Part shown: piece by piece, positions 1 to 64,000 of the stretch | Layout of the letters: the number at the start of each line of letters is the position of its first letter | How positions within the stretch are numbered: the stretch's first letter is position 1 | NCBI RefSeq assembly: GCF_001427125.1 | Contig: NZ_LMGK01000025.1 | Span: 297,234 to 361,233, forward strand | DNA: 64,000 nucleotides | Direction of reading: 5' to 3' | From: Pseudomonas sp. Root562 | GTDB taxonomy: Bacteria > Pseudomonadota > Gammaproteobacteria > Pseudomonadales > Pseudomonadaceae | Program-made: the position numbers and the translations under genes | The notes under the pieces: generated by a model | What the model was told of the DNA's origin: nothing | Database searches by the model: none | Seen by the model: the letters and a program-made list of their open reading frames with translations, nothing else

Positions 1-397
1 CTTCGATGGCTTTGCGCCAACCGTCCAGCGTGGGTTGCAGGCCGCTGCTGATCAGGTCATACACGCGCAGTTCGTAGAAAGGGCCGTGTCGGCCTGCGAC
101 CAGGGGCTCAAGAAAGGGAAACAGCGTGTAGTTTTCAATGCGCAAATCGGTGATGAACGGGCTGATTCCAAAGACGTCGCCAGCCAGCAGGAACCGCTCG
201 CGCTCCGCCTGCCTATGGCATTCGTCCGCAAACCCGCGCAACACGGCGATCTGGTTCAGCTTGCCCAGTTCCGAAGCCCAACATCCCATCAGCGTTCCAC
301 CGACTTCAGGCTGTGCCAACCCGAGTTCGATGCGCGCCAGGGCGTCCGCCACCGTGCGTACGCGCACCGTAAAAGTGATCAATTCAAAAAAAACCAT
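1..397 (-). CDS. NIPSNAP family protein, 3' part outside the window
   Basis: An open frame runs from an ATG at 397 to the left edge without a stop, giving 132 residues. The first residues (MVFFELITFTVRV) and a second copy-like segment near residue 105 (FYELRVYDL) have the 'ELRxY' beginning typical of NIPSNAP domains, a small ferredoxin-like fold of unclear biochemical role. The start is supported by a GGAG about seven bases upstream. The C-terminal end lies outside the window, so length cannot be compared with the family. NIPSNAP proteins in proteobacteria often sit beside oxidoreductases, but the neighbour on the left is not visible. The family call is from recognition of the motif; the function is unknown. 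Confidence 0.7.
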   Translation of the reverse strand, partial: MVFFELITFTVRVRTVADALARIELGLAQPEVGGTLMGCWASELGKLNQIAVLRGFADECHRQAERERFLLAGDVFGISPFITDLRIENYTLFPFLEPLVAGRHGPFYELRVYDLISSGLQPTLDGWRKAIE

Positions 398-616
398 AAC
401 CCACTCCGACAATTTGCCCCAGCCTATGACAGCGCCTGCAACAAGGATATTGACGCGCCTCCCATTCGATGACGGCTTTTGCCGCAGTGGCCTAGGTAAT
501 AGCCTTATCACCAGGATGGTGAACAGTGAGCCACACTCCTCTCGTCTCACGACCAAGTGATAATGAATCCCATGAAGGGTCTGCTACGCTTTTTTATCCG
601 GAAATGGAGTCGCACA

Positions 617-664
617 ATGAACCCGAAAAACTGTTGCGCACGGCGCATGCGGGGTGAGCTTTGA
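617..664 (+). other. possible 15-codon leader ORF
   Basis: An ATG at 617 preceded by GGAG (605-608) opens a 15-codon frame, MNPKNCCARRMRGEL, whose TGA (662-664) overlaps the TTG start of the next gene (TTGA). Good ribosome site and stop-start overlap are what one would expect of translational coupling, but a frame this short can occur by chance. The rest of 398-660 shows no gene. Confidence 0.25.
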
Positions 665-1107
665 AAGGCAAAATGCTGGGTGTCGCCCTGACGCTCATCG
701 TTGTGGGCGCTGCGTCCTATGGGCTTAACCGATGGGAGCGGGTCGAGAACCAGCGCCAGGCAGCGGTGTGCAAGGCAAACCAGGAGCATCTGAAAAACCT
801 CGAAACCCAAGTCCGGGCCATGACTGCCGGTTTATCCGTGGAAGCCTATGCCGAGGCTGAAAAAGCCGAGGCCGGCAAACTGGTTCGCGCCCTGGATACC
901 GCCCGCAATGAAGCGGAGGTCAACGCGGTGATCGACGAGCATTCCGCCGCCATCGAGAAGCAGATCGTTGCCGAGGATGCCGAGGTTAAATCCCGCGGCG
1001 AGCAACCGTTCTTGGGCCAGGAGCTGAAAAAACAGCGCATTACCACGGACATCAAGCAAGAACTCATACGCGCCGAGAAAGCCGTCGCCGATGCCTGTGA
1101 CGAGTAG
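661..1107 (+). CDS. small inner-membrane-anchored protein, coiled coil, unknown function
   Basis: 148 residues. Residues 5-21 form one hydrophobic segment (MLGVALTLIVVGAASYG) with a basic residue before it, which fits an uncleaved signal anchor. The remainder is charged, alanine- and glutamate-rich (KAEAGKLVRALDTARNEAE) and likely helical or coiled coil, exposed in the periplasm, with two cysteines near residues 37 and 146 that could pair. The TTG at 661 is taken as start because a stop lies in frame at 655; an ATG at 673 with AAAGG upstream is an equally good choice and would remove four residues. I do not recognise a family. Confidence 0.65.
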   Translation: MKGKMLGVALTLIVVGAASYGLNRWERVENQRQAAVCKANQEHLKNLETQVRAMTAGLSVEAYAEAEKAEAGKLVRALDTARNEAEVNAVIDEHSAAIEKQIVAEDAEVKSRGEQPFLGQELKKQRITTDIKQELIRAEKAVADACDE

Positions 1108-1192
1108 GCCATTACCGCTGGTCAGCTAACCAGCACGTTCCCACTCCCCGCCCTTCCAAAACTGTACATCCCTTCAATGGAAGACTCGAATC

Positions 1193-1471
1193 ATGAAGCG
1201 TAAAGCCGCTGTGTTTCTGCTTGCGAGCTTGATGTCGACTAGTTCGCTGTTCGCCTTCGCTGCCTACGAGACTGCTACCGACCCCGCTGTTCCGCCTGCC
1301 GCCCTACCGGGCCTGAACCAGGGTAAAGCGGCTCAATCCAACGAGGACAAGGCCGACAAAAAAGGCGAAGAGGCGTCAGGCTCCAACTCCGGAGCGGATA
1401 CGAGTGCCGCAGAAAAAGACGCCGCGACATCCAGCGGCTCGCCAGATGAAGTCAAAGAACCGAAGCAGTAA
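1193..1471 (+). CDS. small exported low-complexity protein
   Basis: 92 residues. Residues 1-24 are a standard Sec signal peptide (KRK, then a hydrophobic core ending SLFAFA). The mature part is rich in Ala, Ser, Gly, Asp, Glu and Lys with no predicted hydrophobic core, so it is probably disordered. GGAAGA stands before the ATG. It is closed by a strong hairpin terminator at 1487, so it is a monocistronic unit or the end of the unit starting at 661. No family recognised. Confidence 0.65.
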   Translation: MKRKAAVFLLASLMSTSSLFAFAAYETATDPAVPPAALPGLNQGKAAQSNEDKADKKGEEASGSNSGADTSAAEKDAATSSGSPDEVKEPKQ

Positions 1472-1486
1472 CAGGATTTGAAGATG

Positions 1487-1521
1487 CGCTCGGAATGGGT
1501 ATTCCGAGCGTGGCTTTTGCT
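1487..1521 (+). terminator. Rho-independent terminator
   Basis: A perfect 10-bp stem, CGCTCGGAAT and ATTCCGAGCG, with loop GGGT (1487-1510), is followed by a T-rich stretch (TGGCTTTTGCTT). It lies 16 bases after the stop of the small exported protein and ahead of the TonB receptor. Confidence 0.8.
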
Positions 1522-1641
1522 TCCCCGCCTTGCCGACGCCTCGGCTCCTGCCGCAAAAAAAGCAAATTCCCATGTGCTCCCTTCGTACATATCTACGTCG
1601 CAGTGTTCACTGCCCGTATCCATATGTCTGGAGTTCGTTCG

Positions 1642-3762
1642 ATGCCCTCGCCCAAAACCTTCCCCGCTGCGCTGTTGGGGCTGGCCCTCGTTTGTCCGGC
1701 CATGGCCCAAGGCTTGGAGTTGGGGCAAGTGTTGATCGGGGCTGAGGATCAAAGTGGCCAAGACCTAGAGATCGAACAGGCCAAGGCCCGTCTGGCAGAA
1801 GTCCCCGGTGGCAGCAATGTGGTCGACATGCGCCGCCCCCTGCAAGGCCGCGTGGCCAGTAACCAGGATGTGCTGGCCTACCAGCCGGGGATTTACGCCC
1901 AGTCTGCGGGCAACGAAGGGGTGAAGATTTCGATCCGCGGATCGGGGATCAACCGGGCTCCGGGCGCCCACGCTTCAGGGTTGTACGCCATGCTCGACGG
2001 TCTGCCGCTGACGGGCCCTGGCGGCACGCCCTATGAGTTGCTGGAGCCGCTGTGGCTCGATCATGTGGAAGTGCTGCGCGGTGCCAACGGGTTCGACAGG
2101 GGTGCACTGGCGCTGGGTGGCGCCATCGATTACGTCAGCCACACCGGTTACGACGCACCGAAGTTGCAAGTGCGCTACGCGACCGGCAGCCACGGTTATC
2201 AGCAGCGACAGGTCAGCTCCGGGCAGGTCTTGGGTGACTTCGATTACTACGTGTCGTTGACCGGCGCCAATGCCGATGGTTATCAGGATCACACCGCCAG
2301 CGACAGTCAGGGCGTGATTGCCAACTTCGGTTATCGCTTCAACCCGAACCTGGAAACCCGCTTTTACCTGCGCTATCGCCAGACCGACAACGACCTTGCC
2401 GGACGAGTGACCAAGCACTCCATCGAACACAACCCACGGGCCGCCAACCCCGCCTATGTGACGCGCGACGACCGCCGTGAGCAGCCCGGCAGCACCTTTA
2501 TCGGCAACAAGACCACCTACTACATCGACGACGATTCGAGCATCCAGACCGGCCTTGTCTACCACGACTACCCCATGGACTTGCGTGAAGGACCCAATCG
2601 CCTGAAGGTTGCGTACACCGACGTCAGCGGCACGTTCGACTATAAGCGTCGCGATACGCTTTGGGGCCTGCAAAGCCAAAGCACGCTGGGCTTGCGCGTG
2701 ACCAAGCACCTGCCCAATGCCGGCGCCAGCGAACAGGTGCGCATTCCCACCGGCAACACCGCTGGCTATGCGCCGGGCACGCACATTCGCGATTTCACCT
2801 ATCAGGGTTCGGACACCGTGTTGCATCTGGGCAATGATCTGGAGATCGCCGACGACCTGTGGCTGACCACCGGCCTTGCTGCCATCTATACCCGCAGGGA
2901 AAGCGCAGTCACCTACCCGCAAACCGGCGGCAAGACCAGCCTGAGCGATTGGGACTACGCTCCGCGCGTGGGTCTGCGCTATCAACTGACGCCCGATCTG
3001 CAGCTTTTCGGCAACCTCAGCCGCTCGGTTGAAGCGCCGCACCCCTGGTCGCTGATCTACAGTTCCAACGTGCGCTTCCCGGCAGGCACCGGCCCGGCCA
3101 CGGGTGCCCAGCGCGATCCGATCGAGCTGCAAAACCAGACCGCTACCACCCTGGAAATCGGCGGCCGCGGTGACAGCTCGCTGGGGCAATGGAGCCTGTC
3201 CTGGTATTACGCCCAGGTGCACAACGAATTGCTCTCGGTGTTGCCGGACGCCAATGCCACCACGCCCTATGAACTCAACGCCAGCCCTACCGTGCACCAG
3301 GGAGTGGAAGCCGGCCTGACGAGCAGCCTGTGGTCGCCGGACAGCGGTGGCCAACTGACCCTGCGCCAAAGCTATACCTTCAGTGATTTCCACTACCGCG
3401 ACGACGAGCGTTTCGGCGACAACCGCCTGCCGGGCCTGCCGATGCATTACTACCAGGGTGAACTGCGCTTCGACTGGCCGCTAGGTTTCTTCGCAGCAGT
3501 CAACACTCAATGGGCGTCCAAGGTTGCGGTTGACTACGCCAACAGCTTCTACGCCGATCCCTACGCCATATTCGGTGCAACCCTGGGTTACAACGCGCCC
3601 AAGGGCGACTGGCAGACATGGCTGGACATGCGCAACCTGACCGACAAGCACTACGCCGCGACCGTCACCCCGGGCTACGACGACAAAGGGCTCGACGCGG
3701 CGCGATCCACGCCTGGTGAAGGCATGGCGATGTATGTCGGGGTGTCGTGGAGCCTGCTTTGA
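1642..3762 (+). CDS. TonB-dependent outer membrane receptor
   Basis: 706 residues from the ATG at 1642. It begins with a Sec signal peptide (MPSPKTFPAALLGLALVCPAMA), has an N-terminal plug (about residues 40-160, with VKISIRGSGI, MLDGLPLTGPGG, VEVLRGANGF and ALGGAIDYVS) and a C-terminal 22-strand type barrel ending VSWSLL. Such receptors import iron chelates, cobalamin or other scarce ligands using TonB energy. The longer frame from 1495 is rejected because it would start inside the terminator hairpin and lacks a signal peptide; GGAG at 1630 fits the chosen start. There is no FecI/FecR pair, siderophore gene or ABC transporter beside it, so the ligand is not predictable. A short N-terminal extension is absent, so it is probably not a transducer-type receptor. 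Confidence 0.9.
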   Translation: MPSPKTFPAALLGLALVCPAMAQGLELGQVLIGAEDQSGQDLEIEQAKARLAEVPGGSNVVDMRRPLQGRVASNQDVLAYQPGIYAQSAGNEGVKISIRGSGINRAPGAHASGLYAMLDGLPLTGPGGTPYELLEPLWLDHVEVLRGANGFDRGALALGGAIDYVSHTGYDAPKLQVRYATGSHGYQQRQVSSGQVLGDFDYYVSLTGANADGYQDHTASDSQGVIANFGYRFNPNLETRFYLRYRQTDNDLAGRVTKHSIEHNPRAANPAYVTRDDRREQPGSTFIGNKTTYYIDDDSSIQTGLVYHDYPMDLREGPNRLKVAYTDVSGTFDYKRRDTLWGLQSQSTLGLRVTKHLPNAGASEQVRIPTGNTAGYAPGTHIRDFTYQGSDTVLHLGNDLEIADDLWLTTGLAAIYTRRESAVTYPQTGGKTSLSDWDYAPRVGLRYQLTPDLQLFGNLSRSVEAPHPWSLIYSSNVRFPAGTGPATGAQRDPIELQNQTATTLEIGGRGDSSLGQWSLSWYYAQVHNELLSVLPDANATTPYELNASPTVHQGVEAGLTSSLWSPDSGGQLTLRQSYTFSDFHYRDDERFGDNRLPGLPMHYYQGELRFDWPLGFFAAVNTQWASKVAVDYANSFYADPYAIFGATLGYNAPKGDWQTWLDMRNLTDKHYAATVTPGYDDKGLDAARSTPGEGMAMYVGVSWSLL

Positions 3763-3883
3763 GGCTTTGGCAAAGAGCAATCGGGCAGCCGGTGAATGGA
3801 GCGATGGAAAACGGCCGCTAAGCTACCTTCTAATCGGGTTTATTGAGCAGATTGCCTTTGACGTTGAATCGATGCTGTTCAAC

Positions 3884-4108
3884 TCAAACCACCCTGATCC
3901 GGGTCAATCCAAGCCGTTCAGCCTGCGCCAGGATTTCTTTCGGAGTCGCGTCCGCTGAAGGCATCAGCAGGCTGTTCTCGCCATCTCCGAAATGCAGCTG
4001 CAAAAGATGCATTGTCGCCTCCTGTACGGAGAGTTGAGGTTGCTTGAGTTCGAGCTCGACCTCACGAGATTCGCCGTTGAACAGGTATTGCAGTGTGTAG
4101 AGGTGCAT
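3884..4108 (-). CDS. small conserved protein, unknown function
   Basis: 74 residues, MHLYTLQYLFNGES at the start. No signal peptide or membrane segment; composition is that of a small soluble alpha/beta protein, with a regular pattern of hydrophobic residues through its full length (LQYLFNG, VELELKQPQ, LGLTRIRVV). The third-codon GC bias is right for a real gene. It converges on the TonB receptor. I do not recognise the family. Confidence 0.55.
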   Translation of the reverse strand: MHLYTLQYLFNGESREVELELKQPQLSVQEATMHLLQLHFGDGENSLLMPSADATPKEILAQAERLGLTRIRVV

Positions 4109-4152
4109 GGGTGGATTCCAAAATGAAAGAAGTACAACCGATGCCGCTGTCT

Positions 4153-4386
4153 TCAGGGCAGCAGCAGTGCTTCATGGACTTCGATTGAAGGAACAGCCCC
4201 CGCCACTCGCTGACTACTTAGCCAACGTCTGGTTTTGTTCACATCGAATATTTGCCCTTGCTCCATCAGCATCATGATGAGCTCATCCGACACGCGATAG
4301 CGACCACACTCTGGACAGTCCCGCTCTTCCCAGGGGCCAAGACATTGAATGCGCTGCGCAGTACCGACACATATAAGACAGTTCAT
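4153..4386 (-). CDS. small zinc-ribbon-like protein, unknown function
   Basis: 77 residues from an ATG at 4386, preceded by GGTGAT six bases upstream. The N-terminal half has two pairs of cysteines, CLIC (residues 3-6) and CPEC about 20 residues further, spacing typical of a rubredoxin-like zinc knuckle; the rest is a helical tail (DELIMMLMEQG). The open frame extends upstream to 4608, but that part is rich in Arg, Ser and Pro and looks non-coding. An ATG at 4398 is also possible. Function unknown. Confidence 0.5.
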   Translation of the reverse strand: MNCLICVGTAQRIQCLGPWEERDCPECGRYRVSDELIMMLMEQGQIFDVNKTRRWLSSQRVAGAVPSIEVHEALLLP

Positions 4387-4668
4387 CGCGATCACCATGG
4401 TCTGCTCAGACGGTCGCGAGATGATCGCGATCGTGCAGAAGACACCGCTCGAGTGTTGAGAAACAGGTGATGGGTCGACAGGTAAACGCCTGGCAGAGTT
4501 CGATGACATGTCGCTTACAGTACAAACAGGTCGTATACACCGCTCAACGACTGCGCCTGGAAGCGGCGCCCCATGATCGGCTCCCGTTCGTTTAAAGGGC
4601 TCGCCCACATTCTCAAAAACGTGTCGTGAAAATCATTGGCATGCATCATTCAAATTCTCATCACACGA

Positions 4669-4717
4669 TTGACATCGTTGCCTCGGTCAACCATATAATT
4701 GCCAAAAGCAAATATAT
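4669..4717 (+). promoter_or_regulatory. promoter and likely MarR operator
   Basis: TTGACA (4669-4674) and TATAAT (4694-4699) match the sigma-70 consensus exactly but stand 19 bases apart. The -10 box lies inside an inverted repeat, ATATAATTGC (4693-4702) and GCAAATATAT (4708-4717), 10-bp arms with one mismatch and a 5-base spacer. That is the size and place of an autoregulatory MarR site, and the gene behind it encodes a MarR domain. Confidence 0.65.
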
Positions 4718-4726
4718 GGAGCTTCC

Positions 4727-5644
4727 ATGTCCGCCACCATTTTTGAGCGCGCCGAAACGGTACGCCGCTTTAACAGGTTCTACACCCGCCAGATCGGCGC
4801 CCTGCAAGAACACTTGCTCAAGGCCGAATTTTCCCTGACCGAGGCGCGTATCCTTTTCGAATTGGGCGCCAGTGCCGGCCTGAAGAGTTCAGACCTGTGT
4901 CAGATGCTCGGCCTGGACGCCGGTTACGTCAGCCGAGTCATCGGCGGATTCGAGAAAAAAGGCTTGATCGGCAAGACGCGTTCGACAAGCGATGCCCGAG
5001 CCTCTCAGATCCAGCTTACCGAGCCAGGTCGCACCGTGCTGGCCTCGCTGGAGCACGCCGCTCGTGAGGAAGTCGTGTTGATGCTGCAAGGCTTGCCTGA
5101 GCCACAGCAGGATCAATTGGCCCAAGCCATGAAACAGATACAGACGCTATTGGGCGACAGAGATCCCTCCTACCTCCTGCGCGATCCTGTAGCGGGTGAC
5201 ATGGGAATTGTCGTTCAGCAACAAGCTCAGCTATATGCTCGCGAATACGGTTGGAACTCGGAGTTCGAAGCGCTGGTGGCAGAAATCGTCGCCAAGTACC
5301 TTCGTGAATTCGATCAATCCTGCGAGCGATGCTGGATCGCGGAAAAAGATGGCAAGGTCGTCGGTTCGGTGTTTGTCGTCAGGCATGACGAGACGACCGC
5401 CAAACTGCGAATGCTCTACGTGGATGCGAGTGCCAGAGGCATGGGAATCGGCAATCGATTGCTGGAAGAAAGTCTCAGATTTGCACGGGATGCGGGTTAC
5501 ACAAAGATGATGCTCTGGACCACCAGCGTGCTTTGCGATGCGCGAAAGCTCTATCAAAAGGCAGGTTTTCAGTTGGCCGAAGAGGAACCGGTACACAGTT
5601 TCGGAAAAGACCTGGTCAGCCAGACTTGGGCTCGGGATCTGTAG
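4727..5644 (+). CDS. MarR-type regulator fused to a GNAT acetyltransferase
   Basis: 305 residues in two parts. Residues 1-150 are a MarR winged helix (SLTEARILFELG, SSDLCQMLGLDAGYVSRV as the HTH, then the wing with KTRSTSDARASQI). Residues 160-305 are a GNAT N-acetyltransferase: the acetyl-CoA loop is seen in RMLYVDASARGMGIGNRLLEE (motif V-x-x-x-x-R-G-x-G-I-G), followed by ARKLYQKAGF. This fusion is known in many bacteria, usually annotated as a bifunctional regulator/acetyltransferase with unknown substrate. GGAG five bases before the ATG sets the start. The palindrome over its own promoter suggests autorepression. It is a single-gene unit converging on the TPR gene. Confidence 0.85.
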   Translation: MSATIFERAETVRRFNRFYTRQIGALQEHLLKAEFSLTEARILFELGASAGLKSSDLCQMLGLDAGYVSRVIGGFEKKGLIGKTRSTSDARASQIQLTEPGRTVLASLEHAAREEVVLMLQGLPEPQQDQLAQAMKQIQTLLGDRDPSYLLRDPVAGDMGIVVQQQAQLYAREYGWNSEFEALVAEIVAKYLREFDQSCERCWIAEKDGKVVGSVFVVRHDETTAKLRMLYVDASARGMGIGNRLLEESLRFARDAGYTKMMLWTTSVLCDARKLYQKAGFQLAEEEPVHSFGKDLVSQTWARDL

Positions 5645-5664
5645 TGGTCTGAGCAGTCGGGAAC

Positions 5665-6429
5665 TCAACCGCGCACCAAGTAAGCACCTGAAGGAACCCG
5701 ATCACGCAGCTTCTTGCATTTACCCGGTGGGGGCTGATGCCCCGGCGGGCGATCAGGGAACCAGATTCGGCATCTGCCCGGGGGTGGCATGTGGCCACGG
5801 GGAATTTCAAATTCAGCAGGCGCGGGCTCTGGGACGACATTAGACTGTTGGAACGCCCCTGCGGTCCCGGCTCTGCCAACTGTCGGTGCAGCCGAAACCC
5901 GATTGTCCTCTGCGTGACTCAGGTTGCCAGCGTCACGCCCGATTTCCGAAGCGGACTCCTCAACAGCCGCCATGTCCGCTACGCGGCGCCTTTGGGCTTC
6001 CTCTTCCAACCCCTTCTGTACCGCAACCACGTCCCCGGTGGCATTTGGTGGGGTACCCGATGATTGGGCCTGCTGCGCCGCCTGAATCAATTGGAAGTTG
6101 CGGTTGCGCAACTGGACGTTGTTACCCACCCGCATGTTCGAGCGCGCCGCCAAGGTTTCAGCCTGCTGGTACTGCCCTTGTTGAAGTCGCAAAACACCCA
6201 GGTAATGCAGCGTCGCGGGATTGTTCGGCTGGATGTGCAGGGCGCGCTCCAGCGTGGCGGCAGCCTGGTCCAGTTGGCCATTTTCATACTGGCGCGAGGC
6301 TGTTTCGATCAGGGTGGTCGACGCGCTGTTGCTTTGCGCGCTCGCTCGTCGCTCGGCAGCGACAGAACCGCACGACGCGAAGGCACAGAGCACCAGGATG
6401 AGACCTGACAAATGGTTATTGATTGGCAT
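5665..6429 (-). CDS. exported TPR protein with a C-terminal PPPGxC motif
   Basis: 254 residues from the ATG at 6429. An N-terminal export signal (HLSGLILVLCAFASCGS) may be a lipoprotein signal, the cysteine being in a poor lipobox (FASC). Residues about 45-110 hold tetratricopeptide repeats (QYENGQLDQAAATLERAL, then NPATLHYLGVLRLQQGQY). After a Gln/Ala-rich linker the C-terminus has two near repeats, MPPPGRCRIWFPDRPPG and QPPPGKCKKL, each with one cysteine; this tail occurs in other envelope proteins of Pseudomonas. A longer start at 6519 lacks a signal peptide at the N-terminus. Probably a periplasmic or outer-membrane adaptor; role unknown. Confidence 0.7.
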   Translation of the reverse strand: MPINNHLSGLILVLCAFASCGSVAAERRASAQSNSASTTLIETASRQYENGQLDQAAATLERALHIQPNNPATLHYLGVLRLQQGQYQQAETLAARSNMRVGNNVQLRNRNFQLIQAAQQAQSSGTPPNATGDVVAVQKGLEEEAQRRRVADMAAVEESASEIGRDAGNLSHAEDNRVSAAPTVGRAGTAGAFQQSNVVPEPAPAEFEIPRGHMPPPGRCRIWFPDRPPGHQPPPGKCKKLRDRVPSGAYLVRG

Positions 6430-6614
6430 CAGGGGACTTACTCGACTGAACTCGGAAGGTACTGCCGTAAACAGCGCTGTTCGGCGCTTCCGATACAGGG
6501 CCGCTATTGACCAAGCCAAACACCGGAAGTTCCTGCTGTAACGACCGCGGCAACTGTTCTTGTTTTTTTCTCTAGCGAGTGAAAACCGCTGGCTATTTAA
6601 GTAACGGTTCCCTA

Positions 6615-6640
6615 GAACTTTTCTCTGTATATCGGTCTAT
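6615..6640 (+). promoter_or_regulatory. possible extracytoplasmic-sigma (AlgU-like) promoter
   Basis: GAACTT (6615-6620) followed after 15 bases by TCTAT (6636-6640) resembles the AlgU/sigma-E pattern (GAACTT, 16-17 bases, TCTGA) but the spacing is one short. It lies in the 305-base gap between the divergent TPR and Arg/Asp-rich protein genes, about 95 bases ahead of the latter. Nothing else was seen in this gap. Confidence 0.3.
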
Positions 6641-6734
6641 GTGGATAGGCAGATGCGCTGATTAAGCACGCGGTCTTCAAGCGTCGCAGTCATAGGCCAC
6701 ACGTCCAATCTTCCATCAGAGGTTGTCTTCACTC

Positions 6735-7133
6735 ATGAAATTCCATGTCCCACGGTTGGTGCTCTTCGGCCTGTTGGCATTTGCGGCAGTGGGCTCGGCA
6801 TCCGCCACACAGTTGAAGGCCTCAGACCCCGTTTTCACAAAGCAAGCCACAGCCGTTGAGGCACCTGTCCAGGCCGCAGACAACCCTTGGCCGGCCTTGG
6901 CCAGTATGGCCGGCAAGCAACCGGCAACGTTGCTTGCCCATGACGACCGATACTGGCATGACGACCGTTGGCACGATCGTAGACACGATTGGCGCAGAGA
7001 CGACTGGCGCCGGGATAACTGGCGCAGAGAGCAAGCCCGCCGAGAAGCTGAACGCCGTCGTGATTGGGAGCGCCACCAGGACCGCGCCATGCGGCACCGT
7101 TACGAGGACGGTCACCGGTACTATCGTCGCTGA
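6735..7133 (+). CDS. exported Arg/Asp/Trp-rich repeat protein
   Basis: 132 residues from the ATG at 6735; a TTG at 6723 would add four. Residues 1-22 are a Sec signal peptide (LVLFGLLAFAAVGSASA). The mature C-terminal half is built of short degenerate repeats of the form RRDDWRRDNWRRE and DDRYWHDDRWHDRR, highly charged and tryptophan-rich, ending HRYYRR. Such DWR-rich periplasmic proteins are common in Pseudomonas and have no assigned function; the composition suggests binding to polyanions or the cell surface. Confidence 0.7.
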   Translation: MKFHVPRLVLFGLLAFAAVGSASATQLKASDPVFTKQATAVEAPVQAADNPWPALASMAGKQPATLLAHDDRYWHDDRWHDRRHDWRRDDWRRDNWRREQARREAERRRDWERHQDRAMRHRYEDGHRYYRR

Positions 7134-7318
7134 TGCGAAGCCTATGATTCCACGTCTTGCGTGTGGAGTTTCAACGCGGGCATCCGTACATCCGATCGGC
7201 GCCAAAGTTGTTTGCAGGGCTTAGGCGCTGGATCAACCCCAGCCTGACGAATTGCGCACGGCTCTATCAAACATTTTCTGCCTGCCTTGATGTGAGCGTC
7301 CTCAGGCGCCAGCCCCTC

Positions 7319-8275
7319 TCATGCTGATTGCCTGCGCCAGATACCGGGGGATGTGCCGAACTGTCGTTTGAATGCACGACTGAACGCGGCCTCGGACTCG
7401 TAGCCCACTGCAAAGCCGATTTGCGCCACATTGCCGCGACCCTCGCGTAGTTGTTGAGCCGCCACGTGCATGCGCCAGAACGTCAGGTATTGCATGGGTG
7501 GCTGTCCGACCAACGCCGTGAATCTCTCCGCGAATACCGAGCGCGACATGCCCACTTCAATCGCCAGCGCCTCTGCCGTCCAGCCCTCGGTTGGACGAGC
7601 ATGGAGCAGCGCCAGCGCGCGCCCGATATGTGGATCTCGCAAGCCCGCCAGCCACCCGCGCCGTTCAGCGGGGAGGTTGGCGACATACTGGCCGACGGCT
7701 TCGACGAACAGTAATTCGGAGAGTTTGGCGATGACCGTTGCCGAGCCGACGCGCCCCGCCGCAATTTCACTGACGGCGAAACGAAATGAACTTTCAATCC
7801 AGGCACCCGAAGGCGTCGCACGGACGTCCAGTTTCAATAAGGATGGCAACGACGAAAGCAACGGACTGAACGGTGTTTCAGAGCCGAGGAAGCCGCACAA
7901 CAACTGTGTGGCCTCGCCGCCCCCACCGCATTTGATTCTTGATATGCCACCGACTTGCGGCGGCTGAATGACTTCGCGCGCCGACATCGGGGCAACGCTT
8001 AGATCACTGCCAAACGTATGAACGTCATTGCGCGGTAGCAGAATGAGTTCGCCTGCCTGCACGTCGAGGGTGGCACCATCGTCGACCCGCAATTGCATGT
8101 GCCCCGCTGCGACAAAATGCGATGCAATGATGTGTCGCGGGGCCGCCAGGAACGGTTTGCAATCGTCCGCAGAGATTCTTCCGCTGAGACACCAGGGCGC
8201 AGTGAACTCTGCCTCGAGGAAGATCCCCCCGGACAGCCGAATCACACGCAGCACATCAGATAGCGCATCCAGCAA
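7319..8275 (-). CDS. AraC-family transcriptional regulator with cupin sensor
   Basis: 318 residues. Residues about 1-200 form the AraC-type cupin of the 'cupin_6' class (ISADDCKPF, HFVAAGHMQLRVDDG, AGELILLPRNDVH). The C-terminal 100 residues carry the two helix-turn-helix units: WTAEALAIEVGMSRSVFAERF and VAQIGFAVGYESEAAFSRAF, ending FGTSPGIWRR. The gene is divergent from the AurF-like protein gene, with 200 bases between the start codons, so that gene and the MAPEG gene behind it are its likely targets. Regulators of this class usually respond to small organic compounds; no ligand can be deduced. Confidence 0.9.
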   Translation of the reverse strand: MLDALSDVLRVIRLSGGIFLEAEFTAPWCLSGRISADDCKPFLAAPRHIIASHFVAAGHMQLRVDDGATLDVQAGELILLPRNDVHTFGSDLSVAPMSAREVIQPPQVGGISRIKCGGGGEATQLLCGFLGSETPFSPLLSSLPSLLKLDVRATPSGAWIESSFRFAVSEIAAGRVGSATVIAKLSELLFVEAVGQYVANLPAERRGWLAGLRDPHIGRALALLHARPTEGWTAEALAIEVGMSRSVFAERFTALVGQPPMQYLTFWRMHVAAQQLREGRGNVAQIGFAVGYESEAAFSRAFKRQFGTSPGIWRRQSA

Positions 8276-8475
8276 TTGCCAGCCCTCCTTTCCGGAGTTT
8301 GGAGCAAGTAATCAGGCGCACTGGTCATTCGCCGCCTGAGCGGCGAGGCCTAGATTAGCACCAACGAGGACTCAGTGATCGAGACGATCCACAGACGCTA
8401 CACCGATGGTCATTGACTCCCGCGTTAACCGTAATTGGCCCTATTCCAACTCGACCACGCCAGCCGGAGATCAGT

Positions 8476-9429
8476 ATGAACGCTGCCACTACCCTGCCCC
8501 GCCCGGATTCAGGCAATGCCGCCCGTTATGCTCAACTTGTCCGCTCATCGAAGAAAGCGGAATGGCAGATCGATCGCGACTTGCTGCAGGACCGCGGCTT
8601 CGACTTCTCGCGAAAATTCTTGCCCGACGGCCTCTCGCATATCGACCGTGTGACCTTTCTCGCCGCAGACGACGCCCGCCTGCTTAGCCAGATTCAGGGC
8701 CGGACCTATGCGTATATCTTTGGCCTGGTCGAGCGTTTTATCAGTGCCAAGATGCTCGATCAGGGTCGGGCCCATGTATTTGACGATCAGCTTGCCCTCG
8801 AAGCGTTGGTTCGCTTTTCCAACGACGAGATCAAGCATCAGGAGCTGTTCCGGCGCATTGAGACGATGATGGGTACTCAATTGCCGGCAGGCTATCGCCA
8901 AGTTGCCGATCCGAACGATGTGGCGCGCGCGGTACTGGCGGCCAGCACTTGGGCGGTGCTGGCGCTGACCTGTCATATCGAGCTGTTTGTCCAGACGCAC
9001 TATGTGCAAAGCATCGCCCCGCGTGAGGAGTTGTGCCCACTGTTCAAGGACGTCTTCAAATTTCACTGGAAGGATGAGAGCCGGCACGTCGTACTCGATG
9101 AACTGGAGTGGCAGGCAGAGCACGCAAAACTCTCGCTGGCCGAGCGCGACCATGCCGTGAACGACCTGATTGGGCTGGTGGCGGCGGTAGACGCCATCCT
9201 GCAGGCGCAATCGACAGCCGATGCCGACTACTTCATTGGAAATGCCTCACGATCGTTCAGTGTCGAGCAGACCGCGCAAATCAAAGCCTGCGTGCTGCGA
9301 GCCTACCGCTGGCAATACATTGTCTCGGGTGTGCAACATCCACACTTTGCACGGCTGCTTGCGCGCATGACAACGCCAACACAGATGTCCAGGATTCAGA
9401 CCGCGCTGGCACCGATCATGAGCCATTGA
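8476..9429 (+). CDS. AurF-like diiron oxygenase family protein
   Basis: 317 residues from the ATG at 8476, which has GGAG six bases upstream. The protein is all-helical and carries a full carboxylate-bridged diiron ligand set spaced as in the AurF (p-aminobenzoate N-oxygenase) family: Glu86 (FGLVERF), Glu118 and His121 (DEIKHQE), Glu169 (CHIELF), and His197-Glu201-His204 (HWKDESRH, the HxxxExxH signature). AurF enzymes oxidise aryl amines to nitro compounds; relatives act on other substrates. There is no amine-precursor gene or NRPS/PKS nearby, so the substrate is open. The divergent AraC gene is the likely regulator and a MAPEG membrane protein follows after 82 bases. Confidence 0.75.
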   Translation: MNAATTLPRPDSGNAARYAQLVRSSKKAEWQIDRDLLQDRGFDFSRKFLPDGLSHIDRVTFLAADDARLLSQIQGRTYAYIFGLVERFISAKMLDQGRAHVFDDQLALEALVRFSNDEIKHQELFRRIETMMGTQLPAGYRQVADPNDVARAVLAASTWAVLALTCHIELFVQTHYVQSIAPREELCPLFKDVFKFHWKDESRHVVLDELEWQAEHAKLSLAERDHAVNDLIGLVAAVDAILQAQSTADADYFIGNASRSFSVEQTAQIKACVLRAYRWQYIVSGVQHPHFARLLARMTTPTQMSRIQTALAPIMSH

Positions 9430-9439
9430 TCAATACGTT

Positions 9440-9462
9440 GCGACCGACCGCGTGTCGGTCGC
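9440..9462 (+). other. hairpin between the diiron and MAPEG genes
   Basis: Perfect 9-bp stem GCGACCGAC / GTCGGTCGC with loop CGCGT, eleven bases after the diiron gene stop. No U-run follows, so it is more likely an mRNA-stabilising or attenuating structure than a terminator. Confidence 0.45.
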
Positions 9463-9511
9463 GCGACAGTGGAATGACGTGCTGAAACATGATTGATTGA
9501 GGATGGCAGCC

Positions 9512-9946
9512 ATGACGATTGCGATGTGGATGCTGCTTGGATTTGCGACCTGGACCCTACTATTGTTGATGGCAACCGTTGGCGTCTATCGCTGGGTCAG
9601 AATCCTGTTGTCGAATGTCCCGATCGCTTCTTTCCGGAGCGATCAGCTCGAAGGCGAGGATTGGTATCGGCGCGGGACCAGAGCTCATGCGAACTGTGTG
9701 GAAAATCTGCCGGTCTTTGGCGTCATCGTTTTCGTGATTTCAGCCCTTGGGTTGGACGGTCCTGCGGTGAGCTACTTGTCCATAATCGTCCTGATCGCTC
9801 GTGTGTGTCAGTCTCTGGTTCACGTATCCCATGTGCAAACCGATACGTTCGTCGCGGTTCGGTTTACCTTCTTTTGCATACAGTTGATCTGTTTTCTCGC
9901 ACTCATTGTCATTGCCGTTTGTTACGGCGCAGGAATGCTCAAATAG
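9512..9946 (+). CDS. MAPEG family membrane protein
   Basis: 144 residues with four hydrophobic segments (about 4-24, 68-90, 93-112, 117-140). The loop RRGTRAHANCVENLPVFG is the family signature of MAPEG proteins (membrane-associated eicosanoid/glutathione metabolism), where the Arg/Asn/Glu residues line the glutathione site in active members. The start at 9512 has TGAGG nine bases upstream; ATG 9503 is possible. It lies 82 bases after the diiron gene in the same direction with a hairpin between, so co-transcription is possible. A glutathione-transferase-like detoxification role is an inference from the family. Confidence 0.8.
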   Translation: MTIAMWMLLGFATWTLLLLMATVGVYRWVRILLSNVPIASFRSDQLEGEDWYRRGTRAHANCVENLPVFGVIVFVISALGLDGPAVSYLSIIVLIARVCQSLVHVSHVQTDTFVAVRFTFFCIQLICFLALIVIAVCYGAGMLK

Positions 9947-10069
9947 AGAGATGAATTCGTACGGGGTCTGCCTTACAACATCACGCCCGGTGGTGTGCTG
10001 ATTGCACAGGTCCGTTCGAAGGCGCCGGGGCGGCTATCGCCGCCACCGTCTTTCTCAGTTGAAACTGCC

Positions 10070-11212
10070 TTACGCTGCCGGCATCAGCTTCGCATAAGCC
10101 TGCAAATGGTGATCGTCATCGCCAAACTGACGCGCCACCATCAGCAAATGCTTGGCGTGGTGCGACAGCATGTATTCCCAAGTCAGGCCGATCCCGCCGT
10201 GCAACTGGATGCCCTGGTCGGCGACAAAACGGCTGGCGCGGCTGACGATGAATTTGGCCGCCGCCAAGACCCGGCGGCGCTCGTCACTGTCTGCCTGATC
10301 GGCCACACAGGCGGCGTACAGGGTCATCGAAGTGGCTTGGTCCAGCTCGATGCGCATATCGACCATGCGGTGCTGCAAGGCCTGGAACTTGCCGATCGGT
10401 TGGCCGAATTGCTGGCGCGTCTTCAAATAATCGAGGGTCAACGCACAGGCAGCCTCCATGCTGCCGATAGCTTCGGCACATTGCGCGGCGATGGCGCGGC
10501 CCTGCTGGTAGCGCAGCGCTGGCAACGCCTGGCCTGGTTCGCCGAGGAGCGCGGCGCTGGCGACGAACACGTCTTCGAGAAACAGATCGCAGGCCTTGCG
10601 CCCATCCACTGTATCGAAGACGCGCCGCTGCACGCCGCAGGCTTGCGGATCAAGCAGGAACAGGCTGATGCCATTTTCATCCCGCGCGCCCTCGCTGGTG
10701 CGTGCCGAAACCAGTATCAGCCCGGCGCTCTGCCCGCCGATGATCACTGACTTGCGGCCATTGAGTTTCCAGCCACCGTCTACCGGCTCGGCCAAAGTCT
10801 GCACGTCATGCAATTGGTAATGACCCTGCGGCTCATCGACCGCCACCGCCAGTTGCAGGCTGGCATCGGCGACTTGTGGCAACAATCTGGCCTTCTGCGC
10901 TTCGCTGCCCAGTTGCGCGATCAGGCCACCGGCAAAGATCACCGAGTGCAGGTAAGGCTCCAGGCACAGTCCGCGCCCCAGCTCGGTCATGATCAGCATG
11001 TTATCCACGCCGCTGCCGGCATAGCCGCCGTAGGCTTCGGCAAAGGGCACTGCGCATAATCCCAGATCGCCCAACTGCTGCATGAATGGCACGCTGAAGC
11101 CGTGCGTGCTCTGGCGATACTGTTCTCGTTGCTCGAAGCCGTAAACATCACGCACCAGGCGCCCGGCGGTTTCCTGCAGCATCAGCTGCTCTTCTGTCAG
11201 TTTGAAATCCAT
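10070..11212 (-). CDS. acyl-CoA dehydrogenase, probable beta partner of a heteromeric enzyme
   Basis: 380 residues. The N-terminal helical domain (FKLTEEQLMLQETAGRLV) and middle beta domain are of acyl-CoA dehydrogenase type. At the C-terminus it has the signature QLHGGIGLTWEY but ends in HHAKHLLMVARQFGDD and lacks the usual 'IYGGTxE' segment. The gene immediately upstream encodes an acyl-CoA dehydrogenase that lacks the QLHGG part but has SIYGGANEIQ. Complementary loss of this kind is known in alpha2-beta2 enzymes such as ChsE1-ChsE2 of sterol side-chain degradation, so a joint flavoenzyme is proposed. It is the last gene of an operon with the aldehyde and alcohol dehydrogenases; 13 bases separate it from its partner. 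Confidence 0.85.
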   Translation of the reverse strand: MDFKLTEEQLMLQETAGRLVRDVYGFEQREQYRQSTHGFSVPFMQQLGDLGLCAVPFAEAYGGYAGSGVDNMLIMTELGRGLCLEPYLHSVIFAGGLIAQLGSEAQKARLLPQVADASLQLAVAVDEPQGHYQLHDVQTLAEPVDGGWKLNGRKSVIIGGQSAGLILVSARTSEGARDENGISLFLLDPQACGVQRRVFDTVDGRKACDLFLEDVFVASAALLGEPGQALPALRYQQGRAIAAQCAEAIGSMEAACALTLDYLKTRQQFGQPIGKFQALQHRMVDMRIELDQATSMTLYAACVADQADSDERRRVLAAAKFIVSRASRFVADQGIQLHGGIGLTWEYMLSHHAKHLLMVARQFGDDDHHLQAYAKLMPAA

Positions 11213-11225
11213 GATCGGGGGCGCC

Positions 11226-12419
11226 TTAGAGTTCTAGGATCATTTTCGCGATGATGTTTTTCTGGATTTCGTTGGCACCGCCATAGATCGAAGCCTTGCG
11301 CGCATCCAGATACTGATAGGTGGCCGCGCTGCTGTAATCGGTGTACAGCAACGGTTCGGTGCCGTAACCCAATTCATCCTCGATGAACGGCATGGCGTAG
11401 GGGCCTACGGCTTTACTGATTAACCAGGTAATCGCCTGACGAATTTCGGTGCCCCTGATCTTCAGGAACGAGCTCTCCGCGCCTGGAACTCCCCCATCGC
11501 GAACGGCCGCCAAGGTCCGCAGGCTACTGATTTCGGCGGCAATCAATTGCATCTCGACTTCGGCGATCTGTACGCGAAACAGCGGGTCATCGATCAATGG
11601 CCGGCCATCACGCCGCTCTTCACTGGCAATCTGTTTCAGACGATTGAGCAGCGCCTTGTTGTGGGCGATTCCGCCAATGCTGGTGCGTTCATGGGTCAGC
11701 AAATACTTGGCGCAGGTCCATCCCTGATTTTCCTCGCCAACCAGATTGGCCACCGGCACCCGCACATTATCGAAGAACACCTCGTTGACTTCATGCTCAC
11801 CGTCAAGGGTGATGATCGGTCGTACGGTGATGCCCGGCGTCTGCATGTCGATCAACAGAAAGGAGATGCCCCGCTGCTGGCGAGCCTCGGGGTCGGTTCG
11901 TACCAGGCAGAACATCCAGTCGGCAAAATGCGCCAGAGTGGTCCAGGTTTTCTGGCCGTTGACCACATAGTGATCGCCGTCGCGCACGGCACGGGTTTTC
12001 AATGACGACAGATCAGAGCCCGCACCCGGCTCGGAATAACCCTGACACCACCAGTCGTCGCAGGTGAGAATGCGCGGCAGGAAGTGGGCTTTCTGTTCGT
12101 CCGTGCCGAACTTCATGATGACCGGAGCCACCATTTTCAGGCCGAACGATGAGACCTTCGGCGCGCCGGCGGCGAAACACTCTTCGTCGAAAATATGCTT
12201 TTGCACGTCAGTCCAGCCGGTACCACCGAACTCGACCGGCCAGCCAGGGGCCAGCCAGCCCTGGCGGTTGAGTGTGCGCATCCACTGCACTTGGTGCTCT
12301 TTGCTCAGGCGCTTGCCCTGGGCGATGCGCGCAGCGAATTCGCTGGGCAAATGGTCGCGCAACCAGGCACGAACCTCCTCGCGAAAGGCGCGTTCGTCCG
12401 CTGTGAAATCAATGTCCAT
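11226..12419 (-). CDS. acyl-CoA dehydrogenase, probable alpha partner
   Basis: 397 residues from the ATG at 12419 (MDIDFTADERAFREEV); the upstream extension is repeat-derived and was dropped. The flavin-binding middle domain is typical (CQGYSEPGAGSDLSSLKTRA, VNGQKTWTTLAHFADW), and the C-terminus has the SIYGGANEIQKNIIAKMIL signature. The QLHGG motif is missing, and is supplied by the protein encoded 13 bases downstream. It would oxidise an acyl-CoA to the 2-enoyl-CoA, passing electrons to ETF. A REPIN separates it from the alcohol dehydrogenase gene upstream, but the direction is shared. Confidence 0.88.
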   Translation of the reverse strand: MDIDFTADERAFREEVRAWLRDHLPSEFAARIAQGKRLSKEHQVQWMRTLNRQGWLAPGWPVEFGGTGWTDVQKHIFDEECFAAGAPKVSSFGLKMVAPVIMKFGTDEQKAHFLPRILTCDDWWCQGYSEPGAGSDLSSLKTRAVRDGDHYVVNGQKTWTTLAHFADWMFCLVRTDPEARQQRGISFLLIDMQTPGITVRPIITLDGEHEVNEVFFDNVRVPVANLVGEENQGWTCAKYLLTHERTSIGGIAHNKALLNRLKQIASEERRDGRPLIDDPLFRVQIAEVEMQLIAAEISSLRTLAAVRDGGVPGAESSFLKIRGTEIRQAITWLISKAVGPYAMPFIEDELGYGTEPLLYTDYSSAATYQYLDARKASIYGGANEIQKNIIAKMILEL

Positions 12420-12477
12420 CCATCCACTCCAAAAAAACCGAATGCTCAGGCACTTATTCGAATGCAGCAAAAAAACC

Positions 12478-12577
12478 TGTAGGAGCGAGCCTGCTCGCGA
12501 TGGTCGCCGACGATGACGCTGGCGGCCTGACACCCCGTGGCGGTCTCTGGTTTTTCGCGAGCAGGCTCGCTCCTACC
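12478..12577. repeat. REPIN (inverted REP pair)
   Basis: Two inverted REP cores, TGTAGGAGCGAGCCTGCTCG (from 12478) and CGAGCAGGCTCGCTCCTACC (to 12577), about 100 bases end to end, the form known as a REPIN in Pseudomonas fluorescens. It lies between the alcohol dehydrogenase and acyl-CoA dehydrogenase genes of one operon. The spacer resembles that of the copy at 39391. Confidence 0.85.
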
Positions 12578-12590
12578 GGAATTACGGCAA

Positions 12591-13673
12591 TTACTCGAAA
12601 ATGATCACCGAACGCGCCAACTCGCCACGGCGCAGCTCGTCGAACGCATCGTTGATCTGCTCAAGCCGGATGCGCTGGGAAATCATTTCGTCGAGCTTGA
12701 GTTTGCCCGCCATGTAGAAGTCCACCAGCCGAGGCATGTCGACCGGGAAACGGTTCGAGCCCATCAGCGAGCCCTGGATGCGGCGTTCATGTAGCAGTTG
12801 CAGGGGGTCCAGCTCGATTTTCAGGCCGGGCTTGAGCATGCCGATCACAGTGGCAGTGCCGCCGCGAGCCAACATGGCGAACGCTTGCTCGGCGGTCTGC
12901 TTGAGGCCGATGCACTCGAAAGCGTGATGCACACCGCCACGGGTCAGCTCCATCACCTGTTTGGCCGCGTCGCCGTTTTTGCCATTGATCAAGTCGGTGG
13001 CACCAAACTGCTTGGCCAACTCCAGTTTCGAATCAAGCATGTCGATGGCAATGATGCGCCCTGCCCCGGCCAGTGCTGCGCCATTGATGGCCGCCAGACC
13101 GATCCCGCCACAACCGATCACGGCCACGGTTTCACCCGGACGCACTTTGGCGGTATTGAACACCGCGCCGGTGCCGGTGGTCACCGCGCAACCGAGCAGG
13201 GCGGCACGGTCGAGTGGCATGTCGCGACGAATCGCAACGCAGGCGTTTTCGTGCACCAGCATCTGTTCGGCGAAGCCCGACAGGTTGACGAACTGCGGTA
13301 TCGGCTTCTGCACATACGTGAGCCGCGACTCTTCATCCGCGCCGCGCTTGGTTTCTGGCGATACGCAACGTGCCAGGTGGCCAGTCACGCAATGTTCGCA
13401 ATGGCCACAGAACACGGTCAGGCAGGTGACGACATGATCGCCCGGCTTGACCGAACGCACTTCGGAGCCGACCTGTTCGACCACACCGGCCGCTTCGTGG
13501 CCCAGCACCAATGGCCCCGGATACGGGAACGAACCGTCAATCACATGCAAATCCGAATGGCAGACACCAACCGCTTTGGTGCGGATCAGCACTTCACGCG
13601 GGCCCGGTTTGCTGATGCCCACTTCTTCAATGACCAGCGGAGCTCCAACCTGGTGGAATACAGCAGCTTTCAT
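12591..13673 (-). CDS. zinc-dependent alcohol dehydrogenase (MDR family)
   Basis: 360 residues. Catalytic zinc ligands are seen in VGVCHSDLH and LGHEAAG; the structural zinc site is the four-cysteine loop FCGHCEHC ... ARC; the NAD-binding Rossmann motif is VIGCGGIGLAAING, with Asp at the end of the second strand (IAIDMLDSK) indicating NAD rather than NADP. The enzyme belongs to the group of long-chain/aryl alcohol dehydrogenases. In this operon it stands next to an aldehyde dehydrogenase, so the pair would convert a primary alcohol to the acid which the acyl-CoA synthetases can activate. The CDS starts 30 bases after the aldehyde dehydrogenase stop. Confidence 0.9.
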   Translation of the reverse strand: MKAAVFHQVGAPLVIEEVGISKPGPREVLIRTKAVGVCHSDLHVIDGSFPYPGPLVLGHEAAGVVEQVGSEVRSVKPGDHVVTCLTVFCGHCEHCVTGHLARCVSPETKRGADEESRLTYVQKPIPQFVNLSGFAEQMLVHENACVAIRRDMPLDRAALLGCAVTTGTGAVFNTAKVRPGETVAVIGCGGIGLAAINGAALAGAGRIIAIDMLDSKLELAKQFGATDLINGKNGDAAKQVMELTRGGVHHAFECIGLKQTAEQAFAMLARGGTATVIGMLKPGLKIELDPLQLLHERRIQGSLMGSNRFPVDMPRLVDFYMAGKLKLDEMISQRIRLEQINDAFDELRRGELARSVIIFE

Positions 13674-13702
13674 GGCAGTTCTCTCAAAAATTAATCAGGG
13701 GT

Positions 13703-15055
13703 TCAGGCCGGGTTTGGCGCCGTGCGCAACACGGCTTTGGCATGACTGAAGGTGCGGAAACCGTCGATACCGTGATAGGCACCCATGCCGCTCTGGCCGA
13801 CGCCGCCGAACGGCAAGCCTTCGGTGCTGGCGTGACTCAATACACCATTGAGGGTCACGCCACCGGAACAGGTACGGGACAGCACTTGCGCTTCCTCGGC
13901 GGCATCGTTGCCGAAGTAATAGAGAGCCAGCGGACGTGGCCGCGCGTTGATCCAGGCAATCACTTCGGTGATGGTGTCGTAGGGTTTGATCGGCAGTAAC
14001 GGGCCGAAGATTTCGTCCTGCATCACCCGTAGATCGTCGCCGGGATCGCGCAACAGGGTCGGCACGATTTTGTTGCGCGTCGCGTTGCTGAAGTCTTCAG
14101 CGCCGGCATTCAATTCGACTAGCTCGACACCGGCCTCGCGCGCTTCACTGAGGTAGCCCAGCAAGCGCTCGTAATGCCGACTGTTGATGATCGAGGTGTA
14201 TTCGGGATTGTCCTTGAGCGTCGGCAGAAATCCGGCGACCACCGCTTTTGCGATGCCGATGAAGGTCTCCACCGATTCCCGTGGCACGAACACGTAATCT
14301 GGCGCGACGCACAACTGACCGGCGTTGAGCAACTTGCCGATGACAGTCTTGGCCACCGCGTCCTTGAAGTCCGCCGTGCGGGAAATAATGGTCGGCGATT
14401 TACCGCCCAGCTCCAGGGTCACCGGCACCAGATTTTCCGCCGCGGCACGCAGAACGTGCTTGCCGATGCTGGTGGCGCCGGTGAACAACAGATGGTCGAA
14501 AGGCTGGCCGCAAAACGCCTGGCCAACGTCGGCACCGCCCAGCACCACCGCCACTTCGTCTTCGGCGTAGACCGAACGAATCAGGCGCGCGATCAGGGCC
14601 GATGTCTTTGGGGTGAATTCCGAGGGTTTGATCATCACCCGATTGCCGGCGGCAAGGGCGCCGGCTAGACCACTGAACACCATGTAGCCAGGGACGTTCC
14701 ATGCCGTCACGATGCCCACCACGCCGAGCGGCTGGTATTGAACCCAGGCTTCACCGGCTCGGGCCTGCCGTTGCTGCGGGCGCATCCACTCGGCCAGTTC
14801 GGCCTGGGTCTGTTTGAGGGTCGCCAGTGGCGAAAGCACTTCACTGCCTTTGGAGAAACCGGGGCTGCGATGGCCGAAATCCGCCGTCAGCGCGTCGATG
14901 ATTTCCCGTTCGTGATTGACCAGCAGACCGATCGCCCGCTCAAGCAACTCACAGCGTTGCTCGACACTCCAGGGTTCGCAGGCCAGGAAGGCCGCCCTCT
15001 GTTTTTCCAGCACCGTGCGGATGTCCGTGCTCGTCCAACTCTCGATGGCGCTCAT
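13703..15055 (-). CDS. aldehyde dehydrogenase (coniferyl aldehyde dehydrogenase-like)
   Basis: 450 residues from the ATG at 15055, with AGAGG six bases upstream. Catalytic residues are visible: the general base Glu in LELGGKSPTII and the nucleophilic Cys in NAGQLCVAPDYV; the NAD site is at FTGATSIGKHV. The length and the short N-terminus fit the coniferyl-aldehyde/fatty-aldehyde group of class-3 type enzymes. It is the first gene of the operon that ends at 10070 and the regulon palindrome lies 94 bases upstream (15149). An AACAACAA site just before the ribosome binding site may allow Hfq/Crc repression. It probably oxidises the aldehyde made by the alcohol dehydrogenase behind it. Confidence 0.88.
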   Translation of the reverse strand: MSAIESWTSTDIRTVLEKQRAAFLACEPWSVEQRCELLERAIGLLVNHEREIIDALTADFGHRSPGFSKGSEVLSPLATLKQTQAELAEWMRPQQRQARAGEAWVQYQPLGVVGIVTAWNVPGYMVFSGLAGALAAGNRVMIKPSEFTPKTSALIARLIRSVYAEDEVAVVLGGADVGQAFCGQPFDHLLFTGATSIGKHVLRAAAENLVPVTLELGGKSPTIISRTADFKDAVAKTVIGKLLNAGQLCVAPDYVFVPRESVETFIGIAKAVVAGFLPTLKDNPEYTSIINSRHYERLLGYLSEAREAGVELVELNAGAEDFSNATRNKIVPTLLRDPGDDLRVMQDEIFGPLLPIKPYDTITEVIAWINARPRPLALYYFGNDAAEEAQVLSRTCSGGVTLNGVLSHASTEGLPFGGVGQSGMGAYHGIDGFRTFSHAKAVLRTAPNPA

Positions 15056-15066
15056 CACTACCTCTC

Positions 15067-15076
15067 TTGTTGTTGT
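15067..15076 (-). promoter_or_regulatory. candidate Hfq/Crc site of the aldehyde dehydrogenase mRNA
   Basis: On the minus strand the sequence reads ACAACAACAA, a match to the AANAANAA catabolite-repression motif, directly 5' of the AGAGG ribosome binding site of the first gene of the operon. Confidence 0.4.
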
Positions 15077-15148
15077 CTGGACGCCACCGCGATTGCGCAG
15101 CATTGCGTCGGGTTCACTGCATGGTTGACCATCGGTCGCGCCACGCCG

Positions 15149-15165
15149 CCACCCGGATCAGGTGG
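15149..15165 (-). promoter_or_regulatory. regulon palindrome, aldehyde dehydrogenase operon
   Basis: Read toward the gene: CCACCTGATCCGGGTGG. The half near the gene (CGGGTGG) is perfect, the other has one change. Ends 94 bases before the start codon at 15055. One of six good copies (see the finding on the shared operator). Confidence 0.7.
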
Positions 15166-15187
15166 GTGGCGTTTCAAGTGGTGTGGT

Positions 15188-17362
15188 TCAGGCCAGAATG
15201 CCCATGGCCTTGGCGCTGTTGATGGCCTGGGTGCGACGACAGGCGCCGAGCTTGACGTTGATGTTCTTGGCGTGGGTCTTGACGGTATTCACCGAAATGA
15301 ACAGGCGATGGCCGACCTCGCGCACCGACATGCCCTCGGCAAGCAACTTGAGCACTGACACTTCGCGGGGTGTCAGACCGTCCTGATAATCCGGCATGCG
15401 TGCCACGGCGGGGACGTCAATGTCGGTCCCCTGATCGCGAAATCCATTGCGGTTTCTCTGCAACTCGATCGGGCCCTGGTAGCAGGCGCTGTCGATCCTG
15501 CCCCAATGCATGCGTCGCTCGGCTTCACACAACAGCTGCTGCGCCTGTTCCTGGTCATGCCTGCGCGAAGCGATCTCGGACAGCAACAGATAGGCATTGA
15601 GCACAAATGGCGCGCAACAATCGCGGACCTGCATCAGTCCCGCCTGCACCACTTGCTCGGCTTCATCGGCGCGGCCTTGCTGTAACAGCAACTCGCCTTG
15701 CAGGAACAGCAGCCGCCCGAGCAGTGGATAGGGCTGGGTTCTGCTGCCCGTCAGTTGCGCAAGTTCAGTGCGCAAGAGCGAATGCGCCAGCGCCGATTTT
15801 CCCTGAAGCAACAGCAACCGGACTCGATCTGTGTTCACCAGCACCTCGGCTTCGCGACTGCCCTGGCGCCTTGCAAGCTCCAGCGAGTGTTCCAGCAACA
15901 CCTGGGCTTCGTTGAGTTCTCCGGTCTGCATGTCGATCCGTGCGAGGGTGCAATGACACAACAACACTGACAGCCAGTCCTGCACGGTCAGGTATCGCAG
16001 CGCTGCGTGGCAATGCAGGCGCGCCTGTTCGACGTTGCCGCGCAGGGTGTGCAGGGTGCCGTACAACGCCTGCCAGTTAGCCAGCAGGCGTTGATTGCGC
16101 TTGCGATCGGGCAGCGGGCAAAAACGCCCCAGCCGTTGCAGGCACTCCTCGGCCTCGTCCAGTCGACCACTGAACAGCAGCGCCTTGGCGCACAAATAGA
16201 TCAGCCGCGAGCTGCTTTGCAGCAATTGCGGTTCGATACGCTCGCGCCAATCAATAAAGCGGTCCAGATGCCGTTCGCTGAGGATCCAGCTCAGCCACAA
16301 GCGCTCCATGTAGCTTGCGGCCACTTCTGGCTGATCAGCACTGAGTGCTTGCTCGACCGCATCGTCGACCTGCCCCAGTACGCCCAGCAACTGACAGGCG
16401 CGCAAGCGCAACCGATTCAACGGCACGCCGCTCAACCTGTCTTGCAGCGCCTGCGACACGGCAGGCAACAACCGGAACCAACCGGGTTGGTGGTCGATCG
16501 GGACAAAAAAAACCTGGGCGTCGAGCAGACTTCTGAAGACCCTGGCGCCCTGCTGTTCTTCCCAGAGTTGCTGGCAGAGATCGGCGCTGGCCTTGGCCAA
16601 ATGAGCCAGTCCGTAGAGGACTTCGCGCTGTTCGTCGTTCAGACGCGCCAGCAGTTCACGCTCGAGGTAGGCGCCGAGCAACGCAGACGGCAGCAGACGA
16701 ACACCGGCGCACCACCCCGCCGTTTGATGCCACAGTTTTTCCCTGGACCTGATGTCCGCGGTCGGCATGAGCACACTGACCAGCGACTCGAATTCATCAG
16801 GCCGCAACGCCAATTGCCGGGCATCCAGCTCCAGCAATTGCCCGCCGAGCATCAGCTGCGGCAAGTTCCATTCGGGGCGTTGGCGGCAGGTGACCAGCAC
16901 CTGCAAGCCCGGATTTCGCAGGGACAGGAGTTGGTCGAACCAGTGATTGAGGTTTGCCGGCATTTGCGCTGGCAAGTCATCGAAGACCAGGCGAAGTGTT
17001 GGATTTTCGCTGCCTGGACTGGCCCTATCACTGGTAGGCAAGCTCCCACAGTTGATCGCATTTCCCTGTGGGAGCTGGCTTGCCAGCGATGACGGTTGAG
17101 CAGTCAGCAGGTCCCTTGAGTCGAGCAACGCCAGCAAGGCATCAGGCACCGTTTCGGGCGCCAAGCCCAGCTGACCGGCCAGCATCTTGCTCAAACCTTC
17201 CAGTGTTTGCGGCAAGCCACCCAGGCTCATCCATACCGCCTCACCGCGCAAATACTCGCGCAGCAATGCTGTTTTCCCATAACCGGCAGGCGCGCAAAGC
17301 AGTTGCAAGCGACACTGCTCGCGCTTGAGTACGTCGCACAGATGCGGCCGTGGCACAAACAT
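15188..17362 (-). CDS. MalT-like LuxR-family regulator with an internal REP insertion
   Basis: 724 residues. The Walker A motif is at residues 25-31 (PAGYGKT), unusually near the N-terminus, and Walker B is LRLVFDDL (about 123-130). A long helical TPR-like region follows, and a LuxR helix-turn-helix closes the protein (TPREVSVLKLLAEG, VREVGHRLFISVNTVKTHAKN). This is the architecture of LAL/MalT-type activators, which bind ATP and an inducer. Between Walker A and B, at about residues 91-111, the protein reads through a REP element, so this stretch is not ancestral. The gene has its own copy of the regulon palindrome 59 bases upstream (17421) and lies between two catabolic operons, so it probably activates them and may be autoregulated. 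It is shorter than the second such regulator at 32173. Confidence 0.85.
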   Translation of the reverse strand: MFVPRPHLCDVLKREQCRLQLLCAPAGYGKTALLREYLRGEAVWMSLGGLPQTLEGLSKMLAGQLGLAPETVPDALLALLDSRDLLTAQPSSLASQLPQGNAINCGSLPTSDRASPGSENPTLRLVFDDLPAQMPANLNHWFDQLLSLRNPGLQVLVTCRQRPEWNLPQLMLGGQLLELDARQLALRPDEFESLVSVLMPTADIRSREKLWHQTAGWCAGVRLLPSALLGAYLERELLARLNDEQREVLYGLAHLAKASADLCQQLWEEQQGARVFRSLLDAQVFFVPIDHQPGWFRLLPAVSQALQDRLSGVPLNRLRLRACQLLGVLGQVDDAVEQALSADQPEVAASYMERLWLSWILSERHLDRFIDWRERIEPQLLQSSSRLIYLCAKALLFSGRLDEAEECLQRLGRFCPLPDRKRNQRLLANWQALYGTLHTLRGNVEQARLHCHAALRYLTVQDWLSVLLCHCTLARIDMQTGELNEAQVLLEHSLELARRQGSREAEVLVNTDRVRLLLLQGKSALAHSLLRTELAQLTGSRTQPYPLLGRLLFLQGELLLQQGRADEAEQVVQAGLMQVRDCCAPFVLNAYLLLSEIASRRHDQEQAQQLLCEAERRMHWGRIDSACYQGPIELQRNRNGFRDQGTDIDVPAVARMPDYQDGLTPREVSVLKLLAEGMSVREVGHRLFISVNTVKTHAKNINVKLGACRRTQAINSAKAMGILA
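17035..17093. repeat. REP doublet inserted in the regulator coding sequence
   Basis: AGGCAAGCTCCCACAG and, inverted, CTGTGGGAGCTGGCTTGCC (17066-17084), flanked by CAGCGATGACGG, are standard Pseudomonas REP sequence. They lie within the reading frame of the MalT-like regulator and keep it open, adding a peptide of the type SSLASQLPQG. Confidence 0.85.
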
Positions 17363-17420
17363 GGCGGACCTCGCTGATGGTGTGAGGATGCCATCATTGG
17401 GCGAGCCGACTGTTTGCGCG

Positions 17421-17437
17421 CCACCCGCATCAGGTGG
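17421..17437 (-). promoter_or_regulatory. regulon palindrome, first LuxR regulator
   Basis: Read toward the gene: CCACCTGATGCGGGTGG. Ends 58 bases before the start codon at 17362. Same distal mismatch as the copy at 15149. Confidence 0.7.
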
Positions 17438-17454
17438 GGCCTGCCTGAAAGCAC

Positions 17455-17476
17455 AACGCCCTGCGAACAGGGCGTT
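17455..17476 (-). terminator. terminator of the DUF1302-DUF1329 operon
   Basis: Stem AACGCCCTG / CAGGGCGTT with a four-base loop, 23 bases after the DUF1329 stop on the minus strand, followed by GTGCTTTC. Confidence 0.6.
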
Positions 17477-17498
17477 GGATTCAAGCCAGGGCCCGACG

Positions 17499-18866
17499 TC
17501 AGCGAATGCCGGCGTTACGCAGCGCCGATGGGGTGAAGTCGGTCATTTTCGCGGTCATGCCATAGGTCGTTGCATGTTTGGCCTGATTGGTCATGGCCAA
17601 TACGTTGTAGCGACCCGCGATCAGGTCATAGATCCCGAGCATGGCGAAGTTGGAAGCGCCGCGCTCGTAGTCATTGATCGCATAGCCTTCGGCAACTCGC
17701 CACAGCTGTCCGCGACCATCGTAGTGATCGACCTCGGCAAGCTGCCAGGTGTCTTCGTCGAAGTACATGTCACGCTTGGCATATACATGGCGCTGGCCCG
17801 GTTTCAACGTGGCCTCGACATGCCACACGCGGTGCAACTCATAACGGGTCAGGTCCTGATTGATGTGCCCCGGCTTGATGATGTCGTCGTACTTCACTTT
17901 CGGCGACTGCAAGCGATAGTTGTTGTACGGGATGTACAGCTCCTTTTTGCCCACCAGCTTCCAGTCATAACGATCCGGCGCGCCGTTCATCATGTCGGTG
18001 TTGTCGGCGGTACGCATGCCGTCGGAGCCATTGCCCGGCCCGTCGTAAGCCACTTGCGGCGCACGGCGTACGCGGCGCTGTCCGGCGTTGTAGACCCATG
18101 CCAGGCGCGGTTCCTTGACCTGATCGATGGTCTCGTGGATCAGGATCACACTGCCGGCCATGCGCGAAGGTGCGGTGATTTCCTGTTTGTAGTAGTACAG
18201 AACGTTGTCACCTTCCCCACCTTCGACCCCTTCCATCAGCTGCGGGAATGCCAGCTTGTCGTCGTACTCGACGATCGAGTACGACCCGTTGGCCTGCGGT
18301 GCAGCCTGAGCCGCCTGCCGCTCCATGTTGCCGCCGCGATAGCGGTTGGTGTGGTTCCAGTAAACCTCGACGCCATTCTTTGGAATCGGGAACGGGTAGT
18401 AACGGGTTTGCGTGAAGTTCTGCAGGCCATTACCGTCAGGTGTCAGCTCGGTGGTCACCGCGCTCTTTTTCGCAATGTCGTAAATGTTCTGCGGTGACGC
18501 CGCGGTGCGCTGAGTCTTGTACACCGGGATCCTGTAGCTGTCCGGATAGCGTTTGAACATCGCCAGTTGGCCCGGCGTCAGCTTGTCCTTGTACTGGTCG
18601 GCGTTGGCCGCGGTAATCACCATTAGTGGCTTGTCACCAGCGAAAGGATCGCCGAGAAAGCCATTCTCGAGTGCCGCCGCACCGGGCTTCAAACCACCGG
18701 CCCAGGCCGGAATGCTACCGTTGGCGTTACCTTCTTTCTGTGCGCCCAACGGTGTCAGCGTGGTGCCCAACTGGGCGGCTTCCTGGGGCGAAACGGCGGC
18801 CATTACAGCACTGGCCAGCAACGACAGACTCAGTGCGCCGGCGCGCAGAATAAAACGTGCGTTCAT
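17499..18866 (-). CDS. DUF1329 family exported protein
   Basis: 455 residues from the ATG at 18866 (AGGA eight bases upstream). A Sec signal peptide ends at ASAVMA. The mature start (VSPQEAAQLGTTLTPLGAQKEGNANGSIPAWAGGL) and the tail (PSALRNAGIR) are the family hallmarks. DUF1329 proteins are periplasmic or outer-membrane-associated and are found with DUF1302 proteins beside catabolic genes for hydrophobic compounds; some authors compare the fold with lipoprotein carriers such as LolB. It starts 26 bases after the DUF1302 stop, so both are co-transcribed. A role in passing a hydrophobic substrate across the envelope is likely but not shown. Confidence 0.85.
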   Translation of the reverse strand: MNARFILRAGALSLSLLASAVMAAVSPQEAAQLGTTLTPLGAQKEGNANGSIPAWAGGLKPGAAALENGFLGDPFAGDKPLMVITAANADQYKDKLTPGQLAMFKRYPDSYRIPVYKTQRTAASPQNIYDIAKKSAVTTELTPDGNGLQNFTQTRYYPFPIPKNGVEVYWNHTNRYRGGNMERQAAQAAPQANGSYSIVEYDDKLAFPQLMEGVEGGEGDNVLYYYKQEITAPSRMAGSVILIHETIDQVKEPRLAWVYNAGQRRVRRAPQVAYDGPGNGSDGMRTADNTDMMNGAPDRYDWKLVGKKELYIPYNNYRLQSPKVKYDDIIKPGHINQDLTRYELHRVWHVEATLKPGQRHVYAKRDMYFDEDTWQLAEVDHYDGRGQLWRVAEGYAINDYERGASNFAMLGIYDLIAGRYNVLAMTNQAKHATTYGMTAKMTDFTPSALRNAGIR

Positions 18867-18892
18867 GTTCAGTTTCCTCTGGCAGGGTTGCA

Positions 18893-20725
18893 TCAGAAAT
18901 TCACGCCGAAGCTGAGCGCAACGTAGTCGCGATCGACGTTGGTATTGAAATCGCCACCGAAGTAATTGGTGTAACTGAGGCTGGCGTTGTAGGTGTTCAG
19001 GTAATCGGCATCTACCCCGACACTGACCGCTTTGGACCCTTCATCGAAGTTCGGACCGTAGCCGGACACGTCATGGGACCAGGCCAGGTTCGGCGACAGG
19101 TTGATGCCGGCGATCACGTTCTGGTAATCGAGCTTGCCGCGCAGGCGATAGCCCCAACTGTTGCTGGTATAGAAACCATCGTCGTTGCATTCCTGCGCCG
19201 GGTTACTGGCAGTCGGCGTGCCGGCGGCAGTGCCCAGGCAAGTAGCCGGTCCCGCCGCACCTTGCAGTTCGCCACTGCCAAAGGCCGGGCTGCGACCGAA
19301 ACGCAGGTCGGAACCGTCGGCCTTGCCCAGGCCGTTGATATGGTTGTAACCGACCTCACCCACCACAGTCAGGCGACTGGCACCGAGTACCTGGTCGAAG
19401 AACTGGGTCGCGGTGACCTGGGCCTGGGTCACTGGCATGCGCTTGTAGCCGTTGACCTCGGCGCCCAGATTGCGGCCGGCAAAACCGGTAGTGATCAGCG
19501 GCGAAGTTGCACCGAACGTCGCCGCAGACAGCAAATCAGCCGTGTTCAGTTGCAACGGCATGTTCGGCCGGTAGCTGACTTCGCCACCCAGCGATACGCC
19601 TGAAACGTTGGTCTGGAAGCTCAAGCCGTAAAGGCGAATGTCTTCCGGATAGTCGACGAAATAACGGACACTGCGCGCCGAAGTCACACCGCCAGCGGCA
19701 CTGCTCATCTGATTGATGCTCAGGTAAGGGTTGCGGCTGTGGTAGTTCATTGCGTAGGCACCGAACTCGGTGTCGTTCGCCTCCGGCACGTACCAGCGCA
19801 GGGCCAGGCCATACTGTCCGCTGTCGCGCGCATCGTTATCTTTCAAACGTGGAATAAAGGCGTCGTCGGTCCCTGCCGCGACGGCAGCCAGACCGCCGGT
19901 GTTGCGTGCCGCACCCGGTGGCAAATCCAGCCCGGCAACCACCAGGCGGTCGTTACAACCTTGCGGTACGCCGTCATTGCCGAAGAACGTGCCGCAGTTG
20001 TCGACCACCGACTTGTCCCACTCCAGCTGATAAAACGCTTCGGCGGTAATGTTATCGGCCAGCCCCTGGGACACGTAGAGCAAGTTGACCGGAATCAGGC
20101 CTTCCTTCACTTCCGCGCCCGGACGACGCAGGGCTGCGACGTCGATCGGGTTGATGCTGTTGATCGAGTTGCCGATAAATGTACTTTCGCCCCAGCTCAC
20201 CACTTGTTTGCCCAAGCGAACGTTGCCGACCTGATCACCGATGTTGTAGTTGTGGTAGACGAAGCTGTCGAGGAACATCGCCCCGGACGATTTCGCCGCG
20301 CGATCACGTCCCGAGTCGTTGATGTCATAGAACGGACGGCTCTCGTCCATCAGTTCAAAGTCATACCAATATTTGCCACGCACGAATGCGCCGCTGTCTG
20401 CGTACTTGAGCTCCAGGTCGTGCACGCCTTTGAAGATCTTCGAGAAGGTCTCCCCTTTCTTGAAGTTCAGGCGGTTGTCATCGGTCGTCCGCGACGAGGA
20501 CTCGCCGCCAGTGACACCTTGGGAGTTGAAGTTGGAAATGAACTGCTTGTCCGGGTCGGCCGTCGACCAACTGGCCCCTACCGACAGCGACGAGTCGAAC
20601 GTCCCTTGAATCTCCCCGATGTTGAAATCCACAGCATGAGCCTGATTGCTCGCGCAGGTGGCAACCATCACAGCGACGGCCAGCAGACTTGGCTGAAAGA
20701 CTCCGCGCATTGTTGTTTTTGTCAT
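18893..20725 (-). CDS. DUF1302 family outer membrane barrel
   Basis: 610 residues from the ATG at 20725 (GGGGA upstream). The signal peptide ends at NQAHA, and the mature protein begins VDFNIGEIQGTFDSSLSVGASW, the family start. The rest alternates polar and hydrophobic residues as expected for a beta-barrel, and the last residue is Phe (ALSFGVNF), the usual signal for outer membrane insertion. It is the first gene of the two-gene unit with DUF1329. A weak copy of the regulon palindrome (20792) lies 66 bases upstream and two A-rich Hfq/Crc-like sites lie just after the start codon. Probably the outer membrane channel for the substrate of the cluster; this is inference from family context. Confidence 0.85.
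   Translation of the reverse strand: MTKTTMRGVFQPSLLAVAVMVATCASNQAHAVDFNIGEIQGTFDSSLSVGASWSTADPDKQFISNFNSQGVTGGESSSRTTDDNRLNFKKGETFSKIFKGVHDLELKYADSGAFVRGKYWYDFELMDESRPFYDINDSGRDRAAKSSGAMFLDSFVYHNYNIGDQVGNVRLGKQVVSWGESTFIGNSINSINPIDVAALRRPGAEVKEGLIPVNLLYVSQGLADNITAEAFYQLEWDKSVVDNCGTFFGNDGVPQGCNDRLVVAGLDLPPGAARNTGGLAAVAAGTDDAFIPRLKDNDARDSGQYGLALRWYVPEANDTEFGAYAMNYHSRNPYLSINQMSSAAGGVTSARSVRYFVDYPEDIRLYGLSFQTNVSGVSLGGEVSYRPNMPLQLNTADLLSAATFGATSPLITTGFAGRNLGAEVNGYKRMPVTQAQVTATQFFDQVLGASRLTVVGEVGYNHINGLGKADGSDLRFGRSPAFGSGELQGAAGPATCLGTAAGTPTASNPAQECNDDGFYTSNSWGYRLRGKLDYQNVIAGINLSPNLAWSHDVSGYGPNFDEGSKAVSVGVDADYLNTYNASLSYTNYFGGDFNTNVDRDYVALSFGVNF
20710..20720 (-). promoter_or_regulatory. candidate Hfq/Crc site at the DUF1302 start
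   Basis: On the minus strand AAAAACAACAA follows the ATG of the DUF1302 gene by three bases; it contains two overlapping AANAANAA matches. Confidence 0.35.
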
Positions 20726-20791
20726 GCGGTTTCCCCGATTAAGGATGACGTGGTGAGAGCCCATGCTAGCGAGGCTCCCGGGATGCCCTCA

Positions 20792-20805
20792 CACCCGAAT
20801 GGGTG
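20792..20805 (-). promoter_or_regulatory. weak regulon palindrome, DUF1302 operon
   Basis: CACCC-ATTC-GGGTG on the minus strand. The gene-proximal core ATTCGGGTG fits the other sites, but the distal half is one base nearer and the outer bases differ. Ends 66 bases before the start codon. Confidence 0.4.
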
Positions 20806-20893
20806 ATTTGAAGGACGTGTTTTTTTGCACTTTTCATTGCCGCGTAACGACCCGTTTCGAGATGCGCTCGACGGGCGTTACGCCTGGTGACAC

Positions 20894-21682
20894 TTACCCG
20901 GTGAAAGTCGGGGAGCGCTTTTCGATGAACGCCGTTACCGCCTCCCGGTGATCGGCCGTCTGGTGCGACAGCACCTGGAAGGTCGCCGACATTTCCAGCA
21001 GCGTGTCGAGTCGCGTATGCAAGGCTTCGCGCAACAACCGTTTGGCCAGACGCACGGCGTGGGGTGGGTTGGCAGCGATCGCCGCGGCAATTTCCCTGGC
21101 GTTGTCCAACAGTTGCCCGGCCGGGACGACGCGGGACACCAGGTTCCATTGCTCGGCCTGGCGGGCATCGATCGTTTGCCCGGTCAGGGTCAGTTCGGTG
21201 GCCCGCGACAAGCCGATGATGCGCGGCAACAACCACGCACCGCCGTCGCCGGGAATGATCCCGAGCTTGACGAAGCTTTCAGCAAACCTGGCCTGCTCGG
21301 ATGCCACGCGGATGTCGCACATGCAGGCCAGATCGAGGCCTGCACCAATGGCGGCGCCGTTGACCGCGGCGATGACTGGCACTTCCAGATTGAACAGCGC
21401 CAGTGGCAGTCGTTGAATGCCGGTGCGGTACTCCTGACGCAACTGCATGCCCGACATCTGCGCGTATCGATCCATGTCGCGAACGTTGCCGCCGGAGCAA
21501 AACGCGCTGCCTGCGCCCGTGATGATGACCGCGCGCACACTGCTGTCGCGCTCGATCCGTTCGATGGCTTCGAGGAACTCGGGAACAGCGCTATTGCCCG
21601 TCAAAGGGTTGCGGCGCTCGGGGTCGTTCATCGTCAGGGTGACGACATGCCCCTGTTGTTCGTACTTCAGAAACTCACTCAT
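20894..21682 (-). CDS. enoyl-CoA hydratase/isomerase (crotonase family)
   Basis: 262 residues. Oxyanion-hole segments are GAGSAFCSGGNVRDMD and AAVNGAAIGAGLDLACMCD. The position which is Glu in true hydratases (GGGLE) is Asp here (GAGLD), and the second catalytic position reads KLGIIPGDGG rather than PEx; this pattern is shared with PaaG/isomerase-like crotonases, so an isomerase or hydratase with a modified site is likely. It is the last gene of the operon that starts at 26248, nine bases after the acyl-CoA dehydrogenase gene. Confidence 0.85.
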   Translation of the reverse strand: MSEFLKYEQQGHVVTLTMNDPERRNPLTGNSAVPEFLEAIERIERDSSVRAVIITGAGSAFCSGGNVRDMDRYAQMSGMQLRQEYRTGIQRLPLALFNLEVPVIAAVNGAAIGAGLDLACMCDIRVASEQARFAESFVKLGIIPGDGGAWLLPRIIGLSRATELTLTGQTIDARQAEQWNLVSRVVPAGQLLDNAREIAAAIAANPPHAVRLAKRLLREALHTRLDTLLEMSATFQVLSHQTADHREAVTAFIEKRSPTFTG

Positions 21683-21691
21683 GGGGTGTCC

Positions 21692-22693
21692 TCAAGCAGT
21701 TTGTGACGGGGTAACAGTGCGCACGAATTCACTGGCGGTAACCTTCGGTTTCTCCAGCAATGCCTGGCCGACGATGTTGTTCCACCAGGTCTCCGAACCT
21801 TCGCTGACCCGCCATTGGTGCAGGCGCCGAGTGAACAGTTGCAGATCCAGCTCTTCGGTCACGCCGATAGCGCCGAACAATGCATGGGCAATGGCGGTCA
21901 CCTGTGGAACGGCCATGCTGGTGCGGGCCTTGGCGATGGCCGCGGGAATCAAATCGGGCACCGGACGGTCGCCTGCAAAGGCCAGTTCGGCAGCAATTCG
22001 GGAAGCGGCCACCTGCTCCGCCATGACGCTGAGCTGATGCTGGACCGCCTGGAATTTGCCGATGGCCTTGCCGAACTGGATCCGGTCATTGCAGTACTCA
22101 AGCGTCATGCCGAGCACCTTCTCCATCGCGCCGGCAATGGACGCTGCATGGATGGCAGCGTTAAACAGGCGAGCCTCTTGTCCCTTGCTTCCAAGAGACA
22201 CGCCGCCGGCGTCCTGCGGCCAATACAGCGTGGCGCACTGGCTGCCATGCACACCGTCGGGCTCGCGCCGTGCCTGACTGCAGTCAAGCAACAACAACTC
22301 GCCCTGCAGGTTCACCAAGGCAAAATCGGCAAGGGTGCCGTAGGCCAGGCGCGGTACGCACAAGCCATCATCGGCCTGCCGGAAAGCCGCGCCCGCCAGG
22401 GTCAACATGCCGCTCGGCGGTGCATGCGGGCAGTCACGCATCAGTGCCCGTGCGGCAATGCTTTGGGCTACCGGAAGCGGCAGTGCATGACGGCCGAAAG
22501 CGAGGAAAATCGGGAACAACGACTCCAGTGTCAGCCCCGCGCCATCCGCCACTTCCGGGGTCAACAACTCGAGAAACCCGCCGTTCTCCAATGCGCTCCA
22601 TAGCGCCGTGGCGCGGTCGCCGTTTTCAACCGCGCGAACCAGCGCCGGGGTGCACAAGTCAGTCAGTATTTTCTCAATGGCTTCAGTGAACAT
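21692..22693 (-). CDS. acyl-CoA dehydrogenase-like subunit, short
   Basis: 333 residues, shorter than the 380 of normal members. The helical N-domain and C-domain are recognisable (DRIQFGKAIGKFQAVQHQLSVM is the typical C-domain start), but the middle beta domain is reduced. At the end it has IAHALFGAIGVTEEL in place of QLHGGxG, and no 'GGTxE' segment; that segment is in the partner encoded 21 bases upstream (RGGTREILRGMIARG). The two therefore look like a second heteromeric acyl-CoA dehydrogenase, as with the pair at 10070/11226. Whether this subunit binds FAD by itself is doubtful. Confidence 0.82.
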   Translation of the reverse strand: MFTEAIEKILTDLCTPALVRAVENGDRATALWSALENGGFLELLTPEVADGAGLTLESLFPIFLAFGRHALPLPVAQSIAARALMRDCPHAPPSGMLTLAGAAFRQADDGLCVPRLAYGTLADFALVNLQGELLLLDCSQARREPDGVHGSQCATLYWPQDAGGVSLGSKGQEARLFNAAIHAASIAGAMEKVLGMTLEYCNDRIQFGKAIGKFQAVQHQLSVMAEQVAASRIAAELAFAGDRPVPDLIPAAIAKARTSMAVPQVTAIAHALFGAIGVTEELDLQLFTRRLHQWRVSEGSETWWNNIVGQALLEKPKVTASEFVRTVTPSQTA

Positions 22694-22714
22694 GACGATG
22701 TTTCCTATTCGATA

Positions 22715-23872
22715 TCAGCGCAGGCCAAGGCCACGGGCAATCATGCCGCGCAGGATTTCCCGGGTGCCGCCGCGCAACGAAAAAGTCGGCGCGACCTGGT
22801 TCAGGTAGGCGACGGTGCGGTACAGCTCATCGTCAATCGGAGCATCCGGATTCGCGCTGATGGCTGCGGCAATAGCGGCCGGAATCGATTGTTCGAATTC
22901 GGTACCGATGTCCTTGACCAACGCCGCTTCCACCACCGGACTCTGCCCTTGGGCGAGCAATGACGTCAGCGCCACCGATAAATTGCGCAGGCTGGTCAGT
23001 TGCGTAAGGAAACCGCCGAGCAACGCTGTCTCGGCGACGCTGGCACCGTTGCGGCGCAGGGTCTCTGCCCACAGGTCGAGCAGCACCACGCTGGAATAGA
23101 AGCGCTCCGGCCCGCTGCGCTCGAACGCCAGTTCGGCATTGACCTGTTTCCAGCCACTGCCCTCCTCGCCCACCAGCGCGTCCTCACCCAGCAGCACATC
23201 GTCGAACGCCACTTCGGAAAAATGCGCATCCCCGGCGAGGTCAACAATGGGCCGTACGCTGATGCCCGGTTGCTTGAGATCGATGATGAATTGCGACAGC
23301 CCGTTATGGCGGTCTTCCGGCGAACCGCTGGTGCGCACCAAAGCGATCATGTAATCGGCATGGTGGGCATTGGTGGTCCAGATCTTGCGACCGCTCAGGC
23401 GCCACCCGCCTTCGCAACGGCTGGCCCGACTGCGCACACTGGCCAGGTCGGAGCCTGAGTTGGGTTCGCTCATGCCGATGCAGAAAAACGCTTGTCCGGC
23501 ACAGATGCGCGGCAGGTAAAAATCTTTCTGTGCGTTGCTGCCGAACTTCAGGATCAACGGCCCGCTCTGGCGGTCAGCGATCCAGTGCGCCGCCACCGGG
23601 GCACCGGCCGACAGCAACTCTTCGACCAACACAAAGCGGCTGAAGGCATCGAGCCCGGCGCCACCGTAGGATTCGGGCAAGGTCAGACCGACCCAGCCAC
23701 GCTGTGCCAGTTTGCGACTGAAAGCGGCGTCGAAACCGGTCCAGCTGCGTGCCCGCACATCGGCCGCAACCATTGGCAAGTGCTCGGCCAGAAAGCTTTT
23801 GACTTCGGCCCGAAAGGCCTGCGCGTGGTCGGGCAACGCGGTCAAGCGGAAGGCGTCGAGCAGGCTGCTCAC
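22715..23872 (-). CDS. acyl-CoA dehydrogenase, partner of the short subunit
   Basis: 385 residues. The flavin-binding middle domain is intact (CIGMSEPNSGSDLASVRSRA, LSGRKIWTTNAHHADYM). The C-terminal signature is FSLRGGTREILRGMIARGL; the QLHGG motif is absent. The start codon overlaps the stop of the thiolase gene (ATGA), so translation is coupled. Together with the next gene it probably forms an alpha2-beta2 flavoenzyme acting on a bulky acyl-CoA. Confidence 0.87.
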   Translation of the reverse strand: MSSLLDAFRLTALPDHAQAFRAEVKSFLAEHLPMVAADVRARSWTGFDAAFSRKLAQRGWVGLTLPESYGGAGLDAFSRFVLVEELLSAGAPVAAHWIADRQSGPLILKFGSNAQKDFYLPRICAGQAFFCIGMSEPNSGSDLASVRSRASRCEGGWRLSGRKIWTTNAHHADYMIALVRTSGSPEDRHNGLSQFIIDLKQPGISVRPIVDLAGDAHFSEVAFDDVLLGEDALVGEEGSGWKQVNAELAFERSGPERFYSSVVLLDLWAETLRRNGASVAETALLGGFLTQLTSLRNLSVALTSLLAQGQSPVVEAALVKDIGTEFEQSIPAAIAAAISANPDAPIDDELYRTVAYLNQVAPTFSLRGGTREILRGMIARGLGLR

Positions 23873-25077
23873 TGGGCACCCCCGTTGACTTTACCGTACA
23901 GCGTCACCACGCACGCCCCACCCAGACCGAGGTTATGCGCCATGGCCAGGCGTGCGCCCTCGACCTGTCGCTGATCGGCGTTGCCGCGCAATTGCTGGGT
24001 CAACTCGTAGCACTGTGCCAGACCGGTGGCGCCCAGTGGGTGGCCCTTGGAAAGCAGGCCACCGGATGGGTTGACGACAATTTGTCCGCCGTAGGTATTG
24101 TCGCCGTCCATGACGAATTTTTCCGCGCCGCCTTCGGGGCAAAACCCCAGCGACTCGTAGCAGATCACTTCGTTCTGGGCGAAGCAGTCGTGCAGCTCGC
24201 AGACGTCGATGTCTTGTGGTCCGACGCCCGCCTTTTCGTACACCTGGCCGACGGCGGCATGGGTCATGTGCGTGCCGACCCAATCGAGCATTGACGGTTC
24301 TTCGAAGTTGAAGGATTGCGGCGTGTCCGTGGTCATCGCCTGGGCGACGATTTCCACGTCACGACGCAAGCCATGCTTTTTCGCGAAACGTTCGGAGACC
24401 AGAATCGCCGCCGCGCCACCGCAGGTCGGCGGACATGCCATCAGACGGGTCATGACGCCTGGCAGGATTACCGGGTCGTTCATCACGTCTTCGACACTGA
24501 GCACCTTGCGAAACAAAGCGAGCGGGTTGTTGGCGGCATGACGGCTGGCCTTGGCGCGTACCGCGGCGAAGGTTTCCATCTTGCAGCCGTATTTGTCCAT
24601 GTACTCGCGCCCGGCACCGCCAAAGGTACGGATGGCCTGCGGCATGCCCTCCATATCGGCGGTCAGGCCACGCAGAATCGGCAGGAAACGCTCGCGGGTC
24701 GGCGGGCGGTCGTCCCAATGGGATTTCAAAGCGCCGGCCTGCATTTGTTCGAAGCCGACCGCCAGCACGCAATCGGCAGAACCGGATTCAATGGCCTTGC
24801 GCGCCAGGAACAGCGCAGTGGAGCCGGTCGAGCAATTGTTGTTGACGTTGACCACCGGAATCCCGGTCATGCCGATTTCGTACAGCACGGTCTGACCGCA
24901 GGTGGAGTCGCCATAGACGTAACCGGCGTAAGCCTCCTGGATCAGGCTGTAATCGATCGCCGCATCGACCAGGGCGAGACGTATCGCTTCGGCCCCCATC
25001 TGCACGTAGGTCGGGCTGTCGCTGGGCTTGCGGAACGGGATCATGCCGACGCCGGCAACCAGTACTTTTTCGCTCAT
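23869..25077 (-). CDS. SCP-x type thiolase / lipid-transfer family
   Basis: 402 residues from the ATG at 25077 (AGGTGAC upstream). The active-site cysteine is Cys82 (VNNNCSTGSTALF); the C-terminal catalytic His is in SKGHPLGATG and the second Cys in LGLGGACVVT, so all thiolase residues are present. SCP-x thiolases cleave 3-ketoacyl-CoAs with 2-methyl branches in peroxisomes, and bacterial relatives act in sterol side chains; the family also includes aldolases, which have lost residues found here. It follows an acyl-CoA dehydrogenase (31 bases) as does its paralogue at 36438, forming a repeated two-gene module. Confidence 0.9.
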   Translation of the reverse strand: MSEKVLVAGVGMIPFRKPSDSPTYVQMGAEAIRLALVDAAIDYSLIQEAYAGYVYGDSTCGQTVLYEIGMTGIPVVNVNNNCSTGSTALFLARKAIESGSADCVLAVGFEQMQAGALKSHWDDRPPTRERFLPILRGLTADMEGMPQAIRTFGGAGREYMDKYGCKMETFAAVRAKASRHAANNPLALFRKVLSVEDVMNDPVILPGVMTRLMACPPTCGGAAAILVSERFAKKHGLRRDVEIVAQAMTTDTPQSFNFEEPSMLDWVGTHMTHAAVGQVYEKAGVGPQDIDVCELHDCFAQNEVICYESLGFCPEGGAEKFVMDGDNTYGGQIVVNPSGGLLSKGHPLGATGLAQCYELTQQLRGNADQRQVEGARLAMAHNLGLGGACVVTLYGKVNGGAQ

Positions 25078-25108
25078 GGTGTCACCTGGAAGAATGAGGG
25101 GGAAAGGA

Positions 25109-26248
25109 TCACAACTGGCGCGCGATGAGTTCGCGCAGCACTTCGCTGGTGCCACCGAAAACCCGGGTCACGCGCATGTCGACGAAGGCGCGGGCGATCG
25201 GGTACTCCATCATGTAGCCGTAACCTCCATGCAACTGGACCATGTCGTCGATGCACTTCCACAGGGTTTCAGTGGCCAGGAGCTTGGCGATGGCCGACTC
25301 CTGGACCGTGAGGCGACGACGCATGTGTTCGCCGATGTAGTGATCGATGGTCAGGCGCACGGCCGTGGCCTGGGCCTTGATGTCGGCGAGCTTGAATTTG
25401 GTGTTCTGGAAGTCCCAGACGGTCTGGTTGAACGCCTTGCGATCCTTCACGTACTCGATGGTCTGTTCCAGCAGGCGTTCGAGTTTGGCGGCGCTGTACA
25501 ACGCGATCACCAGGCGCTCCTGCGGCAGCTCTTCCATCAGGTGCATGAAGCCTTTGTTTTCCTCACCGAGCAGGTTGCCCACCGGCACGCGCACGTTGTC
25601 GAAGAACAGCTCGGCGGTGTCGGCGGCATGCTGGCCGACCTTTTCCAGCTTGCGCCCGCGACGGAAACCTTCGCGGTCGCACTCGACCATGATCAGGCTG
25701 CAGCCCTTGGCGCCGGCACTCGGATCGGTCTTGCAGACGACCACCACCATGTCGCAGGTCAGGCCGTTGCTGATGAAGGTCTTGCTGCCATTGATCACCC
25801 ATTCGTCGCCGTCACGCACGGCGGTGGTGCGGATCGCCTTGAGGTCCGAACCGGTGCCCGGTTCAGTCATCGCCACGGCCAGAACGGTTTCGCCGGTGCA
25901 GATTTTCGGCAGCCATTTGTGTTTCTGCTCTTCGGTGCCCAGACGCACGATATAGGGCGCGACGATGTCCGAATGCACACCCAGGCTCCAGCCCGAAACC
26001 CCGGCGCGGTACAGCTCTTCGATCAACACCGCAGAGTGACCGAAGTCACCGCCGCCACCGCCGTATTCGGTCGGCACGGTGAGGCACAGCAGATTGTGGC
26101 GGCCAGCCTTGAGCCAGGTTTCCCGGTCAACCTGCCCGGCCTCGTCCCACTGAGCCTGTTTGGGCAAGCATTCACGTTCGAAAAAACGCCGCGCAGTTTC
26201 ACGCAGCATTTCGTGGTCTTCACGGTAGACGGTACGGTTGATATGCAT
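25109..26248 (-). CDS. acyl-CoA dehydrogenase, homomeric type
   Basis: 379 residues from the ATG at 26248 (MHINRTVYREDHEM; GGAGAG upstream). All signatures are in one chain: MTEPGTGSDLKAIRTTA, NGSKTFISNG, and QLHGGYGYMMEYPIAR followed by FGGTSEVLRELIAR, so a normal homotetramer is expected. It is the first gene of the operon 26248-20894, with a regulon palindrome 80 bases upstream. Its near copy at 35269 has the same length and the same gene behind it, pointing to an internal duplication. It should form 2-enoyl-CoA with ETF as electron acceptor. Confidence 0.92.
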   Translation of the reverse strand: MHINRTVYREDHEMLRETARRFFERECLPKQAQWDEAGQVDRETWLKAGRHNLLCLTVPTEYGGGGGDFGHSAVLIEELYRAGVSGWSLGVHSDIVAPYIVRLGTEEQKHKWLPKICTGETVLAVAMTEPGTGSDLKAIRTTAVRDGDEWVINGSKTFISNGLTCDMVVVVCKTDPSAGAKGCSLIMVECDREGFRRGRKLEKVGQHAADTAELFFDNVRVPVGNLLGEENKGFMHLMEELPQERLVIALYSAAKLERLLEQTIEYVKDRKAFNQTVWDFQNTKFKLADIKAQATAVRLTIDHYIGEHMRRRLTVQESAIAKLLATETLWKCIDDMVQLHGGYGYMMEYPIARAFVDMRVTRVFGGTSEVLRELIARQL

Positions 26249-26327
26249 CGGGCTCTCCAGTGGGTTGCCAGGCAAGGCTTGCGCCTGGTTCGTGAGTCCA
26301 CTGTATTGACGCGGGCGGGTGGTGCAG

Positions 26328-26344
26328 CCACCCGGATCGGGTAG
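26328..26344 (-). promoter_or_regulatory. regulon palindrome, second acyl-CoA dehydrogenase operon
   Basis: Read toward the gene: CTACCCGATCCGGGTGG; one change in the distal half. A further inverted repeat, GGGTGG-TGCAG-CCACCC, overlaps it on the gene side. Ends 80 bases before the start at 26248. Confidence 0.65.
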
Positions 26345-26391
26345 CGATTGCGCGATGACTGGAGAAGCGAAATTCACGCAACAACGCAATA

Positions 26392-26421
26392 CCCTGTGGG
26401 AGCCAGCTCGCTCCCACAGGG
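26392..26421 (-). terminator. REP-derived hairpin, likely end of the racemase operon
   Basis: CCCTGTGGGAGC and GCTCCCACAGGG, 12-bp perfect stem with a six-base loop, directly behind the acyl-CoA synthetase stop at 26435. It is a compact form of the REP palindromes elsewhere in the window. Confidence 0.55.
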
Positions 26422-26434
26422 GTTCAGGGTGTGG

Positions 26435-27958
26435 TTATTTGCGCAGTTCTCGCTTGAGCACTTTGCCCGCAGCCGACAGCGGCAGTTCGGCGCGGAATTC
26501 GACGGTTTTCGGGCATTTGTAGGGCGCGATGAACTCGCGGCAGTATCGGCGCAATTGTTCTTCGTCGACCTGCGCATCAGGCTTGCGCACCACGACCGCG
26601 TGCACCGCCTCACCCCATTGTTCATGGGGAATGCCGATCACCGCGCACAGCGCCACGGCCGGGTGCCGGGCCAGGACGTTTTCGACTTCCGCCGAGTAAA
26701 CATTTTCGCCGCCGCTGACGATCATGTCCTTGAGGCGGTCGACTATGAACAGGTAGCCCTGTTCGTCCATGTATGCGGCGTCACCGGTGTACAACCATCC
26801 GTCACGCAATGCCTTGGCGGTTTCTTCGGGTCTGTTCCAATAGCCCTGCATGATGTTCGGCCCACGCACGATGATCTCGCCGACCGTGCCACGCGCAACC
26901 TCCCGGCCTTGCGGATCGACGATCTTCACATAGACCCCCAACCCGCCACGCCCGACCGAGCGCGACAAACCACGCTTGCGCGCGTCCGGCGTGTGGTTCC
27001 AGGGCAGATTGCTCGACACCACCGGGCACGCTTCAGTCAGCCCGTAAGAATGGGAAAGTTCGATATCCGGAAGTCTGGCCAACACGTGCTCGACCATTTC
27101 ACCGGCGCTGGGAGACGCGCCGTAGGTCAGTCGCCTCAAGCTGCTGAGGTCACGCCGAGCAAAGTCTGGATGGGCCAGCAGCGCGAGAATCATGGTCGGC
27201 ACCAGCAGCGTTTCGGTGATCTGTTCACGCTCGATCACCTGCAGCACTTCACCCGCGTCGAAACTCGCCACCAGCACATGGCTTTCACCGGCCAGCAACT
27301 GAATCAGCGCCCGCGCCATGCCGGCGACATGGAACAGCGGCGCCACATGCAACAGTCGACCGTCACGGATTGGCGGCATGTCAACCATGCGCGGCATGCA
27401 TGCCGACCACAGGTTCAGGTGCGATTGCATGACGCCCTTGGGAAACCCGGTGGTACCGCCGGTGTACATGATGCAGGCAAGGTCTTCACCCCCGCGTCCG
27501 GCATCTTCGACCGGTGCCGCCTGTGCCAGCAGTTGCTCGAAACCGAGCATGCCCACCGGCACCTGGCCCTCCCCGGCGTAGATGAAGCGCGGCGCGTGGC
27601 GGGCGCTCTTGCGGATGTTCTCGGCCAACGCGGCGAAGTGCTCATCGACGATCAGAATCCCGGTCGCACAATCGTCCAGCGAAAAGACGATCTCCGGCAC
27701 ACTCCAGCGCGTGTTGATCGGGTTGAGCACGCCACCGCCCCACCAGACGCCCATGATGTACTCCAGATAACGGTCGCTGTTGAGTGCCAGCATGCCAACC
27801 CGGTCACCCGCTTGCATTCCCAGCTGTTGCAAGGCGCCCGCCAGGCGAGCCACGCGCTCACCAAACTGGCGGTAGGTCTGACGCCGATCACCGAATACCG
27901 TCGCAAGCTGATGCGGATTTTGCTGCAGGGTGCGTTGCAGGCATTGGGTCATGTACAT
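26435..27958 (-). CDS. acyl-CoA synthetase (AMP-forming)
   Basis: 507 residues. The ATP/AMP loop is YTGGTTGFPKGVMQS (about residue 175), the second motif is YTGDAAYMDEQGYLFIVDR, the hinge is DRLKDMIVSGGENVYS and the catalytic Lys is in SAAGKVLKRELRK at the very end. It would activate a carboxylic acid to its CoA ester. It is closely similar to the protein at 28365, including the first residues (MYMTQ/MYLTQ), which supports the chosen start. Its 5' end overlaps the thioesterase gene by 10 bases. Last gene of the operon 31975-26435. Confidence 0.92.
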   Translation of the reverse strand: MYMTQCLQRTLQQNPHQLATVFGDRRQTYRQFGERVARLAGALQQLGMQAGDRVGMLALNSDRYLEYIMGVWWGGGVLNPINTRWSVPEIVFSLDDCATGILIVDEHFAALAENIRKSARHAPRFIYAGEGQVPVGMLGFEQLLAQAAPVEDAGRGGEDLACIMYTGGTTGFPKGVMQSHLNLWSACMPRMVDMPPIRDGRLLHVAPLFHVAGMARALIQLLAGESHVLVASFDAGEVLQVIEREQITETLLVPTMILALLAHPDFARRDLSSLRRLTYGASPSAGEMVEHVLARLPDIELSHSYGLTEACPVVSSNLPWNHTPDARKRGLSRSVGRGGLGVYVKIVDPQGREVARGTVGEIIVRGPNIMQGYWNRPEETAKALRDGWLYTGDAAYMDEQGYLFIVDRLKDMIVSGGENVYSAEVENVLARHPAVALCAVIGIPHEQWGEAVHAVVVRKPDAQVDEEQLRRYCREFIAPYKCPKTVEFRAELPLSAAGKVLKRELRK

Positions 27959-28365
27959 GGTGTCTGGCCTTTCCAGGTGGTGAAGACGCCATTGGCACGC
28001 AGGACCAGACGCTCGCCGACCTTCAACAGGCAGCAGGCGCTTAAAAACGTGCCGCTGCTCTTGAGCACTTGCACATGCGCCTCGAGCCAGTCGCCTTCGC
28101 GCACCGGGCCGAGGTAATCGACATTCAGATTGACCGTCACCGCCACCGACTGCGACACCGAATGGCGCCGCAAAATCACGCCGAACGCGCTGTCAGCGAC
28201 GGTGGCGAGGAAGCCGCCGTGGGCGATGCGCACGTAATTGAGGTGCTGCGGTTCCAGACGCACCGCCAGGATCGGCAGCACTTCATGCAAATAAAATTCG
28301 CCACAGCTGCGCAGGAACCCCGAGCGTTGTTCCAGCGCGGTGAAGCCCTCGGGGATCGTCGCCAT
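27949..28365 (-). CDS. hotdog-fold thioesterase (PaaI-like)
   Basis: 138 residues. The family core is YVRIAHGGFLATVADSAFGV, where the HGG loop caps the active site and Asp acts at the helix, followed by VAVTVNLNVDYLGPVREGDWL. The start overlaps the stop of the acyl-CoA synthetase gene upstream as TGATG, with AGGGGTGA upstream. A thioesterase between two acyl-CoA ligase genes probably frees CoA from stalled or unwanted acyl-CoAs. Substrate length not predictable. Confidence 0.85.
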   Translation of the reverse strand: MATIPEGFTALEQRSGFLRSCGEFYLHEVLPILAVRLEPQHLNYVRIAHGGFLATVADSAFGVILRRHSVSQSVAVTVNLNVDYLGPVREGDWLEAHVQVLKSSGTFLSACCLLKVGERLVLRANGVFTTWKGQTPCT

Positions 28366-29921
28366 CAGCTCACCCCTCGATCCTTGCCAGCCCAAAACGG
28401 CTCACGCAGATCGCGCTTGAGCACTTTGCCGGCACCGGACAGCGGCAACGCGGCGCGGAACTCGACCGATTTCGGCGTCTTGTAGCCGGCGATCTGCCGT
28501 CGGCAATGTTCGATAATCTCTGTGCCAGGCACTTCGTGATCGGGCTTGAGCACGATTACTGCGTGCACCGCTTCGCCCCATTGCGCGCAGGGAATGCCGA
28601 TCACTGCACAGGCGGCGACGGCCGGATGACTGGAAATCGCGCTCTCGACCTCACCGGAGTAAACGTTCTCGCCACCGCTGACGATCATGTCCTTGAAGCG
28701 GTCGACGATGTAGATGTAACCGTCGTCGTCCATGTAAGCGCCGTCGCCGGTGTGCATCCAGCCGCCACGCAAAGCCTTGGCGGTTTCCTCGGGTTTGTTC
28801 CAGTAACCGAGCATGATGTTCGGGCCACGCACCAACACTTCGCCCACCGTACCGCGCGGCACTTCGTTGTCATGTTCGTCGACGATGCGCACGGTCACGC
28901 CCAGCCCGGGGCGCCCCGCCGAACGCAGTCGGCCATTGGCGATACCTTCGGGGCCGTGATTTTCCGGACCGTTCGCTGAGATCGGCGGCGCGGCTTCAGT
29001 CATGCCGTAACCCTGGGTGAACTCGACATTCGGCAAGGCCTTGAGGGCCAGTTCCAGCAACGGCACGGCTATCGGCGACGCACCGTAGGTCAGGCTGCGC
29101 AGGCAACTGAGGTCATGGCGAGAGAATTGCGGGTGCATGATCAAGGCCTGGATCATGGTCGGCACGATCAGAATGTCAGTGATGCGCTCGCGCTCGATGG
29201 TTTGCATCACGTTCAGCGGGTCGAAGGCGGGGACGAAAATGCTCGGCAACCCCAGCAACGAGATCAGGATCACCCGCGACAGCGCTGCAAGGTGGAACAT
29301 CGGCGCGATGTGCAGGGTCAGTGCATCGGCCGGCACCGGAACATCGGCGGCACGCGCGACGGCGGCGGTCCACAGGTTCATGTGTGACTGCATCACGCCC
29401 TTTGGCAGGCCGGTGGTGCCGCCGGTGTACATGATGCTCGCCAGGTCGTCGCCGCCACGAAAGGCATCGTCCACCGGCTCGGCATCGGCAATCAGCTGCT
29501 CGTAGGACAACATGCCGTCAGGCGTCGGGCCTTCGCCGATATGGATCAGCAGTGGCCGCACCCTGGCGCTGCCGGCAATGCTTTGGGCCATCGCCAGGAA
29601 TGTGTCGTCGATCATCAGGATCCGCGTGTCGCAGTCGTCCAGCGAATAGACGATTTCCGCCACGCTCCAGCGAATGTTGACCGGGTTGACCACGCCACCG
29701 CCCCACCAGGTGGCCAGGTAATACTCGAGAAAGCGGTCTGAGTTCAGACCGAGCAGGCCCACACGGTCGCCGGTGTGCATGCCCAGTTGCTGCAAGGCGC
29801 CAGCCAGGCGAGCGACGCGCTCGGCCAACTGTGCGTAGGTGTGGCGCCGGTCACGAAAGACCGTGGCGAGGGCATGAGGGCGTTGCTGCAAGACACGGTG
29901 CAGTCCTTGGGTCAGATACAT
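28365..29921 (-). CDS. acyl-CoA synthetase (AMP-forming), paralogue
   Basis: 518 residues. Motifs: MYTGGTTGLPKGVMQSH, TGDGAYMDDDGYIYIVDRF, KDMIVSGGENVYSGEVE and the terminal catalytic Lys in GAGKVLKRDLREP. Sequence and layout repeat those of the synthetase at 26435, so the two arose by duplication and were separated by the thioesterase gene. The acid pocket region (about 230-330) differs most, so they may prefer different acids or successive chain lengths. An AACAATAA site precedes the ribosome binding site (CAGGAAA). Confidence 0.92.
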   Translation of the reverse strand: MYLTQGLHRVLQQRPHALATVFRDRRHTYAQLAERVARLAGALQQLGMHTGDRVGLLGLNSDRFLEYYLATWWGGGVVNPVNIRWSVAEIVYSLDDCDTRILMIDDTFLAMAQSIAGSARVRPLLIHIGEGPTPDGMLSYEQLIADAEPVDDAFRGGDDLASIMYTGGTTGLPKGVMQSHMNLWTAAVARAADVPVPADALTLHIAPMFHLAALSRVILISLLGLPSIFVPAFDPLNVMQTIERERITDILIVPTMIQALIMHPQFSRHDLSCLRSLTYGASPIAVPLLELALKALPNVEFTQGYGMTEAAPPISANGPENHGPEGIANGRLRSAGRPGLGVTVRIVDEHDNEVPRGTVGEVLVRGPNIMLGYWNKPEETAKALRGGWMHTGDGAYMDDDGYIYIVDRFKDMIVSGGENVYSGEVESAISSHPAVAACAVIGIPCAQWGEAVHAVIVLKPDHEVPGTEIIEHCRRQIAGYKTPKSVEFRAALPLSGAGKVLKRDLREPFWAGKDRGVS

Positions 29922-29937
29922 GGTCGTTTCCTGTGAA

Positions 29938-29945
29938 TTATTGTT
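29938..29945 (-). promoter_or_regulatory. candidate Hfq/Crc site before the acyl-CoA synthetase
   Basis: AACAATAA on the minus strand, 16 bases before the start codon at 29921 and next to the CAGGAAA ribosome site. Confidence 0.35.
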
Positions 29946-29981
29946 GTCAGGCCGGGACGAATGCGAGGGTGAAGAACGCCG

Positions 29982-30785
29982 TCAGGCGCCGGTGTATTTG
30001 GGGGCGCGCTGTTCGTTGCTGGCCGCACGCCCTTCGGCGTGGTCCTTGCTATCGCGCAATAGCCCCCAATGAAGATGAGCCAGGGTGACGAAGTCGCGGG
30101 GGGATAAATGCGCGGTCTGCAGCGCCAGACGCTTGATCGACTGCACCGCCAGCGGACCGTTGGCAGCGATTGATTCGGCCAGGGTCAAGGCCGCCGACAG
30201 CAGTTGCTCCCGGGGCAGCAGGTCGACGATCAGGCCGATGCGCAAGGCTTCCTGCGCGCTGATCGGCTCGCCGGTCAGGGCCATTTTCATCGCGTGGGCG
30301 GCGGGCACCGCCCGCAGCAGGTACTGCACACCACCCGCGGCCGGAATGCTCGCATCGCGCACTTCGGGCAAACCGAAAGTGGCGCCGTGCGCAGCAAGAC
30401 GCAGATCACATTGCAATGCCAGTTCAAGACCGCCCCCGAGGCAAGCACCATTGACCGCCGCAATCAGTGGCTTCCAGACCTCAAGATCAGTGAGATCGAA
30501 CAAACGTGTGTAACCACCCTCTTCGGCTTCGGTCTCGCGGCTCTTCATGGCGCTGGCGATGTGACCGACTGTCGACAGCGACGACTCCTTCTGGCTCGCA
30601 CCGCAGCAAAACGCGCGATCTCCGGCACCGGTGAGCACGATGACCCGCACCTGCTCATCATCCTGGCAAGCCACCAGTGTCTTGCGCAGGTGCATCAGCT
30701 CGCTGACGGTCAGTGCGTTGTTCGACGGTTGCGCATCGAGCGTGATCAGCGCCACGTGATCGATGATCTTGAACTGAATGGCCAT
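29982..30785 (-). CDS. enoyl-CoA hydratase (crotonase family)
   Basis: 267 residues. Oxyanion segments are GAGDRAFCCGASQ and AAVNGACLGGGLELALQCD. Both catalytic glutamates of true hydratases are in place, in GGGLE and in FGLPEVRDAS, unlike the crotonase at 20894. It would add water to the 2-enoyl-CoA made by the acyl-CoA dehydrogenases. It sits between the racemase (35 bases) and the acyl-CoA synthetase in the operon that begins at 31975. Confidence 0.88.
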   Translation of the reverse strand: MAIQFKIIDHVALITLDAQPSNNALTVSELMHLRKTLVACQDDEQVRVIVLTGAGDRAFCCGASQKESSLSTVGHIASAMKSRETEAEEGGYTRLFDLTDLEVWKPLIAAVNGACLGGGLELALQCDLRLAAHGATFGLPEVRDASIPAAGGVQYLLRAVPAAHAMKMALTGEPISAQEALRIGLIVDLLPREQLLSAALTLAESIAANGPLAVQSIKRLALQTAHLSPRDFVTLAHLHWGLLRDSKDHAEGRAASNEQRAPKYTGA

Positions 30786-30800
30786 GGACTAACCTCTTCG

Positions 30801-30808
30801 TTGTTTTT
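30801..30808 (-). promoter_or_regulatory. candidate Hfq/Crc site before the enoyl-CoA hydratase
   Basis: AAAAACAA on the minus strand, 16 bases before the ATG at 30785 and next to GAAGAGG. Confidence 0.3.
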
Positions 30809-30820
30809 ATGGGTGGGAGG

Positions 30821-31975
30821 TCAGGCCTTGAAGCCCAGGCCAAGCGCATGCAGACGCTCGATGGCGAGGTTGTCGAAACCCCAGTCACGCAGCGCATCGT
30901 GCCCGTGTTCGCCGCGTTGCGGCGCCGTTCGTGGCGGGGCCGAGGGCGTGCCGAGAAAACGCGGGGCCGGCACTGGCTGGACCACGCCGTCAACCTCAAT
31001 GAAGCTGCCACGGGCCACGCTGTGCGGGTGTTCGGCGGCTTCGGCCAGGCCCAGCACCGGCACCACGCAGGCGTCGCTGCGGGCAAACGCTTCGGCCCAA
31101 TCTGCCCGGGTACGGCTGAGGAAAGCTGCGGTAAACGCCTCACGCAAGCGCGGCCAACCGGCGCGATCGTGCTGCCTCGGCAGATCGGCGTTTGCCAGCC
31201 CGAGAATCTCCAGCATTTCGGCGTAGAAGCGCGCCTCGATCGGCCCGATCGACATGTGCTGGCCGTCGAGGGTTTGGTAGGTGTCGTACCAGGGCGCACC
31301 GCCATCGAGCAGGTTGCTGCCACGCTGCTCGGTCCAATGACCGCCGGCCAACAGGCCCCAGATCACCGAGCCCAACTGCGCCGCGCCTTCGGTCATGGCG
31401 GCATCGACCACCTGTCCCGCCCCGCCACGCTGCACGTTAACCAGCGCCGCCAGCACGCCCATGGCCAGCAGCATGCCGCCACCGCCGTAATCGCCGACCA
31501 GGTTCAAGGGCGGCACTGGTCGACCACCGGCCGGACCAATGGTGGACAGCACGCCCGACAACGCGATGTAGTTCAGGTCGTGGCCGGCGCGGTCGGCCAT
31601 CGGCCCGGTCTGGCCCCAACCGGTCATGCGTGCGTAAACCAACTGCGGGTTACGCGCCAACACCACCTCCGGGCCCAGGCCCAGGCGCTCCATGGTGCCG
31701 GGACGGAAACCTTCGATCAGCACGTCGGCGCGCTCGATCAGCTCCAGCGCGGCGGCGACACTTTCCGGGCGTTTCAGATCCAGAGTGACCGAGCGGCGGT
31801 TGCGGCCGGTGATGTCAGCGCGCTTGCCTTCAAATTTCGGCCCCAGGTCGCTGGCCTTGACCGGACGGTCGATACGCACCACGTCGGCGCCCATGTCCGC
31901 CAGCAGCATGGTGCCGAAAGGCGCCGGGCCGATGGCCTCAAATTCAACTACTCGAATGCCGCTCAGTACGCCCAT
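30821..31975 (-). CDS. alpha-methylacyl-CoA racemase (CaiB/BaiF family)
   Basis: 384 residues from the ATG at 31975 (GGAG seven bases upstream). It has the class III CoA-transferase fold, and the block GWGQTGPMADRAGHDLNYIAL followed by PPLNLVGDYGGGG places it with alpha-methylacyl-CoA racemases and not with the oxalate/carnitine transferases: His132 and Asp162 match the His126/Asp156 pair of the mycobacterial racemase, offset by six. The enzyme inverts the 2-methyl centre of a branched acyl-CoA so that a stereospecific dehydrogenase can use it. It is the first gene of the operon, with the perfect palindrome 86 bases upstream, shared with the divergent LuxR gene. Confidence 0.88.
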   Translation of the reverse strand: MGVLSGIRVVEFEAIGPAPFGTMLLADMGADVVRIDRPVKASDLGPKFEGKRADITGRNRRSVTLDLKRPESVAAALELIERADVLIEGFRPGTMERLGLGPEVVLARNPQLVYARMTGWGQTGPMADRAGHDLNYIALSGVLSTIGPAGGRPVPPLNLVGDYGGGGMLLAMGVLAALVNVQRGGAGQVVDAAMTEGAAQLGSVIWGLLAGGHWTEQRGSNLLDGGAPWYDTYQTLDGQHMSIGPIEARFYAEMLEILGLANADLPRQHDRAGWPRLREAFTAAFLSRTRADWAEAFARSDACVVPVLGLAEAAEHPHSVARGSFIEVDGVVQPVPAPRFLGTPSAPPRTAPQRGEHGHDALRDWGFDNLAIERLHALGLGFKA

Positions 31976-32060
31976 TGCCGCCGCTCCTTGTTCTGACGGA
32001 GCGCCAGTCAGCACCCCTATTTTGTGCCATCCAGTAAATCAATCCGTTATCCGGGGACCA

Positions 32061-32077
32061 CCACCCGCATCGGGTGG
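32061..32077. promoter_or_regulatory. regulon palindrome, perfect copy, divergent promoter region
   Basis: CCACCCG-CAT-CGGGTGG, 7-bp arms with no mismatch and a 3-base centre. It stands 86 bases from the racemase start and 96 bases from the LuxR start, close to the middle of the intergenic space, so it can serve both directions. Confidence 0.75.
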
Positions 32078-32147
32078 CGAATGCCAAACACAGGGTCATG
32101 ACTGCCCGGTGGTGCGTTACACTCCTGTGGATTCAATGCAATCCCAT

Positions 32148-32157
32148 AACAAAAAAA
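32148..32157 (+). promoter_or_regulatory. candidate Hfq/Crc site before the second LuxR gene
   Basis: AACAAAAAAA at 32148, 16 bases ahead of the start codon at 32173; matches AANAANAA. Confidence 0.35.
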
Positions 32158-32172
32158 GATTCGGACAGCCCC

Positions 32173-34992
32173 ATGGACAAACCCCGCAAGTCCAATGCCC
32201 TGGACACGCCCGCCCGCCTGGTCTTGAATCCGACTCAGTCGCCGATCGTCAGCACCAAACTGATTCCGCCGCGCAGTGCCGGACGCCTGATTTCCCGCGA
32301 GCGCCTGCAAGATCAGATGCTCAAGGCCCGCCGCCAGCGCTGCATCGTGCTCAAGGGGCCGGCAGGCTGCGGCAAGACCTCGACGTTGATTGCCTGGCGT
32401 CAGGCGCTGCTGCCGCTGGGCTTCGATGTGGCCTGGTTGACCCTGTCGGCCGACGACAACGAATTGACCCGTTTCCTCGACTATTTGCTGGCCAGCCTCG
32501 GACAGGTTGACCCTGTGCTTGTTCACGAGGCCACCCAGCTGGAAGGTCGCGGGATCGACAGCGAAGCGGTGGAACGTACGGTCATCACCCTGGTGCGCAG
32601 CATTGCCAGCCGTTCGCGGGAATTGGTGCTGGTGCTCGATGACCTGCACCATTTGACCGATGTCGGCATTCACCAGGCCTTGCAATGGCTGATCGACTAC
32701 GCCCCGGCCAATCTGCATCTGGCCCTGGTATCGCGCAGTGCCGTGCCGTTGTCGCTGGCGCGGTTGCGCAGCCAGGAACTGGTGCTGGACCTGAACCTGC
32801 GGGATTTGCGCTTCACGGCCACCGAATCGGAACAGTTTCTCAAGGCACAACTGGGCGATATCAGCACCCAGGAGGCCAAGCGCATGCATGAGCTGACCGA
32901 CGGTTGGGTGGCCGGGCTGCAACTGCTCGCGGTCAGTCGCAAGAAAAACCGCTCGCTCGTCACGTCCATCGACCAGACACAAATGCGCGATGACCAGGCG
33001 TTCGCGAAGTTCTTTGAAGTCGAGGTGTTGTCCCACCTGTCGCCGACCGATCTCGACTTGATGTTGCTGATGGCGGTCTGCAACCGCTTTTGCGCCTCAT
33101 TGTGCGCCGCCCTCAGCGGCAACCCGGAAGCGGTGCGCGAGGCCAACGCCTTGCTGGCGCGACTGGAACGGGACAACCTGTTCCTGATTCCGGTAGACAG
33201 TGCCGCGCCGGAAACCTGGTATCGCCTGCACCCGCTGCTGCGCGAAACCCTGCTCAAGTATTTCGATTCGCGCAGCCCGGCCGAACAACAGGCGGTGCAC
33301 GCCCGCGCATGGGCCTGGTTTCGTGATCACCAGCATCTGGATGAGGCGGTGCACCATGCGGTGATGGCCGGCGCCCCGGATGCCGCCGCCGACCTGGTGC
33401 AGCAACATGCTGAAGCGCTGTATGCCCATGGCGACCTGCGGATGTTGATCGAACTGGTTCGCCTGCTGCCTGTCGAGCAAGTGCAGGCGCGGGTGAAACT
33501 GCGCATTCTCAAGGCGCGGATGCAACTCTATGCCAGGGATTTCGTGGCCTGCGCCAATAGCCTTGATCAGTTGTTCCTCGACGTGCCCGAAGCTGACGTC
33601 CACGATCGATTCATGATCGCGATCCTGCGGGCCTCACTGGCGCTGCAACGGGATGACACCGATGCGGCGATGACCGTCCTGCCGCAATTGCTCGATCCGC
33701 CACCAGGCAGCAACAGTGTCGCCCTTGGCTCATGCGCCAACATCCTTTCCTGGCTCTACATGCACCGGGGTGAATACGAGAAGGCGCGTCAGGTGCAACT
33801 CGAGCGCCCCCTGCTGCTGATCAATGGCGAACCGCTGCTGGGCACCACCGCCGGCAGCCTTCAGGGCCGCTGCATGATTGGCTTGAGCCATGCCCTCGAA
33901 GGCCAGATGAAGCAGGCCGAGCGGGTGTATCGGGATGTGATGCATGAGGCCGCACACTGTGGCAAGGCCGGCGCCGATGCAACCTACCTCTCCGCCGCGT
34001 TGCTGGGTGAGGTGCTGTACGAAACCAATGACGTCGATGCTGCCTTCAAGCTCTTGTCGGGATGGGTCGATATTCTCGAGCGGATTTCCATTCCGGATTC
34101 GGTGTTGCGTGTGTTGCAGGTGCTGTGGAACGTGCAATGGCTGGCGGGCAATCATCAGGAAGCCCTGGCTTATGTCGAACGGCTCGATGAGTACGCCATC
34201 AAACTCGGTCTGGAACGCCTGCAAGCCTACTGCCTGACCTGGCAGGTGCGATGGCTGATGATTCTCGGAGAGCACTCGCAGGCCCGGACCAAACTGGCGC
34301 GCCTTGAAGCCATCGATGCACGCCACCCGGATGCCGGGCACAGTGCACTCAAGGAAATCCACATCCTGGCCGAGAATGCGCGGGCGCGCTGGCAAATTCA
34401 GCAGGGCGACCTGGACGGTGCGTTGAAACGCATCGAGCAACTGATCGAAACCTGTGAACGGCACCGCCGTCAGTTGGGCACCGTTCGCCTGTTGGTGTTG
34501 AGCGCAGTGATCGAGTCTCAGCGCGGCAATACCGATGCCGCCCGTGATCACGTCATGGAAGCACTGCGCCGCGGTCAACGCTTCGGCCTGTTGCGCAGCT
34601 TGCTCGACGCCCACCCCGATGCGTTGATGCTGATCTCGGACATCGCCAGCAAAGAAACCCTGGACCCACTGCTTGCCTTTTACGTCGAGCGCCTGCAGGC
34701 GGCGCAGGTCACTGCGCCCGCCGTGCCAGGCGACAAACCCTCCCCGCCCCCGACAAACAAGCCTCTCACCAGCGGCATGGAGCCCCTGAGCGAACGGGAA
34801 ATCGAAGTGGTGCGCTTGCTCGCCCAGGCCCTGCCCAACAAAAAAATCGCCCGTGCTCTGGGGCTGTCTCCGGAAACCGTGAAATGGCACCTGAGCCATA
34901 TCTACAGCAAACTCGGGGTCAACAGCCGCGACGAAGCGGTGGCGCGGGTGCGGGATCTCGAATCCCAGGAAAATGCCGCAAGCCGACACTGA
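32173..34992 (+). CDS. MalT-like LuxR-family regulator, full length
   Basis: 939 residues from the ATG at 32173, the size of MalT. The opening [21 protein letters not shown] is the typical start of LAL regulators; Walker A is GPAGCGKTS (62-70), Walker [12 protein letters not shown]. The next 600 residues are helical repeats (TPR-like superhelix) for inducer or partner binding, and the C-terminal LuxR domain is [17 protein letters not shown] plus [19 protein letters not shown]. It has no REP insertion, unlike the related gene at 15188, and differs from it strongly in sequence. It shares the perfect palindrome with the racemase operon. Most likely the pathway activator; which of the two regulators, or the TetR protein, binds the palindrome cannot be told. 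Confidence 0.9.
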
Positions 34993-34994
34993 AT

Positions 34995-35114
34995 CCTGCA
35001 GGAGCGAGCCGGCTCCGGGCGGCGTTCCGACGATGGGCGTGAACGATGACCCGCCATGCCTGAATGATCGCGATGTCCGGGCGTTATTCGCGAGCTGGCT
35101 CGCTCCTACAGGGG
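34995..35114. repeat. REPIN, diverged copy
   Basis: CCTGCAGGAGCGAGCCGGCT at 34995 and, inverted, CGAGCTGGCTCGCTCCTACAGG ending at 35114 (the second is quoted in part: GCTGGCTCGCTCCTACAG). It follows the LuxR gene and may end its transcript. Confidence 0.8.
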
Positions 35115-35142
35115 CTTGGGCTGCTTTCTGATTTTCCTCCCG

Positions 35143-35159
35143 CCACCCACCTCGGGTGG
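35143..35159 (+). promoter_or_regulatory. regulon palindrome, third operon
   Basis: CCACCCACCTCGGGTGG. The gene-proximal half is perfect; the centre differs from the GAT of the other sites. Ends 109 bases before the GTG start at 35269. A possible -10 (CCTATCGTAAC) lies near 35185. Confidence 0.65.
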
Positions 35160-35268
35160 CGTTCCGGCCAGCCCCCGACCCTATCGTAACCCTCAGTTCA
35201 AAGGCGCAGCTCGCGCCTTGCATCAGCGCCCGGCCCAGGCCGGGCCCGTGATCATTGAGGAGTCTTGC

Positions 35269-36408
35269 GTGCATATCGCCCGAACCGTTTTCCGCGACGA
35301 CCATGAGATGTTTCGCACCACCGTGCGGCGTTTTTTCGAGCGCGAATGCCTGCCGCGCCAGGCAGCCTGGGACAAGGCCGGTCAGGTCGACCGGGAAACC
35401 TGGCTCAAGGCCGGGCGCGAAGGCTTGCTGGGCATCACCCTGCCCCCCGAGTACGGTGGAGGCGGCGGGGATTTCGGCCACTGTGCAGTGTTCAACGAAG
35501 AGTTCGCCCGGGCTGGCGTGAGCGGTGCTTACTTCAGCATGCACTCCGACGTCATTGCTCCTTATATCAATCGTTGCGGCAACGAAGAACAGAAACAGAA
35601 ATGGCTGCCGGGCATTTGCTCCGGCGAGACCATCCTGGCGATCGCCATGACCGAACCCGGCACCGGCAGCGACCTCAAGGCTGTGCGTACCACCGCCGTG
35701 CGCGACGGTGACGAATACGTCATCAATGGCAGCAAGACCTTTATCAGCAACGGCCTGACCGCCGATCTGGTGATTGTCGTGTGCAAGACCGATCCGTCCG
35801 CGGGCGCCAAGGGCATCAGCCTGATCGCCGTGGAAGCCAGCCGTGCCGGCTTCAAGCGCGGGCGCAAGCTGGAGAAGGTCGGCCAGGCTGCAGCCGATAC
35901 CGCCGAGCTGTTCTTCGACAATGTCCGCGTGCCAGTGGGCAATCGCCTTGGTGAAGAAGGCCTGGGCTTCACCTATCTGATGGGTGAACTGCCGCAGGAG
36001 CGGTTCTCCATCGCCGTGTCCGCTGCCGCCAAGCTCGAGCGCCTGCTGGAGCAAACGCTCGAGTACGTGAAGGACCGCAAAGCGTTCAACCAGACCGTAT
36101 GGGACTTCCAGAACAGCAAGTTCAAACTCGCCGACATCAAGGCCCAGGCCACCGCCATGCGCGTGATGGTCGACTACTACCTGGGCGAGCACATGCGCCG
36201 GCGCCTGACCCTCGAAGAAGCGGCGATCGCCAAGCTCTACACCACCGAAACCCTGTGGAAATGCATCGACGACATGGTCCAGCTGCATGGCGGCTACGGC
36301 TACATGATGGAGTACCCGATCGCCCGAGCGTTCGTCGACTGCCGCGTCAATCGCATCTACGGCGGAACCAGCGAAGTCATGCGCGAACTGATTGCGCGCA
36401 AGCTCTGA
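35269..36408 (+). CDS. acyl-CoA dehydrogenase, homomeric type, GTG start
   Basis: 379 residues, same length as the paralogue at 25109 and alike throughout (VHIARTVFRDDHEMFR against MHINRTVYREDHEMLR). The GTG at 35269 with GAGGAG six bases upstream is taken as start because it matches the paralogue; the frame is open to 35116 but that part carries repeat-derived sequence. Signatures: MTEPGTGSDLKAVRTTA, QLHGGYGYMMEYPIAR and YGGTSEVMRELIARKL in one chain. First gene of the operon 35269-40794. Probably acts on a different chain length or stereoisomer from its paralogue. Confidence 0.92.
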   Translation: MHIARTVFRDDHEMFRTTVRRFFERECLPRQAAWDKAGQVDRETWLKAGREGLLGITLPPEYGGGGGDFGHCAVFNEEFARAGVSGAYFSMHSDVIAPYINRCGNEEQKQKWLPGICSGETILAIAMTEPGTGSDLKAVRTTAVRDGDEYVINGSKTFISNGLTADLVIVVCKTDPSAGAKGISLIAVEASRAGFKRGRKLEKVGQAAADTAELFFDNVRVPVGNRLGEEGLGFTYLMGELPQERFSIAVSAAAKLERLLEQTLEYVKDRKAFNQTVWDFQNSKFKLADIKAQATAMRVMVDYYLGEHMRRRLTLEEAAIAKLYTTETLWKCIDDMVQLHGGYGYMMEYPIARAFVDCRVNRIYGGTSEVMRELIARKL

Positions 36409-36413
36409 TCCTC

Positions 36414-36427
36414 AAAAACAAAAAAAG
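36414..36427 (+). promoter_or_regulatory. candidate Hfq/Crc site before the thiolase
   Basis: CAAAAACAAAAAAAGG overlaps the ribosome site AAAGGAA of the thiolase gene; several AANAANAA matches. Confidence 0.4.
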
Positions 36428-36437
36428 GAAATACACG

Positions 36438-37622
36438 ATGAGCCATAAGGTATTCGTTGCTGGCGTCGGCATGATCCAGTTCAAGAAACCGGGGACCAAC
36501 GAGCCCTACGATGTCATGGGTGAACAGGCGATCCGCCAGGCCCTGGCTGACTCGGGCGTGGACTTCGCTGACATCCAGCAGGCCTACGCCGGCTACGTCT
36601 ACGGCGATTCCACCTGCGGTCAGAAAGCCTTGTACCGCGTGGGCATGACCGGCATCCCGCTGATTAACGTCAACAACAACTGCGCCACCGGTTCCAGCGC
36701 CCTGTTCCTCGCCCGTCAGGCCGTGGCCAGCGGCGCCGTGGACTGCGCCCTGGCGTTTGGTTTCGAACACATGAACCCGGGCGCGTTGAAATCTGCCTGG
36801 CCCGATCGCGCACCGGCCACTGAGCGTGCCTTGGTGTTGGCCAACGAACTGATCGGCATGCCTGACCTGCCCAATGCCATCCGCCAGTTCGGCGGCGCCG
36901 GCTACGCGCACATGCAAAAGTACGGCACCCGACTGGAAACCTTCGCCAAGATCCGCGCCAAGGCCAGCCGTCATGCGGCCAATAACCCGCTGGCGGTGTT
37001 CCGCAACGTGGTGAGCGCCGAAGAAGTCATGGCCGCGCCGATGCTGTGGGAAGGCGTGATGACCCGCCTGATGGCCTGCCCGCCGACCTGTGGCGCTGCT
37101 GCCGCCATCGTGGTGTCCGAGGCCTTCGCGAAAAAACACGGCCTGCGCACCGACGTGTTGATGGCCGGCCAGGCCCTGACCACTGACCTGCCGAGCACCT
37201 ACGACACCAAGGACATGATCCGCGTGGTCGGTTTCGACATGACGCGCATGGCTGCCGACATCGCCTACAACCAGGCCGGTATTGGCCCGCAAGACATCGA
37301 CGTGATCGAGTTGCACGACTGCTTCGCGCAGAACGAATTGCTGACCTACGAAGGCCTGGGCCTGTGTGCCGAAGGCGCAGGCGAGCAATTGGTCAACGAC
37401 GGCGACAACACCTACGGCGGCAAATGGGTCACCAACCCGTCCGGTGGCTTGCTCTCCAAAGGACATCCGCTGGGCGCCACCGGCCTGGCCCAGTGCTACG
37501 AACTGACCCATCAACTGCGCGGTACCGCCGAGCAACGTCAGGTGCAGAACGCGCGAATTGCGGTGCAGCACAACCTCGGCCTGGGCGGCGCCTGCGTGGT
37601 GACCGTGTACCAGAAGAACTGA
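36438..37622 (+). CDS. SCP-x type thiolase, paralogue
   Basis: 394 residues. Cys82 in VNNNCATGSSALF, the His of SKGHPLGATG and the Cys of LGLGGACVVT give a complete thiolase site. It is a clear paralogue of the enzyme at 23869 (AYAGYVYGDSTCGQ is shared), and like it stands directly behind a homomeric acyl-CoA dehydrogenase. A second thiolase with the same order of genes suggests two rounds of chain shortening with different acyl-CoAs. The start codon has AAAGGAA upstream. Confidence 0.9.
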   Translation: MSHKVFVAGVGMIQFKKPGTNEPYDVMGEQAIRQALADSGVDFADIQQAYAGYVYGDSTCGQKALYRVGMTGIPLINVNNNCATGSSALFLARQAVASGAVDCALAFGFEHMNPGALKSAWPDRAPATERALVLANELIGMPDLPNAIRQFGGAGYAHMQKYGTRLETFAKIRAKASRHAANNPLAVFRNVVSAEEVMAAPMLWEGVMTRLMACPPTCGAAAAIVVSEAFAKKHGLRTDVLMAGQALTTDLPSTYDTKDMIRVVGFDMTRMAADIAYNQAGIGPQDIDVIELHDCFAQNELLTYEGLGLCAEGAGEQLVNDGDNTYGGKWVTNPSGGLLSKGHPLGATGLAQCYELTHQLRGTAEQRQVQNARIAVQHNLGLGGACVVTVYQKN

Positions 37623-37651
37623 CACGGCCGGCAATCCAGGGAGACATTTCG

Positions 37652-38092
37652 ATGATCGACAAGAAACACATCGGCAGACAACTGCCCACCTTCCTCGTCA
37701 ACGCCGAAGCAGGTCAATTGCGCTTCTTCGCCAAGGCCACCGGGGAAACCAACCCGATCTACTTCGACGAGCAAGCTGCACGTGATGCCGGCCACCCCAA
37801 CCTGCCACTGCCGCCGACCTTTCTGTTCTCGCTGGAGTTCCAGATTCCGTCGAACGCCTGGCGTGACGAACTGGGCATCGTCACCGCGCGCATCCTGCAC
37901 GGTGAAGAATCCTTCCGCTACCACCATATGGCCTACGCCGGCGACACGTTGCGCTTCGAGGTGCGCATCGCCGACATCTACGACAAGAAAGGCGGTGCCC
38001 TGGAATTCGTGGTGCGCGAAACCCGAGTCACCAATCAGCACGGTGAGCACGTCGCGGATCTGCGCAGCGTGCTCGTGCAGCGCAACAGCTGA
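37652..38092 (+). CDS. MaoC-like hydratase, N-terminal (FAS1-type) subunit
   Basis: 146 residues. MIDKKHIGRQLPTFLVNAEA and FFAKATGETNPIYFDEQAA are the start of the dehydratase N-domain found in fungal fatty-acid synthases and in HadA-type proteins. It has the hotdog fold pattern but no catalytic D-x4-H motif of the MaoC core; that is in the protein encoded 14 bases downstream. Both are thus likely to form a heterodimeric (R)-specific 2-enoyl-CoA hydratase. GGGAGA eight bases upstream supports the ATG. Confidence 0.8.
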   Translation: MIDKKHIGRQLPTFLVNAEAGQLRFFAKATGETNPIYFDEQAARDAGHPNLPLPPTFLFSLEFQIPSNAWRDELGIVTARILHGEESFRYHHMAYAGDTLRFEVRIADIYDKKGGALEFVVRETRVTNQHGEHVADLRSVLVQRNS

Positions 38093-38106
38093 AGCGGAGA
38101 ACACTG

Positions 38107-38523
38107 ATGAACGCCATAAGCCTGGAAAAAATCAACATCGGCGACACCCTGCCGCCACTGGCCCTCCCACCGATCAACCGCACCACCCTGGCTCTGTTTG
38201 CCGGTGCGTCGGGTGATTACAACGCCATTCACATCGACACCGATTACGCGCGCCGGGCGGGCATGCCCGATGTGTTCGCCCACGGCATGTTGTCGATGGC
38301 CTACCTCGGTCGCCTGCTGACCCAATGGGTCGACCAGCGCCAGTTGCGCGAGTTCGGCGTGCGCTTTCTTGGCATCACCCACCTGGGTCACCAGATCACC
38401 TGCAGCGGCACTGTCGTCGACCGCTTCGAGGTCGAGGGCGAGCAACGGATCAAGGTCGAAGTGCGCACCACCAATCAATACGGCGAGACCAAGATCGTTG
38501 GCGACGCCGTGATCGCTCTCTAA
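38107..38523 (+). CDS. MaoC-like hydratase, catalytic subunit
   Basis: 138 residues. The hydratase motif is GDYNAIHIDTDYARRAGMP with the catalytic Asp/His pair, then VFAHGMLSMAYLG. It hydrates 2-enoyl-CoA in the (R) sense, the opposite of the crotonase route. Its small size and adjacency to the FAS1-type protein point to a two-chain enzyme. GGAG seven bases upstream. Confidence 0.85.
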   Translation: MNAISLEKINIGDTLPPLALPPINRTTLALFAGASGDYNAIHIDTDYARRAGMPDVFAHGMLSMAYLGRLLTQWVDQRQLREFGVRFLGITHLGHQITCSGTVVDRFEVEGEQRIKVEVRTTNQYGETKIVGDAVIAL

Positions 38524-38553
38524 ACAAAACCGATAACTGAGGAGCAACACCCC

Positions 38554-39378
38554 ATGGCAAAACTCGAAGGCAAAGTTGCACTGGTCACCGGCTCCGGTCG
38601 TGGCATCGGCCAGCAAATCGCCCTGAAACTGGCGAGCGAAGGCGCGCGCATCGTGATCAACGACCTGGACGCCGATCCGGCCCACGAGACCGCTGAAATA
38701 ATCCGCAAACTGGGTGGCGAAGCTGCCGTGTGCCACGGCAACGTCAGCGCCCCGGACTTCGGCGACCGCTACGTCAAGACCGCAATGGACAACTTCGGCG
38801 CCATCGACATCATCGTCAACAACGCCGGCTACACCTGGGACGACGTGATCCAGAAGATGACGGACGAGCAGTGGTACGCGATCCTCGATTGCCACATGAC
38901 CGCGCCGTTCCGCATCCTGCGTGCCGCCTACCCGATCATCAAGGCGCAAGCCCAGGCCGATGCGGCAGCCGAGCGTGAAGTGTTCCGCAAAGTGGTGAAC
39001 ATCTCCTCGGTTTCGGCCCTCAAAGGCAACGCCGGGCAGATGAACTACTCCTCGGCCAAGGCCGGTGTCCTCGGCATGACCCGAGCGCTGGCGCGTGAAT
39101 GGGGCCGTTTCAAAGTCAACGTCAATGCCGTTGCATTCGGTTTCATCGAAACCCGCATGACCAGCGCCGATGCCCATGCCGGTGCGACTGTGAGCATCGA
39201 AGGTCGTGACATTCGTGTCGGCATCAGCCCGGAGGCGGCCAAGTCGTTCAGTCAGCGCAACCCATTGGGTCGCCCGGGCACCGTGAAAGAGGCAGCCGAC
39301 GCCGTGTACCTGTTCTGCTCGCCGGAGTCGAACTACATCACCGCGCAAACCATCGCTGTGGCCGGCGATCTGCAATAA
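38554..39378 (+). CDS. short-chain 3-hydroxyacyl-CoA dehydrogenase
   Basis: 274 residues. Rossmann motif TGSGRGIGQQIA (12-23), NNAGYTWDDV, catalytic Ser in ISSVSALKG and the YxxxK pair in MNYSSAKAGVLGMTR. Asp at the end of strand 2 (INDLDADP) indicates NAD. Compared with FabG it has an insertion (residues about 110-125, AQADAAAEREVF) and a loop at 205-225 (ATVSIEGRDIRV), as in the hydroxyacyl-CoA dehydrogenases of MaoC pathways (like the MFE-2 domain). It would oxidise the (R)-hydroxyacyl-CoA of the MaoC pair to the ketoacyl-CoA for the thiolase. Confidence 0.88.
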   Translation: MAKLEGKVALVTGSGRGIGQQIALKLASEGARIVINDLDADPAHETAEIIRKLGGEAAVCHGNVSAPDFGDRYVKTAMDNFGAIDIIVNNAGYTWDDVIQKMTDEQWYAILDCHMTAPFRILRAAYPIIKAQAQADAAAEREVFRKVVNISSVSALKGNAGQMNYSSAKAGVLGMTRALAREWGRFKVNVNAVAFGFIETRMTSADAHAGATVSIEGRDIRVGISPEAAKSFSQRNPLGRPGTVKEAADAVYLFCSPESNYITAQTIAVAGDLQ

Positions 39379-39390
39379 CCGTAACTGCAC

Positions 39391-39494
39391 TTGTAGGAGC
39401 GAGCCTGCTCGCGATGGTCGTCAACGATAACGCTGGCTGCCTGGCACCCCGCGATGTCGCGGACATTTTCGCGAGCGGGCGCGCTCCTACAGGG
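39391..39494. repeat. REPIN
   Basis: TTGTAGGAGCGAGCCTGCTCG at the left end (quoted in part: GTAGGAGCGAGCCTGCTCG) and CGCGAGCGGGCGCGCTCCTA inverted at the right end. The spacer is alike to the copy at 12478 (GATGGTCG..CGAYRACGCTGG). Between the SDR and TetR genes. Confidence 0.85.
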
Positions 39495-39517
39495 ACGCAG
39501 AAACGCAGGATCACACC

Positions 39518-40165
39518 ATGAACATGACTGAAAGCAATATCCGCCTGGCCGCCATCAAACTGATCTCGCGCAATGGCTACGGTTCGATGAGTCTGCGTCA
39601 GCTTGCCAGCGAAGCAGGCATCAATGCCTCCACTCTGTACCTCTACTACAAAGGCAAAAACGAACTGCTGCTGGAGCTGATCCTCGAGTATTTCCAGGGA
39701 GTGTCCCGGGAGTGGGCGCGGCGTCGGCCGAAAAAGGCAGCGAGCGCCGATGTGAAATTGCTCGCCTTCATCGCCTGCCACGTACGCTATCATCTGGAAC
39801 ATCAGGACGAGGCGATGCTCGGCAATCTGGAGTTGCGCAGTCTCCCCGAAGAGGATCTGGAGCAGGTCCGCCAAGCCCGGCGCCAGTATTTGAAAGCCTT
39901 GCAGGAACTACTAGAACAAGGGGTCAAGGAAGGTTCACTGAGCTGCGCCGAACCCAAGTTGATGGCGCGCACCCTGTTCAACATGCTGACCCATGCTTGC
40001 GTCTGGTACCGCACCGATGGCCGCTGGGACATCGATGCCGTCATCCGCCATTACTCGGTACTGGTAATGAAAATGCTCGGCGCCGCAACCATCCCGTCGC
40101 CTCGGGCGCCTGTGCCGCAAGCCATAATCACCCGCCGTGCCATGCCTGTGGAGGTGCGTCCATGA
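39518..40165 (+). CDS. TetR-family transcriptional regulator
   Basis: 215 residues. N-terminal helix-turn-helix: SLRQLASEAGINASTLYLYYKGKNEL (core quoted: ASEAGINASTLYLYYK, residues about 32-47). The C-terminal ligand domain has the PsrA/TetR_C pattern (ELRSLPEEDLEQVRQARRQYLKAL in part). In catabolic clusters such regulators usually sense acyl-CoA. It lies in the operon 35269-40794 after a REPIN and its stop overlaps the next start (ATGA). It is the other candidate, besides the two LuxR proteins, for the palindrome. Confidence 0.88.
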   Translation: MNMTESNIRLAAIKLISRNGYGSMSLRQLASEAGINASTLYLYYKGKNELLLELILEYFQGVSREWARRRPKKAASADVKLLAFIACHVRYHLEHQDEAMLGNLELRSLPEEDLEQVRQARRQYLKALQELLEQGVKEGSLSCAEPKLMARTLFNMLTHACVWYRTDGRWDIDAVIRHYSVLVMKMLGAATIPSPRAPVPQAIITRRAMPVEVRP

Positions 40166-40794
40166 GCGATCTGATGCAGCCCTTTTCCATGACCGGCAAG
40201 ACGGTGCTGGTGGCCGACGCCACCACTCGACTGGGCGCGCATTTCGCCCGGCTGATCAGCCGTGCCGGAGCGCGTGTGGCCCTCGGTGGGCAACACCCGG
40301 CGCAGTTGGAGCAACTGGCAGCGGATTTGCGCTGGGAAGGGGGCGAAGTCTTGATCATCAGCCTCGACAATGCCCGCCGGCCGAGTATCGAAGCCGCCCT
40401 GGACACCGTCCAGCAACGCTTTGGCAGCGTCGATGTGCTGATCAACAACAGCGCCGAGCGCGAACATGTAGCCTTGAACAATCACATCGTCCATTGCACC
40501 AGCCTGCACATGATCAGGGCCGAACGCGGAGGCAGCATCGTCAATATCGATCCGCCACCGCAGCCCATCAGCGAGCCTAACCCGTGCCTGCGCCCCAACA
40601 GCAGCCTGATCCGCATGAGCCGCGCCATGGCCCAGTCACTCACACCACACCGCATACGCATCAACGTCATAGCCCCAGGCCGAGACAAGGACGCCGGACT
40701 GCAGGAGCTCAATGGCCCCATGCTGTTGCTGGCCAGCGGCGCCGGGGCGAGCGTGACCGGTGCCGTGCTGCACATCGATAACCCGGGGCTCTGA
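40162..40794 (+). CDS. degenerate short-chain dehydrogenase-like protein
   Basis: 210 residues against about 250 in normal SDRs. It follows the SDR pattern from start to end (TGKTVLVADATTRLGAHFA, DVLINNSAERE, SIVNIDPP, RIRINVIAPG), but the glycine-rich nucleotide motif is changed (ADATTRLG for TGxxxGIG) and the catalytic region reads CLRPNSSLIRMSRAMAQ, so Tyr is Cys and Lys is Asn if aligned to YSASKAGLIRMTRAMA; about 40 residues are missing before it. It is therefore probably not an active dehydrogenase. Translation is coupled to the TetR gene (ATGA; GGAGGTG upstream), so a regulatory or binding role is possible, but decay towards a pseudogene cannot be excluded. Confidence 0.75.
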   Translation: MSDLMQPFSMTGKTVLVADATTRLGAHFARLISRAGARVALGGQHPAQLEQLAADLRWEGGEVLIISLDNARRPSIEAALDTVQQRFGSVDVLINNSAEREHVALNNHIVHCTSLHMIRAERGGSIVNIDPPPQPISEPNPCLRPNSSLIRMSRAMAQSLTPHRIRINVIAPGRDKDAGLQELNGPMLLLASGAGASVTGAVLHIDNPGL

Positions 40795-40805
40795 GCGCGC
40801 TTTTC

Positions 40806-41142
40806 TTGTGGGAGCAACTGTCTTCCCCATGCCACTCGTCACCGCCTTCGCGAGCAAGCCCGCTCCCACAGTGGTTTGTGATGCACACAGATTTCGTGAG
40901 CGACTCACACCCTGTGGGAGCTGGCTTGCCAGCGATGGCGGCCTTGAAGACACCCATGATTTTGCGCCTGAACCCATTCCTCTGTGGGCGGGCTTGCTCG
41001 CGAAAGCGCCGGCACATCCAGCATTAGTGGCGACTGATACTCCGCCTTCGCGGGCAAGCCCGCCCCCACAGGGTAATGGGTCTGGCCGGACGTTCAGAGC
41101 TGGCTGTCAGGCCGTCATCGCTGGCAAGCCAGCTCCCACAGG
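40806..41142. repeat. REP array of five elements
   Basis: Cores at about 40808-40880 (a pair: GTGGGAGC ... GCAAGCCCGCTCCCAC), 40913-40944 (CCTGTGGGAGCTGGCTTGCC), 40981-41010 (CTGTGGGCGGGCTTGCTCGC), 41043-41073 (GCGGGCAAGCCCGCCCCCAC) and 41116-41142 (CTGGCAAGCCAGCTCCCACA). The elements are of several REP subtypes in alternating direction. They fill most of the 714-base gap between the degenerate SDR and the sulfatase. Confidence 0.85.
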
Positions 41143-41215
41143 AATCGCATTCCGACAGGAGGAATGCGTAATTGCCGCAGCCAGGTCGGCTACCAGGCCC
41201 CCTCGGTTGCTGTGG

Positions 41216-41370
41216 CGGGCCCACGGAGCAGGACCGGAGCGAGGGCATGCCGAGCCTAGGCGAGGCACCGAACGAAAGGGGCAAGGGCGTTTGGTTACTT
41301 TGCGCCGGGCGGCGTTCCGCTTTTCAAAGTAACCCGCTGTAAAAGCGGAATCATAAGTCGCCGTTACCGC
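41216..41370. repeat. dispersed intergenic element with interleaved inverted repeats
   Basis: From CGGGCCCACGGAGCAGGACC to about 41370 this resembles an intergenic sequence common in Pseudomonas genomes, as I recall it; no family name is given. It contains two perfect 10-bp inverted pairs in A-B-A'-B' order: GGTTACTTTG (41293) with CAAAGTAACC (41325), and TTCCGCTTTT (41315) with AAAAGCGGAA (41341). Confidence 0.55.
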
Positions 41371-41416
41371 AGCAACGGATATGTCCACCAGCAAAACATC
41401 GCAACCCTGTAGCCGG

Positions 41417-41433
41417 CCACCTGATACGGGTGG
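41417..41433 (+). promoter_or_regulatory. regulon palindrome, sulfatase
   Basis: CCACCTGATACGGGTGG, the same directional form as the copies at 15149 and 17421. It lies 75 bases before the sulfatase start; a TTGACG that may be a -35 box follows it (about 41442). Confidence 0.7.
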
Positions 41434-41508
41434 CGCGATCCTTTTGACGACGCTTGAAGATCGGGCCCGGTCGCTGTTCGCGACGCCCGTCAACAAGGAG
41501 CCAGTCAG

Positions 41509-43095
41509 ATGACTCGCATAAAAAAGTGGCTGCCGAAACTCGCCCTGCTGGCGACAACGGTCATGGCATTGTCGGCAACCGCCGGGGCTGCCGACAAACC
41601 CAACATTCTGGTGATTTTCGGTGATGACATCGGCCAGACCAACATCAGTGCCTATTCCATGGGCGTGGTCGGGTACAAGACGCCGAACATCGACCGCATT
41701 GCCCATGAAGGCATGATGTTCACCGACTACTACGCGGAGAACAGCTGCACCGCCGGACGCTCGTCGTTCATTACCGGCCAGTCACCACTGCGCACCGGCC
41801 TGACCAAGGTTGGCGTGCCGGGCGCCCCGATCGGTATCCAGAAGCGTGACCTCACCATCGCCCAGGCGCTCAAGTCCCAAGGCTACGCCACCGGGCAGTT
41901 CGGCAAGAACCACTTGGGCGACAAAGACGAATTCCTGCCGACCAATCACGGTTTCGACGAGTTCTTCGGCAACCTTTACCACCTCAACGCCGAAGAGGAA
42001 CCCGAGCGTCCTTATTGGCCCAAGGATGACCCGGACTTCGTCAAATCCAGGACACCCCGTGGTGTGATCCATAGTTTTGCCGACGGCAAGATCGAGGACA
42101 CCGGTGCCCTCACCTCAAAACGTATGGAAACCATCGACGACGAAACCACCGCCGCAGCACAGGCGTTCATCGAGAAACAAGCGAAGGCCGACAAGCCGTT
42201 CTTCGTCTGGATGAACACCACGCGCATGCACCTGTTCACCCACGTGCGCGAGTCGATGAAGGGCCAGAGCGGCATGCCCGGCAACGACTATGCCGACGGT
42301 ATGCTCGAACATGACGGTGATGTCGGAAAACTGCTGAAAACCCTCGACGACCTGAAAATCGCCGACAACACCATCGTCGTCTACACCACCGACAACGGTC
42401 CCAACCAGTTCTCCTGGCCGGACGCGGCGACCACGCCGTTCCGCAACGAGAAGAACTCCAACTGGGAAGGCGCTTACCGTGTGCCGGCGATCATTCGCTG
42501 GCCGGGCAAGATCAAGGCCGGCGAAGTGTCCAACGAAATGTTCTCGGGCATGGACTGGTTCCCGACGCTGCTGGCTGCGGCTGGCGAAGCCGATGTAAAA
42601 AACAAGCTGCTCAAAGGTTGGGCACCGACTTCCGGCGGTACCAACTTCAAAGTGCACCTGGACGGCTTCAACCAATTGCCCTACCTGACCGGGCAACAGC
42701 CTAAAGGCGAGCGCCGGGAGTTCTACTATTTCAACGACGATGGCGTGCTGGTCTCGATGCGTTACGACAACTGGAAAGTGGTCTTCGCCGAGCAACGCGA
42801 TCCCGGTGGATTCACGGTCTGGAGCAGCCCGTTCGTGCCGTTGCGCGTGCCGAAACTGTTCAATCTGCGGATGGACCCCTATGAGCGGGCGGACATCGTG
42901 TCTGACCAGTATTACGACTGGACCGTGAAAAACTCCTACCTGCTGGCAGCGGGAGTGGCCAAGGCCGCAAGGTTCCTGCAGACCTTCATCGAGTACCCGC
43001 CCAGCCAGAAACCGGCCAGCTTCAGCATCGACCAGATTCGCGCGGTGGTCGACGCGAAAATCGAAGAGAAAGCCAAAGCACAAGCCAAGCCATGA
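41509..43095 (+). CDS. exported sulfatase (arylsulfatase family)
   Basis: 528 residues. A Sec signal peptide (KKWLPKLALLATTVMA ... ATAGA) directs it to the periplasm. Metal ligands Asp39/Asp40 are in ILVIFGDDIGQTN and the catalytic residue is Cys80 in NSCTAGRSSF, the C-x-A-x-R form that is converted to formylglycine. GKNHLGD and TDNGPNQ carry further metal and sulfate ligands. It hydrolyses a sulfate ester, releasing alcohol and sulfate. No formylglycine-generating enzyme is in the window, so it must be encoded elsewhere. No sulfur-starvation genes are nearby; instead it has a full copy of the regulon palindrome and so probably belongs to the catabolic regulon, making the alcohol which the dehydrogenases then oxidise. 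Confidence 0.9.
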   Translation: MTRIKKWLPKLALLATTVMALSATAGAADKPNILVIFGDDIGQTNISAYSMGVVGYKTPNIDRIAHEGMMFTDYYAENSCTAGRSSFITGQSPLRTGLTKVGVPGAPIGIQKRDLTIAQALKSQGYATGQFGKNHLGDKDEFLPTNHGFDEFFGNLYHLNAEEEPERPYWPKDDPDFVKSRTPRGVIHSFADGKIEDTGALTSKRMETIDDETTAAAQAFIEKQAKADKPFFVWMNTTRMHLFTHVRESMKGQSGMPGNDYADGMLEHDGDVGKLLKTLDDLKIADNTIVVYTTDNGPNQFSWPDAATTPFRNEKNSNWEGAYRVPAIIRWPGKIKAGEVSNEMFSGMDWFPTLLAAAGEADVKNKLLKGWAPTSGGTNFKVHLDGFNQLPYLTGQQPKGERREFYYFNDDGVLVSMRYDNWKVVFAEQRDPGGFTVWSSPFVPLRVPKLFNLRMDPYERADIVSDQYYDWTVKNSYLLAAGVAKAARFLQTFIEYPPSQKPASFSIDQIRAVVDAKIEEKAKAQAKP

Positions 43096-43100
43096 GCAAA

Positions 43101-43136
43101 GGCCGCCGTCGACCTGGCGGTCGGCGGCGGCCTTTT
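43101..43136 (+). terminator. Rho-independent terminator of the sulfatase gene
   Basis: GGCCGCCGTCGACC and GGTCGGCGGCGGCC (14-bp stem with one G-U pair) around loop TGGC, followed by TTTT. Confidence 0.85.
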
Positions 43137-43294
43137 GCTGCGGCTATACGTGGGGGACCCACCTCTGCTGGGTGCCCCATGCCTCTGCCTATGAGTAAAC
43201 GCAGTGCCTTGCCCTGCAACCAGCAAGTTATCTGTCAGTAGCCACCACCTCCAGTCGATGATGTGTAGGCAAATCTCCGCTGAATGGCCCTTGT

Positions 43295-43317
43295 ATAGGT
43301 ATAGGGGGTATACCTAT
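43295..43317 (+). promoter_or_regulatory. DmeR/RcnR-type operator
   Basis: ATAGGTATA-GGGGG-TATACCTAT, 9-bp arms without mismatch around a run of five G. G-tracts flanked by inverted repeats are the known sites of RcnR, DmeR and InrS. It ends 31 bases before the dmeR start. Confidence 0.8.
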
Positions 43318-43348
43318 GATTCGATCAATACGGATCGAGGGTTATCCA

Positions 43349-43624
43349 ATGGGTCATATCGCAGCCAACAAAGACGATCTTCTCAAACGCGTCAAACGCA
43401 TCGCCGGACAAATTCAGGCCGTTGAGCGGGCTCTGGAATCTGATCTCGATTGCGCCAGGACGCTGCACCTTGTCGCCGCCACCCGCGGAGCCATCAACGG
43501 GCTGATGGAAGAAATCATTGAAGACCACGCCCGGGAGCACGTCGCGAACCCGGCACTCAGTGAAGAGGCGCGTAACAAGGGCGTCGAAGAGCTTCTTGAA
43601 GCGATTCGCCGTTACTCCAAGTGA
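43349..43624 (+). CDS. dmeR: cobalt/nickel-sensing repressor, RcnR/CsoR family
   Basis: 91 residues, all-helical. The metal ligands are exactly those of RcnR: His3 (MGH), Cys35 (DLDCART), His60 and His64 (EDHAREH). Family members hold a G-tract operator closed until Co(II) or Ni(II) binds. The start at 43349 has GAGG eight bases upstream; the longer frame from 43316 would begin inside the operator and shift His3. The next gene, 19 bases on, is a His-rich CDF exporter, as in dmeRF of rhizobia and Agrobacterium, so the DmeR name is preferred to RcnR. Symbol by analogy. Confidence 0.85.
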   Translation: MGHIAANKDDLLKRVKRIAGQIQAVERALESDLDCARTLHLVAATRGAINGLMEEIIEDHAREHVANPALSEEARNKGVEELLEAIRRYSK

Positions 43625-43643
43625 AGAACGCAGGTACAGGCTC

Positions 43644-44576
43644 ATGAGCAGCACCCACATTAATCACGCGCACGACCACGTGTTCCTTGGCTCAGCGCAC
43701 GACGAAAATGCCAAGCGCACGCTTTGGGTCGTGGCGCTGACGGTGGTGATGATGGTTGGCGAGATCATCGCTGGCTACATCACAGGTTCGATGGCGTTAC
43801 TCGCCGATGGCTTTCACATGGCCACCCATGCCGGCGCCTTGGGCATCGCGGCGCTCGCTTACGGATACGCCAGACGTCACGCTACCAGCCAGCGTTACAG
43901 CTTCGGCACGGGAAAAGTCGGAGACCTGGGCGGGTTCGCCTCGGCACTGATTCTCGGCATGGTAGCCCTGACCATAGGCGTTGAATCTGTGTTGCGCCTG
44001 TTGCAGCCAACGCAAGTTCAGTTCGGCACCGCTACGCTCATTGCAATAGTCGGTTTGATCGTCAACGTCATCAGTGCCCTGCTCCTGGGCCACGGACACA
44101 GCCATGACCATGACCATGACCATGACCATGACCACCACGATGATCATGCCCCTCACGGAAACGACAACAACCTGAAATCGGCCTACCTCCACGTCATCGC
44201 CGACGCGCTGACGTCGGTTCTGGCCATTGCTGCGCTGCTCGCGGGCCGGTATCTCGGCTGGGTGTGGCTGGACCCGGTCATGGGCATCGTCGGCGCCATC
44301 GTTATTGCGCGTTGGGCATGGACCTTGATGGGTGATACCGCAGGCGTATTGCTGGATCAGACAGATGCGCACGTTGCCGAGGAAATCCGCGAACGGGTTG
44401 AAAGCCCGGGGGATGCCACCATCACGGACCTGCACGTGTGGCGAATTGGGCCACAAGCCCACGCGGCCATCGTCAGCGTTCTGGGTAATGCCACTGCGAA
44501 CGCCGACAGCATTCGTGAAAGACTCAAGCCGGTTCACGAAGTCAGGCATCTGACGGTCGAGTTTCGTCCGGTCTGA
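43644..44576 (+). CDS. dmeF: cation diffusion facilitator, cobalt/nickel efflux
   Basis: 310 residues. Six membrane segments (about 28-48, 53-73, 93-113, 125-145, 190-210, 215-232), with the transport-site residues in LLADGFHMATHA (TM2) and HVIADALTSV (TM5). Two histidine clusters face the cytoplasm: NHAHDHVF at the N-terminus and a long HGHSHDHDHDHDHDHHDDH loop between TM4 and TM5. The C-terminal domain (DLHVWRIGPQAHAAI) is the CDF regulatory domain. It exchanges a divalent metal for protons. Co-transcribed with dmeR (19 bases). Confidence 0.9.
   Translation: MSSTHINHAHDHVFLGSAHDENAKRTLWVVALTVVMMVGEIIAGYITGSMALLADGFHMATHAGALGIAALAYGYARRHATSQRYSFGTGKVGDLGGFASALILGMVALTIGVESVLRLLQPTQVQFGTATLIAIVGLIVNVISALLLGHGHSHDHDHDHDHDHHDDHAPHGNDNNLKSAYLHVIADALTSVLAIAALLAGRYLGWVWLDPVMGIVGAIVIARWAWTLMGDTAGVLLDQTDAHVAEEIRERVESPGDATITDLHVWRIGPQAHAAIVSVLGNATANADSIRERLKPVHEVRHLTVEFRPV
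44102..44132 (+). repeat. hexanucleotide tandem repeat in dmeF
   Basis: CCATGA repeated five times in a row encodes the His-Asp run of the metal-binding loop. Gain or loss of one unit keeps the frame. Confidence 0.85.
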
Positions 44577-44615
44577 TTGCACAGCGCCCTTCCATTGTCT
44601 CCCAAGGAAACTCCA

Positions 44616-44972
44616 ATGCCCCCAGGCAAACGTGAATTGGCGCGGGTCGAACGCCAATTGATAACCACGCTCACCGACGCGTGCGAAACAGCCAAGGGTG
44701 AAATCAAAGGTTTTACCTGGCTCACCCACACCGCCGATTTGAACAAGCTGATTGAAACACTGAGGATCACTTGGGTGTTCGAAACCCAGGCCGATAAAAA
44801 ACTCGCTGAGGTCAACGCAAAGGCGCGCATCTTCGAGCTGACGGCCATGGCGTTGAACGAGGCAAACATCGACCTGACGCCATCAGACCTCACTGTCCGC
44901 TTCGATTCTGAGGAGGAATGTCAACGCACTCATCATGGCGACTGGCAGAAGCGTCTGGCTAAAGGTAATTGA
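44616..44972 (+). CDS. conserved Pseudomonas protein, unknown function
   Basis: 118 residues from the ATG at 44616 (AGGAA upstream). No signal or membrane segment. The pattern MPPGKRELARVERQLITTLTDACE (part) is one I have seen in Pseudomonas proteins annotated loosely as regulators, but no helix-turn-helix is visible, so the name is not used here. Start of the following gene is two bases after its stop, giving a two-gene unit. Confidence 0.6.
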   Translation: MPPGKRELARVERQLITTLTDACETAKGEIKGFTWLTHTADLNKLIETLRITWVFETQADKKLAEVNAKARIFELTAMALNEANIDLTPSDLTVRFDSEEECQRTHHGDWQKRLAKGN

Positions 44973-44974
44973 CG

Positions 44975-45157
44975 ATGGCAAAAGAAATCGAAAACCCTTG
45001 CATCTCGGTGTGCCAGTTGAGCGGCGAACTGTGTGTGAGTTGTGGAAGAAGCAAGGAGGACATCAGGAAGTGGAAACGCATGAAGCGGCCGGAAAAAATG
45101 GCCGCAGTGCAAAGGGCGAAAGTGCGCTTGAAGGGGCTGAAGAAGGCGCACGGATAA
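44975..45157 (+). CDS. DUF1289 family cysteine-rich small protein
   Basis: 60 residues. Four cysteines in the family arrangement PCISVC ... LCVSCGRSKEDIRKW suggest one bound metal ion, probably zinc or an Fe-S centre. The start at 44975 has AGGT upstream and follows the previous stop directly. Function unknown. Confidence 0.8.
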   Translation: MAKEIENPCISVCQLSGELCVSCGRSKEDIRKWKRMKRPEKMAAVQRAKVRLKGLKKAHG

Positions 45158-45366
45158 GCTCAACCGGAACCCCGCCAATGCGCAGAGGTCACTACCAATG
45201 ATGGCCTCGCAACCGATCCCGAAACCTCGGGCCGACTTCAATGAAGAGCGAAGCTGCATTTCACACACTTTAGGGTGCGCCGGATAACATTCAGCGCATT
45301 CGGTTCCTGCCGGCGGCAGGGGTCGAACGCTGAGTCCATCCAATGCTCCCTTTTCGGAGTACGGAA

Positions 45367-45927
45367 ATGACTCAATCATCGCGATTCATCCTGTCGTTGT
45401 TCTTCGCCCTTGCATCTCTGGCATCCGTCAGTCTCTTGAACAATGCAGGAGCGGCCACTGCCGAAGACTTGAACACCGATTCTCGACAAGCGTTGCAAAC
45501 GCTCTACAAGGCCAACCCATTTTCCGAAACCATTTCGAAAAAGGCCAAAGCCATACTGGTCTTCCCGAAAATCATCAAGGCCGGACTTGTGTTTGGCGGC
45601 AGCTACGGCGAAGGCGTGCTGATGAAAGGCAACCAGGTCCAGGACTATTACAACTCGGTCAGCGGCTCGTGGGGACTACAGGCAGGCGCCCAATCGTACG
45701 GATATGTGGTTTTCCTGATGACCGACAAAGCGGTGAAATACATCGCAGACACAAAGGGTTGGGAGATCGGCGTAGGGCCTACGGTCGTGGTAGTCGATGA
45801 AGGGGTATCAAAGAACCTCTCCAGCTCGACACTCAAGGACGATGCCTACGCGTTCATCTTCGACCAGCAAGGTTTGATGGCCGGGATCAGCATCGAAGGT
45901 ACGAAGATTTCCCTCATCAAGCGTTGA
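45367..45927 (+). CDS. YSC84-related exported lipid-binding protein
   Basis: 186 residues from the ATG at 45367. A signal peptide (SRFILSLFFALASLASVSLL ... AGAA in part) is followed by the Ysc84 domain: SKKAKAILVFPKIIKAG, FGGSYGEGVLM, GWEIGVGPTVVVVDEG. Eukaryotic members bind phosphoinositides; the bacterial ones are periplasmic or outer-membrane proteins of unknown role. Monocistronic, ended by the hairpin at 45941. Confidence 0.85.
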   Translation: MTQSSRFILSLFFALASLASVSLLNNAGAATAEDLNTDSRQALQTLYKANPFSETISKKAKAILVFPKIIKAGLVFGGSYGEGVLMKGNQVQDYYNSVSGSWGLQAGAQSYGYVVFLMTDKAVKYIADTKGWEIGVGPTVVVVDEGVSKNLSSSTLKDDAYAFIFDQQGLMAGISIEGTKISLIKR

Positions 45928-45940
45928 ACTGGCTGTTCTC

Positions 45941-45968
45941 ACGAAGCCGTGCAGATGTGCGGCTTCGT
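45941..45968. terminator. bidirectional terminator
   Basis: ACGAAGCCG / CGGCTTCGT, 9-bp stem with 10-base loop, between the convergent YSC84 and trmK genes; TTAGTT follows on the plus strand. Confidence 0.6.
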
Positions 45969-45973
45969 TAGTT

Positions 45974-46669
45974 CTAAGCCAATAATTCGGCAATCCACCG
46001 GGCCTGTCGGGCGACGTCCTCGACCTTCTCCTCGGGTACGGTTTGTCGCGCGCTGGCGAAGCTGCCAAGTGTCTTGTGCTTCTGCCGCAGCATTCGTTGC
46101 CACTTGCCAAGAAACGCCGGGCTGCGCTGCTGCATTTGCAACGGACCGAAGTACAGCTCCTCGGGGGTATACAGCACCCGCTCGGCACGTTCGGCGACGA
46201 TGATTTCGTAATAGAAGCGGTTTTCTCGCAACACCTCTTCACTGAGGATGCAATAGCCATTGTCCATCAGCCATTGACGCAACGGCTGCTCGCCACCGTT
46301 GGGTTGCAGGATCAGCCGTTCCTGACCGCTCAGGCGTGCCCTGCCGGCGTCGAGGATGTCGCGGATCGTCTCGCCGCCCATGCCGCAAATGCTCACCGCC
46401 GTAATCCCGTCTTCCGGCTCGATTGCCGACAGGCCATCGGCCAGACGCACAGTGATCTGCAGATCCTGACCATTCTCACGTACGGTGCGTTCAGCCGCAC
46501 GGAACGGCGTCAAGGCCACTTCGCCGGCCACCGCCATCGCGATGACGCCACGACGCAGCAGCGCGACCGGCAGGTAACCGTGATCCGAGCCGATATCGGC
46601 CAGTCGCGCACCTACCGGCACCTGCGCTGCCACGCGCTCCAGGCGCGTGGACAATGTCTGTTCGTTCAA
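45974..46669 (-). CDS. trmK: tRNA (adenine(22)-N1)-methyltransferase
   Basis: 231 residues. The SAM-binding motif is ADIGSDHGYLPVALL; AVSICGMGGETIRDIL and LILQPNGGEQPLRQWL are the specific TrmK motifs. The enzyme methylates N1 of A22 in the D-arm of some tRNAs, known from Bacillus. The start is TTG at 46669 with AAGGG seven bases upstream. It converges on the YSC84 gene. Confidence 0.88.
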   Translation of the reverse strand: MNEQTLSTRLERVAAQVPVGARLADIGSDHGYLPVALLRRGVIAMAVAGEVALTPFRAAERTVRENGQDLQITVRLADGLSAIEPEDGITAVSICGMGGETIRDILDAGRARLSGQERLILQPNGGEQPLRQWLMDNGYCILSEEVLRENRFYYEIIVAERAERVLYTPEELYFGPLQMQQRSPAFLGKWQRMLRQKHKTLGSFASARQTVPEEKVEDVARQARWIAELLA

Positions 46670-46735
46670 AAGCAGCCCTTTTCACTTCCAGCGATGCTTC
46701 AGGCCGCAACCGGCCGGTTTCCAATACGTCGTTAC

Positions 46736-46894
46736 TCAGCTCTCAGCAGACACCGATGAGTCCTGGCTGGACTCGGCCGCCAATTTCAACCGGTCGGCCT
46801 TACTGATGTACTTAGGCTTTTTCGGTGCCAATTTGGCACTGGCCTTTTTCGCCTTTTCCTTGAACAACTGCTGTAGTTTCTTTTGACGATTCAT
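46736..46894 (-). CDS. DUF2986 family small basic protein
   Basis: 52 residues from the ATG at 46894, MNRQKKLQQLFKEKAKKASA at the start, strongly basic and helical, then PKYISKADRLKLA. This matches the small DUF2986 proteins of gamma-proteobacteria; role unknown, perhaps RNA binding. A start at 46921 is possible. Confidence 0.75.
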   Translation of the reverse strand: MNRQKKLQQLFKEKAKKASAKLAPKKPKYISKADRLKLAAESSQDSSVSAES

Positions 46895-47013
46895 GTTTTT
46901 TACTCGGCGATTCTTGGGCAACTGAGCGTCACTTTAACAAACGTACCGGACGGCAGGGAAACCCAGTGAGCCATTTGCAGGCTCACGTGCGTGTGCCCTC
47001 GCCCAAACGGTCG

Positions 47014-47940
47014 TTAATCGTAGAATGGCTCGACCAGGGTCCGGCTGCCGACAAAAAAGCTGTCGGCCACCAGTCGCAATGGCTGGAGGTCCAGATCACT
47101 GCCTTTGTCGCCTATCAACTGTTGGAAGTGTCGATACACCGCCGCGTACTCGCCCTCCTCCGATACCGCTCGGGGCACGCCGTCGATGCTCAACAGCGCG
47201 CCACCGTTATCCAGTCGCAGGACGCCTTCGGCGCAGCGGATCTCGATGCTCCAGAGCTCATCATGACCGTGATCGAAATCGAATTCCGCGCGGACGTCGA
47301 GGTGACGTGCATCGGACATCTTGATCGAAGCGGCAATCGGTGACTGGCAGTTGTCGGGGACGCGCAGCTCGGCGGACTCGACAAACAGCGGCAGCGCCAG
47401 CAGATGGGTGACAATCGACAAGGCGTTGATGCCCGGATCAAAGACGCCCAGACCGCCGGGTTGCCAGATCCACGCTTGGCCGGGGTGCCACTTGCGCACG
47501 TCTTCCTTCCAGTCGATCTGCACGCTTTGCAGGGTGCGTGTGGCCAGCCAGTCACGGGCGGCTTCAATGCCGGGCGCGTAGCGGGAATGCCAGGCGAACA
47601 AACCGCTGACGCCTTGCTCGGCGACCTGGCCAACCAACGCCATTGCTTCACCCAACGTGGCGCACGGCGGCTTTTCCACCAGCACGTGTTTACCCGCGGC
47701 CAGCGCTTGTTGAACCAGGGCGAATCGCCCTTGCGGTGGAGTACAGAACGCAATCGCATCGACGTGCGGGCCGTTTTCCAGCAGTTCGCCCAGCGACCGA
47801 AAATTCTCTACTCCAGCGCAGGGTTGGCCTTGCGTGGCGACAGACACCAACTGGAACGCGGGGTTGGCGGTGATGGCTGGAACGTGTTGATCCTGAGCAA
47901 TCTTGCCGTAGCCCACCAGACCGAGACGGATTGGATGCAT
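47014..47940 (-). CDS. gal: D-galactose 1-dehydrogenase
   Basis: 308 residues from the ATG at 47940 (AGGAG six bases upstream; a TTG lies directly before). NAD(P)-binding LVGYGKIAQDQHVP at the N-terminus, the Gfo/Idh/MocA motif EKPPCATL with its catalytic-site Lys, and the second domain beginning YAPGIEAARDWLA. I recognise the sequence as close to the Gal protein of Pseudomonas fluorescens (KWHPGQAWIWQPGGLGVFD is shared), which oxidises D-galactose to galactonolactone. No other galactose genes (lactonase, dehydratase) are adjacent. Confidence 0.88.
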   Translation of the reverse strand: MHPIRLGLVGYGKIAQDQHVPAITANPAFQLVSVATQGQPCAGVENFRSLGELLENGPHVDAIAFCTPPQGRFALVQQALAAGKHVLVEKPPCATLGEAMALVGQVAEQGVSGLFAWHSRYAPGIEAARDWLATRTLQSVQIDWKEDVRKWHPGQAWIWQPGGLGVFDPGINALSIVTHLLALPLFVESAELRVPDNCQSPIAASIKMSDARHLDVRAEFDFDHGHDELWSIEIRCAEGVLRLDNGGALLSIDGVPRAVSEEGEYAAVYRHFQQLIGDKGSDLDLQPLRLVADSFFVGSRTLVEPFYD

Positions 47941-48244
47941 CAATGACTCCTGATTTTTTCGTGTTGTTTTGATCAGCGAACTGGCGAGATTACGTTTGAA
48001 TCACAAGGAAGTCATTGACGACGTGTTGGCGGTTCAAAGCGACCTATCCTCAAAGATCTGTTGCATGGCGCATCGAAGCAGTCGCTCTGTATCACTGTGT
48101 ATCTGAATCCCGTCACGATACACAGGCTTTCACCTGATCAGCGATTCGACACAGGCCAGATACGTCAGCGCATTCAAATGCAAGCAAGGTTTGAAGGGGC
48201 TCAGCCAGAACCCTTGGCCAATGGCTTGCAACGGAGACATCACG
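47941..48244. other. intergenic region between gal and the hydrolase
   Basis: 304 bases between divergent genes. It must hold two promoters, but no convincing -35/-10 pair, palindrome or small gene was seen. Confidence 0.5.
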
Positions 48245-49312
48245 ATGAAGATGGCACTGCAGAACAACACCCATGGCAAAATCCGCCGTCGACTGGTGGG
48301 TTCGTCGATCCTCGCATTCACCTTGCTTGGCGCTTTCGGTGTGGCCTACGGGCAAACAACCACCAGCGGACAACCCGCTGCAGCCAGTGCCGGCACCCGC
48401 TATTCGGCACCTTCTCCCTTCGGCCCGCTCAAGCATGTCAACGCCGGCTTGCTGAGCGTGGCGTATGCCGAAACGGGTCCGGCCGATGGCCCGGTGGTGA
48501 TTCTTCTGCACGGCTGGCCGTACGACATTCACAGCTATGACGACGTCGCTCCGCTGCTCGCAGCCAAGGGTTATCGGGTGCTGATGCCGTATGCGCGGGG
48601 TTACGGCGATACGCATTTCCTGTCGGATAAAACGCTACGCAACGGCCAGCCCGCTGCCCTCGCCAGTGATGTCATCGACTTCATGGATGCGCTGAACATC
48701 AAGCAAGCGGTGCTCGGTGGCTACGATTGGGGTGCACGCTCGGCTGACATCGTCTCGGCGCTGTGGCCGGAACGGGTCAAGGCACTGGTTTCGGTCAGCG
48801 GCTATCTGATCGGTAACCAGGCGGCCGGCAAGAACCCCTTGCCGCCCAAGGCCGAGCTGCAATGGTGGTATCAGTTTTATTTCGCCACCGACCGTGGCCG
48901 CGCGGGTTACGAGAAAAACACCCATGACTTCGCCAAGTTGATCTGGCAGTTGGCTTCGCCGAAATGGGCGTTCGACGACGCCACCTTCGATCGCAGCGCC
49001 AAAGCGCTGGAAAACCCGGACCATGTCGATATCACCGTGTTCAACTACCGCTGGCGCCTGGGTCTGGTGCAAGGTGAAAGCCGATACGAAGCGTTGGAGC
49101 AGAAACTCGCCACGGCGCCTTCCATCAGCGTACCGACCATCACGCTCGAGGGCGACGCCAACGGCGCACCGCACCCAAATCCAGAGGACTACGCCAAACG
49201 CTTTACCGGCAAATACGAATTCCGCCTGATCAACGGCGGTATCGGCCACAACCTGCCGCAGGAAGATCCAAAAGCGTTCGCCAAGGCTGTGATTGACGCA
49301 GATCACCTCTGA
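48245..49312 (+). CDS. exported alpha/beta hydrolase, epoxide hydrolase-like
   Basis: 355 residues from the ATG at 48245 (GGAG eight bases upstream). The N-terminus has KIRRRLVGSS followed by a hydrophobic core (ILAFTLLGAFGVAYG), which could be a Tat or Sec signal. The oxyanion motif is LLHGWPYD and the nucleophile elbow reads GGYDWGARS, so the nucleophile is Asp, as in epoxide hydrolases and haloalkane dehalogenases; the catalytic His is in GGIGHNLPQ. Substrate unknown. It is monocistronic. Confidence 0.85.
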   Translation: MKMALQNNTHGKIRRRLVGSSILAFTLLGAFGVAYGQTTTSGQPAAASAGTRYSAPSPFGPLKHVNAGLLSVAYAETGPADGPVVILLHGWPYDIHSYDDVAPLLAAKGYRVLMPYARGYGDTHFLSDKTLRNGQPAALASDVIDFMDALNIKQAVLGGYDWGARSADIVSALWPERVKALVSVSGYLIGNQAAGKNPLPPKAELQWWYQFYFATDRGRAGYEKNTHDFAKLIWQLASPKWAFDDATFDRSAKALENPDHVDITVFNYRWRLGLVQGESRYEALEQKLATAPSISVPTITLEGDANGAPHPNPEDYAKRFTGKYEFRLINGGIGHNLPQEDPKAFAKAVIDADHL

Positions 49313-49323
49313 CGGCAATCCGA

Positions 49324-49356
49324 AACGCGCAGAGGCCGTGGCTTCTGCGCGGTTTC
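49324..49356. terminator. terminator between convergent genes
   Basis: CGCGCAGA (49326) and TCTGCGCG (to 49351) with GTTTC after, reaching the stop of the GFA gene. Confidence 0.5.
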
Positions 49357-49747
49357 ACGGCTCTTCACGGCCAGGATTCTCTCGATCTCGCTCGTACTGC
49401 CGCGCAAGGGCAAACGCAGGCAGCCAGGACTCGCGACGAATGGTCCAGAGTTCGTAGGTGGGCTTCAGTTGGTTCGGAGCATCGAATGCCCCCAGGCTCA
49501 CCTCGACTTCATCGCCGCTGCGACCGAAAACGGACGAACCACAGCGCGGGCAGAAATGCCGTCCGGCGTAGTCGCGGGTTTCCCCCTCGATACTCACCGC
49601 ATCCGCAGGAAAAATCGCCGACGCCTGAAACAACGCGCCGCTGTGCTTGCGGCAGTCAAGGCAATGACAAATACCCACCCGGTACGGCAGCCCCGACGCC
49701 ACAATCCTTACGTTGCCGCAAAGGCAACCACCAGTGAAACGCTGCAT
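49355..49747 (-). CDS. GFA family zinc protein
   Basis: 130 residues. The seven cysteines of the glutathione-dependent formaldehyde-activating (Gfa) fold are in place: GGCLCGNV, CHCLDCRK, and FCPRCGSSVF, binding two zinc ions. Most bacterial members are not formaldehyde enzymes, so no reaction is claimed. The start has AGGAGG upstream. Confidence 0.88.
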   Translation of the reverse strand: MQRFTGGCLCGNVRIVASGLPYRVGICHCLDCRKHSGALFQASAIFPADAVSIEGETRDYAGRHFCPRCGSSVFGRSGDEVEVSLGAFDAPNQLKPTYELWTIRRESWLPAFALARQYERDRENPGREEP

Positions 49748-49900
49748 GCCGTGCCTCCTGTGAAATAAAGCCTTGCAAGCCGCTGAATCCAGGCCAACGC
49801 CCTACTTTGAGGAGACACTACAGAGATGAATATGTTGCAGAGACAATCATCCAGGACTCGCACCTCATTGGCCGAGTGATTGAAGCTGGATGTGGAAAAA

Positions 49901-49975
49901 TGGCAGGGGCGGCTGGATTCGAACCAACGCATGGCAGGATCAAAACCTGCTGCCTTACCGCTTGGCGACGCCCCT
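49901..49975 (-). tRNA. tRNA-Gln (anticodon TTG)
   Basis: 75 bases including an encoded CCA (49901-49903). Acceptor arms AGGGGCG and CGCCCCT pair fully, the anticodon stem is GCAGG/CCTGC with loop TTTTGAT (anticodon TTG), the D arm has CCAAGCGGTAAGG and the T loop is TTCGAAT in stem GTTGG/CCAGC. Confidence 0.95.
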
Positions 49976-50369
49976 GTAGCTGTTGCTGCGAGTGCCTGGC
50001 ACTCGTTTTTGACTTCGCAGCTTGCAAGCCCTGGGAGAGCCCCTGCGAAAGTGCGCGAAATTTAACAACTTTCGTTACGTCTGGGAAGCCCTTCTTAACA
50101 TTTATTTGATTTAAAACAGCCAGTTACTGGCGTATCAAGTGGCGCGAACAGCCTTGCGACGAGGCGATACGTGGTTCCTGGCCGATATCTGGGGTGAAAC
50201 AAGAAGGCGACAGATCCGACAATGCGCTCCCTGGGTGTTCTCATAAACTGAACATAAGCTTCTCAATTATTCATTTTTTCAAACAACCACCAACGTTTAC
50301 CTTGGCGCCAGGTTTGAAAGGCACAGCAGCCTGAATCGCCCCTTTTTCGTTTGACTCGAGGTAGCTCCC
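49976..50369. other. intergenic region between tRNA-Gln and aldehyde dehydrogenase
   Basis: 394 bases without a gene. It contains a hairpin CGAGTGCC-T-GGCACTCG (49988-50004) followed by TTTTTG on the plus strand, and a short palindrome GCCAG-TTA-CTGGC (50119-50131). The tRNA promoter should lie at its left part on the minus strand; no clear boxes were assigned. Confidence 0.5.
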
Positions 50370-51776
50370 ATGTCTGAACAATCCCTGGCAGTGCACGCCC
50401 CTTTCGATGGCGCTATCGTCGGTCACGTGGTGGTCTCCACCGAGGCCGATGTCGAGCGGGCACTGAGTGTTGCCCATGGCATTTTCCGCGACCGCAGCCA
50501 GTGGTTGTCCAAGCCTCGGCGGATTGAAATCCTGCAACGTGCCGCCCAATTGATCGGTGCGCGCAAGGTGGCGATTGCCACCCAGGCGGCCAGCGAAGGC
50601 GGCAAGCCGCTGAAGGATTCGATCACCGAAGTCGAGCGCGGCATCGACGGCATCCTCAATTGCATCGAGGTGCTGCGCACCGAAGGCGGCCATGTGATCC
50701 CGATGGGGCTGAACGCCACCTCGGCCAACCGGGTGGCCTTCACCCAGTACGAACCGATCGGCGTGGTTGCGGCCGTCTCGGCATTCAACCATCCGTTCAA
50801 CCTGATCGTGCATCAAGTGGTCCCGGCCATTGCCGTCAGTGCGCCCGTGGTCGTCAAGCCCGCGGCCAACACGCCGCTGAGCTGCCGGACATTGCTCGAT
50901 ATCCTGACCGAAGCCGGCCTCCCCGAAGGTTGGGCGCAGATGGTGCTGCCGACTGACAACGCGATCACCGGCAAACTGGTGGCTGACCCACGGGTGGGTT
51001 TCTTCAGCTTCATCGGCTCGGCGGCGGTGGGCTGGATGTTGCGTTCGACCCTCGCTCCGGGAACCCGCTGCGCGCTGGAGCACGGCGGCGTGGCGCCAGT
51101 GATTCTCGCGGCGGATGCCGACCTCGACGATGCCCTGCCGCGCATTGCCCGTGGCGGCTTCTGGCACGCGGGACAGGCTTGCGTGAGCGTGCAGCGGATT
51201 TTCTGCCATCGCAGCATCGCCGAACAGGTTGCCGTGCGACTGGGCCAATCGGGCGACGCGATGGTCGTGGGAGATCCGACCGATATCACCACCGATGTCG
51301 GCCCGCTGATCGCCGAGCGTGAAGTGAACCGTGTCAGCCAATGGGTGAACGACGCCGTTGCCGGTGGCGCCCGTTTGATCTCAGGTGGCCGCGCACTCGG
51401 CAACAACTGCTACGCGCCCACTGTCTTGCTCAATCCGTCCATCAATTCGAACGTGATGCAGAAAGAAGTCTTCGGCCCGGTGGTGGCGGTGTACGCCTAC
51501 GACGACCTGGCCGATGCGATCCAGCTGGCCAACGCCCTGCCCTATGCCTTCCAGGCGGCGGTATTCACCCGCGATCTGGACACCGCCATGCAGTGCTATC
51601 AGGACCTCGACGCCACGGCGGTGATGGTCAACGAAAACACCCTGTTCCGCGTCGACTGGATGCCGTTCGCCGGCGCGCGCCTGTCCGGCCATGGCGTGGG
51701 CGGTATTCCTCACACCATGAAAGAAATGCAGGTCGAGAAAATGATGGTCTGGCGTTCCCGGGCGGTGCGTGGATAA
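50370..51776 (+). CDS. aldehyde dehydrogenase family protein
   Basis: 468 residues, AGGTAG six bases before the ATG. Catalytic Cys in HAGQACVSVQR, the general-base Glu in CALEHGGVAPV (the usual ELGG is EHGG here), and the coenzyme loop FSFIGSAAVGW. It resembles the phosphonoacetaldehyde/lactaldehyde group of NAD(P) aldehyde dehydrogenases, whose members act on small polar aldehydes. It starts a unit with the phosphoesterase gene 60 bases behind. Substrate not predictable. Confidence 0.87.
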   Translation: MSEQSLAVHAPFDGAIVGHVVVSTEADVERALSVAHGIFRDRSQWLSKPRRIEILQRAAQLIGARKVAIATQAASEGGKPLKDSITEVERGIDGILNCIEVLRTEGGHVIPMGLNATSANRVAFTQYEPIGVVAAVSAFNHPFNLIVHQVVPAIAVSAPVVVKPAANTPLSCRTLLDILTEAGLPEGWAQMVLPTDNAITGKLVADPRVGFFSFIGSAAVGWMLRSTLAPGTRCALEHGGVAPVILAADADLDDALPRIARGGFWHAGQACVSVQRIFCHRSIAEQVAVRLGQSGDAMVVGDPTDITTDVGPLIAEREVNRVSQWVNDAVAGGARLISGGRALGNNCYAPTVLLNPSINSNVMQKEVFGPVVAVYAYDDLADAIQLANALPYAFQAAVFTRDLDTAMQCYQDLDATAVMVNENTLFRVDWMPFAGARLSGHGVGGIPHTMKEMQVEKMMVWRSRAVRG

Positions 51777-51836
51777 ACGGCTTGATCGGCTTCGATCTCG
51801 TGCGCTAGGTTCTATTGCAAATACAGGAGCTGACCC

Positions 51837-52604
51837 ATGCGCATCGCCTTGCTGTCCGACATCCACCTGTCCGTCAACGCGATACCGTTTCCCGACGTGC
51901 AGGCCGATGTCGTCGTGCTCGCCGGGGACATCTCGCGGCCCGCTGCTGCCATAGAGTGGGCCAGGGCATGTCCTGTTCCGATTGTGTACGTGGCCGGCAA
52001 TCACGAGTTTTACGGCAGTGACCTGATCTCGACCCATGAACAGTTGCGCACGTTGACGCAAGGCACACAGATCCACGTGCTGGAGCGCTCGGAATACATC
52101 CACCAAGGTGTGCGATTCCTGGGATGTACGTTGTGGTCCGACTATCGGCTTTACGATGACGCGCAAGAACGGGCGCATGGCATTGATCTGGCGACAGCGT
52201 TGGTGCGGGACTTCAGCCGCATCAGAATCTCGCCCGATTTCGCAGACCTGTTCAGCCCGGCGGTGTCGCAGTTGATTTTTCTGCAGACCGTTGCCTGGTT
52301 GGATGACTGTTTCACCCGCGACAGCACCACGCCCACGGTGGTGATTTCTCACTTCGCCCCGACTCGGGCAAGCATCAGCCCGATGTTTGCCGAGTCGCCG
52401 ATCAATTCGAGTTTTGTCTCCGACCTTGAGCAGCGGATCAAGGCGTGGCAACCGGCCCTTTGGCTGCATGGACATACCCATGGCAGCTTTGATTATCGGG
52501 TGGGCGATACCCGCGTTGTGTGCAATGCCCGGGGCTATGCGAAAGAAGGGGTCAATGAGAACCCGGAATTTGATCAGGCGTTGGTCATCGAGCTGCCAGT
52601 CTGA
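51837..52604 (+). CDS. calcineurin-like metallophosphoesterase
   Basis: 255 residues. The metal-binding motifs are in order: LLSDIHL, VLAGDIS, VAGNHEF, VISHFAP and LHGHTHG, giving a complete dinuclear centre. No signal peptide, so cytosolic. CAGGAG stands before the ATG. Cleaves a phosphomonoester or diester; substrate unknown. Confidence 0.88.
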   Translation: MRIALLSDIHLSVNAIPFPDVQADVVVLAGDISRPAAAIEWARACPVPIVYVAGNHEFYGSDLISTHEQLRTLTQGTQIHVLERSEYIHQGVRFLGCTLWSDYRLYDDAQERAHGIDLATALVRDFSRIRISPDFADLFSPAVSQLIFLQTVAWLDDCFTRDSTTPTVVISHFAPTRASISPMFAESPINSSFVSDLEQRIKAWQPALWLHGHTHGSFDYRVGDTRVVCNARGYAKEGVNENPEFDQALVIELPV

Positions 52605-52768
52605 ATCACTTGCAGCACGCCCTCGCCCGGCCGCTTTTCATACCAAAGCGTTAGTTTCAAACACCCATGTCTGGTGGTCAGTGCCCTGCTTGGCCGATAA
52701 ATTTTCCACAGCCGTGGAAACGTACTCGGGCCTTGCAGGTGCCCCCTCCTCCAGAACCTACATGAGTA

Positions 52769-53758
52769 ATGACGATGACTGACGAGACAAACGGAACCAC
52801 ACGTCGTGGCTTGATCACCACCGGCGCCATGGCTGCGGCCCTGGCGGTGACCCTGCCTGCGCTGGCAGCGCAGCAGACACAGGGATCGGCAACCGCCGCT
52901 GCGCCGGGCAAAAGCGACGGTCATGCCAGTGGCTCGGGGATGCTCACCGTCAAGGACGGTACGCAGATTTTCTACAAGGACTGGGGCAGCGGCCAACCGA
53001 TCGTGTTCCACCACGGCTGGCCACTGTCCAGCGACGACTGGGATGCGCAAATGCTGTTTTTCCTCAGCAAGGGCTTCCGTGTCATCGCCCACGATCGCCG
53101 TGGTCACGGTCGGTCCTCTCAGACCGCTGTCGGCAACGAAATGGACACCTACGCCGCCGACGTCGCTGAACTGATGGCGCACCTGAACATCAGGAATGCC
53201 GTGCACATCGGTCACTCCACCGGAGGCGGTGAAGTGGCCCGTTACGTGGCGCGCCATGGCCGTGGTCGCGTGGCCAAAGCGGTATTGATCGGCGCGGTAC
53301 CACCGATCATGCTGCGCACTGCGAAAAATCCGGGCGGCATTCCAATGGACGTCTTCGATGGCTTGCGCAAAGCCGTGGCGGAAAATCGCACGCAATTTTA
53401 TCGCGAGTTTCCGAGTGGGCCGTTCTATGGGTTCAATCGCCCCGGCGCAAAACTGTCCGAAGCGATCGTCGACAACTGGTGGCGCCAGGGTATGAATGGC
53501 GGGGTCAAGGCGCAGTACGATTGCATCAAGGCCTTTTCGGAAACCGACTTCACCGACGACCTGAAAAACATCGAGGTGCCGACCCTGGTGTTGCACGGTG
53601 AAGACGACCAGATCGTACCGATAGCCGACTCGGCGCACCTGTCGATCAAACTGCTGCGCCACGGCACGCTGAAAACCTACCCCGGCCTGCCCCATGGCAT
53701 GTGCACGACCCATGGCGACGTGATCAACGCCGACCTTCTGGCGTTCATCAAGGCTTGA
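52769..53758 (+). CDS. Tat-exported alpha/beta hydrolase (non-haem chloroperoxidase type)
   Basis: 329 residues. The twin-arginine signal is [11 protein letters not shown] with a hydrophobic core ending LPALAA. Nucleophile Ser in IGHSTGGGE, Asp in HGEDDQIVP, His in GLPHGM; HHGWPLS is the oxyanion turn. These are features of the non-haem haloperoxidase/arylesterase group, whose peroxidase reaction is a side activity of perhydrolysis. A start two codons later (52775) is possible. Confidence 0.87.
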
Positions 53759-53795
53759 TGCCCTTGGGCTGCGGCAGCATCGCAAGAGCCGGATC

Positions 53796-54920
53796 ATGCT
53801 GAACGTCATGTCCGGCTCCCCGCGCGTCAGGGCAAAGTGCCTGGCGCTTTGGGCAACTACCTTCGCGATATTCATCGTCGATACCCTCACGGAACTGGAT
53901 ATCGCAGTGGCAGTGCTTTATGTCCTGGTCATCATGATGGCCATGGGCACATGCTCGATCCGCGGGCTGCGTCGGGTTGCACTGATCTGTGCGCTGCTGA
54001 CGGCTGCCGCGTTCTTTTTTTCTCACCTCGATCATCCGTTCAGTGCCGCGCTGGCCCGTTGCGTTGTCAGTCTGACGGCCATTGGTATTGCCACCTGGCT
54101 GGCATTGAAAAATCGTCGCACCCGCGATGAACTTCAGGAGCAATTCAGTTTGCTGGCCCATACCCATGATGTCGAAGCGCGGCTGCATCGCGCGCAAATC
54201 GAACTCGCCCATATATGCCGAATCACCACGATGGGCGAGCTGTCAGCGTCGATTGCCCACGAAGTGAATCAGCCCCTGGCCGCGATAGCTTCCAGTGCCG
54301 AAGCGGCCCAGCGCTGGCTCGACCGCCCGAGTCCCGATCTCAAGGAAGCCGGCGCCGCCATCGCCAGGGCGGCCAGTAATGCGCGTCGAGCAGCCGAGGT
54401 CATCAAGCGTATTCGTGATCTGACTCGCAAAAGCGATTCGCTCTACGAAGAACTCGATCTGCAATCGGTAGTAACCGATTCGCTGGCCCTGCTTGACCGG
54501 GAAATCCAGAGCCATAAGGTGCGAGTGGCTTGCTCGTTTGCATCCCCGTCGCTTTGGGTGTCGGGCGATCGAATCCAGCTACAGCAGGTAGTGATCAACC
54601 TGATCATGAACAGTCTGCAGGCCATGAACGGCCACAAGAGTTCACCCCGAGAGCTGCACGTGCGAACTTATCGGCAAGAGAGTCATGCAGTGGTGGAGGT
54701 GCAGGATAACGGCCCGGGAATTGATCAACATCATCTCGCGCTGCTGTTCGATGCGTTTTTCACCACCAAGGAAAATGGCATGGGGATCGGCCTGTCAATC
54801 TGCCGCTCTATCATCGAGTTGCACGGTGGATGCATCCGGGCAGACAGTCAGCCCAACCTGGGCGCGACCTTCTCGTTCTCCCTGCCGGTTTCCCCAGCCA
54901 ACGGCCAACCATCGAATTAA
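53796..54920 (+). CDS. orphan membrane sensor histidine kinase
   Basis: 374 residues. Four membrane segments in the first 105 residues with short loops, so the sensor is within the membrane. The phosphorylation site is His155 in ASIAHEVNQPLAAI, a subtype typical of the NtrB/DctB-like group; ATP-binding boxes are NLIMNSLQAM, VEVQDNGPGI and GMGIGLSICRSI. It begins 38 bases after the hydrolase gene. No response regulator gene is adjacent on either side. Confidence 0.9.
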   Translation: MLNVMSGSPRVRAKCLALWATTFAIFIVDTLTELDIAVAVLYVLVIMMAMGTCSIRGLRRVALICALLTAAAFFFSHLDHPFSAALARCVVSLTAIGIATWLALKNRRTRDELQEQFSLLAHTHDVEARLHRAQIELAHICRITTMGELSASIAHEVNQPLAAIASSAEAAQRWLDRPSPDLKEAGAAIARAASNARRAAEVIKRIRDLTRKSDSLYEELDLQSVVTDSLALLDREIQSHKVRVACSFASPSLWVSGDRIQLQQVVINLIMNSLQAMNGHKSSPRELHVRTYRQESHAVVEVQDNGPGIDQHHLALLFDAFFTTKENGMGIGLSICRSIIELHGGCIRADSQPNLGATFSFSLPVSPANGQPSN

Positions 54921-55148
54921 CACCGAGCTGATCGTCCATTAATCTGCCAACCGTGCTGTCCGGCGCGCAGCACTTCGACCTTTGGTTGGGAACGATCACG
55001 CTAAAGCCCTACGGTTCTATACCTGCGTATGGTATCGAGCGCGGTGCGTCGATATGCACACTCTTTCTCCAGGCGATCCGTCGCTTTCGCAGCGAACAAT
55101 CGGCATTGGCCAACGATTTTTTTTGACCCAGGCAATCGGAGAATGAGC

Positions 55149-56105
55149 ATGACAACGCATCTGGATTACCCATCCCAAAAGGCTGGCGCACATCAGACAG
55201 GCAATGGTCAGCAGCAGCCAGGCTTGCTTGACACCGAACTGGTTCCTTCGCGCTATGCCGTGCGGGTCGGCGAGATTGACGTGCTGGTGATCAGCGATGG
55301 TGTCCTGCCACTGCCGACCTCGACGATGTCTACCAATGCCGACCCCGCCGCCCGCGCCGCCTGGTTCAAGGACATGTTCCTCGGGCCGGACGCGTTCGAC
55401 TGGGCGCTGAACGTGCTGGTGATCCGCAGCGGCGACCAGACCATACTCGTCGACGCAGGCCTCGGCGGGCAGTTCCCAGGGTTTCCAAGGGCCGGGCAAT
55501 TTCCCAAGCGCCTGCAGGCCGCCGGCATCGATCTTGGATCCGTGACCGATGTGGTGATTACCCACATGCACATGGACCACATCGGCGGCCTGCTCGTCGA
55601 CGACGTGAAGAACAAGTTGCGGCCAGACGTGCGCATCCACGTGTCGGCGACTGAAGTCGCTTTCTGGGAGACACCTGATTTCACCCACACCGACATGCCG
55701 GCGCCGGTGCCGGACGTGCTGCGCGCCACCGCCAACCAATTCATCAACGATTACCGCAGCAACGTGCGAACTTTCGAAGACCAATACGAGGTGGCCCCGG
55801 GCGTCGTCGCCAAAGTCACCGGTGGCCACACCCCGGGGCACTGCGTGGTCTACGTGAACTCCGGTGGCGAACGCTTGACCTTCGCCGGCGACGCCCTGTT
55901 TCCGGTGGCCTTCGAGCACCCCGACTGGCACAACGGCTTTGAACATGACCCCGAGGAATCGGTTCGCGTTCGGGTTCGACTGATGCAGGAAGCGGCGGCG
56001 AGCGGTGAACTGTTTGTCGCCACGCACCTGCCGTTCCCTTCCGTTGGCCGCGTAGCCATCGACGGCAAAGCGTTTCGCTGGGTAGCGGCGTTCTGGGATT
56101 ACTGA
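55149..56105 (+). CDS. metallo-beta-lactamase fold hydrolase
   Basis: 318 residues from ATG 55149 (GGAG seven bases upstream; ATG 55143 is too close). The zinc motif THMHMDHIGG (His139, His141, Asp143, His144) and the later GGHTPGHC and FAGDALF give a full dinuclear site. No signal peptide. The sequence belongs to the broad group that includes lactonases and sulfatase-like members such as alkylsulfatases, without features that settle the substrate. Monocistronic. Confidence 0.87.
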   Translation: MTTHLDYPSQKAGAHQTGNGQQQPGLLDTELVPSRYAVRVGEIDVLVISDGVLPLPTSTMSTNADPAARAAWFKDMFLGPDAFDWALNVLVIRSGDQTILVDAGLGGQFPGFPRAGQFPKRLQAAGIDLGSVTDVVITHMHMDHIGGLLVDDVKNKLRPDVRIHVSATEVAFWETPDFTHTDMPAPVPDVLRATANQFINDYRSNVRTFEDQYEVAPGVVAKVTGGHTPGHCVVYVNSGGERLTFAGDALFPVAFEHPDWHNGFEHDPEESVRVRVRLMQEAAASGELFVATHLPFPSVGRVAIDGKAFRWVAAFWDY

Positions 56106-56120
56106 CCGTTTGCTGGTGCA

Positions 56121-56150
56121 TCCGGCCTCTACAATCAAATAGAGGCCGGA
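56121..56150 (+). terminator. hairpin after the MBL gene
   Basis: TCCGGCCTCTA / TAGAGGCCGGA, 11-bp perfect stem with an eight-base loop; no U-run, so termination is likely but weak. Confidence 0.5.
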
Positions 56151-56214
56151 CGGTAAGCCTGATCCCGTCTAAGCTGAACGATACACATCTGAGCCTCTTC
56201 ACAGGGGAAGCGCG

Positions 56215-56514
56215 ATGACGGGTAAACACACGCACCACTGCTCGTCATGGCTGCTGCCTTGCCTGCTCGCCATCAACCTGGCGCTCACCGCCGGATGTTC
56301 GAGCAAAACCGCCACGGCTCGCTATTCGTCCGCAACCATCGGTTCGGCCTGCTATGCCAAAGCCCTTCCCACTGTCGGCGAGGGTGGCCTGGCCTGGGGC
56401 GACACCCTGAACATGGCTCGCCAGAAATCGATGAGCAATTGCGCACGCTATGCGGGACGATCCGGTGGTACGCCAAGTACCTGCCAAGTGGTGCTGGCGG
56501 AATGCAAGCATTGA
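56215..56514 (+). CDS. small lipoprotein, unknown function
   Basis: 99 residues. Lipoprotein signal with lipobox LTAGC at about residue 28. The mature part has a further four cysteines (SACYAK, SNCARY, STCQVV, AECKH), likely forming two disulfides. GGGGAA precedes the ATG. I do not recognise the family. Confidence 0.7.
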   Translation: MTGKHTHHCSSWLLPCLLAINLALTAGCSSKTATARYSSATIGSACYAKALPTVGEGGLAWGDTLNMARQKSMSNCARYAGRSGGTPSTCQVVLAECKH

Positions 56515-56675
56515 TAAATCGGATGTTTCGTTTCTGCGCCGCTTTTGCATTTCTGTGCGACAGATCCCACTTAGGGGGCTCCCGTTTCACACGCTCGCGG
56601 TGTTAGTTTGGGAACGTTTCTGATTAAACGATCAGATATTTCCCACACACTGCCTGCAAAGGAATGCCCCCAGCA

Positions 56676-58415
56676 ATGGACTTTTCACTCAAGCACCTGG
56701 CCGCGACCACACTGATGATCGCCAGCCTGTCGACGTTCACCTCCGCTGCCCACGCCAACATCACACCGCAACAGAGTGCGATCATTCTCAAGGCTTTCAA
56801 TGATGCCTCGGTCAAGGATTTCCGGCAGTTCCTTGGCAGCCTGGCCAAGAGCGATATCGCCAAGGCCGACAATCTCGGACCTGCTATCAGCGCCTTCCTG
56901 AACAACAAGGCACTGACGGCTGAGCAACAGAACGAAATCCATCGTTTGCTTGGCCTTTATGCGCGGGTGAAATACGGCAGCGCGGCGACCGAAACCTTGA
57001 AGGAACTGGTGGCCATCCCGACCGTACGCGTCGACGGTGTGGAACAACATGACAACCCTGAATTCATCAAGATCGCCGATAAGATCAAAGGTCTTGCCCA
57101 GGCGTTCAACCTGAACTTCCGCAACATCGACAACCGCGTTTATGAAATCTCCCTGGAAGGCAATGGCGATGAAGTCGTGGGCATTCATGCCCATGCCGAC
57201 GTGGTGCCGGTGACCCCGGAGAACTGGGTCTTGCAGGATGGTACCCGCCTCGACCCGTTCAAGGTCACGCTGATCGGCGACCGCATGTATGGCCGTGGCA
57301 CCGAAGATGACAAGAACGGCATCGTAGTGGCGATGTACGCGATGAAGATCATCAAGGAAGAGAAACTGCCGCTGGCGAGAAACTTCAAGCTGCTGGTCGA
57401 CACCACCGAAGAAACCACGGGCGATGCCATCCCCTACTATTTCGAACGCAACCCGACGCCCAACTACAACCTGGCGCTGGATGGCGGCTATCCGGTAGTG
57501 ATCGCCGAAAAAGGCTACGGCACGGTCATGGCCAGCTTCGCCAAGCGTTCCGGCCAAGGCAAAGGTGCCGAAATCACCGCCATGACCGGCGGCCTGGCCA
57601 CCAACCAGATTCCATCGACATCGGTCGCCACGCTGGTGACCGACCAGCCCGCGGAACTGGCCACCAGCCTGCAAAAGGCCGGCAGTGAATATGCCCAGCG
57701 CAATGGTGGCAACTTCGAGGTCGCCGCCAAGGTTGTTGGCAAGGACGTCAAACTAACGGTTACCGGCGTGTCTGCGCACTCCTCCGAGCCCGAATCCGGA
57801 GTCAATCCGGTGGCGAGGATGCTCGATTTCATCAACGGCCTCGACGGCAAGGTTGCGCTCAAGCACAACCACATCACTGACGCCGCTCGCTACGCGGCCG
57901 ACAACTGGGGCCTGGATTACCTGGGTGGCAAATTGGCGGTCGGGTTTTCCGATGAGTTCATGGGGCCGCTGACCACTTCCCTGACCTATGTCGGTGAGGA
58001 TGAAAAAGCGTTCAAACTGGCGGTCAACCTGCGCGTGCCGAAAGGCAAATCCCCGCAAGTGCTTAAATCGGAAATCGCCGGGAAGCTCGACGCCTGGAGC
58101 AAGAAAAGCAACATCGCTGTGGCCTTCGACTACTCGATCGCCGAACCGATGTATCGCAACCCTGAAGGGGAATGGGTCAAGGCCCTGCTCGCCGTGGCCA
58201 GTGAAAACCTTGGCATGGAACACAAGTTCGGTACCTCCGCTGGCGCCACCTCGGTGCATGAACTGCCCAACGGTGTGCAATTCGGCCTGGCAATGCCAGA
58301 CGTCAAATACACCGGCCACAACGATAACGAATTCAAGACTACCGAGCAGTTTTTGCTCGACTTGCAGATCGTCACCGAAATGATGGGCCGTATCGGTCAG
58401 TTGCCGAAACTCTGA
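56676..58415 (+). CDS. exported M20-family dipeptidase
   Basis: 579 residues. Signal peptide (LKHLAATTLMIASLSTF ... HA). Metal ligands in order: GIHAHADVVP, GRGTEDDKNG, DTTEETTGD, LALDGGYP and the late His of TSVHELPNG. The insertion domain and length resemble the PepV/Sapep dipeptidases, which cleave beta-Ala or D-amino-acid dipeptides. Periplasmic nutrient scavenging is likely. The start at 56676 leaves AGGA 12 bases away; ATG 56664 is possible but too close to it. Confidence 0.87.
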   Translation: MDFSLKHLAATTLMIASLSTFTSAAHANITPQQSAIILKAFNDASVKDFRQFLGSLAKSDIAKADNLGPAISAFLNNKALTAEQQNEIHRLLGLYARVKYGSAATETLKELVAIPTVRVDGVEQHDNPEFIKIADKIKGLAQAFNLNFRNIDNRVYEISLEGNGDEVVGIHAHADVVPVTPENWVLQDGTRLDPFKVTLIGDRMYGRGTEDDKNGIVVAMYAMKIIKEEKLPLARNFKLLVDTTEETTGDAIPYYFERNPTPNYNLALDGGYPVVIAEKGYGTVMASFAKRSGQGKGAEITAMTGGLATNQIPSTSVATLVTDQPAELATSLQKAGSEYAQRNGGNFEVAAKVVGKDVKLTVTGVSAHSSEPESGVNPVARMLDFINGLDGKVALKHNHITDAARYAADNWGLDYLGGKLAVGFSDEFMGPLTTSLTYVGEDEKAFKLAVNLRVPKGKSPQVLKSEIAGKLDAWSKKSNIAVAFDYSIAEPMYRNPEGEWVKALLAVASENLGMEHKFGTSAGATSVHELPNGVQFGLAMPDVKYTGHNDNEFKTTEQFLLDLQIVTEMMGRIGQLPKL

Positions 58416-58425
58416 TGCACCTTCG

Positions 58426-58453
58426 GACCCGCCGTTCTGGCGGGTCCATTTTG
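58426..58453 (+). terminator. Rho-independent terminator of the peptidase gene
   Basis: GGACCCGCC / GGCGGGTCC with loop GTTCT and ATTTTG behind. Confidence 0.8.
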
Positions 58454-58626
58454 CGCACCACCGCGCAAGATCTCAGAATATTGTTGCGCAAGGCATGGCA
58501 AATTCCGGCTGACTGCTACGATTAAAAAGCGCCAACGAATTGAGGTCTGCCGCCTGCCAGGTCGGTATTGACCTCGCTGAACTTGATCCACTCATTCCAG
58601 GCCTGCCCGACCCCAGGGAGGGAGCA

Positions 58627-60081
58627 ATGCGTATTCCATTGTTTTACGCGATGTCGGCATTGCTGCTTTTAAGCGCAGGTCCTTGCCTGGCGCAAGCGAC
58701 GCAGACAACCGCACCGGCCCCGGCAAACGCTGCCGACACCGCGCCCGTAAAAGAGGCGGTGTTCAATCAAGAACAACTGGATCAAATGCTGGCGCCTATT
58801 GCGCTTTATCCTGATCCCTTGCTGGCGCAGGTGCTGATGGCGACCACCTACCCTGGCGAAGTCGCCGAGGCCGTCACTTGGTCCAAGGCTCACCCGGATG
58901 CCAAGGGCGATGATGCGGTCAAACAAGTTGCGAACCAGACCTGGGACCCGAGCGTGCAGGCCTTGGTCGCCTTTCCGCAGGTGCTGGCCACGCTGGGCCA
59001 GGACCCTGTCTGGGTACAACGCCTGGGTGATGCCTTCCTGGCGCAGCCCGACGATGTGATGAACGGCGTGCAACGCCTGCGTCGTCAAGCCCAGGCGGCG
59101 GGCAACCTGCAGAGCAACCAGTATCAGAACGTCACGGTTCAAGCGCCTGCGCCCGCACCCGCCTCTGCCCCAGCCCCGGCCCCGGCCAGCAGCACGTCCA
59201 CCATCATCATTCAGCCTGCCGATCCACAGGTCGTGTACGTGCCCACGTATAACCCGACAACCACTTACGGCACCTGGGCCTATCCAGCGTCGCCTCCCGT
59301 GTACTACCCGCCACCACCGGCCTATTACCCCGGTTCGGCATTGATGGCTGGACTGGCGTTCGGCACCGGTGTGGCGATCATCGGTTCGTTGTGGGGTGAT
59401 TGCGACTGGAACGACAACGACATCGACATCGATGTCGACCGCTATAACAACATCAATCGCAATAACCAGATCACCAATAACAAGTGGCAACACAACGCCG
59501 TTCACCGCGATGGGGTGCCTTACCGGGACAGCCGCAGCCGTGAACAATACGGCCGCCAACTGAGCGGTGCGAATCAGCGTGATGCCTATCGAGGCGACAA
59601 CGCGCAACGCGCCCAGGCACGTGAAAAAGCCCGTAGCTCAATGGACAGACACGGTATCGAACGCCCCGCCACCAGCAATCGCGAAGCCCGCGATCAAGCC
59701 CGCCGAGCCCAGTCGGACAACATAGCCGGCAACCGCACGCAGTCCGGCGCAGACCGACCAAGAACGTCTGACAGAGCCCAGAACACCGCCAGGAATACTC
59801 GGGAGAATCAACAGCCCCGTAGAGACGCCGGCCAGGTCAATCAGCGTTCACAAGACCGTTCACAAGTGCGCCAGACGGCGCAGAACAGACCGGCCGCCAG
59901 TGCAGGCAGTGCCCGCAACAACGCATTTGCCGGCGCACGTTCACCGTCTCAGAGCAATGTACAAGCGGCTCGTGGCCGAGCCAGCCAGGCATCTGCCATG
60001 CGCCCCAGCGCGGCGCGGTCTGCCGGCCACCAGATCAGTCGGCCATCCGCACCAGCGCGTCAAAGGGGGGGCCGCCGTTGA
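58627..60081 (+). CDS. DUF3300 family exported protein
   Basis: 484 residues from the ATG at 58627 (GGGAGGGAG upstream). Signal peptide ending at CLAQA. The domain at about 45-250 carries the family signature LDQMLAPIALYPDPLLAQVL and WDPSVQALVAFPQVL, then an Ala/Pro linker, VVYVPTYNPTTTYG and a Gly/Tyr/Pro region. The last 180 residues are low-complexity Arg/Asn/Gln/Ala and probably disordered. Its stop overlaps the start of the DUF2950 gene, its constant partner. Envelope location; function unknown. Confidence 0.87.
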   Translation: MRIPLFYAMSALLLLSAGPCLAQATQTTAPAPANAADTAPVKEAVFNQEQLDQMLAPIALYPDPLLAQVLMATTYPGEVAEAVTWSKAHPDAKGDDAVKQVANQTWDPSVQALVAFPQVLATLGQDPVWVQRLGDAFLAQPDDVMNGVQRLRRQAQAAGNLQSNQYQNVTVQAPAPAPASAPAPAPASSTSTIIIQPADPQVVYVPTYNPTTTYGTWAYPASPPVYYPPPPAYYPGSALMAGLAFGTGVAIIGSLWGDCDWNDNDIDIDVDRYNNINRNNQITNNKWQHNAVHRDGVPYRDSRSREQYGRQLSGANQRDAYRGDNAQRAQAREKARSSMDRHGIERPATSNREARDQARRAQSDNIAGNRTQSGADRPRTSDRAQNTARNTRENQQPRRDAGQVNQRSQDRSQVRQTAQNRPAASAGSARNNAFAGARSPSQSNVQAARGRASQASAMRPSAARSAGHQISRPSAPARQRGGRR

Positions 60082-61028
60082 AAAACCATCGTCGCGTAAA
60101 GGCCTTCATGGGCTTGTTGCCACATGTCCTGGCAATCACCACCGGCGTTGTCTGGTCGTGCATGGCTATGGCACAGCAAGCGTTTCCTACACCCGAAAAA
60201 GCCGCGCAAGCATTCGTCGAAGCACTGGGCACGGAACACGCCGATCAGGCGCGCCTGACAGAACTGCTCGGTGACGACTGGCGCAGTTACATCCCGCGTG
60301 AAGGCGTACAACGCAGTGACGTGGATGCGTTCCTCAAGCAGTATCACGAGCAACACAGCATTGAAAAAACCAACGAGCGCAAGGCGCACCTGGCCGTTGG
60401 CAGAGATCACTGGACGCTGCCTATTCCCATGATCAAGAACGCCAAGGGTTGGCATTTCGATCTCAAGGCTGGCAGCGGGGAAATCCGCGCACGCCGAATC
60501 GGCCGCAACGAACTGGCCGCCGTGCAATCGGTGCTGACGTACCACGACGCCCAGATGGACTACGCCTCAGTCGATCACGATGGTGATGGCGCCCTCGAAT
60601 ACGCGCAGAAGATCTTCAGCACTCCCGGCCAGCACGACGGCCTCTATTGGGATGACGACGACAGCGGCCAGATCAGCCCGCTGGGGCCGTTGTTCGGCAA
60701 AACCATTGCCGGCGAAGACTGGCACGGCTACAACTTCCGCATCCTCGATGGCCAAGGCCCCTCCGCACCGGGTGGCGCCTACAGTTATCTCATTGGCGAC
60801 AAGATGAGCCGAGGCTTTGCCCTGATTGCCTGGCCGGCGAAATACGATGACACCGGGGTCATGAGTTTCATGATCAGCCATGATGGCCAGGTGTTTGAAA
60901 AGGACCTCGGACCCGGGGGCGAGAAATTGGCAAGAGCGATGAAGCGCTTTGATCCGGATGACAGCTGGAAGGAAGTGACCGACGATCAGGAGCAGATCGG
61001 ATCCACCGCTGCTCAAGGCCTCCACTAG
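60078..61028 (+). CDS. DUF2950 family exported protein, TTG start
   Basis: 316 residues. TTG start overlapping the DUF3300 stop (TTGA) with AGGGGGGG upstream. Signal peptide to MAMAQQ. The family marks are FPTPEKAAQAFVEAL, the WDDDDSGQISPLGPLF block and GPSAPGGAYSYLIG. Always paired with DUF3300 proteins; expected in the periplasm. Function unknown. Confidence 0.87.
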   Translation: MKNHRRVKAFMGLLPHVLAITTGVVWSCMAMAQQAFPTPEKAAQAFVEALGTEHADQARLTELLGDDWRSYIPREGVQRSDVDAFLKQYHEQHSIEKTNERKAHLAVGRDHWTLPIPMIKNAKGWHFDLKAGSGEIRARRIGRNELAAVQSVLTYHDAQMDYASVDHDGDGALEYAQKIFSTPGQHDGLYWDDDDSGQISPLGPLFGKTIAGEDWHGYNFRILDGQGPSAPGGAYSYLIGDKMSRGFALIAWPAKYDDTGVMSFMISHDGQVFEKDLGPGGEKLARAMKRFDPDDSWKEVTDDQEQIGSTAAQGLH

Positions 61029-61144
61029 CGTCCTAGAGCCTCCAACACATCTACTTACAAATGAGTGGCTCGCTGAAATCCTGATCGCCTACTACAACTG
61101 ATAGGTTATCGCGCTTTATTGGGCCAAGAGATGCCTAGCCTTAT

Positions 61145-62443
61145 ATGCGCATCAAACTTCCCGGTGTCCCTGCCGTCGGTGCTTATTTCGCACTGGTGTG
61201 CATCTTTGCGACCGCATGGTTCCTCAACCCTGCCAGTACTCATTCTTCTTTTGCCCTGATGAAACCGGCGATGGCGGTGGCCAATCAGGTCGCCAAACCC
61301 ATCTACACCAGCCGTTTTGCCTCGTCCGGGCTGGTCGACTTCGTGCATTCCTCGGCCGTCACCGCTTTGCCTGACGGCAGCCTGATGACCGCCTGGTTCG
61401 CCGGCTCGCGCGAAGGCGCAGCCGATGTAGAGGTGCGTTCCGCCCGTTTCGACGCGAAAACCGGTGAGTGGGGTGCAGAGCAAGTCTTGGCCACACGCCA
61501 TTCAACCCAACAAGGCACCCAACGCTATATTCGTAAACTGGGCAATCCGGTGATCGCCCTGGCGCCGGATAATCGTCTGTGGCTGTTCTATGTCTCCGTA
61601 TCCATGGGCGGTTGGGCCGGCAGCGCGGTCAACGTGATGGTGTCTGACGACTTTGGCAGACAGTGGTCCGCTCCGCGCCAACTGATCACGTCGCCCTTCT
61701 TGAACATCAGCACGCTGGTCCGCTCGGCGCCGGTATTTCATGCCGACGGCTCGATCGGTTTGCCGGTCTATCACGAGTTCCTGGGCAAGTTTGCCGAATA
61801 CCTCTACCTGAGCGCAGACGGCGATGTAATCGACAAATACCGCATCAGCCACGGCAAGAATTCATTGCAGCCGACGGTGGTCCCGCTCGATGGACAGCGC
61901 GGTATCGCCTTGTTGCGATATGCCGGCAACACCCATCACCGTGTACTCGCCACCCGCACTGAAGATGCCGGACAAACCTGGAGTGAGCCTTATCCGCTCG
62001 ACCCATCGAACCCCAACTCTTCGCTGGCGGCCGTGGCGACACCCGAGCACGGCTTGCTGGTAGCACTCAATGACCTGCAGGAGGGTCGTTTCAAGCTGAG
62101 TCTGTATGGTACCGATGCCAAGATGGACGACTGGCGCTCGTTGCGCGACCTGGACAAATCACCTGACCCAGCGGGGGCTCCGTTTTCGCCGCAGGCCTAC
62201 AAGGAAATCATCGGCAAGGAATTTCGCGGTTCCAGCGGCGCTCTGCGCCAACCGTTGGAGGCCAAGTTCCTGAGCAATCTCGACACCCGTGTCTGTTCCC
62301 CCCTGGGATGCGAGTTTGAATACGAATACCCCTATTTCATCCGCAGTCCCGACGGTATGTATCACTTGGTCTACTCCTGGAACAACACCTTCATCAAGCA
62401 CGTTACTTTCAACGATGCGTGGCTGTCCGAGCGTCTCAAATGA
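61145..62443 (+). CDS. sialidase-fold (BNR repeat) protein, membrane-anchored
   Basis: 432 residues. One N-terminal membrane segment (about 10-27) anchors it. Residues 50-430 have the six-bladed propeller of sialidases, with Asp-box-like repeats (SDDFGRQWSAP, TEDAGQTWSEP). The region of the Arg triad is not clear enough to claim sialidase activity: an AWFAGSREGAADV stretch could supply one Arg. It is coupled (ATGA) to the membrane protein gene, and this is the first of three genes that seem to form one operon with an LtaS-like enzyme, so it may act on a surface glycan. Confidence 0.8.
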   Translation: MRIKLPGVPAVGAYFALVCIFATAWFLNPASTHSSFALMKPAMAVANQVAKPIYTSRFASSGLVDFVHSSAVTALPDGSLMTAWFAGSREGAADVEVRSARFDAKTGEWGAEQVLATRHSTQQGTQRYIRKLGNPVIALAPDNRLWLFYVSVSMGGWAGSAVNVMVSDDFGRQWSAPRQLITSPFLNISTLVRSAPVFHADGSIGLPVYHEFLGKFAEYLYLSADGDVIDKYRISHGKNSLQPTVVPLDGQRGIALLRYAGNTHHRVLATRTEDAGQTWSEPYPLDPSNPNSSLAAVATPEHGLLVALNDLQEGRFKLSLYGTDAKMDDWRSLRDLDKSPDPAGAPFSPQAYKEIIGKEFRGSSGALRQPLEAKFLSNLDTRVCSPLGCEFEYEYPYFIRSPDGMYHLVYSWNNTFIKHVTFNDAWLSERLK

Positions 62444-63057
62444 TCAATCTCTGGCAAGCCCACGTCAGTTTCGCGATGATCATTTTTCTGTTGTTGCCAT
62501 CGTTCGGTTTAAACCGCCATGGGCGGATCGCCCTGCTGGTGGCCTTGTTGGCCGCCAGTTTCATCCCGCTGGACGGGCTGTCACTGGCCGTGTACTTGCG
62601 CAGCCACATCGATGACCTGGCGATCACCACATTGGTATTCATGGCATGGGGCTGCTTGCGCCGGCTCGACATACTGCCGCCTACGCAGCAGAACAAGACC
62701 GGCGTATTGATCCTGTTCGCGGTGTTGGGGCTGGTGCTGTATCCGGCGACACTGGGGCTCAGTGATCTGGACCCTTACCGTTTCGGCTACAGCCCGCGAC
62801 CGATGCTGGTTTTCTTCGCGCTGCTCACACTGGGCCTGTATTACCTGCGCAACCCTCTGGCCGTGGCGATGCTGGCCAGCGCAACCCTGGCCTTCATCGC
62901 CGGGATAAAACCTTCGCAAAACTACTGGGACTACCTGGTTGATCCGCTGCTGGGTCTGTACTGCTGCGCTGCACTTGTGCTGCTTTTCACGCGCGGACTG
63001 TATGGCCGCCTGAACAAGTGGCGAGTTCCGGCACGCAACGTATCCCGGTCTCATTAA
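62440..63057 (+). CDS. multi-spanning membrane protein, unknown function
   Basis: 205 residues from the ATG at 62440, overlapping the previous stop. About six membrane segments (13-30, 35-57, 64-80, 88-106, 125-142, 165-190). Short loops, no recognised motif. It seems to be the membrane partner of the sialidase-fold protein or of the phosphotransferase that follows 32 bases on. Confidence 0.75.
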   Translation: MINLWQAHVSFAMIIFLLLPSFGLNRHGRIALLVALLAASFIPLDGLSLAVYLRSHIDDLAITTLVFMAWGCLRRLDILPPTQQNKTGVLILFAVLGLVLYPATLGLSDLDPYRFGYSPRPMLVFFALLTLGLYYLRNPLAVAMLASATLAFIAGIKPSQNYWDYLVDPLLGLYCCAALVLLFTRGLYGRLNKWRVPARNVSRSH

Positions 63058-63089
63058 GCTTCGACGACATTATTAACAGGGGAACATGG

Positions 63090-64000
63090 ATGGGTTGGCT
63101 GCAATCGAGACGTCTGCACTACTGGCTGGGCGCCACAGCGATACTGTTTGCGCTGTTTGCCCTGCTACGGGTGATGTTCTTTTCCGGCTTCTCCGGGTTC
63201 GACGCCAAAGCGCTGTCCGGCGACGATGCCGTCCTTGAAACCTTGGGCATCGGCTTTCGCTTCGATCTGCGCCTGGCCATCCTGGTGATGCTGCCGCTGG
63301 CCCTGCTGGCCTGGATTCCGCGCTGGAACCTCATCGGCAGTCGCCTGCTGCGCTGGGTCGCACGCCTGTACATTGTGCTGGCGCTGGGTGCCCTGCTGCT
63401 GGTCTACATCATCGATTTCGGGCACTACGCGTACCTTGGCATGCGAATCAATGCCACCGTTCTGCGCTTTATCGAAGACGCACAAATCTCCCGTGACATG
63501 GTCTGGCAAACCTATCCGGTGGTGTGGATTACCCTGGGCTGGCTCGTCACGCTGGCACTGGTGACACTGGCCCTGGTTCGTCTGGAACGCGTGACGCTGG
63601 ACCGCGACCGCAAATCGATCCACCCGCTCTCTGCCACATGGGGCGGTGCGGTGATGGTGGTGTTGGTATTGCTGGGCATTCTGGGCCGTGTCGAGAACAT
63701 GAACCTGGAAAACCCCGTCCCGCTGCGCTGGAGCGATGCCTTTTTCTCGGGCAACAACCAGATCGCCGCCCTGGGGCTGAATCCGGTGATTTTCCTCTAT
63801 GACACGGTCAAGGTTGGACAGTCCCGCTATGACGAAGCGCAGGTGCGTGAACACTATTCGGTCATGGCCAACTACCTGGGGGTCGATCAGCCTGACCCGC
63901 AATCGCTGAATTTCGTCCGCCACCAGGCGCCTCAGCCCTACAAGGTAGCGGGGTCACGACCGCCAAACGTGATGTTCGTCATGCTTGAGTCCCTGGGCAC
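63090..64000 (+). CDS. LtaS-like sulfatase-fold phosphotransferase, cut by the right edge
   Basis: At least 303 residues. AGGGG seven bases before ATG 63090. Five membrane segments in the first 200 residues (14-34, 58-78, 90-113, 143-165, 182-200), then a periplasmic part of which only the beginning is seen; PPNVMFVMLESLG is the first metal-binding strand of the sulfatase/LtaS fold (catalytic-site Glu in MLES). Enzymes of this group transfer phosphoglycerol or phosphoethanolamine to surface glycans. Partial: the catalytic Thr lies beyond the window. Confidence 0.85.
   Translation, partial: MGWLQSRRLHYWLGATAILFALFALLRVMFFSGFSGFDAKALSGDDAVLETLGIGFRFDLRLAILVMLPLALLAWIPRWNLIGSRLLRWVARLYIVLALGALLLVYIIDFGHYAYLGMRINATVLRFIEDAQISRDMVWQTYPVVWITLGWLVTLALVTLALVRLERVTLDRDRKSIHPLSATWGGAVMVVLVLLGILGRVENMNLENPVPLRWSDAFFSGNNQIAALGLNPVIFLYDTVKVGQSRYDEAQVREHYSVMANYLGVDQPDPQSLNFVRHQAPQPYKVAGSRPPNVMFVMLESLG

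Follow-up and report, generated by a model that had tools for sequence, protein, structure and literature searches.

A gene cluster at about positions 10070 to 39378 of the window (the whole 64,000-nucleotide stretch of Pseudomonas sp. Root562 DNA that was analysed) has a core whose predicted enzymes would cover every step of a (3R)-type spiral acting on alpha-methyl acyl-CoAs. The core consists of an alpha-methylacyl-CoA racemase, an LCAD-type acyl-CoA dehydrogenase, a HadA/HadB-type MaoC pair, an SDR, and an SCP2-thiolase type 1 (Table 1). Around it, the thiolase and dehydrogenase recur as a paralogous unit, and there are also two ligases, two pairs of heteromeric dehydrogenases, an alcohol and an aldehyde dehydrogenase, DUF1302 and DUF1329 proteins, and MalT-type regulators; a linked sulfatase lies beyond the cluster end. 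An earlier note on this DNA had placed the gene set at 20894-38523; the genes it named are present as long ORFs, but the span was too short, since syntenic relatives extend over the larger region given above. One Pseudomonas cluster thus holds bacterial counterparts of the animal enzymes for methyl-branched lipids and bile-acid precursors; together with the neighbouring sulfatase, this suggests that the growth substrate is branched and possibly sulfated. Branched-chain oxidation activities familiar from animals are gathered here in a single bacterial cluster that is open to deletion and assay.

Table 1. Features of the cluster and its linked flank, in order of window position.
Feature	Coordinates	Strand	Evidence and remarks
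PimD-like small-subunit acyl-CoA dehydrogenase, half of heteromeric pair	10070..11212	-	TIGR03203 336 bits, cut-off 653; conserved in syntenic relatives
PimC-like large-partner acyl-CoA dehydrogenase	11226..12533	-	TIGR03204 476 bits, cut-off 624; conserved in relatives
Zinc alcohol dehydrogenase	12591..13673	-	Family scan; 90-97% identity in relatives compared
Aldehyde dehydrogenase	13703..15058	-	Family scan (as 13703-15103); synteny
MalT/LuxR-type regulator 1	15188..17362	-	PF17874, PF00196; missing from locus L131
DUF1329 protein, LolA-like, probable uptake partner	17499..18866	-	PF07044 506 bits
DUF1302 protein, probable outer-membrane barrel for hydrophobic substrates	18893..20725	-	PF06980 568 bits
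Crotonase-fold protein ech1 (PRK09245 group)	20894..21682	-	436 bits, cut-off 354; missing in some relatives
Second heteromeric acyl-CoA dehydrogenase, small subunit (IpdE2-like C-terminal part)	21692..22693	-	Family scan
Second heteromeric acyl-CoA dehydrogenase, large subunit	22715..23872	-	Nearest solved relative 4x28_A, 129 bits
SCP2-thiolase type 1, copy 1	23869..25077	-	NF006102 661 bits, cut-off 436; motifs
LCAD-type acyl-CoA dehydrogenase, copy 1	25109..26248	-	80% identity to copy 2
Acyl-CoA ligase 1	26435..27958	-	NF004837 515 bits, cut-off 476
Hotdog thioesterase	27949..28365	-	TIGR00369 42 bits, cut-off 37 (scanned as 27949-28395)
Acyl-CoA ligase 2	28365..29921	-	NF004837 506 bits; 63% identity to ligase 1
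Crotonase-fold protein ech2	29982..30785	-	Family scan
Alpha-methylacyl-CoA racemase (predicted)	30821..31975	-	406 bits to MCR 1x74; His132, Asp162, Glu247
MalT/LuxR-type regulator 2	32173..34992	+	Near racemase at 17/17 close loci, adjoining at 13
LCAD-type acyl-CoA dehydrogenase, copy 2	35269..36408	+	2pg0 384 bits, LCAD 8w0t 379, next 271
SCP2-thiolase type 1, copy 2	36438..37622	+	6hsj 453 bits, next family 201
MaoC-fold subunit, HadA-like, probably non-catalytic	37652..38092	+	Family scans
MaoC hydratase subunit, HadB-like	38107..38523	+	GDYNAIH motif; family scans
SDR, probable (3R)-hydroxyacyl-CoA dehydrogenase	38554..39378	+	2et6 216 bits, next 156
TetR regulator, linked in some relatives	39518..40165	+	FadR-like, 76 bits vs cut-off 200
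Short SDR-like protein 2, linked in some relatives	40162..40794	+	ORF and synteny only
S1 sulfatase with CTAGR, probably secreted (N-terminus by eye), linked	41509..43095	+	PF00884 183 bits; 7aj0 189 bits

The cluster is rare, occurring in 11 of 398 same-genus genomes when counted by the cluster thiolase, and the racemase is also present in eight of those 11. Since the core recurs at 13 of 17 close racemase loci in Pseudomonas and Burkholderiales, with thiolase 2 at 12 of the 17 and identities of 72-92%, the gene set is not a product of chance. Some of the syntenic clusters are without the adjoining sulfatase, TetR regulator, and second SDR, and the small subunit of the second heteromeric dehydrogenase is missing at loci L105/L106, L107/L108, and L109. 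No report of such a Pseudomonas cluster was found in the titles, abstract openings, and open-licence texts retrieved by literature searches.

Among solved chains, the racemase scores far higher with MCR than with the best non-racemase chain (406 versus 129 bits), so its affinity is with the racemases, and class III CoA-transferases are more distant. The His132/Asp162 pair of true alpha-methylacyl-CoA racemases, reported previously for this protein, is in place within GHDLNY and GDYGGG, and Glu247 is found in GPIE; all three align with MCR, whose catalytic residues we take to be His126, Asp156, and Glu241. With its catalytic motifs intact, the protein is predicted to be an alpha-methylacyl-CoA racemase that epimerises 2-methylacyl-CoA. 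The gene is missing at the cluster position in three of the 11 clusters (loci L126, L130, and L131), and the racemase may therefore be dispensable in some clusters or supplied from elsewhere. Clusters with and without the racemase offer a natural set for testing when the enzyme is needed.

The two SCP2-thiolases retain the full catalytic residues that had been ascribed to them, as both copies contain the motifs NNNC, HDCF, GGLLSKGHPLGATG, and HNLGLGG. A solved SCP2-thiolase type 1 aligned with copy 2 has identical motifs except for HNIGLGG and GGLISKGHPLGATG. The catalytic Cys and the HDCF and GHP motifs are thus those of SCP2-thiolase type 1, which is also the nearest family. Copy 2 is a protein of 394 aa with thiolase domains only, in which the C-terminal SCP2 lipid-transfer domain of full SCPx was not found. 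Dehydrogenase copy 2 has mitochondrial LCAD (379 bits) and 2pg0 (384 bits) as its joint-closest relatives, and alignment with LCAD 8w0t shows conservation of the LPQER region with the catalytic Glu. The position of LCAD Pro132 is occupied by Ala in copy 2 (aligned) and by Trp in copy 1 (by eye). In the passages available from one paper, Pro132 is described as unwinding helix E to give a larger cavity, and the substrates of human LCAD include branched chains and the C27 bile-acid intermediate THC-CoA (PMC11153573).

A crotonase and a MaoC hydratase had both been listed as parts of the toolkit. What was called the MaoC hydratase corresponds to a HadA-like gene plus a HadB-like gene, and the crotonase-fold proteins do not seem to be canonical hydratases. 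A classical enoyl-CoA hydratase needs two glutamates, and ech1 and ech2 each seem, by eye, to be one glutamate short; thus, the HadB-like MaoC protein is the only canonical hydratase seen. Besides the SDRs, no 3-hydroxyacyl-CoA dehydrogenase was found among the cluster proteins scanned for families. The combination of a (3R)-dehydrogenase-type SDR and a MaoC hydratase suggests, from sequence, an MFE-2-type (3R) route with predicted stereospecificity, and the dehydrogenase and hydratase domains are on separate ORFs rather than fused into a single chain.

Mammalian peroxisomal beta-oxidation of branched chains and bile acids is carried out by AMACR, ACOX, MFE-2, and SCPx. At the sequence level the cluster resembles this route in four respects, namely the racemase, the SCP2-thiolase, and the folds of a (3R)-type hydratase and dehydrogenase, but it differs in having separate genes with no MFE-2 fusion, a thiolase without the SCP2 domain, an LCAD-type dehydrogenase instead of an oxidase, and a two-subunit MaoC protein. 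The proposal of a toolkit for 2-methyl-branched chains is supported, since branched-chain oxidation is the role of the solved enzymes nearest to the racemase and thiolase, the acyl-CoA dehydrogenase is LCAD-like, and the SDR is nearest to a (3R)-hydroxyacyl-CoA dehydrogenase. We consider it probable that this is a substrate-specific catabolic cluster, combining uptake of a lipophile, oxidation of its end to an acid, formation of a CoA ester, and peroxisome-like (3R)-type beta-oxidation of an alpha-methyl-branched chain. In such a scheme, a lipophilic compound would be taken up and its end alcohol converted to the aldehyde, the acid, and then the CoA ester. The racemase would convert the 2R-methylacyl-CoA to the 2S form, the LCAD-type dehydrogenase would desaturate it, the MaoC pair would hydrate it, the SDR would oxidise the (3R)-alcohol, and the SCP2-thiolase would release propionyl-CoA. 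Other rounds, or a bulky remainder, may be the task of the duplicate thiolase/dehydrogenase unit and of the heteromeric dehydrogenases. Weighing against this scheme are the clusters that have no racemase, the replacement of LCAD Pro132, the clusters that have no sulfatase, TetR regulator, or second SDR beside them, the spread of sulfatase relatives to genomes without the cluster thiolase, and a capacity for straight chains, which LCAD, SCP2-thiolase, and MaoC enzymes can also accept.

The sulfatase has relatives in 104 of the 398 genomes, mostly ones without the cluster thiolase, and from this spread the sulfatase was initially viewed as an unrelated neighbour. That view was overturned by a proximity count, in which sulfatase relatives were near SCP2-thiolase loci in 15 of 41 cases compared with 1.07 expected from uniform placement, within a chosen limit of 30 kb and for the best three sulfatases and best four thiolases per genome. 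Six of the 15 pairs represent one inherited place, and some of the other nine may likewise be a single inherited place, as a spacing of 15-16 kb is shared by G387 C1, by G312, and by one of the G281 pairs. This proximity makes sulfation a leading clue to the substrate, whereas the earlier note had listed sulfates only as test substrates. Where it is present, the sulfatase probably liberates an alcohol from a sulfate ester.

The sulfatase link would also suit the catabolism of straight-chain compounds or synthetic surfactants (branched alkyl sulfates, ethoxylates), with the racemase as a minor accessory that three of the 11 clusters do without. Growth of Pseudomonas putida on Tween 20 requires the DUF1302 protein PP_0765 and a DUF1329 protein (PMC10866462), and the DUF1302/DUF1329 pair of the cluster is like these PP_0765/PP_0766 genes, but the passages available from that paper mention no racemase or SCP2-thiolase. 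Surfactant catabolism is nevertheless improbable, given that SCP2-thiolase type 1 and the LCAD-type enzyme each occur twice alongside a conserved MaoC/SDR route, and that the core is common to Pseudomonas and Burkholderiales.

The branched substrate probably arrives already oxygenated, since no P450 match was found in the host genome. The AlkB/desaturase family has three matches in the genome; of the two examined, one is the desaturase DesA and the other has no NCBIfam match at 1e-40, and neither was recognised as an alkane hydroxylase. An AurF-like gene at 8413-9429 was considered as a missing oxygenase, and no counterpart was found in the compared loci; as the compared flanks are short past the PimD-like gene, the AurF-like gene is simply unsupported.

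Ring dioxygenase and Baeyer-Villiger families were not found among the scanned subset of window proteins. KshA_C (PF19298) was not found in the host genome (G000), so full seco-steroid degradation by the host strain was set aside. The view that the genes do not serve full sterol degradation is nevertheless only tentative, given that KshA-like Rieske genes are enriched in genomes with the cluster or its thiolase. KshA_C matches were present in 17 of 24 SCP2-thiolase genomes versus 55 of 374 others (p 5e-9); for genomes with the cluster itself, the counts were 8 of 11 versus 64 of 387 others (p 8e-5). These counts ignore kinship among related species and come from six splits. The matches form two or three score classes, not necessarily of one function, and the bounds of the highest class (E 1e-70 or better) were set after the scores were seen. 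Twelve of 16 named racemase genomes have KshA_C, nine at E 2e-27 or better and three weakly; these genomes represent all the close racemase loci but L019, 16 of 17, and overlap with the genus sample. KstD-like proteins with 78-100% identity occur in four of eight racemase genomes, and in genome G031 a cassette that includes racemase and sulfatase is separated by about 84-94 kb from a KstD-like and a KshA-like gene.

These associations raise the possibility, which we put forward tentatively, that the cluster shortens a side chain of C27 type that ends in a methyl branch, with sulfated bile alcohols or sterols as a possible source, and that ring opening is confined to strains with KshA and KstD, the host leaving the ring. 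Sterol side-chain degradation in Mycobacterium tuberculosis shares with the cluster an MCR-type racemase, heteromeric acyl-CoA dehydrogenases, and a two-subunit MaoC hydratase; unlike M. tuberculosis, the host has no P450 or KshA match, and the cluster has SCP2-thiolase type 1 and LCAD-type dehydrogenases. The cholesterol side chain is a substrate of heteromeric acyl-CoA dehydrogenases according to the available passages of PMC11153573. On the other hand, the only KstD candidate in the host is one FAD protein with just 36% identity, and three of the 11 cluster genomes have no KshA_C match at 1e-20. The KshA matches are distant from the cluster, either by more than 0.5 Mb or on a different contig; no NCBIfam model was matched at 1e-60 by the tested Rieske proteins, and the KstD-like protein scored 596 against a cut-off of 789. 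General scans recognised no Sal/Shy-type aldolase among the scanned proteins.

The statement that an Atu/Liu carboxylase is absent holds for the window, which has no match to the carboxyltransferase family PF01039, but not for the genome, which has five matches elsewhere. Outside the window there is an Atu terpene cluster (AtuA, SDR, carboxyltransferase, acyl-CoA dehydrogenase, biotin carboxylase), and a second carboxyltransferase adjoins an acyl-CoA dehydrogenase-family gene (locus L115). The Atu/Liu pathways for acyclic terpenes and leucine act on beta-methyls via biotin carboxylation; they may share branched isoprenoid-type substrates with the cluster, and are unlike it in their carboxyltransferase. 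The strain may thus join beta-methyl with alpha-methyl removal. It is conceivable, if somewhat unlikely, that saturated isoprenoids, as alcohols or acids of the phytol or pristanic type, are what the cluster degrades while the Atu cluster removes the beta-methyls. The heteromeric dehydrogenases and the KshA enrichment indicate bulky substrates instead, and common natural isoprenoid alcohols are not known to be sulfated. The alcohol and aldehyde dehydrogenases within the cluster and the presence of Atu genes in the same genome do agree with an isoprenoid, as does work by Arenskotter (2008) on racemase mutants of what was reportedly a Gordonia. In the available passages of PMC8538451, which cites that work, polyisoprene and related branched isoprenoids no longer supported growth once the racemase gene was mutated; the racemase is the one point compared between the cluster and this actinomycete rubber/isoprenoid catabolism. 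The passages available from an Alcanivorax pristane proteome (PMC6850023) do not mention a racemase, and those from a Steroidobacter rubber paper (PMC5979037), a cholesterol paper (PMC3691188), and an AMACR review (PMC7372137) added little.

For the alpha-methyl pathway that we favour, the substrate is perhaps an acyclic isoprenoid or a side chain of the kind borne by sterols or bile alcohols, and it may come as a sulfate ester. The genes offer markers for the environmental fate of branched, perhaps sulfated, lipids. A broader and rather doubtful proposal is that they belong to a bacterial pathway family for sulfated alpha-methyl-branched lipids (bile-alcohol or sterol sulfates), in which a secreted sulfatase, alcohol and aldehyde oxidation, and a peroxisome-type spiral would act together, strains such as the host trimming the chain without ring opening, and which would have spread as a thiolase-MaoC-MaoC-SDR cassette. 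Related thiolase-MaoC-MaoC-SDR cassettes are found at four other sites in same-genus genomes (loci L132, L134, L136, and L137).

What kind of oxidation does this cluster carry out? As judged from sequence, the racemase, thiolase, LCAD-type dehydrogenase, SDR and MaoC pair would between them complete a (3R) spiral like that of peroxisomes. In a search of solved chains, the racemase scored 406 bits against MCR, where the best chain other than a racemase reached 129, and it keeps all three active-site residues of MCR. Thiolase 2 matched SCP2-thiolase type 1 with 453 bits (next solved family, 201), dehydrogenase 2 matched 2pg0 with 384 bits and LCAD with 379 (next, 271), and the SDR matched the (3R)-hydroxyacyl-CoA dehydrogenase 2et6 with 216 bits (next, 156); the two MaoC proteins are similar in sequence to HadA and HadB. 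We take MCR 1x74 to be from M. tuberculosis, 6hsj from zebrafish, 8w0t from human, 2pg0 from Geobacillus and 2et6 from Candida tropicalis. The helix-opening Pro132 of LCAD is not kept, being replaced by Ala in the alignment of copy 2 and, as read by eye, by Trp in copy 1, which weakens a strict LCAD assignment. According to PMC11153573, human LCAD accepts branched-chain substrates as well as THC-CoA, a C27 bile-acid intermediate.

The earlier note had proposed a toolkit for 2-methyl-branched chains that included a crotonase and a MaoC hydratase. That interpretation is supported in part. The core enzymes agree with a branched-chain (3R) spiral; the crotonase-fold genes ech1 and ech2 probably serve other work than classical hydration: under the glutamate rule for classical hydratases, each appears, from residues read by eye, to lack one such glutamate.

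The window lies on contig C25 of the host genome, a 6.2-Mb draft, and its GC content is 60-66% across 10 to 42 kb versus 56-62% in the surroundings. Part of the cluster arose by duplication, as the two copies share 80% identity for the dehydrogenase, 65% for the thiolase and 63% for the ligase. In the relatives read, ADH, ALDH, DUF1329/1302, thiolase 1, dehydrogenase 1 and both ligases remain linked, as do regulator 1 (except in L131, a cluster without racemase) and the PimCD pair wherever the stretch reaches that far; ech1, the second heteromeric pair, the hotdog protein, ech2, TetR, SDR2 and the sulfatase vary. The gene set of the earlier note was confirmed and extended, but its interval (20894-38523) cuts the unit, since PimCD, ADH, ALDH and DUF1329/1302 remain attached in relatives.

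Features of the cluster and of related loci, with positions in the sequence named
Feature	Sequence	Positions	Strand
AurF-like protein	window	8413-9429	
PimD/PimC-like acyl-CoA dehydrogenase pair, zinc alcohol dehydrogenase, aldehyde dehydrogenase, MalT-type regulator 1	window		minus
DUF1329, DUF1302, crotonase-fold ech1, second heteromeric dehydrogenase pair	window		minus
SCP2-thiolase 1, LCAD-type dehydrogenase 1, ligase 1, hotdog thioesterase, ligase 2, crotonase-fold ech2	window		minus
Racemase (follows ech2)	window	30821-31975	minus
MalT-type regulator 2, LCAD-type dehydrogenase 2	window		plus
SCP2-thiolase 2	window	36438-37622	plus
Two MaoC-fold proteins, SDR	window		plus
TetR regulator, short SDR-like protein	window		plus
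Sulfatase (right end)	window	41509-43095	plus
Region with the host Atu cluster (L123)	C25	40000-59900	
ech2-regulator 2 gap without racemase (three same-genus genomes)	L126	10742-10958	
	L130	10949-11258	
	L131	12478-12659	
Small protein with SDGLFDIEGR motif	L133	4624-5199	
	L134	13484-14083	
	L020	20592-21146	

Among the best 80 of 577 racemase loci, 17 (Pseudomonas, Variovorax, Cupriavidus, Caballeronia, Paraburkholderia and one Burkholderiaceae record) are 72-92% identical to the cluster racemase and the other 63 are 52-59% identical; the nearest named loci are from Pseudomonas. All 17 close loci have regulator 2 near the racemase, and in 13 the two genes adjoin; the SDR, dehydrogenase 2 and the MaoC pair are present in 13/17, and thiolase 2 in 12/17. 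Three of the four loci missing the core (L009, L016, L021) are ended by contig ends, and the fourth (L017) has a thiolase 1/dehydrogenase 1 unit in its place. Flanks of the distant loci, some of them short, gave thiolase or MaoC matches in 0/63 (E 1e-10, half coverage), and an LCAD-type dehydrogenase of 51-58% identity is near 8/63. Across 398 sampled same-genus genomes, orthologues of the racemase (at least 82%) occur in 8 and of thiolase 2 (at least 87%) in 11; in three genomes that carry the cluster (G286, G290 and G312), ech2 and regulator 2 are not separated by a racemase, though a more distant one may lie elsewhere. One genome, G387, has on its contig C1 an additional, diverged version of the cluster (L132, L133), which comprises a 47% racemase, three SCP2-thiolases, a MaoC pair, an SDR, a sulfatase, a PimCD pair, ADH and ALDH.

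The candidate substrates are a sterol or bile-alcohol type side chain and an acyclic isoprenoid. A steroid link is suggested by the KshA_C profile, which matched 72/398 same-genus genomes (E 1e-20): 17/24 with SCP2-thiolase matches versus 55/374 others, and 8/11 cluster genomes versus 64/387 others. The four racemase genomes with the high-scoring KshA class also encode KstD-like proteins (78-100% identity). This co-occurrence is suggestive and not proof, because the reference KstD-like protein falls under the curated KstD cut-off (596 versus 789 bits), two Rieske proteins matched no NCBIfam model at 1e-60, and the six KshA regions that were read have just distant DUF1302, DUF1329, SDR and ACAD matches and nothing closely similar to the cluster genes. 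The host genome itself has no KshA_C match and no P450 match. In G031 (L135, L136), KstD-like and KshA-like genes are followed by a thiolase-MaoC-MaoC-SDR cassette that includes a racemase and a sulfatase, all within ~110 kb. On the isoprenoid side, contig C25 of the host also carries, ~244-252 kb ahead of the window, an Atu acyclic terpene cluster with AtuA (505 bits), an SDR, a carboxyltransferase, an ACAD and a biotin carboxylase, and PMC8538451 describes racemase-gene mutants of a rubber degrader that could no longer grow on polyisoprene or related isoprenoids.

The linked S1 sulfatase (PF00884; nearest solved chain 7aj0, 189 bits) has a second, 90% identical copy elsewhere in the host genome. 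Across the 24 genomes in which SCP2-thiolase matched, 15/41 sulfatase matches are no more than 30 kb away from a thiolase locus versus 1.07 expected under uniform placement, and 15/47 thiolase loci have a nearby sulfatase (32 do not). Six of the 15 pairs represent the same inherited place; the other nine, some perhaps inherited together, include a sulfatase adjoining the PimD end in G281, sulfatases near thiolase-MaoC-MaoC-SDR cassettes in G043, G219 and G031, and the one in the second cluster of G387. A Caballeronia locus (L022) has a 59% sulfatase 1.7 kb from the racemase. Desulfation is taken, from these gene neighborhoods, to belong to several of these pathways. The likely mechanism is that the substrate would be taken up, desulfated in clusters where the sulfatase is present, oxidized at its terminal alcohol, activated with CoA and epimerized, and would then enter the (3R)-type spiral, whose last product would be propionyl-CoA.

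Next to the clusters of L133, L134 and L020 lies a recurrent small protein that shares the N-terminal motif SDGLFDIEGR; its L134 copy had no NCBIfam match at 1e-50. The AurF-like protein (30.8 bits versus the Pfam cut-off of 29.6) adjoins an AraC regulator and is possibly a diiron oxygenase.
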